In this document: one piece after another, positions 1 through 40,598 of the stretch
Layout of the letters: each line of letters opens with the position of its first letter
How positions within the stretch are numbered: the first letter of the stretch is position 1
DNA from: a virus
DNA: 40,598 bases
Direction: 5' to 3' (one strand)
Virus record (IMG/VR): IMGVR_UViG_3300024262_000082
Coordinates: 1-40,598 of that record
Notes under the pieces: generated by a model
The model's database searches: none
What the model saw: only the letters and a program-made list of their open reading frames with translations
Told to the model about the DNA's origin: nothing
Program-made: the position numbers and the translations under genes

Positions 1-30
1 TATTTTAGAAAACTTTTAAATATAAAATAA

Positions 31-45
31 GTATATAATAAAAAA
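31..45 (+). promoter_or_regulatory. TATATAATA-type promoter box
   Basis: GTATATAATAAAAAA lies about 15 bases before the start codon at 60. The same box followed by an A-run precedes the genes at 12041 and 31592, so it is probably a phage promoter; late use is an inference. Confidence 0.4.
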
Positions 46-59
46 GAAATAGAACAGGT

Positions 60-566
60 ATGATTATAACTTTAACACCAGATGATATTATTAAACGATG
101 TCTTTGGAGAGCGTATAGAAGATTTGCTCTTAGAGGTGTTCCAGAATCACAAATAGAAGAAATTGTAAAAGAAAATAAACCTATTTCTATGGATGAAGAA
201 ATGGCATATGTTATAGGCTTATTAAAGGTTATTGAAACAGATAATTTAAAACATCGATTTAATACACATATTATGGATGTGTTAAGAATAAAATCAACAA
301 TACAACAAAATGAAGTTTACATTTCAGTAAGAGTAGTTGAAATGGAATTAGATAGTTTTAAAAAACGATTTCCAACGTATTGGGAATCAACCACAAATTA
401 TGAAAACGCATTAGTTGAATTGACTGAACATATTCAAAAGATACAAGATAGATTACCAGAAGTTGAAATTCACGAATTTAAACAAAAAACTCAGGATAGA
501 ATGATAAAATATTATTCTTCAAAAGATATTAAAAAGATTGTAGAAAAAGTAGAAAAAGGACAATAA
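60..566 (+). CDS. hypothetical protein, 168 aa
   Basis: I do not recognise a family. The protein is mostly helical and charged, starting MIITLTPDDII, with no signal peptide, membrane segment or cysteine motif. A TATATAATA box lies upstream and the stop codon directly abuts that of the minus-strand virion gene (tail to tail, no spacer). The location at the edge of a block of structural genes suggests a tail, neck or baseplate role, but the sequence does not show this. The coding call rests on length, a clean start and tight packing. Confidence 0.7.
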   Translation: MIITLTPDDIIKRCLWRAYRRFALRGVPESQIEEIVKENKPISMDEEMAYVIGLLKVIETDNLKHRFNTHIMDVLRIKSTIQQNEVYISVRVVEMELDSFKKRFPTYWESTTNYENALVELTEHIQKIQDRLPEVEIHEFKQKTQDRMIKYYSSKDIKKIVEKVEKGQ

Positions 567-2987
567 TTATTCCCACAATTTATTAGGTATATTCCTTGCA
601 TATAACTTTCTATTAGCATTATCCGCTAATATTAAGTGATTTGCATCCTTAACTTTATTCTGATTTAATAAATTAGATTTAGAAACATCAGGAACAACAG
701 TATCTAATATTCTAATATTTGTTAATTTTATATTAGACGTTTTTACAATAATATTGTTAGTGTGTGCAAATGATTCGTTAGGAACATCACTGTAAATTTT
801 ACTATAAAGTAATTTAAGTTTAGGATCTGAGATATTTTTTATAATATCAATATTTTTAATAGGTTTATAACCTCTTGATGTGTAGTAAGTTATACCAGTT
901 AAATCAGTAGATTCTAATGTTATTGATTGATAATCAGAAGTGAAATATTTAATATAATAATCACAGTCTCGTTTAAAAATAGTTAAATCTGCTGTTTTCT
1001 GTCTATTATCAAAGTTTACTAATAATCCATACCATAAATTAGTTGTGATTCCACTACCAACTAATGGAAGAGTATAATTATTGTCGTTTATTGTTAATCC
1101 AAATTCATTATTTGCAAACCATACTTTATAACCTAAATTGTTAGTTTCATTGTAGTTATTTATAAATTCATAATATGTATTATTTGGTATATTATAAGAA
1201 TTAAAAACTTCATCAGTAATAATATTATTTTCATTAAATAAATTATTGAAATTTAACCAACATAAGAAAGAACGGTTATCACTTTCTTCGAGTACCTTAT
1301 CTGTAACAGAGTATGTTATTGCAGATACTTGAGTTTGTATATTAGTAAAATCATAATACCCATCAGCGATATTTATACCATAATTAAAAATTTGCTTATT
1401 TTTAATTTCAACTAAAGGATTAATATCAACCCTGAATACTTCATGTGTTAATGGCTTCATTTGTAGTTTATTTGCAATTTTATCTTCTTCTTGTCTATTT
1501 TCAAATCCAAATATTTCATCAATTGTAGTATTATTTGTAAGAGGTTCAAGTAATTCTTTTGCTCTTTGGTTAATGATTTGTTCATTAGCAAGTTGTTCGT
1601 ATTTTTCGAGAATAACTTTATAATAAATACCTTGTTGCATAACATCTCTAAAAACTTGTGAATGTTTCACTCTATAAAGTCTATTTGTTTGACAAAAATA
1701 AATGACATCTTTTTGAGCAGGTCTTTTTTCAATACCAAACGCTTTTTTAAATACATCTTTTAATACATGAATTTCAAAAGTGTCGAATAAATCTAAACTA
1801 AATTCATTAATTTGAACTTGATTGTCAGGAAATTGGTTGTCAGGTACAATTACTTTTATTTTTTGAACATCTGTCATATTAAATAGCTGATATTCGTGTA
1901 AATACATATCTATACCTTTTTCATCTGGATCGGTTCGATAATATTCAATTTCCCAACCTAACATATCGTTAGTTTGATTTGCTAACATATTATAAAATCC
2001 AGTAATTTTTCCTGTTTCATATGGTTTCCAAAGTCCTGCCTGATTTGATGGATCATTATTTTCTTGTTCTAACATACCATAAACATCTTTAACCAAGTAA
2101 CAACTTAAATATTGTGTATAAAAATCTCTATTATAATTATTATAATTTCCAGTAATATCAGAAGCACAACCCCAAATATTTGTTATACCACTTAAACAAA
2201 TTCCACTTCCATCATCATCAGGTGAATCAGTACCATTTACAAATCGAGTAGCACAATCTTCCTTTAAACCATATCTATTTGTCTTTAAGTAATTTGCACT
2301 TACATTTTGAAAATCTCCTGATAATGTTATATCAAAAACTTTAGATATTCCAGAACCAGATTCAACTAAATATTCGATATGTGCAAATCTAACTTCATTT
2401 AATTTGCAAGTTGATATGTTTTCTGTTGTAAGTGGTTCCCATGGGGTGTATGTTCTTCCTCCATTTTGAGTCCATCTATATTTAATAGTTAAATTGTCAG
2501 GATTTATTGAAAATAGTTGAAAATCATCAATTCTAAATACTTTATAAATATCTTTAGGTTTTAGTATAATAGATGTTCCACCTGAAATAACAAAAACGTC
2601 ATTTGTTTCTTCAATGTTATATGTTCCATTAATTACTATATCACTAATCGTTATTGTGGGAGTTGATGTTCTAACCTCATCTACTCTATAATAATAAATT
2701 CTGATATAGAAGTCGTTTTCATCACAAAATTCTCTTGTGATACCAGATATTGGTATTTTATCACTCCAAGTTACTCCAGTTTTTGAATTTGAATAATCAA
2801 AGTACTTAGCAAAATAGTGTGATGTACTATCACCTTGAATTTTATCATTAAATGATGTTATCGTTTTAATTCCTTTCGTTACTGTTGATTCAAAAATCTT
2901 AATATCTCTTTGTTGTGTTGATGGCTCAGATCCTATCCAGTTCATTGTGAAAGTACCATCATATCTTTTATTTAGAACATAATCCAT
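567..2987 (-). CDS. large virion structural protein, 806 aa (tail/baseplate-like)
   Basis: This long protein is beta-rich and low in cysteine. The first ~250 residues contain repeated short strands and Gly/Ser/Thr-Gly-Ile turns, like phage fibre and baseplate proteins. A central part (~390-520) is helical and mixed, with a lysine-rich segment around KDVFKKAFGIEKRP. The last ~200 residues, with alternating aromatic strands such as FLCWLNFNNLF and LWYGLLVNFD, look like a concanavalin/LamG-type beta sandwich. The start ATG at 2987 follows an AAGGAG-free AT-rich leader and a TATATA box at 3011-3021. It is divergent from two other virion genes. Exact structural role is not determinable here; baseplate or tail appendage is the best inference. 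Confidence 0.65.
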   Translation of the reverse strand: MDYVLNKRYDGTFTMNWIGSEPSTQQRDIKIFESTVTKGIKTITSFNDKIQGDSTSHYFAKYFDYSNSKTGVTWSDKIPISGITREFCDENDFYIRIYYYRVDEVRTSTPTITISDIVINGTYNIEETNDVFVISGGTSIILKPKDIYKVFRIDDFQLFSINPDNLTIKYRWTQNGGRTYTPWEPLTTENISTCKLNEVRFAHIEYLVESGSGISKVFDITLSGDFQNVSANYLKTNRYGLKEDCATRFVNGTDSPDDDGSGICLSGITNIWGCASDITGNYNNYNRDFYTQYLSCYLVKDVYGMLEQENNDPSNQAGLWKPYETGKITGFYNMLANQTNDMLGWEIEYYRTDPDEKGIDMYLHEYQLFNMTDVQKIKVIVPDNQFPDNQVQINEFSLDLFDTFEIHVLKDVFKKAFGIEKRPAQKDVIYFCQTNRLYRVKHSQVFRDVMQQGIYYKVILEKYEQLANEQIINQRAKELLEPLTNNTTIDEIFGFENRQEEDKIANKLQMKPLTHEVFRVDINPLVEIKNKQIFNYGINIADGYYDFTNIQTQVSAITYSVTDKVLEESDNRSFLCWLNFNNLFNENNIITDEVFNSYNIPNNTYYEFINNYNETNNLGYKVWFANNEFGLTINDNNYTLPLVGSGITTNLWYGLLVNFDNRQKTADLTIFKRDCDYYIKYFTSDYQSITLESTDLTGITYYTSRGYKPIKNIDIIKNISDPKLKLLYSKIYSDVPNESFAHTNNIIVKTSNIKLTNIRILDTVVPDVSKSNLLNQNKVKDANHLILADNANRKLYARNIPNKLWE

Positions 2988-3010
2988 TTATCTTTAAGGA
3001 GTATTTTAGT

Positions 3011-3021
3011 TTATATATTAA
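3011..3021 (-). promoter_or_regulatory. TTAATATATAA promoter box (minus strand)
   Basis: This forms an inverted pair with the box at 3039-3050 in the 80-base divergent region between the genes starting at 2987 and 3068. It reads TTAATATATAA on the minus strand, about 24 bases before the start at 2987. Confidence 0.5.
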
Positions 3022-3038
3022 TTTTTAGATTATACAAA

Positions 3039-3050
3039 TTAATATATAAA
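3039..3050 (+). promoter_or_regulatory. TTAATATATAAA promoter box (plus strand)
   Basis: Same box as at 3011-3021 but on the plus strand, 17 bases before the ATG at 3068 and followed by an A-rich leader. Confidence 0.5.
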
Positions 3051-3067
3051 GAAAAACAAAAGAAAAC

Positions 3068-3574
3068 ATGAAAATAGTACCAAATGATCTTTTAAAACCA
3101 ACCGAAAAATGTATAAAGGTGTGGAATTGTTCATTCATTGCTACTGAAGGACCAAATATTTTAGGTAAGATTAGTTTAGATGATTTGGAAATACCATTTA
3201 CATCTACTTATAGAGCAAAGGTAACACTTGCTGGTGGTGCAGAAAATACTTTATTATCCTATGGTAATATAGGTGAAAAACTTACATATTTGATGATTAA
3301 AGTTACTTATGATTCTGAAAATGATCCATATTATATTTATCAAAAAGAAAATTATAATATAACATATTGGCTTTCAGGTTCTACAACTGGTGTTACATAT
3401 CCTATTGCTGAAAATGTTTATCCTATTGGTAGATTAATGGTGCTTTCAGGTTCAGATACAAATAAAGTTCCAAGAATTTTTGTAAGCAATCCAAATCAAT
3501 ATCCTGTAACATTGGATATGATTATGGCAAATTATGTGTCTGAGACTATAAGTGTTTCTGGAACAACTTCTTAA
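3068..3574 (+). CDS. virion-like protein, 168 aa, paralogue of the next gene's N-terminus
   Basis: The whole protein aligns by eye with the first ~155 residues of the next gene. Both open MxIxPNxLLxPTEKxIKxW followed by SFI and EGPN, both contain a NITYxxSG segment, and both end the domain with KVPRIFxxNPNxxxVxLD. It is beta-rich and small with no membrane segment. It lies in tandem with its paralogue 14 bases apart, and both share the upstream TATATA box. The composition (many Thr/Ser/Gly turns) fits a fibre, decoration or baseplate protein; the precise role is unknown. Confidence 0.7.
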   Translation: MKIVPNDLLKPTEKCIKVWNCSFIATEGPNILGKISLDDLEIPFTSTYRAKVTLAGGAENTLLSYGNIGEKLTYLMIKVTYDSENDPYYIYQKENYNITYWLSGSTTGVTYPIAENVYPIGRLMVLSGSDTNKVPRIFVSNPNQYPVTLDMIMANYVSETISVSGTTS

Positions 3575-3588
3575 AATAACTTTTATGT

Positions 3589-5388
3589 ATGCAGATAAGA
3601 CCAAACAGACTTTTAACGCCTACTGAAAAGAGTATAAAACCTTGGGAAAGAAGTTTTATATCTGTCGAAGGACCTAATAATATTGATGAATTATTATTAA
3701 ATGATATTGCTATTGGTTATTCTGATTTTTATTTATCAAGACAAGTTTTATTTTCAAATACAAAAAATATACCATTACAGTTTAATGGACTTGAGGAAGA
3801 ATTAATATTTCTTATGGTTCGTGTTAGAAAGGATTCTGAAGATAATCCACATTTGGATTATGATATAACTAGAAATATAACATATTATTTCTCAGGGTTT
3901 ACTGGTGATACACAGGCAATAAACACATTTTTCATACAAACTGGTTCTTATGAAAATAAAGTACCAAGAATATTTTTTAATAATCCTAATGAATTTAATG
4001 TTGTTTTAGATGTTTTTGGAGCAATCTTAGAAAAAACAACTACATCGATATCAAATACTGGTGTAACAGTGTGTAGTAATTTGTGGTTAGAGAGTGTAAT
4101 ATCAGATCAAGTACCAGATAATATTTCATCTATAACAGGTTCAACAGCATTAAAGACTATTTTATTTAATATTGATGGTTATGTAGATGATGATTATGTG
4201 GATGATTATTTTGAAGATGATATATGTTCAACAATACCATATACTGGTATTACAAATATAGTGAAAGATTTAGATAATTTAAGAATAACAATAACTGGTG
4301 ATACACAAGTTTATATACTTAATTTTTTAACAGAATTTGATTTACATCAAGCATATTCTAGAATAAAATGGGTTATGTCAGATCCTGATAATAGATTTCT
4401 AGATGTTGATTATGTTTATGAGAGTAATAGTGGTATCACGGGGATAGATACACAAGTTCCAATAATATATTATTATCCTAGTGGAACAACAACACCTACT
4501 GGCTCAACATTGGGAGTATTAACAAAAAATCAAGTTCTTGAACATTTTATTAGTGGTGTTACTGATTATTGGGATAATAATTTAGATATAACTGGTGCTA
4601 CATCATATTTAACTAAATTAGGCAGTCCAGTTACATTAACAGGTACCTCCGAAGAAGGTATTTATGAAATAGAATATACATATACAGATAATGCGAATAA
4701 TTTTACGGGTGCAACTATTGGAAATATTTTAGTTGATGCAACACTACCAATTATACACTATAAGTATGGTATTGTGAGTTCTGGTACAACAGGAAGTACA
4801 TTGACAGGAAGTACAATAGATTATTCAGGTTCTACAATTACTGAAGTAGTTGAAATATTTTCAGGCTTTACAATGGTTGCATCAGGTAGAACACCAACTG
4901 GAATAACAAGTAATGATATAATGAATTATATCATTGATAGTGTTTATGATAATGTAGATACAACAATATCAAAATATGATATTGATTTTTATAAAGTGGA
5001 TAATCGAAGAAATTTAATAGATGTTATAGCAGATCCTTATTATACAAAAACTTATAATAGTTTAACAATACCACCATTATCAGGTGCAGGTCAAACTTTA
5101 ATTTTTACTGGTGGCACTAATCTATATTGGACATCAGGTGATACTGCTAATATAAGATATAATTCTACACACAATTTTAATGTAATAGTTGATAATTATA
5201 ATTATACAACTGGTATATTTTCAACTACAATTACAAGTGGTATAACAGGTTCAGGCTCAACATATTCAAATTGGATAGTTGATGAACAGAGTGGCAATAA
5301 AATATTAGATTTTTGTATTAAATTAACCCTTAGTGATTTTTGTGGTAATATTACAACTGATTATCTTATATTAAGAACTAAAAGTTAA
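3589..5388 (+). CDS. virion fibre-like protein, 599 aa, with duplicated N-terminal domain
   Basis: Residues 1-155 form the same domain as the preceding 168-residue protein. The rest is a long beta-rich extension with many STTGSTLTGST-like Thr/Ser/Gly segments, and stretches resembling Ig- or cadherin-like repeats (for example the EGIYEIEYTYTDNANN region, followed by D-A-T-LP, typical of Ig-like adhesion repeats). This fits a multi-domain tail fibre or adhesin built on a shared N-terminal attachment domain. It is followed by a homing endonuclease and then by a glycosyltransferase with an autotransporter-heptosyltransferase-like half, so its Ser/Thr-rich segments are plausible glycosylation substrates (inference). 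Confidence 0.7.
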   Translation: MQIRPNRLLTPTEKSIKPWERSFISVEGPNNIDELLLNDIAIGYSDFYLSRQVLFSNTKNIPLQFNGLEEELIFLMVRVRKDSEDNPHLDYDITRNITYYFSGFTGDTQAINTFFIQTGSYENKVPRIFFNNPNEFNVVLDVFGAILEKTTTSISNTGVTVCSNLWLESVISDQVPDNISSITGSTALKTILFNIDGYVDDDYVDDYFEDDICSTIPYTGITNIVKDLDNLRITITGDTQVYILNFLTEFDLHQAYSRIKWVMSDPDNRFLDVDYVYESNSGITGIDTQVPIIYYYPSGTTTPTGSTLGVLTKNQVLEHFISGVTDYWDNNLDITGATSYLTKLGSPVTLTGTSEEGIYEIEYTYTDNANNFTGATIGNILVDATLPIIHYKYGIVSSGTTGSTLTGSTIDYSGSTITEVVEIFSGFTMVASGRTPTGITSNDIMNYIIDSVYDNVDTTISKYDIDFYKVDNRRNLIDVIADPYYTKTYNSLTIPPLSGAGQTLIFTGGTNLYWTSGDTANIRYNSTHNFNVIVDNYNYTTGIFSTTITSGITGSGSTYSNWIVDEQSGNKILDFCIKLTLSDFCGNITTDYLILRTKS

Positions 5389-5403
5389 AAATTAAAATCC
5401 AAT

Positions 5404-5418
5404 TTTTATATATAAAAA
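5404..5418 (+). promoter_or_regulatory. TATATATAAAAATAA box
   Basis: AT-rich TATATATAAAAATA element within the 120-base gap between the fibre-like gene and the homing endonuclease. It is a weak member of the promoter-box family. Confidence 0.25.
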
Positions 5419-5446
5419 TAATCGCATCAATTTTTATTTCAACTAA

Positions 5447-5469
5447 GTTATTACACCATATTTAATAAC
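5447..5469. repeat. short inverted repeat GTTATTA/TAATAAC
   Basis: GTTATTA at 5447-5453 and TAATAAC at 5463-5469 are perfect inverted arms with a 9-base loop, just ahead of the homing endonuclease. It could be a small hairpin or binding site; there is no U-tract, so it is not a convincing terminator. Confidence 0.35.
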
Positions 5470-5483
5470 GGGTGGTATATTTT

Positions 5484-5500
5484 CATATATAGATAAAAAA
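5484..5500 (+). promoter_or_regulatory. CATATATAGATAAAAAA promoter box
   Basis: It closely matches AATATATAGATAAAAAA before the gene at 31011 and lies ~10-25 bases before the endonuclease start. Confidence 0.4.
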
Positions 5501-5508
5501 AAACAAAA

Positions 5509-6243
5509 ATGGTAATTTATAAAACAACTAATTTAATTAATGGGAAATTTTATGTTGGTCAAGATATTAAGGATAATCCCAAATATTTTGGTTCTGGCAC
5601 AGCATTAATATTGGCTATTAAAAAGTATGGTAAGAAAAATTTCAAAAAAGAAATTTTAGAATATTGTTCAAATGAAGTGTATATGGATGAAAGAGAGATT
5701 TTTTGGATTAAAAAACTTAATGCGACAAATAGAAAAATTGCATACAATATTTGTGAAGGTGGTAGAACATATCGAGCAATGAAAGGTGAAAATCATCCTA
5801 TGTTTGGTAAAAAACATTCAGAAGAAACAAAGAAGATAATAAGGGAAAAAAGAAAACTTCAGAAAATGTCTGAAGAGCAAAAAGAAATACTTAGACAAAA
5901 ATGGTTAGGTGATGAAAATCCAGGTAAAAATAAATCAAAAGAAACAATAGCAAAAATTTCAAAAAGTAAAAAAGGTAAATATAAGGGTGAAGAGAACCCT
6001 ATGTTTGGTAGAACTCACTCAGAAGAAACCAAAGAACATTGGAGTAAAATTAGAAAAGGTAAAAATGTTGGAACATCTAATCCTGATGCGACAAGATATT
6101 TTATTGAATCACCAGATGGTGAAGAGTTGATTTTTGAAACTAGGAAAAGTGCAATGAAAAAACTTGGTTGTAGTTTAGGTTTTTTTCAAACAAAACATTT
6201 TAAAGGGTATAAATTAATAAAAAAAGAAAATATTAATAGATGA
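5509..6243 (+). CDS. GIY-YIG homing endonuclease with NUMOD3 repeats
   Basis: The N-terminal ~90 residues are a GIY-YIG nuclease domain: the opening MVIYKTTNLINGKFYVGQ carries the paired Tyr motif (I-Y at 3-4, Y-V-G at 15-17), with a conserved Glu in the MDEREIFWIKKLN helix. Two NUMOD3 DNA-binding motifs follow (NHPMFGKKHSEETK near residue 95 and NPMFGRTHSEETK near 164), then a C-terminal helix-turn-helix-like segment (SAMKKLGCS). At 244 residues it matches the I-TevI/Seg size class. Its TGA overlaps the ATG of the glycosyltransferase (ATGA). It is a selfish element probably mobilising into this intergenic site, and no intron is evident. Confidence 0.93.
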   Translation: MVIYKTTNLINGKFYVGQDIKDNPKYFGSGTALILAIKKYGKKNFKKEILEYCSNEVYMDEREIFWIKKLNATNRKIAYNICEGGRTYRAMKGENHPMFGKKHSEETKKIIREKRKLQKMSEEQKEILRQKWLGDENPGKNKSKETIAKISKSKKGKYKGEENPMFGRTHSEETKEHWSKIRKGKNVGTSNPDATRYFIESPDGEELIFETRKSAMKKLGCSLGFFQTKHFKGYKLIKKENINR

Positions 6244-8693
6244 AACGGTTATTACTTTTAGTCCCCCACATGTCCACTGGAGGGTTACCCCAAGTAGCTT
6301 TAAAAAGAGTTGAACTTTTAATGGACGATTACGAAGTTTATGTAATGGAATATAGACAATTAGCTTGGAAATATGTTGTTCAAAGAAATAAAATAATTGA
6401 ATTACTTGGTGACAATTTTATATCATTAGGTCGTCACGAAACAGAAGAGAAAAGAGATAAATTTGAATATTATTTTAAATCGGTTAAGGCTGATGTGGTT
6501 CATATGGAAGAAATTCCAGAAATGTTTATGAGAGAAGAACATGCGAATATCGTTTATTCTAAAGATAGAAAATATAAACTATTTGAAACTACACATACTT
6601 CAACTTTTAATGTTGATAATAAAAAATATTTTCCAGATAAATTTTTATTTGTTTCGGAACATTCTAAAGAAGAATATTCTAAATATAATATACCTTCAGA
6701 AGTTATTAATTATCCAATTGATAAAATAGAAAGACAAAGATATAAATATATTAAAGAATTAGAATTGGATCCTGAATATTTTCATGTATTAAATGTTGGA
6801 TTATTTACTCAAGGTAAAAATCAAGGTCATATTTTTAAAATGGCTAAAGAATTGCAAAATTATAAAATTCAATTTCATTTTATTGGTAATCAAGCTGACA
6901 ACTTTAAAAATTATTGGGGTCCGTTAAATAATTTAGGGTTAGATAATTGTAGAGTGTGGGGAGAACGAGATGATGTTGAAAAATTTTATAATGCTTGTGA
7001 TTTATTATTATTTCCTTCGGTATTAGAATTAAATCCTCTTGTTATAAAAGAAGCATTAACATATCAGATGCCAATTCTTATGTATAGATTGCCAGTATTA
7101 AAAGATACTTATGATAATGATTATCTAATAACTTATTTAACAGATAATTATGAAAGTGATGTTTTATTATTATTAGAAAAATTTAATATTAGAAAAAAAT
7201 ATACAGATTCTGAAGGGTTTAAACAATTGATGATTAATAATTATGGTGAGGTTGTAAATTCTCCAAAAGAAATTGATTATAAAATAGATTTTCTTGATGG
7301 TGCTAAAGTTGAATTGTATGGTAATAGTGATGAAATGTTTGATATTGAATTTATAAATAAAGATAAAAATGTTGTTGAATATTCTACACAACTTTCACCA
7401 AATCTTTGGTCAAAAACTAATAATAAATATTATATTAATTGGAAAATTGTTATAAAGAAGGATGGTAAAGTTGTTGTTAATCATGATTTTAATTTAGGAG
7501 GTAAAAATGTTTATATTCAATTTGATTCTAAAGCACTTGGTGATTCATTAGCATTTATACCATATGTTGAAGAATTTAGAAAGAAACATAATTGTACTAT
7601 ATTTTGTTCAACATTTTGGAATCATTTGTATGAGAAAGAATATCCTGAGATTATTTTTATAAATCCAGGTGAACACCCTGGTATTAAATCTGTTGAAAGA
7701 GGACTAAATAAAGAAATGTATGCTAAGTATTCTATTGGTTGGTATCAACCTTGGAAACAAAACCAGAATCCTAATGATTATAAAAAAATACCATTACAAC
7801 AAACTGCATCGGATATATTAGGTTTAGATTTTAAAGAAATTGTACCTAAAATAAGTCTGGAAAAAAGAGAAAGAACTATTGAAGAAAAATATGTTTGTAT
7901 TGCTCAATATTCAACGGCAAATGCAAAACATTGGCATTATCCATATAAGAATAGTCATTTAGGATGGCAAATGTTAGTTGATTGGTTAAATGCTCAAGGT
8001 TATAAAGTAGTGGTGATTAGTAAACAGCCGTCAACATTAGAAAATATTATAAATCATACAGGCATTTCAATTGAAGAATGTATAAATGATATAAATTATT
8101 GTGAGTTTTTTATTGGTGTATCATCAGGTTTAGCTTGGCTTTCTTGGGTATTAGGTAAAAAGGTAGTGATGATATCTGGATTCTCAGATCCTATTTGTGA
8201 ATTTAAATCTAATAATATAAGAATACAGAATAAAAATGTGTGTAATTCATGTTTTAATAGACACGAATTTGATAAAGGTACTTGGAATTGGTGTCCTGAT
8301 CATAAAGATACTGAAAGACAATTTGAATGTACATTAAATATTACACCTGAGATGGTGATAGATGAAATGAAGAAAAATAATTTAGTTAATGAAAAAATTC
8401 AAGTTGATTTTAGTAAATATTTTGTTAAATCATACGATATTAATTTAGAATCTGAAAAAATAAAATATGAATTAAAAGATAATAAAATAATGTTATCTTA
8501 TAAAGAAGGTACACTACCTGAATTGAATGTTGATATTTTTGATGTTTATACGAATGTAGTTTATCAAACGCTAAATGATGTGAAGTTGAGCGATAAATAT
8601 ATTGTTTGGGGTCAACCCAGCATAGATTTAAAAGATAAGAGTTTAGGATTAAGATTTTATAAGGAAAAAACAATTTTAAAAATAACTGTATAG
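6240..8693 (+). CDS. two-domain glycosyltransferase: GT4-like plus autotransporter-heptosyltransferase-like
   Basis: Residues 1-310 form a GT-B glycosyltransferase of GT4 type: LVPHMSTGGLPQVAL at the N-terminus, VGLFTQGKNQGH for the donor-site lysine loop, and an E-x7-E motif in ELNPLVIKE. From ~340 it changes to a second enzyme resembling the autotransporter strand-loop-strand O-heptosyltransferases (TibC/BAHT): a beta accessory segment, DSKALGDSLAFIPYVEEFRK, CSTFWNHLYEKEYPE, then a four-cysteine finger at C668, C671, C685 and C697 (CNSCF...WNWCP...FEC), known to bind iron in TibC. The last ~100 residues are an extra beta-rich domain. It lies directly behind virion genes and may O-glycosylate virion proteins (inference). 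Confidence 0.85.
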   Translation: MKRLLLLVPHMSTGGLPQVALKRVELLMDDYEVYVMEYRQLAWKYVVQRNKIIELLGDNFISLGRHETEEKRDKFEYYFKSVKADVVHMEEIPEMFMREEHANIVYSKDRKYKLFETTHTSTFNVDNKKYFPDKFLFVSEHSKEEYSKYNIPSEVINYPIDKIERQRYKYIKELELDPEYFHVLNVGLFTQGKNQGHIFKMAKELQNYKIQFHFIGNQADNFKNYWGPLNNLGLDNCRVWGERDDVEKFYNACDLLLFPSVLELNPLVIKEALTYQMPILMYRLPVLKDTYDNDYLITYLTDNYESDVLLLLEKFNIRKKYTDSEGFKQLMINNYGEVVNSPKEIDYKIDFLDGAKVELYGNSDEMFDIEFINKDKNVVEYSTQLSPNLWSKTNNKYYINWKIVIKKDGKVVVNHDFNLGGKNVYIQFDSKALGDSLAFIPYVEEFRKKHNCTIFCSTFWNHLYEKEYPEIIFINPGEHPGIKSVERGLNKEMYAKYSIGWYQPWKQNQNPNDYKKIPLQQTASDILGLDFKEIVPKISLEKRERTIEEKYVCIAQYSTANAKHWHYPYKNSHLGWQMLVDWLNAQGYKVVVISKQPSTLENIINHTGISIEECINDINYCEFFIGVSSGLAWLSWVLGKKVVMISGFSDPICEFKSNNIRIQNKNVCNSCFNRHEFDKGTWNWCPDHKDTERQFECTLNITPEMVIDEMKKNNLVNEKIQVDFSKYFVKSYDINLESEKIKYELKDNKIMLSYKEGTLPELNVDIFDVYTNVVYQTLNDVKLSDKYIVWGQPSIDLKDKSLGLRFYKEKTILKITV

Positions 8694-8711
8694 TGATTTA
8701 TAACTATTTGA

Positions 8712-9074
8712 TTATGAGTTGGGTAGAACTACATCATTCGAAACCCCACCACCACCAATATTTCCAGGACCATTATAATCTGTTGGAACAGGTTGTTGAT
8801 TAGTGTAAGAAGGATTCATAGGCACTTTCATTTCTCCGTCACCTTTTCCACCACTTATAATTTTACTTGCGGGTACAGAAAAATTGTGTCCTTTTCTTAT
8901 TGTACCAACATCTTCGACTGCAATGACAATATATTGATTTGAATTTGGTACTTTATTATGAACGGTGATAGGAACAACTACTCTTTCTTCAGTTCCAGGT
9001 ACTTTAACTAAGATGTTGCCTTTATCCCCGTTACCAAAAGATTCAAATAATTCGTATGTTTCTAAATATTTCAT
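8712..9074 (-). CDS. small protein with capsid-targeting-like N-terminus, 120 aa
   Basis: It begins MKYLETYELFES, a member of the MKxxxxFE-type tag shared by many proteins in this window. A small beta-rich domain follows (residues ~20-75, ILVKVPGTEERVVVPI...YIVIAVEDVG). The tail from ~85 is low-complexity Gly/Pro/Asn (MKVPMNPSYTNQQPV, then GGGG). It lacks the KYNL end. A TATATATAAC box sits 3-4 bases before the ATG. It is the last of four tagged genes on the minus strand. Function is unknown; packaging into the head is an inference from the tag. Confidence 0.8.
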   Translation of the reverse strand: MKYLETYELFESFGNGDKGNILVKVPGTEERVVVPITVHNKVPNSNQYIVIAVEDVGTIRKGHNFSVPASKIISGGKGDGEMKVPMNPSYTNQQPVPTDYNGPGNIGGGGVSNDVVLPNS

Positions 9075-9077
9075 AAG

Positions 9078-9088
9078 TTATATATAAA
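9078..9088 (-). promoter_or_regulatory. TTATATATAA promoter box close to start
   Basis: On the minus strand TTTATATATAACTTATG runs straight into the ATG at 9074. Such spacing would give a nearly leaderless message if the box is a -10 element. Confidence 0.45.
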
Positions 9089-9089
9089 A

Positions 9090-9410
9090 TTATAAATTGT
9101 ATTTTTCTTGCTCTTTAAATAAATCTGGATTATCAATAAATTTTAACATTTCATCATAATCTTTAACTTTGAAATATTCTTCATCATCCCCACCTTGTTC
9201 AAATTTTATTGTAAACCATCCATCTTTGAAATAAAAATCATATATCCAAATATAATATCCTTCACTATCATCTTCTTTTGTGCCAAGTTTCCAATATAAA
9301 TATTGTTTAACTAATTCATCTAATATTTCTCTATCTTTAACATTAGTTCGTATTCTTTGATCCCAATCATTAACATTTTCAAATAATTTTAAGTGTTTCA
9401 TAAATTTCAT
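9090..9410 (-). CDS. tagged small protein ending KYNL, 106 aa
   Basis: It contains MKHLKLFENVN at the N-terminus and ends EQEKYNL, so it has both the N-terminal tag and the C-terminal motif. The body is acidic and aromatic (YYIWIYDFYFKDGWFTIKF) and looks like a small alpha/beta domain. Two starts are possible. ATG 9410 overlaps the upstream TGA as ATGA and gives MKFMKHLKLFE; ATG 9401 gives exactly the tag MKHLKLFE seen at 16459. Translational coupling favours 9410, tag position favours 9401. No known family recognised. Confidence 0.8.
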   Translation of the reverse strand: MKFMKHLKLFENVNDWDQRIRTNVKDREILDELVKQYLYWKLGTKEDDSEGYYIWIYDFYFKDGWFTIKFEQGGDDEEYFKVKDYDEMLKFIDNPDLFKEQEKYNL

Positions 9411-9733
9411 AAATTATATTTACTTGCTTCTAATTCCATTTTATATTGTTCAATTTCTTCTGGTGTTAAATATTTTAATATTTCATCTTGTGTGAAATTT
9501 ATTTTATGCCCGTTGCTAATCACAACTTCAAAAGGAAATTCACCATCATTTCTCCATTTTGTTACTTGACCATAAACTTCTTTTGTGTCCTCACTTAAAT
9601 CTAATTCTCTTTTAGCTTCTTCACTAAAATCATCAATGGATGCTAAAATATAAGAGCCTAATTTCCAACTATCATCTTCACCTGTTTCTTGACTACTCCA
9701 ATCAACTTCTTCAAATGATTTTAAATGCTTCAT
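9407..9733 (-). CDS. tagged small protein ending KYNL, 108 aa
   Basis: It starts MKHLKSFEEVDW and ends SKYNL. The second half (GQVTKWRNDGEFPFEVVIS, FTQDEI, then LTPEEIEQYKMELEASKYNL) resembles by eye the same region of the gene at 36046 (TEDEI, SEDKLEEYQLKISADKYNL) and the end of the one at 38036. This suggests a shared SH3-like beta-barrel followed by a helical tail. It overlaps the gene below it by four bases and the gene above it by one base, so the four tagged genes are translated as one unit. Confidence 0.82.
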   Translation of the reverse strand: MKHLKSFEEVDWSSQETGEDDSWKLGSYILASIDDFSEEAKRELDLSEDTKEVYGQVTKWRNDGEFPFEVVISNGHKINFTQDEILKYLTPEEIEQYKMELEASKYNL

Positions 9734-10065
9734 TAGAAATCTGATTTATTTTCTGCTTTAATTTCGACTAGATTGCTATCACCCCAATCATAGATATCAT
9801 CCCATACAGAAAAACTACCTTCTTCATCTGATTTCTTTTCTTCTAATCGTGTAATAATATCATTTAATTCTTTCCAAGATTGTGTTTTTTCTTGAATGAT
9901 GTTTTGATTATTTCTTAAGAAATTAACATAGGCTATATTAAATTGTTCAAGAGTAACTTGACCTTTATCATATTGGTTCCACATCTTAGAAACATCAATA
10001 CTAAGTTTCCAATCATCTTCAACTTCTTGGCTTTGTTCCAATATAAAATCGCTATATTTTTTCAT
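9733..10065 (-). CDS. tagged small protein with T4-like capsid-targeting N-terminus, 110 aa
   Basis: The N-terminus MKKYSDFILEQSQE is the closest in the window to the T4 internal-protein capsid-targeting sequence MKTYQEFIAEA, including the hydrophobic-x-E end where the T4 prohead protease cuts. The rest is acidic and helical with several Trp residues (DDWKLSIDVSKMW, SVWDDIYDW). It ends NKSDF, so it lacks the KYNL motif. It is first in a four-gene minus-strand unit, with an AATATATAAC box directly before the start. The head-internal role is inferred from the tag only. Confidence 0.82.
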   Translation of the reverse strand: MKKYSDFILEQSQEVEDDWKLSIDVSKMWNQYDKGQVTLEQFNIAYVNFLRNNQNIIQEKTQSWKELNDIITRLEEKKSDEEGSFSVWDDIYDWGDSNLVEIKAENKSDF

Positions 10066-10069
10066 ATAG

Positions 10070-10080
10070 TTATATATTAA
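10070..10080 (-). promoter_or_regulatory. TTAATATATAA promoter box close to start
   Basis: The minus strand reads TTTTAATATATAACTATATG into the ATG at 10065. It probably drives the four tagged genes. Confidence 0.5.
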
Positions 10081-10105
10081 AATTGTAAAGAGAAAAAGAG
10101 GAAGA

Positions 10106-11008
10106 TTATCTTCTTCCTCCTGTATTTTTGGATGGTGTTGTACTTCTTGTAGGTGTACTTCTTGTAGGTGTATAACTTTTTCTTGGCGCAGAATAAGTAT
10201 TTGGTGAGTTATGTTGTCGAGATGGTGGAGTATAACTTTTCACATTACCTCTAGGTGTTGGTTTAGTATAAATCTTTGGTTGAGTATAATTTTTTGTAGG
10301 TTGAGTATATCTTTCCCTTGTTGGTTGAGTTCTTGTTGGTTGAGTTCTTGTTGGTTGAGTTCTTGTTGGTTGAGTATAATTTTTTGTAGGTTGAGTATAT
10401 CTTTCCCTTGTTGGTTGAGTTCTTGTTGGTTGAGTATATCTTTCCCTTGGGGTTTCGTATTTTTTCTGAGGTTGAGTATATCTTTCTCTTACGTTAGTTT
10501 GATTGACCTTCTCAGGAGTTCTTACAACTCTTTCAGGAGACTTTATTCTATCGGGTGATGTTCTGCTATATCTTGGTAGATTACTACCACCAGAATGATT
10601 AATTCTTGGTCCGTAATATCTATCTCTACGAGTATAATTATTCCAATCATTATGATACCAATTCCAATGATTATTCCAATGGTGATGATACCAATAAGGT
10701 GAGTAGTAAGGTGAATACCAAGAATAGTAATATGGCGAATAGTAAGGTGTATAATACCAAGGATATCCGTAATAAAAGTTTACTGACCAAGGTGAGTAAT
10801 CATAATAGAAAGGGTAATAATTCACATTCATTCCAAAATTAATATAGAATGTTGGTTCTTCATTAATAACGTCAATAGGTGTTGCTTCTACTGTTTCGAC
10901 ATAATTAATTTCGTCACTTGGTCTGTAATAAACATCGTCTTGTATATATGATGTGGTTGAGCAAGATGCTAATAATATAAAAATAAATAAGTATAGAATT
11001 TTTTTCAT
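10106..11008 (-). CDS. phage-encoded lipoprotein with aromatic-rich and TQPT-repeat regions, 300 aa
   Basis: MKKILYLFIFILLASC is a textbook lipoprotein signal peptide with lipobox LASC (Cys16), so the mature protein should be lipidated and held in a host membrane. Residues ~50-125 are extremely rich in Tyr, Trp, His and Pro (PYYSPYYYSWYSPYYSPYW). The C-terminal half is basic and repetitive, built of RERYTQPT, NYTQPT and TQPTR units, and ends TGGRR. Tandem DNA repeats underlie this. It follows a transglycosylase on the same strand and could be an accessory lysis or superinfection-exclusion protein, or an envelope-spanning binder of peptidoglycan; none of these is shown. Composition suggests a largely disordered protein. 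Confidence 0.8.
   Translation of the reverse strand: MKKILYLFIFILLASCSTTSYIQDDVYYRPSDEINYVETVEATPIDVINEEPTFYINFGMNVNYYPFYYDYSPWSVNFYYGYPWYYTPYYSPYYYSWYSPYYSPYWYHHHWNNHWNWYHNDWNNYTRRDRYYGPRINHSGGSNLPRYSRTSPDRIKSPERVVRTPEKVNQTNVRERYTQPQKKYETPRERYTQPTRTQPTRERYTQPTKNYTQPTRTQPTRTQPTRTQPTRERYTQPTKNYTQPKIYTKPTPRGNVKSYTPPSRQHNSPNTYSAPRKSYTPTRSTPTRSTTPSKNTGGRR
10276..10435. repeat. direct and tandem repeats coding for TQPT units
   Basis: A 70-base segment at 10276-10345 is repeated identically at 10366-10435, 90 bases apart. Inside lie 15-base tandem units of GGTTGAGTTCTTGTT type that encode TQPTR on the minus strand. They are in frame, so copy-number change would lengthen or shorten the lipoprotein without breaking it. 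Confidence 0.85.
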
Positions 11009-11059
11009 TTTAAAGGTTTGTTTTATATTATTACTACAAATTCTATACCATATTCAAAT

Positions 11060-11779
11060 TTATTTGTAATTTTGGGTAATAAACGCAATATAATTTGTTA
11101 CACCTTTATTATTAAACATTCCACCATAATACTTAACTCTACCTATACCAGCATTATATGAAGCTAATGTGTGTTCCCATGCTTCTCTTTCGATATTTCC
11201 TGAAAAATTTATTTTTTGAATTTTATCATACCAATGTTCATATAATTCTGCTAACATATATGTACCAATATATATGTTTTTTTCTTCTGTATAAGGTTTT
11301 TCATTAATATTAAGTCTTTGACAATACCATTTGTAAGTTCTTGGCATTAATTGCATAAATCCATATGCACCTACATTCGATATTGCATTATTATAAAATG
11401 ATGATTCTTGTTTAACCAGTCTGAACATAATATCAATAGGTATATTTTTAGAAATTGCTTCTTCATACATATATCTAATAAATTCTGGATTGACGTGATC
11501 GGGTATTTTAATTGATGATTCTTGTTCTATCATCCAATACAGATATTCATTTGATTCTAATATGTTGAATAGTGAGTCTGCGACTTGTTCTTCTGATTCA
11601 ACTTTATAATTGAGTGTGTAAATTTCAGATTTTAATTCAACCACTTCTTTTTTATGGCTTTCTTTGATGTTCTTAGTTATCAGAATAGAGAAGGTGATGG
11701 TTGTTAATAAAAGAATTATCATTATTGCGATAATCCATTTTAATTTTTTGGTAATTTTTTCATTTTTCATAATTTTCAT
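11060..11779 (-). CDS. membrane-anchored lytic transglycosylase (SLT domain)
   Basis: The C-terminal ~150 residues are a soluble-lytic-transglycosylase domain: FRLVKQESSFYNNAIS with the catalytic Glu, then GAYGFMQLMPRT, then YIGTYMLAELYEH and LASYNAGIGRVKYYGG. It would cleave peptidoglycan between MurNAc and GlcNAc. The N-terminus has a positively charged start and one transmembrane helix (WIIAIMIILLLTTITFSILI), then a short coiled coil. I chose ATG 11779 (MKIMKNEKITKK). The reading frame extends back to a TTG at 11806, and ATG 11770 is also possible. A membrane-tethered SLT next to a lipoprotein suggests host envelope lysis or entry rather than a tail-tip enzyme. Confidence 0.88.
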   Translation of the reverse strand: MKIMKNEKITKKLKWIIAIMIILLLTTITFSILITKNIKESHKKEVVELKSEIYTLNYKVESEEQVADSLFNILESNEYLYWMIEQESSIKIPDHVNPEFIRYMYEEAISKNIPIDIMFRLVKQESSFYNNAISNVGAYGFMQLMPRTYKWYCQRLNINEKPYTEEKNIYIGTYMLAELYEHWYDKIQKINFSGNIEREAWEHTLASYNAGIGRVKYYGGMFNNKGVTNYIAFITQNYK

Positions 11780-11859
11780 TATTTTTTCATCATAAAGAGT
11801 GCCCAAATCACTTTACCAACATATACTCTTTAAAATTAAAAAACTATCCCGATACCCTT

Positions 11860-11871
11860 CTTAACGTTAAG
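11860..11871. repeat. 12-base palindrome CTTAACGTTAAG
   Basis: A perfect 12-base palindrome in the divergent gap between the transglycosylase and the fibre-like gene. It may be a regulator site, although it could be chance in AT-rich DNA. Confidence 0.3.
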
Positions 11872-12011
11872 TATCTGATAGTCATCATTTTTGTTTTTAT
11901 ACCAAGTTAAGTATATATTAAAATTATTTATTATTTTTTTACATAATACAAAGACTTAGTATATTGTAAAAAAAATGAAAGGTTTAAATTTATGTTTCTT
12001 AATTCTTTTTT

Positions 12012-12034
12012 TTAATATATAATAAAAAATAACT
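12012..12034 (+). promoter_or_regulatory. extended late-type promoter box
   Basis: TTAATATATAATAAAAAA followed by TAACT. The 21 bases 12014-12034 are identical to 31564-31584 before another gene, at nearly the same distance from the ATG (6 and 7 bases between). Such conservation marks a promoter plus leader. Confidence 0.6.
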
Positions 12035-12040
12035 ATTGTC

Positions 12041-13216
12041 ATGAGTTTTAAGAAAATTAAAGTTATAACCCCCGAAAATGTAAGAGTTCCAGAAAATGGA
12101 TATGTTTATTTAGGTTATGGATATTCAACAACATATGAAGATACTGCACCTTGGATAAAAAAATCTGATGGTTCTATTATTTTGATAAGTGGTGGAACGG
12201 GAGGAGGTGGTGGAACCTTATATTGGACATTAGAATCAGGATATTTAAAGCCTAATAATGTTAATTATAAAGTGAGTGTTGGGAATACTTCAGCAACACA
12301 AGTTTTAAATGTCGGGGGTGGTATTAATTTAAGTAATACTACAACAAATACATCAGGTTCTATTCGTTGGAATGGTTCTGATTTTCAAGGTTATACTGGC
12401 TCAAGATGGGTATCTTTAACCGCAAGTGGTGACACTTCAGGTACTACTGGGTCAGAGTATTGGCAACCAGTTGCACAAGGTATTCAATATCCTGATGGTA
12501 AGGTATATGTTGGTAGTAGTTTTACAATAAGTGAAAATAATGATATATTGAATGTTCAAGGTGGTGTTACTTTAAGTAATAGTACTAAGACCAATGCTGG
12601 CACAATCCAATATAACACATCAAGCACTGATATTGAAGGTTATGTTGGTGGTGAATGGAAATCTTTAACTGCTGGTGATCACACAGCAAATGAAAACGAA
12701 TTTATTTATAATGATGCCTCTGATAATTTAGTTGGTACATCAAAATTAATGTATAATCCTGGTACGACAGGTGTTCAAGGTATTGGTATAGATACTTCTA
12801 CATCATATTCAACTTTTGAAGTAAATGGTTCGTTTGGTACAAAATCTAATGTTGTTACATCATCAATAACATTAGATGAGAATTATCACACAATAATATG
12901 TTATAATACTACGGAAATAGTTATTACTTTGCCTGAAATAAGTGATTCTGTAAGTAGAGAATATGTAATATGTAGATATAATACTGGTAATGTATTAGTA
13001 AGAATATCACAAGCTGCTGAGCCTTATTATACTGAGTATATAAATTTTTATGGTAATTCTGCTTTAGGTACTCTCGATTTTAGCACATCATTACCTGCGG
13101 GGGCATCTGACAAATTAATATTATATTCAGTAACTGTAAGAGCAATACCTCAGTTTCCAAGTCTTACTGATGCTAGATGGGTTGTTACAAATTTTGCATC
13201 AGCTTCAACACCATAA
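12041..13216 (+). CDS. tail-fibre-like virion protein, 391 aa
   Basis: Residues 1-55 hold an N-terminal segment with a Gly-rich linker (SGGTGGGGG). Two internal repeats follow, LNVGGGINLSNTT... (~90-130) and LNVQGGVTLSNST... (~170-215). Each runs from a LNVxGGxxLSN strand through an I-R/Q-W/Y-N segment to GY(T/V)GxxWxSLTAxGD, a pattern seen in phage tail fibres. The C-terminal ~130 residues form a beta-rich head domain beginning SITLDENYHTIICYN, like receptor-binding or collar domains. It is alone on the plus strand behind a strong late-type box, and no chaperone gene was seen next to it. Confidence 0.8.
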   Translation: MSFKKIKVITPENVRVPENGYVYLGYGYSTTYEDTAPWIKKSDGSIILISGGTGGGGGTLYWTLESGYLKPNNVNYKVSVGNTSATQVLNVGGGINLSNTTTNTSGSIRWNGSDFQGYTGSRWVSLTASGDTSGTTGSEYWQPVAQGIQYPDGKVYVGSSFTISENNDILNVQGGVTLSNSTKTNAGTIQYNTSSTDIEGYVGGEWKSLTAGDHTANENEFIYNDASDNLVGTSKLMYNPGTTGVQGIGIDTSTSYSTFEVNGSFGTKSNVVTSSITLDENYHTIICYNTTEIVITLPEISDSVSREYVICRYNTGNVLVRISQAAEPYYTEYINFYGNSALGTLDFSTSLPAGASDKLILYSVTVRAIPQFPSLTDARWVVTNFASASTP

Positions 13217-13221
13217 AGATA

Positions 13222-13608
13222 TTATTTAAGTAATTTAATAAGATTTTCAGTTAGAAAGGCGATAAGTTTTTTGTCGTCTTTTATTTTCACATTAGGTATA
13301 TTTCTAATGATAGAGAATTTGTCATTTCCTTCAATAGTTAATTTTGATATATGTTCAAATAATTCTTTATCTTGTTTGTAATAATCTTTCATCTGTTCAA
13401 CAAATTGTCTTAAATCAACACCCATTTTGTTGTTGTATTTAATACATTGTAATTCAGTATTATCTTCTTTTTCAATTAAAATATACCAAAGTTTCTTTTT
13501 TGAAACTTTAATATTTTCTAAAAAGTTATATGCTTTTTGTGCCTTAGTGTTTTTTGGAAACTTTGCAACTTTACCATATAAATTAACTTTCTTCTCTGCC
13601 ATAAACAT
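13222..13608 (-). CDS. hypothetical protein, paralogue of the C-terminal domain at 31592-32164
   Basis: The last ~100 residues match by eye the C-terminal half of the acidic protein at 31592: a helix-strand segment (LWYILIEKEDNTELQCIKYN versus YFLRKKGDNLHVVKYN), then LTIEGNDKFSIIRNI versus IKIKGNDRFSVVENI, then a terminal helix ending in I-x-K-L-L. This copy lacks the acidic N-terminal region and the tag. ATG 13608 gives MFMAEKK; ATG 13602 (MAEKK) is equally good. The role is unknown; two copies near virion genes suggest a structural or head-associated domain. Confidence 0.72.
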   Translation of the reverse strand: MFMAEKKVNLYGKVAKFPKNTKAQKAYNFLENIKVSKKKLWYILIEKEDNTELQCIKYNNKMGVDLRQFVEQMKDYYKQDKELFEHISKLTIEGNDKFSIIRNIPNVKIKDDKKLIAFLTENLIKLLK

Positions 13609-13620
13609 TATTTACTTTCA

Positions 13621-13631
13621 ACTATATATTA
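13621..13631 (-). promoter_or_regulatory. CTAATATATAGT promoter box
   Basis: Minus-strand TAATATATAG about 14 bases before the start at 13608, a member of the same box family. Confidence 0.4.
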
Positions 13632-13652
13632 GTGACAAAAGGTTTCTTTTTT

Positions 13653-14537
13653 CTAAAAATGATGATTTAATTTATCTTCTATGTTTTCATTATATTTTAT
13701 TCTTAAAAGTTTGATATTGTTATCTTTACAATAATCAAACTTAATTTTATCCCTTAGTTGAACCAATTTTAATTTTTCTTCACCGCCCCAACCTTCACTC
13801 ATTATAAAGTGTTGTGATCCGTTATATTCTATAAGTGTGTTATAATCAGGTAAATAAAAATCAAATGGTAATTTCCTTTTATATTTACAATCTGGGAAAG
13901 TGTGTTGAGGATCATATTTGATATTATGTTCTTTTAACCAATCCATAATTGTTTGTTCACCTTTAGAAATATTTGTTTTACATTTTACACACCCATTACC
14001 TCTTAAATGCGAATTTGGTGTCTGTTCAAATTTTCCATGTTCAGGACAAATGATTTTAACTTTTTTGTGCGCTGATTTATATTTAGTTAAAGAATAATCA
14101 TATTTACTGTCGTGTATGTTTGAACGATTTATGAATTCTTCTGTTGTTAATCTTTTACTACCACCACATTTTGGGCAACCAATGCCAGATTGATGTGAAT
14201 TTGCTACTTGTTTAAATCTACCATGTTTAGGACAAATTATTGCTATTTTTGAATGTTTATCTTTAAAATTAGAAAAATCATATTTATATTTATTATTGTG
14301 AATTTTATTAAAATCTTTAATTAATTCAATTTTTGTTTTACCAAACCCTGAACATTTAGGACAACCTTGTTCATTGTCTTTATGTTGATTTGGTCTTTGT
14401 TCAAAAATGCCATGTTTAGGACAAATTATTTGTACTTTTGTAGAATTATTTGTGTATTCTACTAATGAATAATCATATTTATTATTGTGAATTTTGTTTG
14501 ATTTGTCGATAAATTCTTTTAATGTTAATTTTCTCAT
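13653..14537 (-). CDS. Vsr-like homing endonuclease with three zinc-ribbon DNA-binding repeats
   Basis: Three repeats of ~60 residues (DUF723-type) each run from HxxKYDYS through IICPKHGxFxQ and N-x-H to GCPKC. Each carries two Cys pairs plus His, fitting a zinc-bound DNA-recognition module. The last ~100 residues resemble the very-short-patch-repair fold: GEQTIMDWLKEHNIKYDPQ, then PFDFYLPDYNTLIEYNGSQHF with the catalytic acidic and His positions. This is the layout of I-Bth0305I-type phage homing endonucleases. It sits two bases after a small ribbon-helix-helix gene and ~440 bases from the split DNA polymerase, a common kind of target for such elements. Confidence 0.87.
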   Translation of the reverse strand: MRKLTLKEFIDKSNKIHNNKYDYSLVEYTNNSTKVQIICPKHGIFEQRPNQHKDNEQGCPKCSGFGKTKIELIKDFNKIHNNKYKYDFSNFKDKHSKIAIICPKHGRFKQVANSHQSGIGCPKCGGSKRLTTEEFINRSNIHDSKYDYSLTKYKSAHKKVKIICPEHGKFEQTPNSHLRGNGCVKCKTNISKGEQTIMDWLKEHNIKYDPQHTFPDCKYKRKLPFDFYLPDYNTLIEYNGSQHFIMSEGWGGEEKLKLVQLRDKIKFDYCKDNNIKLLRIKYNENIEDKLNHHF

Positions 14538-14539
14538 AA

Positions 14540-14704
14540 TTATAATTTTACTTTTGAAGTATCTTCTCCTAGTTTATTAAAATATTCTAATAATAACCAA
14601 TCTAAGTAATTAGATCTATTTGATGTTTTATCATCTAACATTTTTAATATTTCTGGGTTTATTGTAACTGATATTTTTTTCTTTTTTTCAGTAGATTTTT
14701 TCAT
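14540..14704 (-). CDS. ribbon-helix-helix protein, 54 aa
   Basis: This short gene encodes MKKSTEKKKKISVTINPEIL followed by KMLDDKTSNRSNYLDWLLLEYFN. A basic tail leads to one beta-strand (ISVTINPEI) and two helices with the R-S-N-Y-L turn typical of the CopG/Arc/MetJ DNA-binding fold. It is divergent from a second ribbon-helix-helix gene at 14815 that has the related strand ISFTINPYI, so the two look like paralogues controlling the shared 110-base region. It is co-directional with the downstream homing endonuclease. The start ATG is preceded by a TATATATAG box. Confidence 0.85.
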   Translation of the reverse strand: MKKSTEKKKKISVTINPEILKMLDDKTSNRSNYLDWLLLEYFNKLGEDTSKVKL

Positions 14705-14721
14705 AATATGTTTTCTTTTGT

Positions 14722-14735
14722 ACTATATATAAATA
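14722..14735 (-). promoter_or_regulatory. TTTATATATAGT promoter box
   Basis: Minus-strand GATATTTATATATAGT lies 18 bases before the ribbon-helix-helix start at 14704. Confidence 0.4.
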
Positions 14736-14791
14736 TCTGAAAGTCAAAAACAAGATTTTATCTAATTTTTTGAAGTTTTTTAAACATTTTT

Positions 14792-14808
14792 TCTTATTTA
14801 GAATAAGA
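14792..14808. promoter_or_regulatory. palindromic operator candidate
   Basis: TCTTATT-TAG-AATAAGA is a perfect 7-3-7 inverted repeat ending six bases before the start codon of a ribbon-helix-helix gene. These dimeric regulators bind inverted or direct repeats near their own promoters, so autorepression is likely (inference). Confidence 0.5.
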
Positions 14809-14814
14809 CTAAAT

Positions 14815-14976
14815 ATGAGAAAGAAATTAAAAGAAGAAGAAAAAAAGCAGACAATTAGTTTTACTATAAACCCTTATATAAATGAACTTTTAGATAAACA
14901 TTTGAAAGAAAAAGGTATAAATAAGTCAAAGTTTATTGAGACTGTACTCGAACAAGAGTTAAAAAAAGATGAGTAA
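14815..14976 (+). CDS. ribbon-helix-helix protein, 53 aa
   Basis: The sequence MRKKLKEEEKKQTISFTINP, then YINELLDKHLKEKGINKSKFIETVLEQEL, has one basic strand followed by two helices, the second opening with NKSKFIE as in CopG/Arc proteins. The frame extends 15 codons upstream to ATG 14770, but that extension is Phe-rich and runs through the palindrome, so ATG 14815 is preferred. The stop is three bases before the DNA polymerase start, suggesting co-transcription and possibly control of polymerase expression. It is paralogous to the divergent gene ending at 14704. Confidence 0.85.
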   Translation: MRKKLKEEEKKQTISFTINPYINELLDKHLKEKGINKSKFIETVLEQELKKDE

Positions 14977-14979
14977 TGA

Positions 14980-16440
14980 ATGCTTGTAGATTGGGAATTT
15001 CGAAATTCTAACGTAATCATATCATACATAGATAAAACGGGTAATATTCGGCTTAAATACAAACCGTGGTCACGCCCCACAAAATTTATAACCACAGGTG
15101 ATGATGATCCTGAAAAGTCAGGACGATTTGTGACTTGGGATGGTAAAAGTGTTAAAGAAATTTATACCAAATATCCTAATAAATACTCTATATACGATTT
15201 TATTGATAATTTAGATGAGCAAGAAAGAAATGAAATATATGGATATCAAGATCCAAATATCTTTTTCATTGATATTGAAAATGAGATTCTTGATAAAAAA
15301 CCTCAACCTCAATTAGCCGAAAGCGCCATTCAATCTATTTCGATTGTAAATAAAGATAAGATATTAGTAGTTGGTACTGAGCCACTTAGTCAAAGTCAAT
15401 GTGATTCTATCCAGAGTGATGTTAATTTACATTTTAAGAAATTTGCAGGTGAATATAGTTTTAAATATATTCAATATAAGAATGAGTATGATATGTTATT
15501 CAACTTTTTCAATAAACTTATTCCAAAGATGGCAGTTCTTACAGGTTGGAATTTTATTCAATATGACTGGGTATTTTTAGTAAATAGAGCGAGAAAAATT
15601 GGTGTTGACCCTACTGTTGCATCATTTACAAGAAAATTAATTGAGCCCTTTCAAAGAAATGATTATGCTGAAATTCCAGCACATAGAGTTATTGTGGATT
15701 ATATGATGCTTTTTGATAAATGGGACACTTCTGTAAAAGTAAAAGAGAGTTTAAGTCTTGATTTTGCATCTGAGAAAATTTTAGGCGCAGATGTTAAAAA
15801 AGTTAATTATGAAGGTGACTTGAAACGATTACACCGTGAAGATTATAGGAAGTTTATATTCTACAATGCTGTTGACAGTGCGTTGGTTCAAAAGATTCAC
15901 GAAAAAATGAAATATGTTGACATTCTTTATGGTATGAGTGTTCTTGGTAAAATTAAAATTAAAGATGCGTTATCAACATTAGCATTAACTGAAGGTATTC
16001 TAAGAAATAAACTCAGAGATCAAAAGAATATTGTTCTTGTTAGAGATGAAAGTTTAGATGATAGTGGTTATAGCAATATTAAAGGTGGTTGGGTTAAAGA
16101 GCCGATAAGAGGTATGGCAACTTGGACTTGTTGTTATGATTTTGCTTCACTTTATCCAACAACGATGAGACAATTTAATATTTCTGCGGATTCTTATAAA
16201 GGTCAAAAGGTTAAAGGTAAAGATTATTCTGTTTTTAACGGACATCAACTAATGATAGATAGTGAAGATATTGTTACATTAAATAATTCTGTATTTAAAA
16301 AAGAAGATGGTGTTGTTACTCAGGTTATGAGAGAAGTTTATGCTGATAGAAAGAAATGGAAGAAACAAATGATGGATAAACATTCAGAATTGGAAAATTT
16401 AAAAGAAGAACTAAAAAGACTGGAAGAAGAACCGTTATAA
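14980..16440 (+). CDS. family-B DNA polymerase, N-terminal half (split gp43-like)
   Basis: This is a T4 gp43-type replicative polymerase cut short at 486 residues against ~900 for the family. Exonuclease motifs are present: Exo I FFIDIENE (D98, E100), Exo II NFIQYDWVFL (D196) and Exo III YNAVDSALVQ (D299), so proofreading should be intact. Palm motif A is present as YDFASLYPTTM (D387). The protein ends in the fingers helix (YADRKKWKKQMM, then a charged coiled coil, EEEPL). Motif B (K-x3-NSxYG) and motif C (DTD) are absent and no other gene here supplies them. Splits of gp43 into two chains are known in some T4 relatives, so a second subunit gene elsewhere is expected. Confidence 0.9.
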   Translation: MLVDWEFRNSNVIISYIDKTGNIRLKYKPWSRPTKFITTGDDDPEKSGRFVTWDGKSVKEIYTKYPNKYSIYDFIDNLDEQERNEIYGYQDPNIFFIDIENEILDKKPQPQLAESAIQSISIVNKDKILVVGTEPLSQSQCDSIQSDVNLHFKKFAGEYSFKYIQYKNEYDMLFNFFNKLIPKMAVLTGWNFIQYDWVFLVNRARKIGVDPTVASFTRKLIEPFQRNDYAEIPAHRVIVDYMMLFDKWDTSVKVKESLSLDFASEKILGADVKKVNYEGDLKRLHREDYRKFIFYNAVDSALVQKIHEKMKYVDILYGMSVLGKIKIKDALSTLALTEGILRNKLRDQKNIVLVRDESLDDSGYSNIKGGWVKEPIRGMATWTCCYDFASLYPTTMRQFNISADSYKGQKVKGKDYSVFNGHQLMIDSEDIVTLNNSVFKKEDGVVTQVMREVYADRKKWKKQMMDKHSELENLKEELKRLEEEPL

Positions 16441-16444
16441 TTTT

Positions 16445-16455
16445 TTAATATATAT
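16445..16455 (+). promoter_or_regulatory. TTAATATATAT box close to start
   Basis: TTTTTTAATATATATTATATG runs into the ATG at 16459, again a box almost touching the start of a tagged gene. Confidence 0.4.
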
Positions 16456-16458
16456 TAT

Positions 16459-17013
16459 ATGAAACATTTGAAATTATTTGAAGCACATAATTCAAAAGTA
16501 AATGAATTATTAGATGGAATTTCACCAGATTTTTGGAAAATGGTAAATACTGCTAAATGGTGGTTAGTGATAAATGCAGGTCGTGAATTTTATAATAAAG
16601 TAGATACCCAAGGTATTAAAAAAGAGGCAGAAAAACGTTGTAAAGCCAGAATTTATACCAATTATGAATATGAACGAGTTAAACATTTTCATGATGAGAT
16701 GCATATTTTATATAAAAGATTACATGAATATTTTAAACCATATTGGCTTGGTGAAAAGAAACTACCAGGATATCGAGATGGTTATAGTGTGAGTGATGAT
16801 GGATATTGGGATTTGTTGTCATCCGTAATAGGTAAAGGAAAACTTTGGGTTATTAAATGTATTAAAGATCCTTCTTTACCAGCAGAGATGGTAAAAACAC
16901 ACAATTATGCGGAAAATTTTAGTTATTTACTAAATGTTGATAAGAATGATTATGATGAAATTAGATTTGAATTTGACCCACTTTATCGAGAAACAGAAAA
17001 ATACAATTTATAA
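16459..17013 (+). CDS. tagged protein ending KYNL, 184 aa
   Basis: It begins MKHLKLFEAHN and ends RETEKYNL, carrying both tag and C-terminal motif. The middle is helical and basic with Trp and Tyr-rich helices (ISPDFWKMVNTAKWWLVIN, then HDEMHILYKRLHEYFKPYW). It contains two histidines in KHFHDEMH, which could bind a metal, but no known catalytic pattern is complete. It follows the split polymerase by 18 bases and is closed by a strong hairpin terminator. Unknown family; packaging is inferred from the tag. Confidence 0.82.
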   Translation: MKHLKLFEAHNSKVNELLDGISPDFWKMVNTAKWWLVINAGREFYNKVDTQGIKKEAEKRCKARIYTNYEYERVKHFHDEMHILYKRLHEYFKPYWLGEKKLPGYRDGYSVSDDGYWDLLSSVIGKGKLWVIKCIKDPSLPAEMVKTHNYAENFSYLLNVDKNDYDEIRFEFDPLYRETEKYNL

Positions 17014-17042
17014 AAAAAGTCACTCAAATGAGTGACTTTTTT
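17013..17042. terminator. bidirectional rho-independent terminator
   Basis: GTCACTCA (17019-17026) pairs perfectly with TGAGTGAC (17029-17036). An A-run lies on the left and a T-run on the right, so it works in both directions between the convergent genes ending at 17013 and 17061. Confidence 0.9.
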
Positions 17043-17060
17043 GTTCTAATCTTCTTTTCC

Positions 17061-18266
17061 TTATTTTGAAGAATTCCATTCCTCAATTTTCTTAATTGCA
17101 GTATGTTCTTTTTGCTCTTTCTTAATTTTAACAGCATCTTTGATAGAAACTTCGACAATTTCACCTGGATTTTCAATTGATTCAATAAAAACTTTACTAC
17201 CTTCAATTCTATTCACATATCCTTGAACAACATCATTATCAATAAATTGACCTGCGTTTAATATTGGTCTTTCTTTCGGTGTTTTAGGATCAATCAATTT
17301 TGTAAATTTTGTAAAAGAACCTATTTTCTTAATAGTCTGATCTTTAACCCCAGCAAAACCAAATAAATTTTTACTTTCAACATCAGCATTAACTCCACCA
17401 GTAAATTCTTCATTTAATTTATTTTCAAAAGATTTGTCGTGGATTATTTCATCATTATAACTCGCAATCCAATGATCTACTTCTTCATTTGATTCAAAAG
17501 GACCAACAACATCATAGTGTTCAATATCATCACTTATCTCGATATATAATTCTTCTGCTTTTTCTCTCGCTGCACTTTCTGAAGTAAACTCATCTCTGAG
17601 TAATTCATTTAATCCATCATCTTCTGAATAAATAAGATATATACCTTTTTCATCCAATGATTCTTTTACTATTTCTTTTGAGATTTTTTTATCAGATTTT
17701 ATACCTTTTGTGATATCAAATTCTTTAAAATCTATTAAGTTTTTAAGTTCCATGATTTTATCTTTATTTTTTAACTCATTTTCTAATTCTACATATTTCT
17801 CTCTCGATATTTCATTTCTACATCGAATACATTTATATTTTCTGTCTTTATATATTAAAATATCTTGACATTCTGGACAATATACAACTTCACCAAACTT
17901 ACTTTCATTTATACTTTTTTGTGTTACAGATTTTTTACATTTTGGACATTTTACATATCCCATACCAGATTCTGGTATTGATAAATAATCAAATTTATTA
18001 CCACAATGTTCACATTTTGCAATTGATTTGTTTTCTTTAACCAAAGGTTGATTAACTAATTTTGATTTAAATGCTGCTGTTTGTTTTTTATTATCTTTTT
18101 TTGTAAATTCCTCATAAGATTGTATTCTACCTCCATCTACTGGATTATCCATCCAATATACGTTTGGGAAGTGTGTTTCATCCTTTGATACTAAATCATT
18201 AATATCTTTACCTTTAACTTCTTGTCTTAATTTTTTGAGTTGTCTTATTGAACTTTCAGGTAACAT
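17061..18266 (-). CDS. double zinc-ribbon protein, 401 aa, unknown function
   Basis: Residues ~83-115 hold one zinc ribbon (KCEHCGNKF...YVKCPKCKKS) and ~128-153 a second (YCPECQDIL...YKCIRCRNE). A charged helical stretch follows, then an alpha/beta domain (GIYLIYSEDDGLNELL...ESAAREKAEELY). The last ~100 residues are beta-rich (GQFIDNDVVQGYVNRIEGSKVFIES) and could be an SH3- or KOW-like barrel. Zinc ribbons suggest nucleic-acid or protein binding. It has no tag. It stands alone on the minus strand between the polymerase unit and the glycan operon. Confidence 0.75.
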   Translation of the reverse strand: MLPESSIRQLKKLRQEVKGKDINDLVSKDETHFPNVYWMDNPVDGGRIQSYEEFTKKDNKKQTAAFKSKLVNQPLVKENKSIAKCEHCGNKFDYLSIPESGMGYVKCPKCKKSVTQKSINESKFGEVVYCPECQDILIYKDRKYKCIRCRNEISREKYVELENELKNKDKIMELKNLIDFKEFDITKGIKSDKKISKEIVKESLDEKGIYLIYSEDDGLNELLRDEFTSESAAREKAEELYIEISDDIEHYDVVGPFESNEEVDHWIASYNDEIIHDKSFENKLNEEFTGGVNADVESKNLFGFAGVKDQTIKKIGSFTKFTKLIDPKTPKERPILNAGQFIDNDVVQGYVNRIEGSKVFIESIENPGEIVEVSIKDAVKIKKEQKEHTAIKKIEEWNSSK

Positions 18267-18282
18267 ATAGATATTTTTTCTT

Positions 18283-18293
18283 TTATATATTAA
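18283..18293 (-). promoter_or_regulatory. TTAATATATAA promoter box
   Basis: Minus-strand TTTAATATATAAAAGAAAAAA about 17 bases before the ATG at 18266. Confidence 0.45.
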
Positions 18294-18348
18294 ATATGAA
18301 AAACAAAAAAATAATTAGTTCATATAAACTAAAAAACAACAATTATAT

Positions 18349-19317
18349 ATGCAAGAGTGTTTTTTAATAACCACATATTGTGATACTGAAGAAAAAAGTG
18401 ATGTTTTAAGAGATACAATAAAATCCTTAGATAAGTCTAACCTAAAAATGTGTGTACACGCACATTATCCATTACCTGTTGATATTCAAAAGAATGTGGA
18501 TTATTATATCTACGATTCTTCAAATCCTATTATACCATTCGGTACAAGAAGTATAATAGTGTGTAGAAAGATGAATAATTATCAGATGAATATTTTAAAA
18601 CGAGATTATGGTTATACTGTTGTTTCACAATGGAGACAAGGTTTGTTGTTTTTAGATAAATTAGGTTATGATAAAGTGCATGTATTAAATTATGATACTA
18701 TAGTTACAGACAATCTTATAGAGAATACTAAGAATAATTATTCCGCTACCTTCTATTTAAAAAATACTGAAGAAATAAATTTATTATTTGGTACGATTTG
18801 TCCATCTGATTATCTAGATGTTATAAAATCTATGACAATGGAAGATTATATTTTTATGAATGAGTATTGGTATGCCGAGAAGTATTTTTATGATAAATTT
18901 AAAGGCAACAATCTTATGTTAGAAGATAAATTGTCAGATATATTGAGACATCAACCATATGAACTTGATGTTTATAAACTTGATGGTTATAATATACATT
19001 TTGGTGAAAGAATTAATTGGATTGATGGTGAGAAAATATATACAGATAAATACACTTTTATGTTTTATAATGTTAATAATGAATTAGATTTTAAAATATT
19101 TAAAGGTTATGAACTTTATAAGCATGAAATTATAAATGATTTTAGTGTAATAGATACTGACATCAATACGGAAGATGTTAAACAAAGTTTTGGATATTGG
19201 AGTGGTAATGAATTTATTAAAGGTAATAGTTTTATTAAAGTTTTAATAAATGATAAAATGTTAGATGAGAACATCACATCTAATTTTTGTATTAGTGCAA
19301 TAGAATATAATGTGTAA
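18349..19317 (+). CDS. glycosyltransferase-like protein, copy 1 of 3
   Basis: It opens QECFLITTYCDTEEKSDVL, then VHAHYPLPVDIQ, and a VLNYDTIV segment that probably replaces the DxD metal site of GT-A enzymes. The same frame of motifs (ITxYCD, H-A/S-H, DIQxKV, Y(T/A)V, NYD) appears in the genes at 20058 and 21098, so this is a triplicated family. The last ~80 residues are a separate beta-rich segment. It leads the glycan operon 82 bases after a divergent gene and ends one base before the radical SAM gene. Glycosyl transfer is inferred from fold-like features and context, and the donor sugar is unknown. Confidence 0.75.
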   Translation: MQECFLITTYCDTEEKSDVLRDTIKSLDKSNLKMCVHAHYPLPVDIQKNVDYYIYDSSNPIIPFGTRSIIVCRKMNNYQMNILKRDYGYTVVSQWRQGLLFLDKLGYDKVHVLNYDTIVTDNLIENTKNNYSATFYLKNTEEINLLFGTICPSDYLDVIKSMTMEDYIFMNEYWYAEKYFYDKFKGNNLMLEDKLSDILRHQPYELDVYKLDGYNIHFGERINWIDGEKIYTDKYTFMFYNVNNELDFKIFKGYELYKHEIINDFSVIDTDINTEDVKQSFGYWSGNEFIKGNSFIKVLINDKMLDENITSNFCISAIEYNV

Positions 19318-20043
19318 ATGGAAAAGTTAAATATATTTCAAATAGAACTAACAAGTAGATGTAATGCATCCTGTTCATATTGTCCTCACAGTTCACTTAC
19401 TCGAAAAAAAGAAGATATGTCTAAAGAGACTTTTAATCAGGCATTAACTTTAATTAATAGAAATAACTTGTGGAAAAATATGGATAACTATGTAGTTGAA
19501 CTACATTCTTTTGGTGAAGCATTTCTATTAGGTGAAAAGTTATTTTATTTTTTAGATAGAATGAAGGAGGAAAATATACCTTGGGGATTAAGTACAAATG
19601 GTATTTTATTAGGACATAACAAAGAGTTTGATAAGAAATTGTTATCTTATAATGGAGTATTAGAAATTTCTGTTGAAAGTATAAATTCTAAAGTTACAAT
19701 AGAAGATAAGTATCAGAAAATAAATGAATATTTGGAATTACATATAGAGTCAAAATCAAAATTGATAAACATATTAATATCATATGGTAATGTGGATTTT
19801 TCAAAAATTACTGGATGTGCAGGAGTATCAAAATATGAGTTGCATACTTGGGGTGAAAACGATAAACCTTACACTTCTTGTAAATTTTTACAGGATAATT
19901 TTTTCACTATTCAAAGTAATGGAAATATTGTTAGTTGTTGTGTTGATGCAGATGGTGAGACAAATTTTGGCACAGTTTTTAATCCAACATTTGAACATAA
20001 TAAAAGATGGCGAAAATGTAATACTTGTCTTGGTGGATTATAA
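19318..20043 (+). CDS. radical SAM enzyme with SPASM-like C-terminus
   Basis: C15-x3-C19-x2-C22 in LTSRCNASCSYC binds the radical SAM [4Fe-4S] cluster. GEAFLL and STNGILL match later radical SAM strands. The C-terminus has a SPASM-like cysteine set: SCKFLQDNFFTIQSNG, then VSCCVD, then CNTC, likely binding one more cluster. Such proteins modify peptides or sugars; in glycan clusters they act on nucleotide sugars or carrier proteins. It is short at 241 residues. It sits between glycosyltransferase copies 1 and 2, starting one base after copy 1. Confidence 0.88.
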   Translation: MEKLNIFQIELTSRCNASCSYCPHSSLTRKKEDMSKETFNQALTLINRNNLWKNMDNYVVELHSFGEAFLLGEKLFYFLDRMKEENIPWGLSTNGILLGHNKEFDKKLLSYNGVLEISVESINSKVTIEDKYQKINEYLELHIESKSKLINILISYGNVDFSKITGCAGVSKYELHTWGENDKPYTSCKFLQDNFFTIQSNGNIVSCCVDADGETNFGTVFNPTFEHNKRWRKCNTCLGGL

Positions 20044-20057
20044 AAATAAGAAATATA

Positions 20058-21101
20058 ATGAAATACGATAAGAGTTGTTTTTTAATAACCGCATATTGTG
20101 ATAATTCGGAAAAAGTTTCAGTTATGTCAGATTGTATTAATAATCTGAGAGAAATAACTAATAATGAAATGGATATTTTTATACATTCTCATCATTCCGT
20201 TGATATTGATATTCAGAATAAAGTTAAGTCGGTTATTTTTGATAAATCTAATCCAGTGCTAAAATATCCAACTAAAGGTTATAATTTTTGGCGAAAATAT
20301 AAAAATTATACTATGAGTGTGGTGACTGATGATTATGGGTATGCTGTATTATCGCAATGGAAAAATGGTATGAATTATTTAAATAATCTTGGTTATAAGA
20401 CATTCTTTTTAATTAATTATGATGTGTTTATAGATAAGATTATGTTTGAAAAATCTTATGAGTATTCAATTAATAATGATGGTGTAATATATTATTGGAG
20501 TGATGAAATGATAAATGCTGCATATAATATCTTCACTTCTAAGACAATAGATTTAATCAACAATATAACATTAGAGGATTACTTGAAAATTATGAGTGAT
20601 TTATTTGAGATTTACATAAAGAGACAAGTTGTTAATAATCCTAATTATTCTTTTAAGCATGTGTATCATAAAGAATATAAAGATAATTTTTATTCAGCAA
20701 TGGATATAAATAGTACTAAACGATACATAGATCGTGATTTACCAGTAAGTGTAATAACAGATCCATATGTATTTTTTAATCATCCATATCCTGAATCTAT
20801 TGAAGATAATAGTAAATTAGTTTGTCAGTATCATATAGCATCAAAAATGTTAAATGGTAGTGATGAAAATATTTTAACATTTCTGTTTTTTAGTGTTAGA
20901 AAAGAAATGACACTTAAAATACAAATTGATGATATAGTAGTTTATAACGATTTAATAGATGTTGATTTTTACTTAGAAAGTGATTACCGATATAGTGATT
21001 TTAAAGATGGTAAAATTGATGTTAAGATATATGTTGATAATGATGAGATAGATTCTCGGTATATTAACTTATTAAAACAAAATTGTAGAATAACCACATG
21101 A
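20058..21101 (+). CDS. glycosyltransferase-like protein, copy 2 of 3
   Basis: It opens MKYDKSCFLITAYCDNSEKV and carries the family motifs IHSHHSVDIDIQNKV, YGYAVLSQWKNG and INYDVFI. ATG 20058 is chosen because it places the ITAYCD motif at the same distance as in the other copies; an in-frame ATG at 20025 would overlap the radical SAM gene. The C-terminal ~90 residues are beta-rich (MTLKIQIDDIVVYNDLIDVD), matching similar tails on copies 1 and 3. It overlaps copy 3 by four bases (ATGA). Confidence 0.75.
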   Translation: MKYDKSCFLITAYCDNSEKVSVMSDCINNLREITNNEMDIFIHSHHSVDIDIQNKVKSVIFDKSNPVLKYPTKGYNFWRKYKNYTMSVVTDDYGYAVLSQWKNGMNYLNNLGYKTFFLINYDVFIDKIMFEKSYEYSINNDGVIYYWSDEMINAAYNIFTSKTIDLINNITLEDYLKIMSDLFEIYIKRQVVNNPNYSFKHVYHKEYKDNFYSAMDINSTKRYIDRDLPVSVITDPYVFFNHPYPESIEDNSKLVCQYHIASKMLNGSDENILTFLFFSVRKEMTLKIQIDDIVVYNDLIDVDFYLESDYRYSDFKDGKIDVKIYVDNDEIDSRYINLLKQNCRITT

Positions 21102-22084
21102 AAGAATGTTTTGTTATAACAACATATTGTGATACACAAAAGAAAATTGATGTTCTTAATTCAACAATTGATAATATTAAGAAGTTTGGTAAAGATATTT
21201 TAATCCACGCACATTTTCCTCTATCTGAAGATATACAGAATAAAGTAAATCATTATATTAGTTCTGAGAACTTTATTATTGATAATGAATCAAAGGTGTC
21301 ATTTTTTTGGACATTTAAGTATAATTACAAAATGTATAACTACAAAACGAATTATAATTATACAGTACTTAAACAATATAATGAAATAGCATCATATTTA
21401 TTTTCAATAGGTTATGATGTTTTGCATATTTTAAATTATGATAGTAATATTACATCTGAACTATATGAAATATCAAAAAAATATTGTCAGGATAAATCAG
21501 TTTTTTATCAGAATTTTCTTATAAAAGAGAAATATGTAACAGCAACCTGGTTTTCATTAAATAAAAAGGATAGAGATTTTTTTATAAATATGACATCAAT
21601 GGAGCAATATGTTAAATCATCAGATTATACAATAGAGCATTATCTTGGAAATTCTATTAGTAAAATTGATGCTGAGTTTGTCGAATTAGAAAACTATAAT
21701 TACAAATTGTTATATAAAAATGAGATATCTTTTGATGGTGTTCATTATCGGGACATATACGAAGGTGTTAGTATGGCATCAAGAGATTTTGAGTTCTTCT
21801 TTAAGAAGGATGGATATAGCATTTTTGGAGGATATTTTAATAAGACATTATCTTTCTTATTTCATACCATAACAAAAAGATTATATGTTGAAATTCAAGT
21901 TAGAGATAATATATTCAATATAATTATTGATAATGAGATGTTTTTTATGGATACTGGTATTAAAATTGAAGGTATTAAAAATGAGGAAGTTAATATAAAA
22001 ATTAATGATGTTGTTTTAGATGATGTTTTAGTAGATAGAATGCTTAAAAATAAAATAGAATTAATAAATAATGATAAATGGTGA
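21098..22084 (+). CDS. glycosyltransferase-like protein, copy 3 of 3
   Basis: It opens MKECFVITTYCDTQKKIDVL, nearly the same as copy 1, followed by IHAHFPLSEDIQNKVNHYI and ILNYDSNI. It diverges in the middle (YNYKMYNYKTNYNYTV) and so may use another acceptor or donor. The C-terminal ~80 residues form the same sort of beta-rich accessory segment (RLYVEIQVRDNIFNIIID). It is translationally coupled on both sides: ATGA with copy 2 and a 14-base overlap with the dehydratase gene. Confidence 0.74.
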   Translation: MKECFVITTYCDTQKKIDVLNSTIDNIKKFGKDILIHAHFPLSEDIQNKVNHYISSENFIIDNESKVSFFWTFKYNYKMYNYKTNYNYTVLKQYNEIASYLFSIGYDVLHILNYDSNITSELYEISKKYCQDKSVFYQNFLIKEKYVTATWFSLNKKDRDFFINMTSMEQYVKSSDYTIEHYLGNSISKIDAEFVELENYNYKLLYKNEISFDGVHYRDIYEGVSMASRDFEFFFKKDGYSIFGGYFNKTLSFLFHTITKRLYVEIQVRDNIFNIIIDNEMFFMDTGIKIEGIKNEEVNIKINDVVLDDVLVDRMLKNKIELINNDKW

Positions 22085-23024
22085 GATAGAGAATAAAAAG
22101 ATATTCATAACTGGTGGTGCTGGTTTTTTGGGTAAACAATTGGTTAAAAGATTTTATGATAAGAATGAAATTACTGTATATTCAAGAGATGAAGCAAAAC
22201 ACTATTACTTAGGTAAAGAATTTCCAGATGTTAATTGTGTTATTGGTGATGTTAGAAATTTAGATTTGATGTTAAGAGCATCAAAGGGACATGATATTGG
22301 TATATTTACTGCAAGTTTAAAGCAAATTGGTGCCGTAGATCAAAATTATGAAGAAGGAGTTAGGGTTATTGTTGACGGTGCAATAAATTCAAGACGAGTG
22401 GCTGAAGAAAATGATATGGATGCCGCTTGTTTTATTTCATCAGATAAATCAAGAGCCGCCACGACACTTTATGGTTCAATGAAATTTGTTGGTGGTGAGT
22501 TATTTATTGTGAATTCACATAAAACTAAAACAAATTTATCATCAGTTATATATGGTAATGTTTTTAATTCAACTGGTTCAGTTATTCCGTTAATTTGGGA
22601 TAGTATAAAGAAAGGATATCCTTTAACTTTATATTCTAAAGAAATGACACGATTTATGTTAGATATCAATGATGCTGTTGATACGGTAATTTCAGCACTC
22701 CAAGTGGATGGGTTTAATGTTATACCTAATTTACAAAGTTTCTTGGTATATGATCTTTTTGAAATATATAAAGATAAATTTGGATTACAATATACTGTAG
22801 ATAAACCAAGAATATCAGAAAAAATTCATGAATTGATGATATCAAGAGAAGAATTACCAAGAACTTATTATTCAAATGATTATAATTGTTATTTTATGCA
22901 TTATAAAAATGTGTATAATAAACTATCATTTCCAAATGATGAATTTAGTAGTCGTGATTGTGTAGTAACAAAAGAAGAACTAAATGATATCTTAAAAAAG
23001 TACAATTATTATGATAACATATAA
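22071..23024 (+). CDS. nucleotide-sugar 4,6-dehydratase (PseB/FlaA1-like SDR)
   Basis: This is an extended short-chain dehydrogenase. The NAD(P) motif GGAGFLG is at 15-21, with VYSRDE ending the second strand. The segment FTASLKQIGAVDQNYEE corresponds to the AALKQVP signature of inverting UDP-GlcNAc 4,6-dehydratases. Catalytic residues are in SSDKS (123-127) and YGSMK (134-138), and MTRFMLDINDAVDTV matches the typical MTRF block. It probably makes a 4-keto-6-deoxy sugar nucleotide (UDP-HexNAc is the usual substrate) that later operon enzymes methylate and reduce. It lies between the glycosyltransferases and two methyltransferases. Confidence 0.88.
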   Translation: MINGEIENKKIFITGGAGFLGKQLVKRFYDKNEITVYSRDEAKHYYLGKEFPDVNCVIGDVRNLDLMLRASKGHDIGIFTASLKQIGAVDQNYEEGVRVIVDGAINSRRVAEENDMDAACFISSDKSRAATTLYGSMKFVGGELFIVNSHKTKTNLSSVIYGNVFNSTGSVIPLIWDSIKKGYPLTLYSKEMTRFMLDINDAVDTVISALQVDGFNVIPNLQSFLVYDLFEIYKDKFGLQYTVDKPRISEKIHELMISREELPRTYYSNDYNCYFMHYKNVYNKLSFPNDEFSSRDCVVTKEELNDILKKYNYYDNI

Positions 23025-24003
23025 TATTTTAAATTATAAAAGATTTGAATATCTATCGGATGTTGATGTTGATGTTATTATTGATGTGTATGTTGGTGAT
23101 AATTTGATTCGTAAATCTGAGGTTTCAATAAAAAGTGGAGCAAATCATTTTACAGAAATAGCTAATGATTATGACGATAAGAAGGTGGTTATTTATGATA
23201 AATCTACAAATGATAAATATTGTGAATTTATCATGAATGGTACAAATAATATACTAAATGAATTTAATGAATTTAAAGGAGTTTATTCTGATAAATTAAC
23301 AGAATTATATATTGATTTATTGAAGAAATCTCTAATTGATTATGTTGATTTAGATAATTCTGGTGATCATGATAAAATAGAGGGTAGAAACTTGTTTCCA
23401 TCTGAAAGAGCAAAAACTATGGTGGGATTAAAAGCATTGAATAATATAGAATATTGTATAAATGAGATAAATAGGTATAATATTGATGGTGATTTTATAG
23501 AAACTGGTGTTTGGCGTGGTGGTGCTACAATCTTTATGAAGGCATTATCAGATATTTTTAATATGAATAAAAAGGTTTGGGTTGCTGACGCTTTTGAGTT
23601 GGTATTTCCGTTATCTGAACATCCAGATGATGGTGATGAATGGCAACAACGAGAATGGTTGGAACTTAAGGTGACACTCGAAGAGGTTCAGAATAATTTT
23701 AGAAAATATAATGTGTTGGATGAGAATGTGAAATTTTTGAAAGGTTGGTTTAAAGATACATTGAATACACCAGAGATAGATAAAATATCATTATTGAGGT
23801 TGGATGGTGATATGTATAGTTCAACCATGCAATCATTAAATGCATTATATCCAAAATTACAGAAAGGTGGATATATTATAATCGATGATTATTTCGCTTT
23901 GGATGAATGTAAGAAAGCTGTTGAAGATTATAGAAAGGTATATAATATTACAGAAGATATTATTAGGGTTAATTGGGCTTGTGTATATTGGAAAAAAAGA
24001 TAA
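23011..24003 (+). CDS. TylF/MycF-type methyltransferase with extra N-terminal domain
   Basis: Residues ~125-330 are a macrocin-O-methyltransferase (TylF) domain: PSERAKTMVGLKALNNIEY, then GDFIETGVWRGGATIFM as the SAM site, VWVADAFE, RLDGDMYSST with acidic metal ligands, and GGYIIIDDYF. The family O-methylates deoxysugars using SAM and Mg. The first ~100 residues form an additional beta-rich domain (VDVDVIIDVYVGDNLIRKS), similar in type to the tails of the glycosyltransferases in this operon. It overlaps the dehydratase by 14 bases and is followed by a second methyltransferase after four bases. Confidence 0.87.
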   Translation: MITYNILNYKRFEYLSDVDVDVIIDVYVGDNLIRKSEVSIKSGANHFTEIANDYDDKKVVIYDKSTNDKYCEFIMNGTNNILNEFNEFKGVYSDKLTELYIDLLKKSLIDYVDLDNSGDHDKIEGRNLFPSERAKTMVGLKALNNIEYCINEINRYNIDGDFIETGVWRGGATIFMKALSDIFNMNKKVWVADAFELVFPLSEHPDDGDEWQQREWLELKVTLEEVQNNFRKYNVLDENVKFLKGWFKDTLNTPEIDKISLLRLDGDMYSSTMQSLNALYPKLQKGGYIIIDDYFALDECKKAVEDYRKVYNITEDIIRVNWACVYWKKR

Positions 24004-24007
24004 AAAT

Positions 24008-25246
24008 ATGAAAACTTATAAGAAACGTAAAAAATGTGCAATTTGTAATAGCAAAAAAATTAAAAAGATAATTGAATTTGGTGAAGTACCTTTAGCTGGA
24101 TATTTTCCAAAAAAAGAAGAATTATCTAATATTAGTGCATATGAATTAAATTTAAATTTCTGTCCTGATTGTGGATTAGTTCAGACAGATTCTGTAATTG
24201 AGCCAAGTGTATTATTTAAAGATTATCGTTACATTTCATCAATTGGATTGCAAAAACATTTCGATAGTGTTGCTCAGTTGATGGATGATAAATACACTTT
24301 GAAAGATAAAAAAGTATTAGAGATAGGTTGTAATGATGGTGTTTTATTGGAGCCTATGAAAAATTTAGGTGCGGATTGTATGGGTATAGATCCTGCTGAG
24401 AACATAGTTAAGTTGGCGAGAGATAAAGGTTTAGAAGTTATATGTGACTATTTTGATTATAAAAAGGCAAAGAAATATGAGTTTAAAAATAAATTTGATA
24501 TAATAGTTTCTAATAATACTTTTGCTCATATTATAGATATTCAATCAGTATTAAAAGGTATTGAATATTCCTTAAAAGAAGGAGGGTATTTTCAATTTGA
24601 AGTGCATTATTTAAAGAAACTTATTGAAGATGTACAATGGGACAATATTTATCATGAACATATCTATTATTATTCCCTTACCGCATTAGATTATTTTGCA
24701 CGAAAGTTTGATATGCAGATAGTTGATTTTGAAGAAATACCTATCCATTGTGGATCTATTAGAGTTACTATGCAAAAGAGAAATATGTATAGGTTATTCT
24801 CTTTACCTAATTTTGATAAAGTTCAATTAGAAATTAAGAATGAAAAGAACTTAGGTTTATATGATATTGAATATTTCTTACATTTTAAAAATCGTATGAA
24901 AAAGCAAATTAAAGACTTCAGAACGACTTTAGATGAAATTAATAAGGAGCATCGAATAATTGGTTATGGTGCGTCAGGACGAGCCAATATGTTTTGTAAC
25001 ATAGTTAAATTGAACTCTAATGATGTTGAATATATTATTGACGAATCCCCTGAAAGATATAATAGGTATATCGCAAATACCGATATACCTATCTACTCAA
25101 AAGAAAAGTTAGAAGCCGAGGATAAATCAATATATATTGTAATAATGGCTTGGAATTATCAAGATATGATAATTGAAAAATTAAAAAAATTGGGGTTCAA
25201 TAATTATATTGTTGCATTTCCTGAACCAGAAGTCATCTTTGGATAA
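24008..25246 (+). CDS. sugar C-methyltransferase (zinc-binding, TcaB9/TylCIII-like)
   Basis: Three domains are visible. An N-terminal zinc site uses C10, C13, C52 and C55 (CAIC...FCPDC). A SAM-binding Rossmann domain has KVLEIGCNDGVLLEP and SNNTFAHI. A C-terminal domain has RIIGYGASGRANMFCN and YIIDESPERYN. The catalytic YHEH motif of the C-3 methyltransferases TcaB9/TylCIII is present as IYHEHIYYYS. It would transfer a methyl group to a carbon of a 4-keto-6-deoxy nucleotide sugar. ATG 24008 is chosen since the upstream extension would lie inside the previous gene. Confidence 0.9.
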   Translation: MKTYKKRKKCAICNSKKIKKIIEFGEVPLAGYFPKKEELSNISAYELNLNFCPDCGLVQTDSVIEPSVLFKDYRYISSIGLQKHFDSVAQLMDDKYTLKDKKVLEIGCNDGVLLEPMKNLGADCMGIDPAENIVKLARDKGLEVICDYFDYKKAKKYEFKNKFDIIVSNNTFAHIIDIQSVLKGIEYSLKEGGYFQFEVHYLKKLIEDVQWDNIYHEHIYYYSLTALDYFARKFDMQIVDFEEIPIHCGSIRVTMQKRNMYRLFSLPNFDKVQLEIKNEKNLGLYDIEYFLHFKNRMKKQIKDFRTTLDEINKEHRIIGYGASGRANMFCNIVKLNSNDVEYIIDESPERYNRYIANTDIPIYSKEKLEAEDKSIYIVIMAWNYQDMIIEKLKKLGFNNYIVAFPEPEVIFG

Positions 25247-25250
25247 AATT

Positions 25251-25973
25251 ATGAAAATATTAGTATTAGGACATAATGGATTATTAGGTAATATGGTACT
25301 CACATATTTATTCTTTAAATATAAGGATGATGTTATTACTACCTCATTAAGATGGAATTCTGACGAATTTAAAGAATTTGTTCAGAATTCCAATGTTGAT
25401 TATATTATAAATTGTATAGCAAAAATACCACAAAGTTCGGATGATGATTTTGACTTTGTAAATTATGAGTTACCTTTATGGTTGGATAATCTTGGAATAA
25501 AAACTATATATCCTGATACTGATGAACCTGGGGACACTCCTTATGGTTTATCAAAAGCTAAAGCAAGGGTAGATTGTAATATTAATACTAAGATGATTAA
25601 AACTTCTATAATAGGGTTTGAAAGAAATACAAAATATTCACTTTTAGAATGGTTTTTAAGTCAATCTGATGGTTCAGAGATAAATGGTTATATTGATCAA
25701 TTATGGAATGGTAATACAACACTTGAATGGGTACAATGGTCAGACAAAATAATGAATAATTGGGATAGTTATAATCATATAACCACAATAGCAAATCCAG
25801 ATTGTCATAACAAATATCAACTGCTATTATTATTTAAATATATTTTTGATAAAGATATAAAGATTATACCATTTGAATCAGGTATAATTAAAAATAACTG
25901 TTTAGAACCAGACTATTATACTAAAGAGATAGCATCTCAATTATTTGAAATGAAAAAGTTTTACAAACGTTAA
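25251..25973 (+). CDS. RmlD-like nucleotide-sugar 4-reductase
   Basis: A dTDP-4-dehydrorhamnose-reductase-type SDR, short at 240 residues. MKILVLGHNGLLG is the nucleotide-binding start. YINCIAKIP-type strand 4 is present as DYIINCIAKIPQSS, and YGLSKAKAR holds the YxxxK catalytic pair. It probably reduces the 4-keto group of the methylated sugar, the last step of the operon. ATG 25251 is taken because it begins exactly at the first strand. Its stop overlaps tail to tail by four bases with the minus-strand gene ending at 25970, with no terminator seen. Confidence 0.82.
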   Translation: MKILVLGHNGLLGNMVLTYLFFKYKDDVITTSLRWNSDEFKEFVQNSNVDYIINCIAKIPQSSDDDFDFVNYELPLWLDNLGIKTIYPDTDEPGDTPYGLSKAKARVDCNINTKMIKTSIIGFERNTKYSLLEWFLSQSDGSEINGYIDQLWNGNTTLEWVQWSDKIMNNWDSYNHITTIANPDCHNKYQLLLLFKYIFDKDIKIIPFESGIIKNNCLEPDYYTKEIASQLFEMKKFYKR

Positions 25974-26305
25974 AAAGGTAAATCATCATCATCATAATTT
26001 GGGGTGGTTTTCATTTGAGATTGTACTCTTGTTAAAATATCTTGTCTCTTTTTCTTCAGTACACCAACATCATCTTGAATTAACATTTTTATTTGTCTTT
26101 CATGTCTATCAAACAATTCAAATACCTTATCGAACATTTCAACATCATCTTCATATTCTTCTAATATTGAAATAAATTTACCTTGATTATCGTCTGTTAT
26201 ATAATCTGCATTTTCTAATAGATTTAGAAGTACTTGGTGATGTTTTTGAAATTTGTTATAGTAAGTCTCTAAAATATTTTTAATGTGCCATATTTTATTT
26301 CTCAT
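25970..26305 (-). CDS. small helical protein with SSB-like acidic tip, 111 aa
   Basis: The body is almost all helix with coiled-coil character (FISILEEYEDDVEMFDKVFELFDRHERQIK) and no OB-fold strands. The C-terminus is NYDDDDLPF, the same kind of acidic amphipathic tip as bacterial SSB (DDDIPF), which docks onto many repair and replication proteins. The protein is therefore not an SSB but may recruit or block SSB partners. It overlaps the dihydrofolate reductase gene by 11 bases in one minus-strand operon. Confidence 0.75.
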   Translation of the reverse strand: MRNKIWHIKNILETYYNKFQKHHQVLLNLLENADYITDDNQGKFISILEEYEDDVEMFDKVFELFDRHERQIKMLIQDDVGVLKKKRQDILTRVQSQMKTTPNYDDDDLPF

Positions 26306-26795
26306 TTGTATAAATTTTGTAAGTATGTGAATATTCGTTTTTATCGTCTTTTTCTTTAAATTCTGAAAATTCTAATTTCCATTTTGATTCATCAATTTCA
26401 GGAAAAAATGTATCACCATCAATTTTAGTATGCACTACAGTTAAATATAATTTTTCTGCTATTGGTAAAAATTGTTTATATATCGAGCCACCACCTATGA
26501 TAAATATTTCAGTATCATCATAATATTGAGCCTTATTTAAAGCATCAGAAATACTAAATGCTGGAATAATATTTTCACCCGAAAAATCTGGATCATCAGT
26601 TAAAACAATGTTTGTTCTATTAGGTAAATGTTGTTTAGGTAGAGATTCCATAGTTTTCTGACCCATAATTACTGCGTGTCCAGTTGTTAAATGTTTAAAT
26701 CGTTGCAAGTCTGATGATAATTTCCATAAAAGTTTATTATCTTTTCCTATCACCCAATTTTCTGATACTGATACTATTATACTAATTTTGCTCAT
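26295..26795 (-). CDS. folA: dihydrofolate reductase
   Basis: Full-length DHFR (166 aa) that reduces dihydrofolate with NADPH. The family hallmarks are in order: IIVSVSENWVIGKDNKLLW, the catalytic acid D29 in KLSSDLQRFK, VIMGQKTMESL, RTNIVLTDD and the IFIIGGGSIYKQFLP NADPH loop. Phages such as T4 carry DHFR (frd) for thymidylate synthesis and some use it in baseplates. Here the operon context is metabolic. It overlaps both neighbours by 11 to 14 bases. Confidence 0.96.
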   Translation of the reverse strand: MSKISIIVSVSENWVIGKDNKLLWKLSSDLQRFKHLTTGHAVIMGQKTMESLPKQHLPNRTNIVLTDDPDFSGENIIPAFSISDALNKAQYYDDTEIFIIGGGSIYKQFLPIAEKLYLTVVHTKIDGDTFFPEIDESKWKLEFSEFKEKDDKNEYSHTYKIYTNEK

Positions 26796-27045
26796 TTAAT
26801 TCTTCTATTTTTTCAAGTTTTTGTTTACGGAGATATTTTGCTGGCATTTCATCTAATAAATCTATTGACACCATAGTTCTATACCATTTTATTTCATTTT
26901 TATCGATATCTTCTAATTGTATAGAGTTTTTAAGTTTTATCAACACCTTAACACATTTAATTTTTTGATTCGAATACATTTCATTCACATCGAATGTGAT
27001 TGTATAAATCTTACCTTGTTCTAATTCGTCTAAATGATTGTGCAT
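26782..27045 (-). CDS. hypothetical protein, 87 aa
   Basis: No family recognised. It has a short beta-rich N-terminal half (GKIYTITFDVNEMY, KCVKVLIKLKNSIQ) and a charged helical end (LRKQKLEKIEELNEQN). It is the first gene of the DHFR operon. Unusually for this window it has a good Shine-Dalgarno, AGGAG, seven bases before its ATG, and that site is buried in a 13-base-pair hairpin, so its translation may be regulated. Confidence 0.72.
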   Translation of the reverse strand: MHNHLDELEQGKIYTITFDVNEMYSNQKIKCVKVLIKLKNSIQLEDIDKNEIKWYRTMVSIDLLDEMPAKYLRKQKLEKIEELNEQN

Positions 27046-27049
27046 AAAA

Positions 27050-27086
27050 AATCTCCTATTTTTACTTTATATGAAAATAGGAGATT
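27050..27086 (-). terminator. 13-bp hairpin: terminator and/or Shine-Dalgarno-sequestering structure
   Basis: Arms AATCTCCTATTTT (27050-27062) and AAAATAGGAGATT (27074-27086) are perfect complements with an 11-base loop. On the minus strand it follows the NAD synthetase stop and ends in a run of T directly before the ATG at 27045. It can act as a terminator for the upstream gene, and it also hides the AGGAG ribosome site of the downstream gene. Confidence 0.8.
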
Positions 27087-27102
27087 AAAGTTTTATTTTA
27101 TG

Positions 27103-28821
27103 TTATCTATATTTGTTGATTAGTGTTTCTCTATTTGAAAACCCTCTACTTCTTGGTGATATAACTACGATTGGCGCACCCTGTGCCGCTTTATATACAG
27201 ATATTCTAGATTTATTGAAAGCAAATTCAACTTCTGTTCTAAATTCTTCAAGTGTATAAGTATCATATATGGTTCTTCCATCAGGTAAGGTAGGAAAAAA
27301 ATCTTGAGTTAGAGATTTGTTTGTAAATTCATTTAATAATTCAGGTTTAGATTTATGATTTCTAATAATTTCAGCACAAATACCTGATTGTAACCAATAA
27401 TCAATAGGATCTTCCATACTATCAGGCAGTTCAGCCGCAGGTTTTATAGAACCATCATAAAGTCCTTTTGGTATTATTTCTTTTTCTTCTTTTTTATTTA
27501 TAAATGCGGAAAGTTCATAAAGTTCGGTTTTTGTCAAATCTCCGATTGGTGCATGTACCCCAATTGAACCAATATCGTGAAAAGACGCCCAACCTAAAAC
27601 TATTTCAGTATGATTTCCAGTTGCGACAATACCACTTTTAAATCTATGTGATGCGGCTAAACCTTGAACAGTTCTAAGAACAGCCTGAACACTTGCCCGT
27701 CCTGTGTCTGATAAATCATCACCAAATGAAGATTTATCAATCTCCATAAACTTATCATAAATACCTTGAAGAGGATTTGTTTCCAATTTTACTTCGAGAT
27801 TATCTGCGACTAAAGATGCCAACTTTAAACTATCTTTATTTAATATGGTAGGATTTGTAATAAAAACACAATTTTCTTTACCCATTGCTTCTTTAGCAAT
27901 ATATCCTACAATGGCGGAATCGAGTCCACCTGAGATATGTACTTGTGCTTTTTTTAATCCAAGAAGTCTAAACATTTCTTTTTGTTCAAAAATAATAGCT
28001 TCTAAAATTTCTTCATATTTATCTGTTCTTAACGGAGTAACCGTACTATTGGTAGTTGAAAGTATATGTGTTTTTGTCCATTCTGAAAACTGTGGAAATT
28101 CTCTAACAAGTTTTCCTCTTTCGTTAAAAATCATAGAACCACCATCAAAAATCATAATATTTTTGACGATATCACCAATACCATTGGAATTAACACAAAT
28201 TACAGGAACATTATTATCTTTTGCGATTGAACTGAAAAGGTTTCTTCTTTTCTTTTGTTTATTGTAATAAAAATATGATTGGTTAGTAACTATTAACATT
28301 TCGGCACCTAAATCAACCATTTCCTTAGGAATATTTCTTCGGTGATCGTTAAACCAAGCATCTTCACAAATTGGAGTGCCAATTTTTAAATTACCTTCTG
28401 ATGTGACAACATTAAAAATTTTACTTTCAGTACCAAATTCAAAATATTTTTTATCTTCGTGATGTTCAGAGTCTGCGAGTAACTGTTTATCATAACTTTC
28501 AATGTTACCATTATTGATAACTGCAACAGAATTTCTCAATCTTGGATAACCATTTTTCTTAAGTCCGAGAAAACGAACATATCCTACTACGACAACCTGG
28601 TTGTTAGGTATATACTTTAAAAGTTTTTTAATTTTTTCTTCTTGTTCGGTAATAAAATTGACATTATCCCATAATGCACCAACACAATAACCTGATATTG
28701 CTGTTTCAGGTAAAATGATGATATCAGAATCTTTATTTTCTGATATTATATTGATAATCTTATTATAATTACCTTCGATATCACCTGAAACGGTATTGAT
28801 TTGTCCTATTGTAATTTTCAT
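27103..28821 (-). CDS. nadE: glutamine-dependent NAD synthetase
   Basis: It converts deamido-NAD to NAD using ATP and glutamine. The N-terminal nitrilase-type amidase has the full Glu-Lys-Cys triad: E39 in ILPETAISGY, K112 in YDKQLLADSE and C152 in PICEDAW. The C-terminal synthetase has the ATP loop HISGGLDSA (297-302) and later GRASVQAVLRT, ATGNHTE and PIGDLTK. The length, 572 residues, is normal for the short glutamine-dependent form. In a phage it could support NAD demand or restore NAD lost to host defences (inference). It is transcribed on the minus strand behind EF-G with a host-type promoter element upstream. Confidence 0.96.
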   Translation of the reverse strand: MKITIGQINTVSGDIEGNYNKIINIISENKDSDIIILPETAISGYCVGALWDNVNFITEQEEKIKKLLKYIPNNQVVVVGYVRFLGLKKNGYPRLRNSVAVINNGNIESYDKQLLADSEHHEDKKYFEFGTESKIFNVVTSEGNLKIGTPICEDAWFNDHRRNIPKEMVDLGAEMLIVTNQSYFYYNKQKKRRNLFSSIAKDNNVPVICVNSNGIGDIVKNIMIFDGGSMIFNERGKLVREFPQFSEWTKTHILSTTNSTVTPLRTDKYEEILEAIIFEQKEMFRLLGLKKAQVHISGGLDSAIVGYIAKEAMGKENCVFITNPTILNKDSLKLASLVADNLEVKLETNPLQGIYDKFMEIDKSSFGDDLSDTGRASVQAVLRTVQGLAASHRFKSGIVATGNHTEIVLGWASFHDIGSIGVHAPIGDLTKTELYELSAFINKKEEKEIIPKGLYDGSIKPAAELPDSMEDPIDYWLQSGICAEIIRNHKSKPELLNEFTNKSLTQDFFPTLPDGRTIYDTYTLEEFRTEVEFAFNKSRISVYKAAQGAPIVVISPRSRGFSNRETLINKYR

Positions 28822-28850
28822 TTATTTATGAATTAAAGTTATTTCAACTG

Positions 28851-28858
28851 CAAATATA
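28851..28858 (-). promoter_or_regulatory. Bacteroidota-type -7 element TATATTTG
   Basis: TATATTTG on the minus strand, 30 bases before the NAD synthetase start, matches the TAnnTTTG consensus of the Bacteroidota primary sigma factor. No clear -33 TTG was seen at the expected spacing. Confidence 0.35.
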
Positions 28859-28880
28859 CGAATAATTTTTAATAAAAAAA

Positions 28881-30840
28881 TTATATTTTAACATCATAAT
28901 GACTAAATTGTATAGAAGATGATGCACGACCAGAGGATAGAGTTCTTAACTTAGTTTCATATCCAAAAAGTTTACTCAAAGGTGCTTCAATTTTTATAGA
29001 TTTGTCAATAGATAATATTTGTCCATTTCTCTTATTTAAGTCTGATATTATTTCACCAATATACTCTTCAGGTGTCACAATATCTAACTTCATTATAGGT
29101 TCTAATATAGTAGGATTTATTTTTTTAGTTGAATTTCTAAAGGCGATGTTAGCCACAGTCTCAAAGGAAATTTCATCAGAATCAGAATTAAAAGTACCAT
29201 CTACCAATGTTATATTTAAATTATCTACTGGGTAACCAAGAATTCCATTTAACATACACATTTTGAAACCATTCTCAACTGAATTAACAAATTCTAATGG
29301 TAGATTACTTTGGTTTATGAAAGTTAATCCTTCATTTTGAGAAGGACCAATTTTAATAGTAATATCAGCAAATTTATCATTTTTGAAATATGTTGATTGT
29401 TTTACTGCATCACCTATCTTTCTTTCAAATATTTCTCTATGTTCAATTTCTTTGGTATAAGATTCTCTATAAGCAACAATTGGAACGCCTTTGTTTACTT
29501 TTATGTTGTGATCTAATTGCATCCTTTCTATTAATATTTCAAGATGCAATTCGCCCATACCACTTATTATAGTTTGACCATTTTCTTCTTTTGTGATGAA
29601 TGTTGGATCTTCATCTTCAAATATTTTTAATACTTCTTCTAATTTTTTAATATCAGATTGTGTCATTGGCTCAATTGCTATACCTATAACTGGTTTAGGG
29701 AAAATCATCGATTCTAAAAACATCGGATTATTTTTACCACATAACGTATCGCCCGTTTTTGTATTTTTTAATCCAACAACCGCACATATTTCGCCAGCAT
29801 TAACAACTTTTTTAGATATTTGTTTATTTGCATGAATTTCAGATAACCGCATAACTCGTTCTTTTTGCTTAGTTCTGGAATTATAAATAACATCCCCAAG
29901 TTTTATTGAACCTGAGTAAATTCTTAAATAAACTATTCTATTATCATATTTGTCGGTAGAAACTTTAAAAGCTAATGCAACTAATTCTTTTGTATCTTCT
30001 TTTGGTTCAGGTAGATATTCTACAATTGAATCTAATAAAGGTTGAATACCTTTATTTTTTAATGCTGAACCAACAAGAATAGGGGTACATTTTAAGTTGA
30101 GTGTTAGATCTTTTAATGTATTATGAATTTCACTAGTAGTTATTGAATTTTTATCATCAAAGAATTTTTCGAGTATAATATCATTATTATCTGCAAGTTT
30201 TTCTAACATTATATTTCGCCATTCGTTTGAAATTTCTAACATTTCATCAGGAATATCATTGTAAGTATAATTTAAACCTAATTCATCTTCCCAAGTGATT
30301 AATTTCATTTTAATTAAATCGATTACTCCTTTAAATTTGGATTCTGAACCGTAAGGTATCTGTATAACAATAGTGTTGGCGTTTAATTTGTTTTCAATTT
30401 CTTCGACTACTTGATAAAAATCCGCACCAATTCTATCTATTTTATTTATAAATGCTATTCTTGGTACTTTATATTTATTTGCTTGTCTCCAAATATTTTC
30501 TGATTGTGCTTCGACACCACCAACAGCACAAAAAACAGAAACGACTCCATCTAAAACTCTTAATGATCTTTCAACTTCCGCTGTGAAATCAATGTGTCCT
30601 GGAGTATCTATAATATTTATTTTGGTATTATTCCAAAATGTTGTAATAGCGGTGGATGTAATTGTAATTCCTCTTTCACGTTCTTGTTGTGTCCAATCTG
30701 TGGTTGTGTTTCCATCATGTACTTCACCTAGGATATGATTTATTCCTGTATAAAATAATATTCTTTCTGTAACGGTGGTTTTTCCAGCATCTATATGTGC
30801 GGCTATACCAATGTTTCTTATGTTGTTAAAATCGTTTCAT
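28881..30840 (-). CDS. fusA: elongation factor G, interrupted by an apparent +1 frameshift after codon 4
   Basis: A near-complete EF-G of 652 residues after frame correction (host forms ~690-700). The GTPase motifs are [38 protein letters not shown] and VGSALKNKG; domains II-V follow to the C-terminus. The reading frame is open throughout but has no ATG, GTG or TTG until 30308, deep inside the G' region. ATG 30840 reads M-K-R-F-stop. A +1 slip at UUU-UAA-C joins it to N-N-I-R-N-I-G, just the expected EF-G start. Domain IV carries [14 protein letters not shown] where hosts have DGSYHDVDSSE, so the conserved tip His is missing. It is either recoded, mutated or a sequencing error. Confidence 0.85.
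30826..30831 (-). other. putative +1 frameshift site UUU-U-AA
   Basis: On the minus strand the early codons read AUG AAA CGA UUU UAA C. Phe-tRNA on UUU can re-pair perfectly with UUU one base on, skipping the UAA, and the next codon AAC enters the EF-G frame. It parallels the CUU-UGA-C site of prfB. No Shine-Dalgarno-like stimulator is seen upstream. Confidence 0.45.
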
Positions 30841-30860
30841 GTTATATTCATTTTTAAGTT

Positions 30861-30872
30861 TTTATATATATT
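30861..30872 (-). promoter_or_regulatory. TATATATAAA box before EF-G
   Basis: Minus-strand GAATATATATAAAAAC lies about 20 bases before ATG 30840. A Bacteroidota-like TATTTTTG (30876-30883) lies just upstream of it, so both host and phage promoters may serve the gene. Confidence 0.4.
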
Positions 30873-30940
30873 CTACAAAAATAGTACAAATCTATTAAAG
30901 AAAAAAATATTAAAAGTTTTACAAAAAACGATTTTAAATA

Positions 30941-30996
30941 TTAATATATAGAAATGTAGAAAAAAGAAGTATAGAAAATAATATATAGATAAAAAA
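30941..30996 (+). promoter_or_regulatory. paired promoter boxes before the gene at 31011
   Basis: TTAATATATAG at 30941-30951 and AATATATAGATAAAAAA ending near 30996 occur 38 bases apart upstream of the ATG. The second is nearest to the box at 5484-5500. Confidence 0.45.
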
Positions 30997-31010
30997 TAAT
31001 CAGTTTTATT

Positions 31011-31478
31011 ATGACAAAGAACATAACACCTTTTGGAAGATTTAAGGATATCAAAAAAAGCCCTGAAAAGATAAATGAATTGGTAGAACCAAGAGATAAT
31101 GAATATGATGTAACTCTTACATTTACAGTTCCTAAAACTTTAATTAATGCTTATATTAAGAAAGTTAAAGATGAAACAAATAAAGATCTAAGACAAACTA
31201 AATCAGAGGCTGGTTTAGCAGAACAAATGGTATCTTATTTAGTTCAGAATTATTTAGTAATTGAAAATTTACCAGTTGATATGGCAGTAAGTACAGATCA
31301 AAAAGCGGTACAGGCTCAAGCACAAGTTCAACCACAAATTCAAGAAGAACCTCTTCAAGAAGAACCTTTACAAGCACAAGATACGCAAGTACAAGTTTCT
31401 CAGCCAGGACAACAAACACAAGTGGGACAAGGACAGGCACAAATTGCAGCGCAAGAAATTCCTGCACAAGAAATATAA
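31011..31478 (+). CDS. hypothetical protein with Gln-rich C-terminus, 155 aa
   Basis: Residues 1-90 look folded: MTKNITPFGRFKDIKKSPEK, then VTLTFTVPKTLINAYIKKV, then a helix ending in MVSYLVQNYLVI. The strand-helix-helix order of the middle part is ribbon-helix-helix-like but not clear enough to call. Residues ~100-155 are low complexity, Gln/Ala/Pro-rich (KAVQAQAQVQPQIQEEPLQ...), with a duplicated EEPLQ. It has its own promoter boxes and a strong terminator, so it forms a single-gene unit. Function unknown. Confidence 0.78.
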   Translation: MTKNITPFGRFKDIKKSPEKINELVEPRDNEYDVTLTFTVPKTLINAYIKKVKDETNKDLRQTKSEAGLAEQMVSYLVQNYLVIENLPVDMAVSTDQKAVQAQAQVQPQIQEEPLQEEPLQAQDTQVQVSQPGQQTQVGQGQAQIAAQEIPAQEI

Positions 31479-31503
31479 ACTATTCCAAAAAGTTATTTTA
31501 AAT

Positions 31504-31531
31504 AAAAACCCTCAATTTTTTGAGGGTTTTT
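31504..31531 (+). terminator. rho-independent terminator
   Basis: AAAAACCCTCAA (31504-31515) pairs perfectly with TTGAGGGTTTTT (31520-31531) over a TTTT loop, 25 bases after the stop codon at 31478. Confidence 0.92.
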
Positions 31532-31561
31532 GTGTTTAATACCCTTTTTGATTTTCAATTT

Positions 31562-31584
31562 TAAATATATAATAAAAAATAACT
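31562..31584 (+). promoter_or_regulatory. extended late-type promoter box
   Basis: Twenty-one bases (31564-31584) are identical to 12014-12034 before the tail-fibre-like gene, and the ATG follows within eight bases. The element lies directly after a terminator, fitting a new transcript start. Confidence 0.6.
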
Positions 31585-31591
31585 TAGAATA

Positions 31592-32164
31592 ATGAAACTA
31601 AAAAGATTTTCTGATTTCTCTACAATAGATGAATTAGATGAAACAGTTAAAACTGAAGAAGTCATCTTAGAGAAAAAGGAAGATGATGAGATAGATTTGG
31701 ACGAAAAAACTGGTGATGACCCAGAAGAAACTGAAGAAGAAGAAAATGAAAATAAGAATCCTACATCTAAAAATGCTCAAACTGAAAAAGAGAAAGAGGA
31801 AGAAGAATTGGATGAGAGTTTTGAGATAGAAATTCTTGAAGATAACATTATTAAGTTTAATAACGGTAAAGTTAAGAACATATATAAATTATTATCTGAA
31901 AAATATACTGGTATGGACTATTTTTTGAGAAAAAAGGGCGACAATTTACATGTGGTTAAATATAATGAACATCTTAATTTAAATATTAACAATTTTGTTG
32001 ATTCACTATTCAAATTTTATTCTACTAAAAAAGAATTAAAACCATTAGCACATGGTATAAAAATTAAAGGTAATGATAGATTTTCAGTAGTTGAGAACAT
32101 TAGTCCTCACGCTATTGATAGAGTTGTTAATGATATATCTAAGTTATTATCTAAGAAAAAATAA
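31592..32164 (+). CDS. acidic tagged protein, 190 aa (prohead-core-like)
   Basis: It begins MKLKRFSDFSTIDE, a variant of the tag, followed by ~60 residues made mostly of Glu, Asp and Lys (ETEEEENENKN), then a folded C-terminal domain (~85-190) paralogous to the protein at 13222-13608 (GNDRFSVVENI). The tag plus an acidic helical stretch recalls T4 prohead-core and internal proteins, but no specific homologue is recognised. It leads a plus-strand operon with a homing endonuclease and the DHH protein, and shares its promoter with the fibre-like gene at 12041, so late expression is likely. Confidence 0.78.
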   Translation: MKLKRFSDFSTIDELDETVKTEEVILEKKEDDEIDLDEKTGDDPEETEEEENENKNPTSKNAQTEKEKEEEELDESFEIEILEDNIIKFNNGKVKNIYKLLSEKYTGMDYFLRKKGDNLHVVKYNEHLNLNINNFVDSLFKFYSTKKELKPLAHGIKIKGNDRFSVVENISPHAIDRVVNDISKLLSKKK

Positions 32165-32173
32165 ATACTTATA

Positions 32174-32965
32174 ATGATTTTAACTAAAAATGTTGATGTT
32201 AAAATAATAAACCATAATATAAAACATTATTCAAATTTAGGGTATAATGTAAAATGTGGCAATACTATTACAATACCTATTAAACACTTAACAAAAGGAT
32301 CACATTATAAAATAAAAGTTAAATGTGATTGCAGCGAAATCGTTGATATCAAATATCAAGATTATATTAAAGTGTTTGAAAAAAACGGCAAATATTTGTG
32401 TAAAAATTGTCGAATTAATAATTTACCTAAAAATAATATAAAATATAAAAATAAAATGAACATCAATAGAAAAACATCAGTTCAAAATAGATATAATGTA
32501 GATAATGTTTTTCAATTAGATGAAGTTAAAAATAAAATAGAAAAAACACATATAAAACGATATGGAGTAAAACATTTTAGGCAAAATGAGAAAATCTTGC
32601 AGAAAGAAAAATTTAATAGAATAAGTAAAGGTAGTCAGATACCTGATAACAAGTTAAGTGATTATAAATTATATAAAAAAGTTGTTCTTAAATATACAAG
32701 AAAAAACTTAAAATTGTTATATGAAAAATGGGATGGTTTAGATTATTATGATGGTGAACTAATACAAGAATATAAAAAATTACATTTCAATGATGATAGA
32801 TATCCACACATAGACCATAAGATTTCGATTTTTAATGGTTTTAAAAATAATATCGTTCCACAATTAATTGGTAATATTGATAATTTGTGTTATACAAAAA
32901 GAATAAATAATTTATCTAAGGGTAAACTATTCTCAGAACCAAAAAAAAAAAATATTAAATGTTAA
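32174..32965 (+). CDS. HNH-type homing endonuclease
   Basis: The middle holds repeats of the RYNVDNVFQLDEVKNKIEKT, then RYGVKHFRQNEKILQKE kind that are typical DNA-binding units of phage and giant-virus homing endonucleases. The C-terminus has an HNH-like block: PHIDHKISIFNGFKNN, then IGNIDNLCYTKRINNLSKGK. A zinc-like pair C-x-C and C-x2-C (KCDCSE, CKNCR) lies at ~50-80. It is wedged between two tagged genes and overlaps the next by seven bases; a 12-base A run at 32941-32952 near its end could be a sequencing or slippage spot. Confidence 0.85.
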   Translation: MILTKNVDVKIINHNIKHYSNLGYNVKCGNTITIPIKHLTKGSHYKIKVKCDCSEIVDIKYQDYIKVFEKNGKYLCKNCRINNLPKNNIKYKNKMNINRKTSVQNRYNVDNVFQLDEVKNKIEKTHIKRYGVKHFRQNEKILQKEKFNRISKGSQIPDNKLSDYKLYKKVVLKYTRKNLKLLYEKWDGLDYYDGELIQEYKKLHFNDDRYPHIDHKISIFNGFKNNIVPQLIGNIDNLCYTKRINNLSKGKLFSEPKKKNIKC

Positions 32966-34881
32966 ATTATAAGAATTACTCCCTAGTGTTAGAGTCCGCA
33001 CCAAGAATACCTGTTGATGTTGAGTATTGGAAAAAGAAAGGCAAAATAGGTAAAGATGTTTGTCTTATATTTCATGATGATCTTGATGGAATAACAAGCG
33101 CAATTTTAATGAAAAATTGGTTATTGAATAAAGGTTTCACTATTAAGAAATATGCTATTATTAATTATCAAGAATCTTGGGAAGCATTGAAATTGGATCC
33201 TAAATTAATTAATATTGCATTAGATTATGCGGAAGATGCTGATGATGTTGATGTTTATATGGATCATCATGGTTCGTTTGAAGAAGAAGTAAGATTAAAA
33301 CAACAGAAAAAATCTATTAAAACAAAGACTGGTTCTGCGGCAGAAGGTATTGCACAACAAATTGGTGTTCCTTTTGGTCAAGAAACTAAAGATTGGATTG
33401 ATATGATTGATTCAGCCAAGTATGATTATTATGATGTTAATATAAGTGATATTTTAAATTTTAACTTAAAAGAAATTTCAAAGGATAAAAATTCAAAATT
33501 GAGATTTGCATCTGCATTTAATCAATTGTTGAAGCGTTCAGATTATACCACTTTTATTGAAGTGGTTAATGCGTCAAAGAGCCCATCAATTTTTAATTTA
33601 TTTAGATTATTTAAAATTTTCTTTCCTAAAAATAATCCTAATTGGAAATCAGGTGAAGAAGCAGAATTTGTTGAAGATGCAAGACAACGATTAACAACAA
33701 TGCAACAAAGAACAAGAGGTAAATGGGATGACGATGGAAAGACAGTATGGACAGATTATAAGGATTTCTGGGAACAATATTCAAAAAAAGTTGTAGGACA
33801 ACAAAAAGAAGATGGTTCTGATGTTTGGAAATTACAACCTGGTTCATATCAAATTATTAATAATTTGATGTTTGTACCTTCAGGAACTTGGGCAAATGCA
33901 CTTAGAGCAAAAGCAATTTTTGTTGACGATATAAAAAGTGGTATGGTACCAAGTGGTAACACTAAACTTAATTTTGTATTATTACAATATGGAAATACTT
34001 TACAATGTGCTGATTTAGTCACTAAAATTAAAGATATGAAAGAAGAAGATTTGCCAACATTAAAAAATGGTGATAAAATATCTAATTTAGGTAAATATAT
34101 GAGTGGATTGGTTGCTAATTTTGAAAAATATTTAGATTATCACGATAAAAGAACATTTCATGGTGGACATGATGGTATAGGTACAATTTCAAATATCTTT
34201 GGTAAATGTACAGTAAAACCTTACATTGGTGTTAAATTTTTAGATTTATTTAAGAATAAAGTTATTGCAGATTTATCTGGTATTGAATGGTCATTAGCAA
34301 TGCCTTGGAATGATGAAGAAGGTACTCCATCAGTAAAAGAAGAAGATATTAATCAAAGAATGTTAGGATCTGATGAAATTAGAACTGAAAAAGATGCTAT
34401 GCGTGAAAAGAGAGAGCGAAGATATTTGTCTTGGTTAGTACTTAAAAATGAATGGGATCGTGTCAATCAGGATGATTTTAAAATACCTACTATGAAAAAA
34501 ATCTACACATTCTTAAAAAGAAATGCTCCTAATTTGATGTATAGTGATATGTTTAATTCTAAAGATTTAGAGAAGGTTTGGTTTAAAGATAAAGATAGAG
34601 ATGAGGCTGGACTATTAAGAGCAGGTAATGATTTGTTTAGTTCGGGTATCTTTGATGATTTTGTACATCACTTTGGTTATGATACTGATGATGATAATAA
34701 CCAATATGCTAATTTCGATAATATTCTTTATGCCCCTGAAAATTCAAACGAAAGAAAGAAGAAACGTAAAGAAGCTAAGAGATTAATGACTCTTATTGGA
34801 CATATTATGAAAGGAAGTTATATTTCTGATGATAGAGAAAAATATGAGCAAGAGTATAAAAAATGGAGAAATAAAAAGTAA
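32959..34881 (+). CDS. DHH-family phosphoesterase-like protein with tag, 640 aa
   Basis: The N-terminus MLNYKNYSLVLESAPRIP fits the tag pattern with a V-L-E end. The DHH motifs are present: FHDDLDGITSAI (H39, D40, D43) and VYMDHHGS (D102, H103, H104), the metal-binding signatures of RecJ/NrnA-type phosphoesterases. The remaining ~500 residues are unlike RecJ and of unknown fold, though a later FHGGHDGIGTIS (near 400) resembles the GGH-type substrate loop of DHHA1 domains. Substrate is unknown; nanoRNA, cyclic dinucleotide or ssDNA hydrolysis are options. It is large for a tagged protein, and it may be carried in the head (inference). Confidence 0.8.
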   Translation: MLNYKNYSLVLESAPRIPVDVEYWKKKGKIGKDVCLIFHDDLDGITSAILMKNWLLNKGFTIKKYAIINYQESWEALKLDPKLINIALDYAEDADDVDVYMDHHGSFEEEVRLKQQKKSIKTKTGSAAEGIAQQIGVPFGQETKDWIDMIDSAKYDYYDVNISDILNFNLKEISKDKNSKLRFASAFNQLLKRSDYTTFIEVVNASKSPSIFNLFRLFKIFFPKNNPNWKSGEEAEFVEDARQRLTTMQQRTRGKWDDDGKTVWTDYKDFWEQYSKKVVGQQKEDGSDVWKLQPGSYQIINNLMFVPSGTWANALRAKAIFVDDIKSGMVPSGNTKLNFVLLQYGNTLQCADLVTKIKDMKEEDLPTLKNGDKISNLGKYMSGLVANFEKYLDYHDKRTFHGGHDGIGTISNIFGKCTVKPYIGVKFLDLFKNKVIADLSGIEWSLAMPWNDEEGTPSVKEEDINQRMLGSDEIRTEKDAMREKRERRYLSWLVLKNEWDRVNQDDFKIPTMKKIYTFLKRNAPNLMYSDMFNSKDLEKVWFKDKDRDEAGLLRAGNDLFSSGIFDDFVHHFGYDTDDDNNQYANFDNILYAPENSNERKKKRKEAKRLMTLIGHIMKGSYISDDREKYEQEYKKWRNKK

Positions 34882-35478
34882 TTATTTCCCTTGAATTTTA
34901 TCAATCATTTTATTAATATCTTTATCTGTAATGCGTAAGTTTTCGTGTGGATTAGAAACTAATTGATTTCCTTCTTGAATTCCCGCTTCTTTTATTTCAG
35001 AACTTAACTCTTTATAGAATTCTTTCATATTTTTCTGTAAATCATAAAGCATTTTAACACCATCTTTCATTTCTTTTTGAAAACTTGATACAGATTGGTA
35101 TAATTCTGAATCAACGATACCATTATCAATTTGTTTCATAAGATTAATTAAACCTCTTTTAGAACAAGATATTGAAAATTTTAAGTCCGATAGTGCAAGA
35201 GCATCATTTTTTATGATATTGTTGATGTTTTTATTTTTCATACTATCTTCTTTTAAATATAAATTTGCAAGACATTCTAATGTTTCTTTACATTCATCAC
35301 GAATAAGTTCTATATCTCTTTCATAATCATGAATTTTAATATCTAAATTTAAATCAACATTATTCTGATCAGGAAAAAATTCAGATGGATCAAAGTTTAG
35401 TTCATCTTGTGTTTGTTCAATTTCATCTCTTAGTTGATTAATATGATCTTCATATTCCTTTTTCATCTCTTTATCCAT
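34882..35478 (-). CDS. coiled-coil protein, 198 aa, unknown function
   Basis: Mostly long charged helices (KEYEDHINQLRDEIEQTQDEL, RDIELIRDECKETLE) with an acidic linker (DPSEFFPDQNN) and a short C-terminal segment NLRITDKDINKMIDKIQ. Phage small terminase subunits or structural adaptors can look like this, but nothing decides it. It has no tag. It stands alone on the minus strand, meets the DHH gene tail to tail without a spacer and is divergent from the Nudix gene. Confidence 0.72.
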   Translation of the reverse strand: MDKEMKKEYEDHINQLRDEIEQTQDELNFDPSEFFPDQNNVDLNLDIKIHDYERDIELIRDECKETLECLANLYLKEDSMKNKNINNIIKNDALALSDLKFSISCSKRGLINLMKQIDNGIVDSELYQSVSSFQKEMKDGVKMLYDLQKNMKEFYKELSSEIKEAGIQEGNQLVSNPHENLRITDKDINKMIDKIQGK

Positions 35479-35497
35479 AAAAATAATTGCTTTTGTC

Positions 35498-35507
35498 TAT
35501 ATATTAA
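35498..35507 (-). promoter_or_regulatory. TTAATATATA promoter box (minus)
   Basis: CTTTAATATATAG on the minus strand, about 20 bases before the start at 35478. Confidence 0.45.
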
Positions 35508-35527
35508 AGAACCTGCTTTCCAAAAAT

Positions 35528-35537
35528 AATATATAAA
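35528..35537 (+). promoter_or_regulatory. AATATATAAA box close to start
   Basis: AATAATATATAAAATATG runs into the Nudix ATG at 35540. It heads the long operon of tagged genes. Confidence 0.45.
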
Positions 35538-35539
35538 AT

Positions 35540-36049
35540 ATGATAACAAAATTTAAAATATTTGAAAGTGTACAAGACGATATTGGTTTTGGTGTTGGCG
35601 CTGAATATACAAATGATTCTGGCGAATTGTTTTGGGGAAATCTTGGAGCAGGAATATTACCTATTTGTAAATCGACAGGTAGAATATTGGTGGCATATAG
35701 AGGGCAATTTGTAAATGAACCACATACTTGGGGTATTTTTGGTGGAAAATTAGATGAGGAATCCAATGAAGATGATTTACAGGAAGTTGCTAAGAGAGAA
35801 TTCGTTGAAGAAACAGGATTCAATGGTGGTATTAGACTTATTCCAGCCTATATATATAAAGCAAAAGGATTTGAATATCATAATTTTATAGGTATTGTGG
35901 ATGATGAATTTGAACCAGAATTGGATTGGGAAACAGAAAAAACTAAGTGGTTGAATTTTGATGAGTTTCAAAAATTATATCCAAAGCATTTTGGACTTAA
36001 AGCATTAATACAAAATGATTTAGATAAAATAAAAATGTATTCTAAATGA
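35540..36049 (+). CDS. Nudix hydrolase with capsid-targeting-like tag
   Basis: It begins MITKFKIFESVQDD, the tag, then a Nudix fold: TWGIFGGKLDEESNEDD, then the catalytic REFVEETGF of the Nudix box (one residue longer than the standard spacing between Gly and Arg). It cleaves nucleoside diphosphates linked to another group; substrate cannot be told from sequence. The tag comes before the first strand, as an added N-terminal segment. It leads the operon to at least 40598 and overlaps the next gene by ATGA. A tagged enzyme implies delivery into the head and then the host cell (inference). Confidence 0.9.
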   Translation: MITKFKIFESVQDDIGFGVGAEYTNDSGELFWGNLGAGILPICKSTGRILVAYRGQFVNEPHTWGIFGGKLDEESNEDDLQEVAKREFVEETGFNGGIRLIPAYIYKAKGFEYHNFIGIVDDEFEPELDWETEKTKWLNFDEFQKLYPKHFGLKALIQNDLDKIKMYSK

Positions 36050-36381
36050 TAAAGAAATTTTCAATATTTGAAAAAAGTATGATTGATTCGAATGGTGTAT
36101 TATTAGATTCTCCATTTTTAATTACAAATAATGAAAATTTACCAGAAGATGCAACATTTAAGATAGGTGATTATGTACATTTAAAAAATGTATCGAAATT
36201 TTTTTATAAAATAAAACATTATTATAATAAACCTCCTTATCCTTATGAATGTTTTATTGTGTCTTATCCACATGAAGATTTTAGTAAAACGTGGGTAACT
36301 GAAGATGAAATAGTTTTAATATCAGAAGATAAACTTGAAGAATATCAACTAAAAATAAGTGCAGATAAATATAACTTATGA
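36046..36381 (+). CDS. tagged small protein ending KYNL, 111 aa
   Basis: It starts MIKKFSIFEKSM and ends SADKYNL. The region KIGDYVHLKNVSKFFYKIK to WVTEDEIVLIS looks like a small SH3-type barrel, then LEEYQLKISADKYNL as a helix. The protein at 9407 has the same order of elements, so they are probably homologous. The KYNL codons AAA-TAT-AAC-TTA run into TGA, which overlaps the next ATG. No known function. Confidence 0.82.
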   Translation: MIKKFSIFEKSMIDSNGVLLDSPFLITNNENLPEDATFKIGDYVHLKNVSKFFYKIKHYYNKPPYPYECFIVSYPHEDFSKTWVTEDEIVLISEDKLEEYQLKISADKYNL

Positions 36382-36800
36382 TAAAGAAATTTGAAATATT
36401 TGAGAGTCCTGATACTATATCTTTTTCTAAGTTTTTATCAGATCCTGAATTACATTGGACAGATGAAGATGCTAGAGCCTTTGGATATTATAAAAAAGAT
36501 TTTATGTTACATAAAGGTACTCATACAAGTAGATGGCGACAAGATTATCCTGGTAGGATTTGGTTAGATTCGAAGATTATATCATTTTGGGAATATCCTG
36601 AAAATAAGAAAAAACTTAAAAAAATTATAACTGATATTGAAAATAGAATTAAACAAAATATCTGGAATCAAGGTTGGCAAATAGAAATACTTTGGAATGA
36701 TAGTTCTAAAATTATACCTTTAGAAGATTATGAAAATGCTGAAGCTCATGAATTAGATAAACCCCCAACATGTATTATCCCCATTACTAAAAGTGGGTAA
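36378..36800 (+). CDS. tagged small protein, 140 aa
   Basis: It begins MIKKFEIFESPDT, nearly the same tag as the gene before it, and overlaps it by four bases. The body has many aromatic residues (YPGRIWLDSKIISFWEYPE) and a helix (KKLKKIITDIENRIKQNI), ending PPTCIIPITKSG rather than KYNL. It may have diverged or lost the C-terminal motif. No family recognised. Confidence 0.8.
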   Translation: MIKKFEIFESPDTISFSKFLSDPELHWTDEDARAFGYYKKDFMLHKGTHTSRWRQDYPGRIWLDSKIISFWEYPENKKKLKKIITDIENRIKQNIWNQGWQIEILWNDSSKIIPLEDYENAEAHELDKPPTCIIPITKSG

Positions 36801-36861
36801 TAATAATATTAAATCTAAAAGAATCCCATTAGAATTAAGACAAAAAATATATCAAGAAAAT

Positions 36862-38046
36862 ATGATAACACAATTTAAAAATTATGTATTGGAGAGTAGT
36901 TCATTTCAAACAACAAAAGATTTTTTAGTTGATTTGATAGAGAATAAAAAAGGTTTTGTGCGAATGAAACGAATGAAAGAAAAATTTATTGATTATTTGA
37001 ATAGATTATATGATTTTTCAGAAGATAACCAAACAATAGAGAAAAAAGAACTAACACAAATTAAAAACGCTTTTGATAAATTGTATGGCACTTATTATGG
37101 TGGTGATAAATCATTTCATGATAAAAGAGATTCTGATTTAAAACAAATTGCTAAAAATAAAGGAGTTTCAGTTCATGCGTATGAAAATCCTGACCCAGCA
37201 ATTCGTGCATTAGGACATATGTTTAATTATGGTATGAGTGATGCTAAAAGAAACCTTGATAAACTTAATGGTGTAAATTTTACAGATGAAGAACAGGTAT
37301 TTGTTGATAAGTATTATTCAAATTTTGATAAATGGTTAGATTTGAATGATAGGATAGAAGAAATTAGAAAAATTTTAAATCCTACCGCAGACGAGAGAAG
37401 GAAAAAAGAATTACAACAAATAAAAGGCAAATTAAATCCTAAAATTAAAAAAGTTATTGATGAGATTGCCGAAAATTTTAGACAAGTTATTGAGAAAAAT
37501 GAATTAGATAGTTATGAACGTGCTCTAAAAAGATTTAGAGATAAATATGGAGATACAATATCTTATGAAGAAACCACAAAAATAATTGACCGAAGAAGAT
37601 TTGATTGGCTTGGTGGTATAAATCATAGTTTGTATGTTAAATCAAAAGATGCTCCAAAATATTCTTATAATTATGATTTAGTGTTGATTTCAAATTATCA
37701 AGAGAAGATAGAAGAAGTAGCAAAACTTGTAAGTTATGAAACTATTGCTAAATTTAAAGGAAAGATGTATGATAAAATTGGTGGTATGGTTACAGATATT
37801 GATAAAGAGTTTGAAGTTGAAGTTCAAGGTGGTAATTGGACTTATAATGATATCTTTTTTACCTTTGAAGATGGCTCAAGATTTTCAATTAGAAATAAGA
37901 TAGTTAGTAATGTAAATCAATATAATACATTCTATTATACATATCCAACAACATTTCACGAAGCATATTTACCTAATGGTGAAAAAATACCAGCACCGAA
38001 TGAATATACGGTTAAAAAAGCATTTAATGATTATTATGAAAATTAA
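36862..38046 (+). CDS. tagged helical protein, 394 aa
   Basis: ATG 36862 gives MITQFKNYVLESSSFQ, the T4-like form of the tag with a V-L-E end. A GTG 69 bases upstream is in frame but would bury the tag at residue 24, so it is not used. The body is long, charged and helical (residues 40-250, for example KKKELQQIKGKLNPKIKKV), and the last ~120 residues are beta-rich (YSYNYDLVLISN...FEVEVQGGNWTYNDIFFTFEDG). No enzyme motif was found. It overlaps the next gene by 11 bases. Confidence 0.8.
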   Translation: MITQFKNYVLESSSFQTTKDFLVDLIENKKGFVRMKRMKEKFIDYLNRLYDFSEDNQTIEKKELTQIKNAFDKLYGTYYGGDKSFHDKRDSDLKQIAKNKGVSVHAYENPDPAIRALGHMFNYGMSDAKRNLDKLNGVNFTDEEQVFVDKYYSNFDKWLDLNDRIEEIRKILNPTADERRKKELQQIKGKLNPKIKKVIDEIAENFRQVIEKNELDSYERALKRFRDKYGDTISYEETTKIIDRRRFDWLGGINHSLYVKSKDAPKYSYNYDLVLISNYQEKIEEVAKLVSYETIAKFKGKMYDKIGGMVTDIDKEFEVEVQGGNWTYNDIFFTFEDGSRFSIRNKIVSNVNQYNTFYYTYPTTFHEAYLPNGEKIPAPNEYTVKKAFNDYYEN

Positions 38047-38365
38047 GAAATTTGAAAACTTTGAGTATGATAGTTTTAAAACTAAAATAACAAAAGAATA
38101 TGTGAATAATTATTTACAACTTCAGGAAAGAATATCTACATTAGCATTTGCAATTTATGAAATAGAAAATGATGAAGAATATGATGAAGATGGTGTAATT
38201 GATTGGAATGATACTTGGATAGAGTATTTATTAACAGATGATAAAATAACAGTTTCCCTTTTAAATTTAAATGGTGGTGGAACTTCAGTTGATGTACCAA
38301 CACTATTAGTGTTTGAACCAGATAAACTTGAAGAATATTATGCATCTAAAAAATATAATATATAA
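38036..38365 (+). CDS. tagged small protein ending KYNI, 109 aa
   Basis: ATG 38036 gives MKIKKFENFEYDSF; the longer frame from 37976 lies inside the previous gene and is rejected. Helical first half, then an acidic loop (NDEEYDEDG) and a short beta part (DKITVSLLNLNGGGTSVDV). It ends KLEEYYASKKYNI, like the ends of the proteins at 9407 and 36046 (I/L-E-E/Q-Y, then 6-9 residues, then KYN). Unknown function. Confidence 0.82.
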   Translation: MKIKKFENFEYDSFKTKITKEYVNNYLQLQERISTLAFAIYEIENDEEYDEDGVIDWNDTWIEYLLTDDKITVSLLNLNGGGTSVDVPTLLVFEPDKLEEYYASKKYNI

Positions 38366-38394
38366 TACAGGAGAGCAAAAAACAATAAAGTAAA

Positions 38395-38901
38395 ATGGAT
38401 TATAATAGTGAAGAATATTTGGCACTTTTTAAAAAGATAAAAAATACTGAATCACCTCAACCTCATAATGAGATGTTAAGGGAGGTTCCAAATTATGATA
38501 AACTGGAAAATTTAAATGAAGTTCGCAGACAACCTCAACAACCTCAAAATTTTAATTTAAATGAATTTAATATTGAAACAAGAGTAAATGGTCAAAGAAT
38601 TAATGAAGCAAATCCTAATGGTTTAAATCAGTTTATGGATAATAATTTAAATGAAATTAGACGACACGAAAAACAGGAAAAACTTAATGAGGTGATGAGA
38701 ATTAGAGAACAGGAGAGACTTAATGCTGTTAAACAAGAGCAACACCTAAATGAGTTAAAAAGACAAGAAAAAGAGAGGGAAATGCTAAAGTTGAATGAGA
38801 AAGTTAATTTTAAAGATGTCGATGTAGTTACATTAGATATGTTTAATAGGGCAAACTATAATTCAATGATGCAAGTTGCAAATAAAGTAATACCAAAATA
38901 A
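38395..38901 (+). CDS. coiled-coil protein with LNE-repeat, 168 aa
   Basis: No tag. A Gln/Pro/Asn-rich front is followed by repeats of the L-N-E/A-(V/I/L)-x-R/Q kind (LNEVRRQ, LNEIRRHEKQEK, LNEVMRIREQER, LNAVKQEQH, LNELKRQEKER), which would form a helical rod, and then a short folded end (VDVVTLDMFNRANYNSMM). A real AGGAG-like site (ACAGGAGAGC) lies 20-25 bases before the ATG, rather far for use. It could be a scaffold- or core-type protein (inference). Its stop overlaps the next ATG. Confidence 0.75.
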   Translation: MDYNSEEYLALFKKIKNTESPQPHNEMLREVPNYDKLENLNEVRRQPQQPQNFNLNEFNIETRVNGQRINEANPNGLNQFMDNNLNEIRRHEKQEKLNEVMRIREQERLNAVKQEQHLNELKRQEKEREMLKLNEKVNFKDVDVVTLDMFNRANYNSMMQVANKVIPK

Positions 38902-39263
38902 TGTTGAACTGGAGTCAATTTAATGAAGGATTATTTCTTAGTAAAGAAGAATGGAAAGATAAGATGATAGAACTTATTAAAAAAGAAGGCGCTATTAAGA
39001 AAGATAAATTTGCAAATTGGGATTTAGATACAAAATTTGGCATTTTAAATATAAGATTTGATGTTGATGATGGTTATCCTTCAATATTTATGAAATTTGA
39101 AGAACCTGAAAGATCTAAAGAATTATATGATGTTAACAAAAATAGTGGAAAATGGAATTTGTTCGATAATAATATACAAAACCTTTATTTAACTTTTAAA
39201 CGAAGAATAGATGAAGTTAAACTTACACCTATGGAAAGAACAGCAAAAAAATATAATATTTAA
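38901..39263 (+). CDS. tagged small protein ending KYNI, 120 aa
   Basis: It begins MLNWSQFNEGLF, a less regular tag with N-E in place of F-E, and ends TAKKYNI. The first half is a charged helix (KEEWKDKMIELIKKEGAIKK), the second a small beta part (FGILNIRFDVDDGYPSIFMKF) with a last helix. It belongs to the same tagged operon with one-base overlap to the gene before it. Function unknown. Confidence 0.8.
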   Translation: MLNWSQFNEGLFLSKEEWKDKMIELIKKEGAIKKDKFANWDLDTKFGILNIRFDVDDGYPSIFMKFEEPERSKELYDVNKNSGKWNLFDNNIQNLYLTFKRRIDEVKLTPMERTAKKYNI

Positions 39264-39264
39264 T

Positions 39265-39501
39265 ATGAAAATAAAAAGAATAAATGAGATTAATGGACAT
39301 CCAGAATTGGTTCAATTCATATCAGATATGATAGATGATGCCTATTCAAATGGTGCAAATGGTGAGAATTTAGATTCTTGTACAAATTTAGCTTACCATT
39401 TAGATAGTTCAATATATTCAGATAAAACTATCGAATTATTTAAAGAATTAGCAAAATCGATGTTAGAGGATGTAAAAGAAAATGATCAAATAGAAGATTA
39501 A
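39265..39501 (+). CDS. tagged small acidic protein, 78 aa
   Basis: ATG 39265, one base after the previous stop codon, gives MKIKRINEINGHPEL, close to the tag at 39721 (MKIKRLNEFDNN). The reading frame extends upstream to 39211 inside the previous gene, which is rejected. Helical and acidic with no KYNL end (DQIED). Overlaps the next ATG by one base. Confidence 0.75.
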   Translation: MKIKRINEINGHPELVQFISDMIDDAYSNGANGENLDSCTNLAYHLDSSIYSDKTIELFKELAKSMLEDVKENDQIED

Positions 39502-39731
39502 TGGGAGTAAATGAAAAAATATTTAGTGATTATTATGTAGGACGTAGAGGTATGTACCACAATAAAAATGTTGTGATAACTTCTACTTACTATGATTATG
39601 TTGAATATCAAGATTTTGGATTTAATTTTGATGAATTTACTATTACAATATATTATGAAGATGGTAGTAAGATGTTCACCAGTTTAAAAGGTAATCAAAT
39701 AAAAAGAAATTTGACATTATATGAAAATTAA
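39501..39731 (+). CDS. small hypothetical protein, 76 aa
   Basis: Beta-rich small protein (KNVVITSTYYDYVEYQDFGF, then FTITIYYEDGSKMFTS) without tag or KYNL motif, though the spacing and overlaps (one base before, 11 bases after) make it part of the tagged operon. No family recognised. Confidence 0.65.
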   Translation: MGVNEKIFSDYYVGRRGMYHNKNVVITSTYYDYVEYQDFGFNFDEFTITIYYEDGSKMFTSLKGNQIKRNLTLYEN

Positions 39732-39972
39732 AAGGTTAAATGAATTTGATAATAATGAAAGTATTATTGATGAAAAGGCTAGAAAATTAGCTTGGGAATC
39801 AAAAGAATATGATGAAATTATTCAACAATCAATTAATAATTATGGTAAACAACATGATGAATATCAACCAGATTCTATTTGGAGAGATGGATTTGAAAAT
39901 GGCTTTGTTGAGTGTGCTAGAATTTTTAATATTGAACATATTATAACTGATATAGAAAAATATAACTTATAA
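39721..39972 (+). CDS. tagged small protein ending KYNL, 83 aa
   Basis: It starts MKIKRLNEFDNNES and ends DIEKYNL. Helical, with aromatic residues (SIWRDGFENGFVECARIFN). Overlaps the preceding gene by 11 bases and the next by one base. With only ~65 residues between the two motifs it shows that they can sit on a very small domain. Confidence 0.8.
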   Translation: MKIKRLNEFDNNESIIDEKARKLAWESKEYDEIIQQSINNYGKQHDEYQPDSIWRDGFENGFVECARIFNIEHIITDIEKYNL

Positions 39973-40370
39973 TGAAATATTTGATACCAAATTTTAAAAT
40001 AGGACAAAGATATAATTATGATGATTTACCAAAAGTAACTCAAAATGAAATTGATGTACAATTTGAAGATGAGTATGACGAAAGTGTTGATGATTATCAA
40101 TGGGAATTTAAATATTTACAACCAGAAGATATAGAAGAATATTTGGATAATATATATGGATATAATATTGGAGATGCTTTAGATGATCCATATATGAAAA
40201 AAATTATTAGAAATATTAAAAAAAATGGTATTATGCAACCCGCAGTTGGATTTGAAGGTAACCATCGAGCATTAGCTTGTTGGCATTTAAAAATACCATT
40301 ACCATATTTAGAACCAATTAAAAAACAATATCAAAATAATGAATCACATAGAATCATGGCAAATTTTTGA
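39972..40370 (+). CDS. ParB/sulfiredoxin-fold-like protein, 132 aa
   Basis: The second half, MKKIIRNIKKNGIMQPAVG then FEGNHRALACWHLKIPLP, matches the ParB/Srx-like core pattern: a helix, then I-x-x-P, then a G-x-H-R-x-x-A helix and a strand L-P-Y. Such domains bind DNA or hydrolyse phosphates or CTP; this is a single small copy. The N-terminus MKYLIPNFKIGQRYNYDD is not a clear tag. It overlaps the last gene by 32 bases. Motif-level similarity only. Confidence 0.6.
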   Translation: MKYLIPNFKIGQRYNYDDLPKVTQNEIDVQFEDEYDESVDDYQWEFKYLQPEDIEEYLDNIYGYNIGDALDDPYMKKIIRNIKKNGIMQPAVGFEGNHRALACWHLKIPLPYLEPIKKQYQNNESHRIMANF

Positions 40371-40598
40371 AAGAAAATTTAACTCAGAAAAACGCAAAAA
40401 ATTAGCAGACACAGGTTCAGCGTTGCCTGATGGTTCTTATCCAATTTCGACAAAAGAAGATTTAAAAAATGCCATCAAAGATCAAGGTAGAGGATTAAGA
40501 AATGCTGATGAAAAAAGAACTAAGCAAGTTCATGCACATATTAGAAAACGTGCAAAAGCATTAGGAGTTGAAGTTACAACAAATGATAAAGGAAATAT
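40339..40598 (+). CDS. partial gene: tagged DUF6582-like protein, running off the window
   Basis: From ATG 40339 the frame is open to the end of the window (86 codons seen). It begins MNHIESWQIFERKF, resembling the tag, and goes on with KKLADTGSALPDGSYPI, then DLKNAIKDQGRG and HIRKRAKALG. That A-L-P-D-G-S-(Y/F)-P-I to R-A-x-A-L-G block is a common element in phage head and head-maturation-associated proteins. The 3' end is missing, so its length and other domains are unknown. Confidence 0.7.
   Translation, partial: MNHIESWQIFERKFNSEKRKKLADTGSALPDGSYPISTKEDLKNAIKDQGRGLRNADEKRTKQVHAHIRKRAKALGVEVTTNDKGN

Follow-up and report, generated by a model that had tools for sequence, protein, structure and literature searches.

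A TibC-like heptosyltransferase fused to a GT4 glycosyltransferase in a putative megaphage, and the association of its clade with collagen-like Gly-Thr-Ser repeats

INTRODUCTION

What might a heptosyltransferase of the type that modifies autotransporter adhesins do in a phage? The question is raised by a 40,598-base IMG/VR virus record (hereafter, the window; GC content, 24 to 29%), where a single open frame of 817 codons (positions 6240 to 8693, plus strand) combines two glycosyltransferase domains. The original prediction, made from the nucleotide sequence, described this gene as a GT4 glycosyltransferase fused to an autotransporter heptosyltransferase (BAHT) of the TibC type, located next to virion genes and possibly acting on their products. 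The window is a fragment, apparently of a megaphage genome because its proteins resemble those of megaphages: among 50,697 phage records scanned, relatives of the 599-amino-acid (aa) putative virion protein encoded at 3589 to 5388 (plus strand) were found only in uncultured phages of 635 to 735 kb. No close relatives of this protein were detected in IMG/VR, and its matches in the phage collections were to megaphages only. The closest relative of the window is LR756501 (735 kb).

RESULTS

Domain organization of the 817-aa protein. The predicted product of the 6240 to 8693 frame is a GT4 glycosyltransferase fused to a TibC-type iron-finger heptosyltransferase domain, as originally proposed. The GT4 domain (GT-B fold, retaining type) spans residues 1 to 335 (positions 6240 to 7244, plus strand). 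Residues 169 to 304 match Pfam Glycos_transf_1 (PF00534; E = 6e-13; 49 bits against a cutoff of 26.4), the EX7E motif is intact (E263 to E271), and the PHROG match is the glycosyltransferase family phrog_2170; Foldseek searches with the AlphaFold model returned matches of the BshA/WaaG/PimA class for this half. The GT4 half is 48% identical to the N terminus of the product of a separate 1,140-aa gene in LR756501, and because that gene adjoins a 738-aa GT4-BAHT gene, the window fusion unites domains that are neighbors there.

The BAHT domain, including an N-terminal beta-barrel, occupies residues 341 to 712 (positions 7260 to 8375, plus strand), which match the NCBIfam family hepto_Aah_TibC (TIGR04414) with 292.8 bits against a cutoff of 200 (E = 3e-87). 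In the PDB search, residues 345 to 708 matched TibC (4rap/4rb4; E = 1e-47), and the comparison of a structural prediction with TibC that had been suggested at the outset gave a TM-score of 0.84 by target length over 392 alignment columns (4rb4_A; Foldseek E = 1e-31), with both elements of the TibC fold, the N-terminal beta-barrel and the GT-B catalytic core, present in the model. The motifs and the four cysteines named in the original prediction were likewise found. In the alignment, D435 (positions 7542 to 7544, plus strand), within LGDSLAF, corresponds to the catalytic base D110 of TibC (PMC4358343); T559, K563, and W633 correspond to the sugar/phosphate residues T226, K230, and W305; and C668, C671, C685, and C697 (8241 to 8330, plus strand) correspond to the iron-finger residues C339, C342, C358, and C370. 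These Asp, Thr, Lys, Trp, and four-Cys positions are kept in nearly all of 58 aligned viral BAHTs, and the Lys, the Trp, and the four cysteines in every one.

The nucleotide-binding site is less uniform. R286 of TibC contacts the adenine of ADP, and its alanine mutant lost all or most of the activity (PMC4358343). The window enzyme carries a cysteine at this position (C614; 8079 to 8081, plus strand); most viral members of the clade described below have V, L, A, I, or T there and a few have R, and the position also varies among bacterial members, stand-alone ones included. Given this substitution and the variability across the clade, the nucleotide specificity of the enzyme is uncertain. In addition, P300 of TibC is replaced by S628, a substitution shared with AAH, which is less selective.

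The remaining 105 residues (713 to 817; positions 8376 to 8690, plus strand) are unclassified. The proposal of an extra C-terminal beta domain holds insofar as strands are present in the AlphaFold model, but a domain remains unproven: the pLDDT is below 50 over most of residues 729 to 817, and none of the fetched sequences contains a homolog.

BAHT genes are widespread in viral contigs. The GT4-BAHT fusion is not a one-off, and BAHT is widespread in viral contigs: one scan of IMG/VR for BAHT yielded 213 stretches, every one a relative. The domain occurs as a stand-alone protein of about 382 aa, encoded after a GT4-plus-methyltransferase gene, and as part of GT4-BAHT (about 697 aa), GT4-methyltransferase-BAHT (1,100 to 1,300 aa), and methyltransferase-BAHT proteins. 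GT4 is fused to BAHT or lies beside it in several phage lineages, which makes it plausible, as originally suggested, that one polypeptide adds the first sugar and then extends it; methyltransferase domains are likewise found. In INPHARED, BAHT was detected only in LR756501/LR756503, LR756504, and Microcystis phage Mel-JY01.

The phage BAHTs and some bacterial ones form a clade apart from TibC (branch length, 1.34; support, 100/100) that is also split from a classical BAHT whose neighbor is an autotransporter with strand-loop-strand-like repeats. The window BAHT is the sister of the LR756501 BAHT (52% identity; support, 99/93), and phylogenetic placement thus assigns the window enzyme to this distinct clade.

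The window locus corresponds to a fiber locus of LR756501. The gene directly upstream of the fusion encodes a free-standing GIY-YIG/NUMOD3 homing endonuclease (5509 to 6243, plus strand; TIGR01453, E = 5e-20; PF07460) and shares its last 4 nt with the beginning of the enzyme gene. Beyond it lie the gene for the 599-aa protein, which matches the product of an LR756501 structural gene (33%; E = 3e-44); the gene for a 168-aa paralog of its N terminus (3068 to 3574, plus strand; 38% to the same LR756501 protein; E = 1e-29); and a conserved divergent neighbor encoding an 806-aa putative virion protein (567 to 2987, minus strand; 42% over 849 columns; E = 0). Profile searches with the 168-aa and 599-aa proteins gave no family match. 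These genes (567 to 5388) correspond to the 125.0- to 129.7-kb segment of LR756501, with an identical divergent layout. In LR756501, three fiber genes of 1,664, 2,372, and 2,816 aa follow past one small gene, and the 2,816-aa product contains 2,043 repeat residues; in the window, the endonuclease and GT4-BAHT genes occupy the place of these fiber genes. Hence, the statement that the enzyme gene lies next to virion genes stands by virtue of the synteny of the 168-aa and 599-aa genes with the LR756501 fiber genes, but it does not apply to the gene directly upstream, which encodes the endonuclease.

A fiber-like protein without long repeats (391 aa; 12041 to 13216, plus strand) is encoded further downstream. 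Over its first 49 residues it matches a Gly-Thr-Ser fiber of LR756501 (695 aa; E = 8e-5) that is encoded three genes from the BAHT there, and a conserved 128-aa gene (13222 to 13608; 64%) is found near both.

The 599-aa neighbor had been considered a candidate acceptor resembling autotransporter repeats. An acceptor of the autotransporter type is not supported, as the protein shows neither a match to the strand-loop-strand family nor Gly-Thr-Ser repeats; the strand-loop-strand family is absent from all window proteins tested and from the tail fibers of the relatives. The protein retains some standing because residues 479 to 565 match a module inside the LR756501 Gly-Thr-Ser fiber (39%; E = 4e-9). 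Its Ser-plus-Thr content is 21%. With neither an autotransporter-type acceptor nor R286 in evidence, the window enzyme, although predicted to work like TibC, is not classed as an autotransporter heptosyltransferase.

The BAHT clade co-occurs with Gly-Thr-Ser repeats. The repeat that accompanies the clade is not of the autotransporter type; it is collagen-like and proline free, (Gly-[Thr/Ser]-[Thr/Ser])n. Genes beside bacterial BAHTs encode secreted proteins with GTSGTSGSSG repeats, and 44 of 97 loci, from most of the independent lineages, encode (G[ST][ST])n proteins close to BAHT. When 15 genomes of bacteria and archaea, metagenome-assembled ones among them, were scanned in full, the repeat was found in 14, beside BAHT in most, as judged by manual comparison of contig positions; Methylobacter sp. 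BlB1, for example, has one match 0.8 kb from BAHT and the rest on another contig. The bacterial repeats are mostly located within 1 kb of BAHT, in secreted proteins. Within one bacterial family (81 genomes), all seven genomes with a BAHT of this clade carry the repeat versus 2 of the 74 others, one of which has in-frame stops in its match. The only genome of that family with a classical BAHT (654 bits) lacks the repeat, and the neighboring gene there encodes an autotransporter-like protein with strand-loop-strand-type repeats.

A similar association is seen in viruses; in phages, several of the repeat proteins have tail fibers as their PHROG matches. Of 24 viral records with BAHT, 22 contain the repeat versus none of 22 BAHT-negative ones (Fisher P = 4e-11, an optimistic value as the loci share descent), with zero matches for reversed-pattern controls. 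The loci compared had been retrieved through sequence patterns. Conversely, among viral contigs of at least 70 kb that were picked by the repeat alone, using a DNA sequence pattern that also admits Cys, Arg, and Trp codons, BAHT was found in 12 of 16 (counting one 193-bit match just below the cutoff) versus 1 of 15 control contigs; the matches of the control pattern, GPxGPx, are palindromic (both strands), so that it controls for collagen-like or GC-rich viral DNA rather than for proline collagens alone. The sole BAHT-positive control contig is also the sole control with the repeat. The four repeat-bearing contigs with no detected BAHT may be fragments.

Scans of the window, including the 599-aa and 391-aa proteins, detected no Gly-Thr-Ser repeat, nor was one found in the BAHT-bearing relative LR756504. 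The acceptor would therefore be either a repeat protein encoded in another part of the genome or a protein of another kind. In the open-access literature, we found nothing that connects TibC/BAHT with phages or with Gly-Thr-Ser repeats.

Heptose-pathway genes and the donor sugar. In a large group with stand-alone BAHT, the two genes downstream encode an RfaE-II-like nucleotidyltransferase and an RfaE-I-like kinase, that is, a split HldE (TIGR02199, E = 1e-26; TIGR02198, E = 3e-26; both under the curated cutoffs). LR756501 carries a full-length heptose-7-phosphate kinase-like gene (306 bits against a cutoff of 345), with no RfaE-II or GmhA detected, and LR756504 carries a GmhA above its cutoff. 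Among phage records, genes of this kind are rare (26 and 12 records matched), and none was found in the window. A general linkage of BAHT and HldE was ruled out by cyanophages, P-SSM5 and S-SSM7 among them, that encode a split HldE without BAHT; heptose genes alone are thus not defining for the system. Five of these HldE-bearing cyanophages were checked and had neither BAHT nor Gly-Thr-Ser repeats, indicating that the repeat tracks BAHT, not the heptose genes.

DISCUSSION

Proposed function and alternatives. Taken together, these findings make it probable that the 817-aa protein serves a very large phage in the glycosylation of its virion, as part of a pathway that O-heptosylates Gly-Thr-Ser tail fibers, extends the glycan, and, in relatives, methylates it. 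The fiber-locus setting and the co-occurrence of clade and repeat agree with the glycosylation of virion proteins that was initially put forward. From gene content, domain composition, and this linkage, we infer the acceptor, the donor, the order of transfer, and any stabilizing or shielding effect on the fiber. The BAHT half would transfer heptose to Thr/Ser of the fiber repeats before assembly, with ADP-heptose or a close nucleotide-heptose as the most likely donor; the GT4 half would then add a further sugar; and methyltransferases, in the relatives, would cap the glycan. The purpose, more speculatively, could be to stabilize or shield proline-free collagen-like fibers. The acceptor of the window phage itself should lie elsewhere in its genome.

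The target could instead be a host surface glycan (lipopolysaccharide [LPS] or capsule), modified for superinfection exclusion or receptor change, with the fiber linkage reflecting the gathering of host-recognition genes. Glycosyltransferases and rfaE in a host-recognition cluster of pelagimyophages have been read in this way (PMC7029224), marine cyanophages carry their split HldE without BAHT, and the window contains a further sugar-gene cluster (18349 to 25973, plus strand) encoding three related glycosyltransferase-like proteins, a radical SAM protein, a PseB/FnlA-like 4,6-dehydratase, TylF-type and C-methyltransferases, and an epimerase-like protein. We nevertheless consider a host-glycan target unlikely: the characterized BAHT members are protein O-glycosyltransferases, in bacteria, genes of the clade adjoin those for secreted Gly-Thr-Ser proteins outside any phage context, and the cyanophages that have HldE but no BAHT also lack the repeats. 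About equally improbable is that the window phage modifies another virion protein free of Gly-Thr-Ser repeats, for which the 599-aa and 391-aa proteins would be candidates. The absence of the repeat from the window and LR756504 fits such an acceptor, as do the adjacency of the 599-aa gene and the Ser/Thr content and shared fiber module of its product; however, the window is only a 40-kb fragment, the repeat fibers of its closest relative are very large, and the resemblance of the 391-aa protein to a repeat fiber is confined to the N terminus.

Two further readings concern the enzyme itself. The loss of R286, whose mutation in TibC is so damaging (PMC4358343), could signify that the TibC-like half is a noncatalytic binding or scaffolding domain serving the GT4 half, but this is very improbable considering that D435, T559, K563, W633, and the four iron cysteines are kept, nearly throughout the viral set, and that R286 varies in bacterial stand-alone members, too. 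Glycosylation of phage DNA is a common activity of phage glycosyltransferases. It is one reading of those of aquatic jumbo phages (PMC12619734). For this enzyme, it would be highly surprising: the gene showed no association with DNA-modification genes, the family is known to act on proteins, and both viruses and bacteria encode repeat proteins along with the enzyme.

Relationship to known systems. The window enzyme resembles TibC/AAH (TIGR04414; PDB 4RAP and 4RB4) in its whole-domain fold, beta-barrel, equivalents of D110, T226, K230, and W305, and four-Cys iron finger. It differs in its low identity (about 30%), separate clade, replaced R286, GT4 fusion, and presence in a phage, and its clade is tied to Gly-Thr-Ser rather than autotransporter repeats. 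Among phages, the split HldE of cyanophages (P-SSM5 and S-SSM7) is a similar pair of kinase-like and nucleotidyltransferase-like ADP-heptose synthase (HldE/RfaE) genes, which in one large phage group here lies directly downstream of BAHT. The exosporium protein BclA and mimivirus collagens carry sugars on the side chains of Thr or other residues in Gly-X-Y repeats. Those systems employ other enzymes, whereas the one proposed here would use a TibC-type enzyme on proline-free Gly-Thr-Ser. In mycobacteriophages, phage glycosyltransferases glycosylate the C termini of capsid and tail-tube proteins (Freeman et al. 2023, as described in PMC12619734); the phage origin of the enzymes and the virion location of the glycans are shared with the system predicted here from genes, the sites differ, and the literature covered here mentions no TibC-type enzyme for that system.

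More broadly, we lean toward the existence of a previously unrecognized system of protein glycosylation, whose TibC-like iron-finger enzymes attach O-linked heptose to collagen-like Gly-Thr-Ser repeats in tail fibers of very large phages, in secreted proteins of gammaproteobacteria, and possibly in archaeal viruses; the sugars may take the place of hydroxyproline, stiffening or shielding proline-free fibers. In the isolated Microcystis phage Mel-JY01 (PP395634) and in isolated methanotrophs (Methylobacter, including Methylobacter luteus), the genes for the enzyme and the repeat protein lie close together, which makes a direct test possible; the Mel-JY01 pair consists of a GT4-BAHT protein of 1,227 aa and a repeat fiber of 1,016 aa. 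If the proposal is correct, it would assign a function to phage genes whose products have until now been interpreted as glycosyltransferases of DNA or LPS, name both the enzyme and the acceptor repeat for tail-fiber glycosylation in large aquatic phages, and widen the TibC family from pathogen adhesins to collagen-like repeats.

Repeat fiber and BAHT genes in other viral contigs

The closest relative of the window's BAHT lies in the 735-kb megaphage LR756501, whose 2,816-aa fiber (positions 102894-111344, equivalent to L373:5895-14345) has 2,043 residues in G[ST][ST] triplets, including 518 GTS and 132 GSS triplets. BAHT and Gly-Thr-Ser proteins were also identified in two virus-like contigs (L087 and L096) binned into Thermoplasmatales and Nitrosotalea MAGs; these contigs represent either archaeal viruses or binning errors. 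Another viral contig carries a divergent second BAHT copy (L041:7268-8455), with arginine at the position of TibC R286.

Sugar-related genes and other proteins

Consecutive KdsD-like, KdsA-like, RfaE-II-like, and GDP-mannose dehydratase-like genes are present in a phage contig (L104, the record of L019). In a further stretch (L076:13690-14436), phrog_8133, a PHROG family of unknown function, resembles a shortened heptose-7-phosphate kinase domain.

Within the window, 5509-6243 encodes a GIY-YIG/NUMOD3 intron-type homing endonuclease, whose coding region shares 4 nt with the beginning of the GT4-BAHT gene. A lipoprotein-like protein (10106-11008) combines RTQPT repeats with a Tyr/Trp-rich stretch, in a Bacteroidetes-like style, and proteins encoded at 27103-30308 of this phage fragment match the NAD synthetase and translation elongation factor PHROG families. 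The sugar cluster (18349-25973) comprises a radical SAM protein, a PseB/FnlA-like dehydratase, TylF and C-methyltransferases, and three related GT-like proteins that are also similar to the C terminus of a 1,140-aa GT protein of LR756501. This cluster may produce a special sugar.

Follow-up and report, generated by a model that had tools for sequence, protein, structure and literature searches.

The window, the 40,598-nt stretch that makes up viral record IMGVR_UViG_3300024262_000082, is a fragment, and the nearest match to its polymerase comes from a 735-kb huge phage. By eye, 15 of its genes (our own approximate calls, restricted to ATG starts and a minimum of 60 aa) begin with a short tag ending in Glu (Table 1). 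The original prediction had placed such tags on about sixteen otherwise unrelated proteins; every tag it quoted is found at the start given for it, and the sixteenth candidate (31592, plus strand) is weak, with a score of 1.5 in the PWM described below. The starts at 9401, 36862, 38036, and 39265 sit within longer mechanical ORFs. An h-x-E ending, the T4 cleavage motif cited in the original prediction, is seen in 13 of the 15 tags, which carry a hydrophobic residue two positions before the Glu (Ile or Leu in 10). The exceptions are the tags at 38036 (ENFE) and at 9733 on the minus strand (KSFE), the latter not being h-x-E because Ser occupies the second position before its Glu. The residue following the Glu is mixed: Ser in 5 of the 15, otherwise N, E, Q, A, K, Y, G, I, F, or R. 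As predicted, both the Nudix protein and the DHH protein carry a tag.

Table 1. N-terminal tags, C-terminal motifs, and ATATATA boxes in the window. A slash marks the end of the tag; minus-strand tags are cited in the text by the first base of the ATG.
Feature	Positions	Strand	Gene	Remark
N-tag MKYLETYELFE/S	9042..9074	-	ORF 8712-9074	
N-tag MKHLKLFE/N	9378..9401	-	ORF 9090-9401	inner ATG of 9090-9410
N-tag MKHLKSFE/E	9710..9733	-	ORF 9407-9733	
N-tag MKKYSDFILE/Q	10036..10065	-	ORF 9733-10065	PWM score 6.0, under threshold
N-tag MKHLKLFE/A	16459..16482	+	ORF 16459-17013	weak DUF4240 match
N-tag MLNYKNYSLVLE/S	32959..32994	+	ORF 32959-34881	DHH (RecJ-like) protein
N-tag MITKFKIFE/S	35540..35566	+	ORF 35540-36049	Nudix protein
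N-tag MIKKFSIFE/K	36046..36072	+	ORF 36046-36381	
N-tag MIKKFEIFE/S	36378..36404	+	ORF 36378-36800	
N-tag MITQFKNYVLE/S	36862..36894	+	ORF 36862-38046	T4-type spacing F-x-x-Y-V-x-E
N-tag MKIKKFENFE/Y	38036..38065	+	ORF 38036-38365	
N-tag MLNWSQFNE/G	38901..38927	+	ORF 38901-39263	
N-tag MKIKRINE/I	39265..39288	+	ORF 39265-39501	
N-tag MKIKRLNE/F	39721..39744	+	ORF 39721-39972	
N-tag MNHIESWQIFE/R	40339..40371	+	ORF from 40339	runs past record end; PWM score 1.4 only
C-terminal KYNL	9093..9104	-	ORF 9090-9401	
C-terminal KYNL	9410..9421	-	ORF 9407-9733	
C-terminal KYNL	16999..17010	+	ORF 16459-17013	next gene convergent
C-terminal KYNL	36367..36378	+	ORF 36046-36381	
C-terminal KYNI	38351..38362	+	ORF 38036-38365	
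C-terminal KYNI	39249..39260	+	ORF 38901-39263	
C-terminal KYNL	39958..39969	+	ORF 39721-39972	
ATATATA box	9079..9085	-	ORF 8712-9074	11 nt upstream of ATG
ATATATA box	10071..10077	-	ORF 9733-10065	12 nt upstream of ATG
ATATATA box	16448..16454	+	ORF 16459-17013	11 nt upstream of ATG
ATATATA box	35529..35535	+	Nudix ORF	11 nt upstream of ATG

A held-out PWM, trained on three other phage records and on nothing from the window (threshold 7.55), tags 9 of the 47 window ORFs, compared with 2 of 184 control pseudo-N-termini starting at internal Met residues (Fisher p = 1.2e-5). It misses 6 of the 15 tags seen by eye, owing to start calling, spacing, or the record edge. After removal of the tag, the 9 ORFs fall into 9 BLAST clusters, in agreement with the predicted lack of relationship among the bodies; those of ORFs 36046-36381 and 9407-9733 are distant paralogues (25% identity) that still align without the tag. 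This PWM took the place of an E-anchored one, dropped as unable to use tags shorter than 9 residues, and a loose pattern for capsid-targeting sequences (CTSs), with a background of 1.1 to 2.5%, was superseded by a stricter T4-spacing pattern.

The tag also occurs in other phages. The held-out PWM finds it in 68 of 399 genes of G001, 117 of 804 in LR756502 (W02), 92 of 893 in LR756501 (W01), 31 of 593 in LR756500 (W05), and 8 of 214 in a Chryseobacterium phage, with internal-Met controls at 0.4 to 1.1%; in the four larger relatives, 5 to 17% of genes are tagged versus controls of about 1%. For G001, 280 of 330 kb were covered in the PWM and body-cluster counts and in the DNA-level counts of the C-terminal motif given below, and the whole in the T4-spacing and later counts. 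No hydrophobic residue stands two positions ahead of the Glu in 61 of the 110 tags of G001 and, in the PWM register, in 18 of the 31 of LR756500. Synonymous codon choice inside the tags is largely that of the respective genome, with modest shifts, so that constraint appears to act on the peptide.

Clustering of 421 tagged proteins by BLAST after tag removal yields 329 body clusters, of which 298 hold a single protein, although fast divergence could hide some kinship. Among 129 cross-genome homologue pairs, 71 have a partner with a tag score below 4; that is, the tag is often missing. The DHH family provides the sharpest boundary: tagged orthologues read ...E/SAPRIP, and untagged ones begin M-SAPRIP or M-AAPRLP, exactly where the tag ends at its Glu, so that in this one family the tag is a removable add-on. 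In one DHH orthologue (L002) the tag ends in Asp. Orthologues of the 36862 protein show both a tagged and an untagged form, with a poorly aligned boundary. The structural model of the DHH protein is mediocre (mean pLDDT 61.4; best PDB match RecJ 1ir6, weak, E = 4e-4, TM 0.23) and predicts a disordered tag (residues 1 to 15, pLDDT below 50).

Among the candidates for tagged cargo are Acb1-like, RNA-ligase, PPK2, Nudix, and RecJ-like proteins; the Acb1-like and RNA-ligase proteins are candidate factors with a take-over or counter-defence flavour. Pfam sets comprised 122 of 126 LR756501 candidates (A1, at least 110 aa) and 94 of 98 LR756502 candidates (A2, at least 170 aa); both were picked by the PWM or the loose pattern and therefore include chance members (TonB-like, histidine-kinase-like). 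A third set (A3) held 14 window proteins, 67 of 68 from G001, and 25 of the 53 listed LR756500 candidates. In PHROGs, the Nudix families alone carry weight, the few other matches being weak. Neither the Nudix protein nor the 16459 protein had relatives in scans of viral contigs, and searches of PDB sequences with the Nudix protein or the LR756502 capsid protein as query gave no match.

Part of the tag set has the spacing of the T4 CTS. In T4, residues 4 and 7 determine targeting and residues 8 and 10 processing, according to the genetics described in PMC9026906. The window tag MKKYSDFILE (10065, minus strand) keeps Y4, F7, I8, and E10 of T4 MKTYQEFIAE. The T4-spacing pattern retrieves 2 of 219 called ORFs in T4 itself, both beginning MKTYQEFIAEA, and 50 of 893 in LR756501, 28 of 804 in LR756502, 21 of 736 in LR756504 (W04), and 21 of 593 in LR756500, with internal-Met controls at 0.06 to 0.41%. 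In the window it matches 2 of 47 ORFs (control, 1 of 184), and in the cultured Chryseobacterium phage MA9V-1 it matches 3 of 214, MKNFFSFINE being one such start. Most of the short MKYIKKFE-type tags fall outside it, as in G001 (6 of 496; control, 7 of 1202) and G003 (0 of 92). Conversely, the quoted T4 CTS scores only -0.6 in the tag PWM, so the short class ending in FE is not identical to that of T4. A CoaE protein of LR756501 also scores as tagged; its T4-type register ends in Lys, and it is therefore not counted as a good example.

The prohead protease, for which the original prediction had proposed a search, is present as an S77 protease in six relatives (W01 to W06) and is homologous to the T4 ORF 103562-103912 (E = 8e-4), which we take to be gene 21. 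In the relatives it forms a fusion with a scaffold that contains many tag-like sites of the h-N-E-S or Y-I-A-E type. The fusion contains 12 Y[ILV]AE sites in LR756501 and 11 each in LR756502, LR756504, and W03. Sites of the h-N-E-[SANG] type, expected 0.2 to 1.0 times, number 6, 3, 5, and 16 in LR756501, LR756502, LR756504, and W06, where they are enriched, and 2 in LR756500, where enrichment is not significant (p = 0.065). The first 20 residues of other proteins contain this pattern 43 times in LR756501 (expected, 6.1), 48 in LR756502 (4.5), 22 in LR756504 (5.2), 15 in LR756500 (6.1), and 8 in W06 (2.4). Many unrelated internal Glu sites outscore the capsid-protein site in the tag PWM, where it ranks 1310th of 13,359 internal Glu in LR756501, 109th of 10,737 in LR756502, and 176th of 8,559 in LR756500. 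The candidate N-terminal capsid site of LR756502 reads HQINE/N. Neither head genes nor a protease was found in the window; G001 to G005 yielded no convincing protease or capsid gene, nor were head genes found in G001.

Many tagged ATGs are preceded, at a fixed 10 to 13 nt, by an ATATATA box. Among gapped genes, an upstream TATATA is found in 47 of 52 tagged versus 164 of 369 other genes in LR756501, 76 of 86 versus 161 of 356 in LR756502, 39 of 43 versus 160 of 452 in LR756504, and 19 of 24 versus 68 of 205 in G001; in LR756500 there is no significant link (5 of 10 versus 75 of 244; p = 0.30). The same late-type box precedes 10 of 13 head-region genes. Tagged genes tend to lie behind this late-type promoter box, a putative proxy for late expression.

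K-Y-N-[LI] forms the C-terminus of 7 of the 47 window ORFs, a feature overlooked in the original prediction, and six of the seven are N-tagged. In G001, 103 of 496 ORFs end in K[FY]N[IL], an ending often present in tagged proteins. A role as the start signal of the next gene is rejected for this motif, which also occurs before convergent genes (9 of 81); in the window, the gene that follows ORF 16459-17013 is convergent. A DNA-level origin is likewise rejected: 70 of the 76 occurrences of the DNA pattern in G001 lie at in-frame gene ends, and F/Y and I/L vary. The motif over-uses AAC (42 of 81 Asn codons versus a genome average of 14%). Other lineages have second motifs of their own, YGEExW in LR756501 and C-terminal [DE]FG[FL][FLI] in LR756500, and K[FY]N[IL] is perhaps a second signal.

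Because of the tag enrichment, the unrelated bodies, the T4 spacing, the precise DHH boundary, the tag-like sites in the protease-scaffold, and the link to the late-type box, the tags are probably CTSs of the T4 type, a reading that is well supported but unproven. The tagged proteins would be made late, the tag would bind the scaffold core while the prohead is growing, and the gp21-type (S77) protease would cleave after the tag Glu; the cargo bodies would be retained inside the head and be delivered, along with the DNA, to the next host, where they may have an early anti-defence or take-over role. The likeness of the tags to the head-loading peptide of T4 suggests that these phages carry a large set of proteins in the head and inject them together with their DNA. 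An extension to two signals is more tentative, and we consider it possible rather than likely: in the lineage of the window and G001, the cargo would carry a cleavable CTS at its N-terminus and, at its C-terminus, an uncleaved [AST]-x-K-[FY]-N-[IL] that holds or sorts it in the head, other lineages would use their own second motif, about a hundred proteins would be injected per phage, and the second motif and its receptor would evolve quickly by lineage.

The tags might load the prohead core and yet serve mostly cargo that assists head assembly or is degraded, with few proteins injected. This is unlikely, as the tagged enzymes and the Acb1-like protein have no evident assembly role, and the T4 internal proteins and Alt are ejected, according to PMC9026906. 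Less probable still is a docking peptide for another phage structure unrelated to the head (a membrane site, a replication compartment, or a phage-made hub). The many G001 tags outside h-x-E would suit it, and K[FY]N[IL] in G001 and YGEExW in LR756501 resemble docking peptides; however, the spacing is that of the T4 CTS, the protease-scaffold proteins show the same h-N-E pattern, and the box is common to most head-region genes. Descent of all tagged proteins from one paralogue family, with ends alike by common ancestry, is rejected as highly improbable: the three largest clusters of bodies contain 23, 15, and 13 members, there are ankyrin- and LRR-repeat groups, and the 36046 and 9407 proteins are weakly similar, but most bodies are singletons, Nudix, DHH, PPK2, RNA-ligase, and Acb1-like folds are all tagged, and the tag is gained or lost among orthologues. 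A signal in the nucleotide sequence (for translation start, or an overlapping promoter) with the peptide as a by-product, which the fixed box and the AAC excess might favour, is also rejected as scarcely credible given the ordinary tag codons and the near-confinement of the C-terminal DNA pattern to in-frame gene ends.

If the tags are indeed CTSs, head cargo accounts for at least a tenth of the genes in certain phages that are among the largest known, and injected proteins could therefore be named from sequence alone. This would place hundreds of hypothetical genes in a functional class, rank candidate counter-defence and take-over factors, supply new cargo-loading peptides for laboratory phage engineering, and turn the need of huge phages for such large heads and genomes into a testable question.

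Among the titles and abstract openings covered by a partial literature search, no work on capsid-targeting tags in huge phages was found, and the only jumbo-phage CTS papers concerned SPN3US. The Lak phages of Prevotella also have huge genomes and encode a homologue of the S77 protease, 43% identical to the LR756502 domain, but show the T4-spacing pattern at background (2 of 527 ORFs versus 8 of 2572 controls, with TAG read as Q). In giant phages of the phiKZ/SPN3US type, the prohead protease (gp175/gp245) cuts propeptides after Glu (S/A/G-x-E) and many head proteins are delivered, according to PMC5694885. The cut proposed here from sequence would likewise follow Glu; those propeptides, however, are mostly long (several exceed 100 residues) and end in A-x-E in SPN3US, whereas the present tags have 8 to 13 residues and a hydrophobic or N/F-E ending. 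The closest parallel is the T4 CTS of IPI to IPIII and Alt, cut by gp21: an N-terminal peptide of about 10 residues with a final Glu on unrelated bodies, the Y/F-x-x-F-I/L/V-x-E spacing in part of the set, a gp21-homologous protease in the relatives, and a link of tagged genes to a late-type promoter. Compared with T4, this known principle would operate at a far larger scale, with a shorter variant ending in FE that predominates in G001 and the window, a protease fused to a repeat scaffold in the relatives, and a second terminal motif in some lineages.

Many proteins of the window share a short N-terminal tag ending in Glu, and this part of the original prediction is confirmed and strengthened. 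The tag is visible by eye in 15 ORFs, and a motif model (PWM) trained on LR756501, LR756502 and the 330-kb viral record G001 detects it in 9 of 47 ORFs, compared with 2 of 184 control internal-Met pseudo-N-termini. With the scanned genome held out of training, the PWM finds 68 tagged proteins among 399 in G001 (control, 10/1046), 92 among 893 in LR756501 (38/3572) and 117 among 804 in LR756502 (24/2933); LR756500 has 31/593 (18/1690) and Chryseobacterium phage MA9V-1 has 8/214 (5/1231). Among the matches listed, 80 viral loci were retrieved by the DNA of MKHLKxxFE and thus selected for the tag, with some contigs present twice; the tag is present on 177 of their 810 other ORFs (control, 1.89% of 2646), spread over 60 of the loci. 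The bodies are mostly unrelated, as predicted: 421 tagged proteins from five records fall into 329 body clusters.

The 40,598-base window, an entire IMG/VR record, is a fragment of a phage genome. Part of its B-family polymerase shows 58% identity to LR756501 (735 kb), 36 to 45% to LR756502 (642 kb), LR745206 (635 kb), LR756504 (636 kb) and LR756500 (462 kb), and 27% to Lak phages. G001 and G003 (94 kb) were reached via the DHH protein. By eye, the window also contains a series of genes resembling those for glycosyltransferases, radical-SAM enzymes, epimerases and methyltransferases, and a 475-aa ORF that resembles the back portion of elongation factor G and lacks the GTPase domain.

Coordinates of features in the window and related phages
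Feature	Record	Position	Strand
ATATATA box, 11-12 nt before tagged ATG	window	9085	-
ATATATA box, 11-12 nt before tagged ATG	window	10077	-
ATATATA box, 11-12 nt before tagged ATG	window	16448	+
ATATATA box, 11-12 nt before tagged ATG	window	35529	+
Glycosyltransferase-like gene run	window	18349-25973	
Elongation factor G-like ORF	window	28881-30308	-
Protease-scaffold	LR756501	73913-76336	
Protease-scaffold	LR756502	225272-227371	
Short S77-like protease frame	LR756501	11386-11787	-
ORF matched by protease domain	T4	103562-103912	

The tag boundary shows in the DHH protein, whose orthologues vary in tag length and letters while the body is constant. The window protein begins MLNYKNYSLVLE/SAPRIP (the slash marks the tag end), and its orthologues begin MIINFKLFE/SAPRIP (L001, L012), MLIKFDDFLFE/SAPRIP (L008), MKNFNEYLEVLNE/SAPRLP (L010), MKVKEYLLD/SAPRIP (L002, L003) and, in LR756501 with TTG as the start codon, LIKEFHNFALNE/EASIRFP. 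Untagged orthologues start M-AAPKLP (L004-L007, L011), M-SAPRIP (L009) or M-AAPRLP (L013, L014). A distant LR756502 homologue starts MLRKYGQFINE/E. In the predicted DHH model, pLDDT is below 50 at residues 1-15 and the fold begins past residue 15.

According to PMC9026906, the first 10 residues of T4 IPIII are enough for incorporation, residues 4 and 7 serving targeting and 8 and 10 processing, and gp21 cuts after L/I-x-E. The tag MKKYSDFILE keeps Y4, F7, I8 and E10 of T4 MKTYQEFIAE. In T4 itself, the T4-spacing pattern selects 2 of 219 ORFs, each MKTYQEFIAEA and presumably IPII and IPIII. T4-like tags are numerous in LR756501 (50/893; control, 14/3572), LR756502 (28/804; 12/2933), LR756504 (21/736; 7/2372) and LR756500 (21/593; 1/1690), with Lak-A1 at background level (2/527; 8/2572). 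MA9V-1 has 3/214 (1/1231), the window 2/47 (1/184) and G003 0/92 ORFs (0/378); the low count in G001 (6/496; 7/1202) indicates that its tags are mainly of the shorter FE form.

The search for a prohead protease gene proposed with the original prediction returned PF03420 matches in the five LR records and MA9V-1. The LR756502 domain matches a T4 ORF that we take to be gene 21 (29% identity, E 8e-4). In all six phages the protease is fused to a long scaffold-like part, forming in the LR records the front of a 632-807-aa protein, and the rear part in LR756501, LR756502, LR745206 and LR756504 has repeated units like YSEYIAENLDKNI. Y[ILV]AE occurs there 12, 11, 11 and 11 times, respectively (expected, at most 0.03 in LR756501, LR756502 and LR756504). 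Sites of the form h-N-E-[SANG] (h, hydrophobic) number 6 in LR756501 (0.35 expected), 3 in LR756502 (0.24), 5 in LR756504 (0.34), 2 in LR756500 (0.41) and 16 in MA9V-1 (0.96). Among called proteins, this count is unsurpassed in LR756501, LR756504 and MA9V-1, shared with a 1891-aa protein in LR756502 and not the highest in LR756500. In the capsid protein, the conserved part is immediately preceded by HQMNE/N (LR756501), HQINE/N (LR756502), HSINE/N (LR745206), HQIHE/N (LR756504), HELYE/N (LR756500) and EFINE/A plus FLNE/S (MA9V-1), which would be the protease cut sites. Their tag-PWM ranks among internal Glu residues are suggestive in LR756502 (109/10,737) and LR756500 (176/8,559) and weak in LR756501 (1310/13,359). 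LR756501 also has a second, short protease frame (181 aa, 42% identity to the LR756502 domain). A capsid-targeting sequence is the best explanation of the tag, and a probable one.

That the tagged proteins are injected effectors is less certain. The tag sits, as predicted, on the window Nudix hydrolase (PF00293, E 4e-11) and DHH protein, the latter with intact catalytic motifs, a Pfam score under the cut-off (19.9 bits) and a weak fold match to RecJ. Tags also occur on an LR756502 Acb1-like 2H phosphoesterase with HVT and HIT (MIKKYLEFMKE/S) and its LR756504 relative (MNFYSNFDDFLLE/K), with none visible on a third relative, in LR756504, and on an LR756502 T4-Rnl1-like RNA ligase (MKKLHRYNSFIKE/S). 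PPK2 is tagged in LR756501 and LR756502, a further LR756501 copy being untagged; glutamyl-tRNA synthetase has an N-terminal extension in LR756501, absent in LR756502. Among 106 proteins scanned from the window, G001 and LR756500, 8 have ankyrin repeats and 7 have LRRs.

Where the upstream 25 nt or more are free of other genes, TATATA precedes tagged versus other genes in 47/52 versus 164/369 cases in LR756501, 76/86 versus 161/356 in LR756502, 39/43 versus 160/452 in LR756504 and 19/24 versus 68/205 in G001; the difference in LR756500 (5/10 versus 75/244) is not significant. ATATATA lies upstream of 10 of 13 head-region genes, usually 25-35 nt from the ATG, and of none of 4 polymerase genes. 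At 10-13 nt from the ATG, it is found in tagged genes versus the rest in 24/121 versus 19/772 (LR756501), 62/174 versus 54/630 (LR756502), 21/61 versus 31/675 (LR756504), 13/110 versus 3/386 (G001) and 3/9 versus 1/38 (window); no tagged gene has it in LR756500 (0/31 versus 3/562), MA9V-1 (0/8 versus 0/206), Lak-A1 (0/12 versus 8/515) or T4 (0/3 versus 0/216). The T4 late promoter is TATAAATA. Should the box act as a late promoter of the T4 type, mRNAs of tagged genes would be nearly leaderless. In the window, the box is also present 24-34 nt ahead of several untagged genes, which makes two promoter-to-start classes, one possibly leaderless.

A second motif is lineage specific. In the window, 7 of 47 ORFs (0.01 expected) have K[FY]N[ILV] at the C terminus, 6 of them N-tagged (1.6 expected); in G001, 103 of 496 do (0.12), 86 of them N-tagged (23.3). 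Among the matches listed, [KR][FY][NGSA][ILV] ends 94 of 894 ORFs in 23 of the 80 loci, 81 of them N-tagged (27.4 expected). LR756500 has [DE]FG[FLY][FLIY] at 12 C termini, 10 N-tagged (0.9 expected). YGEExW occurs in 88 of 893 LR756501 proteins, 33 N-tagged (14.3 expected); its 102 copies, almost always within the 8-residue DPYGEExW, which is absent from the other records scanned, comprise 20 in the first 50 residues, 41 C-terminal and 41 between. In G003, this C-terminal pattern [KR][FY][NGSA][ILV], chiefly as RFG[IL], is present in 12 of 92 ORFs, with no link to the N-tag (2/12; 1.3 expected), and in LR756502 the 29 [LI]GI ends, typically xR[DN]xKLxxLGI and mostly toward both record ends, avoid it (1/29; 6.8 expected), which argues against the pairing of second motif and N-tag as a general rule.

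A tag system of this kind is itself known from T4; none of the papers found reports such a scale, a repeat scaffold fused to the protease, this promoter class or the second motif.
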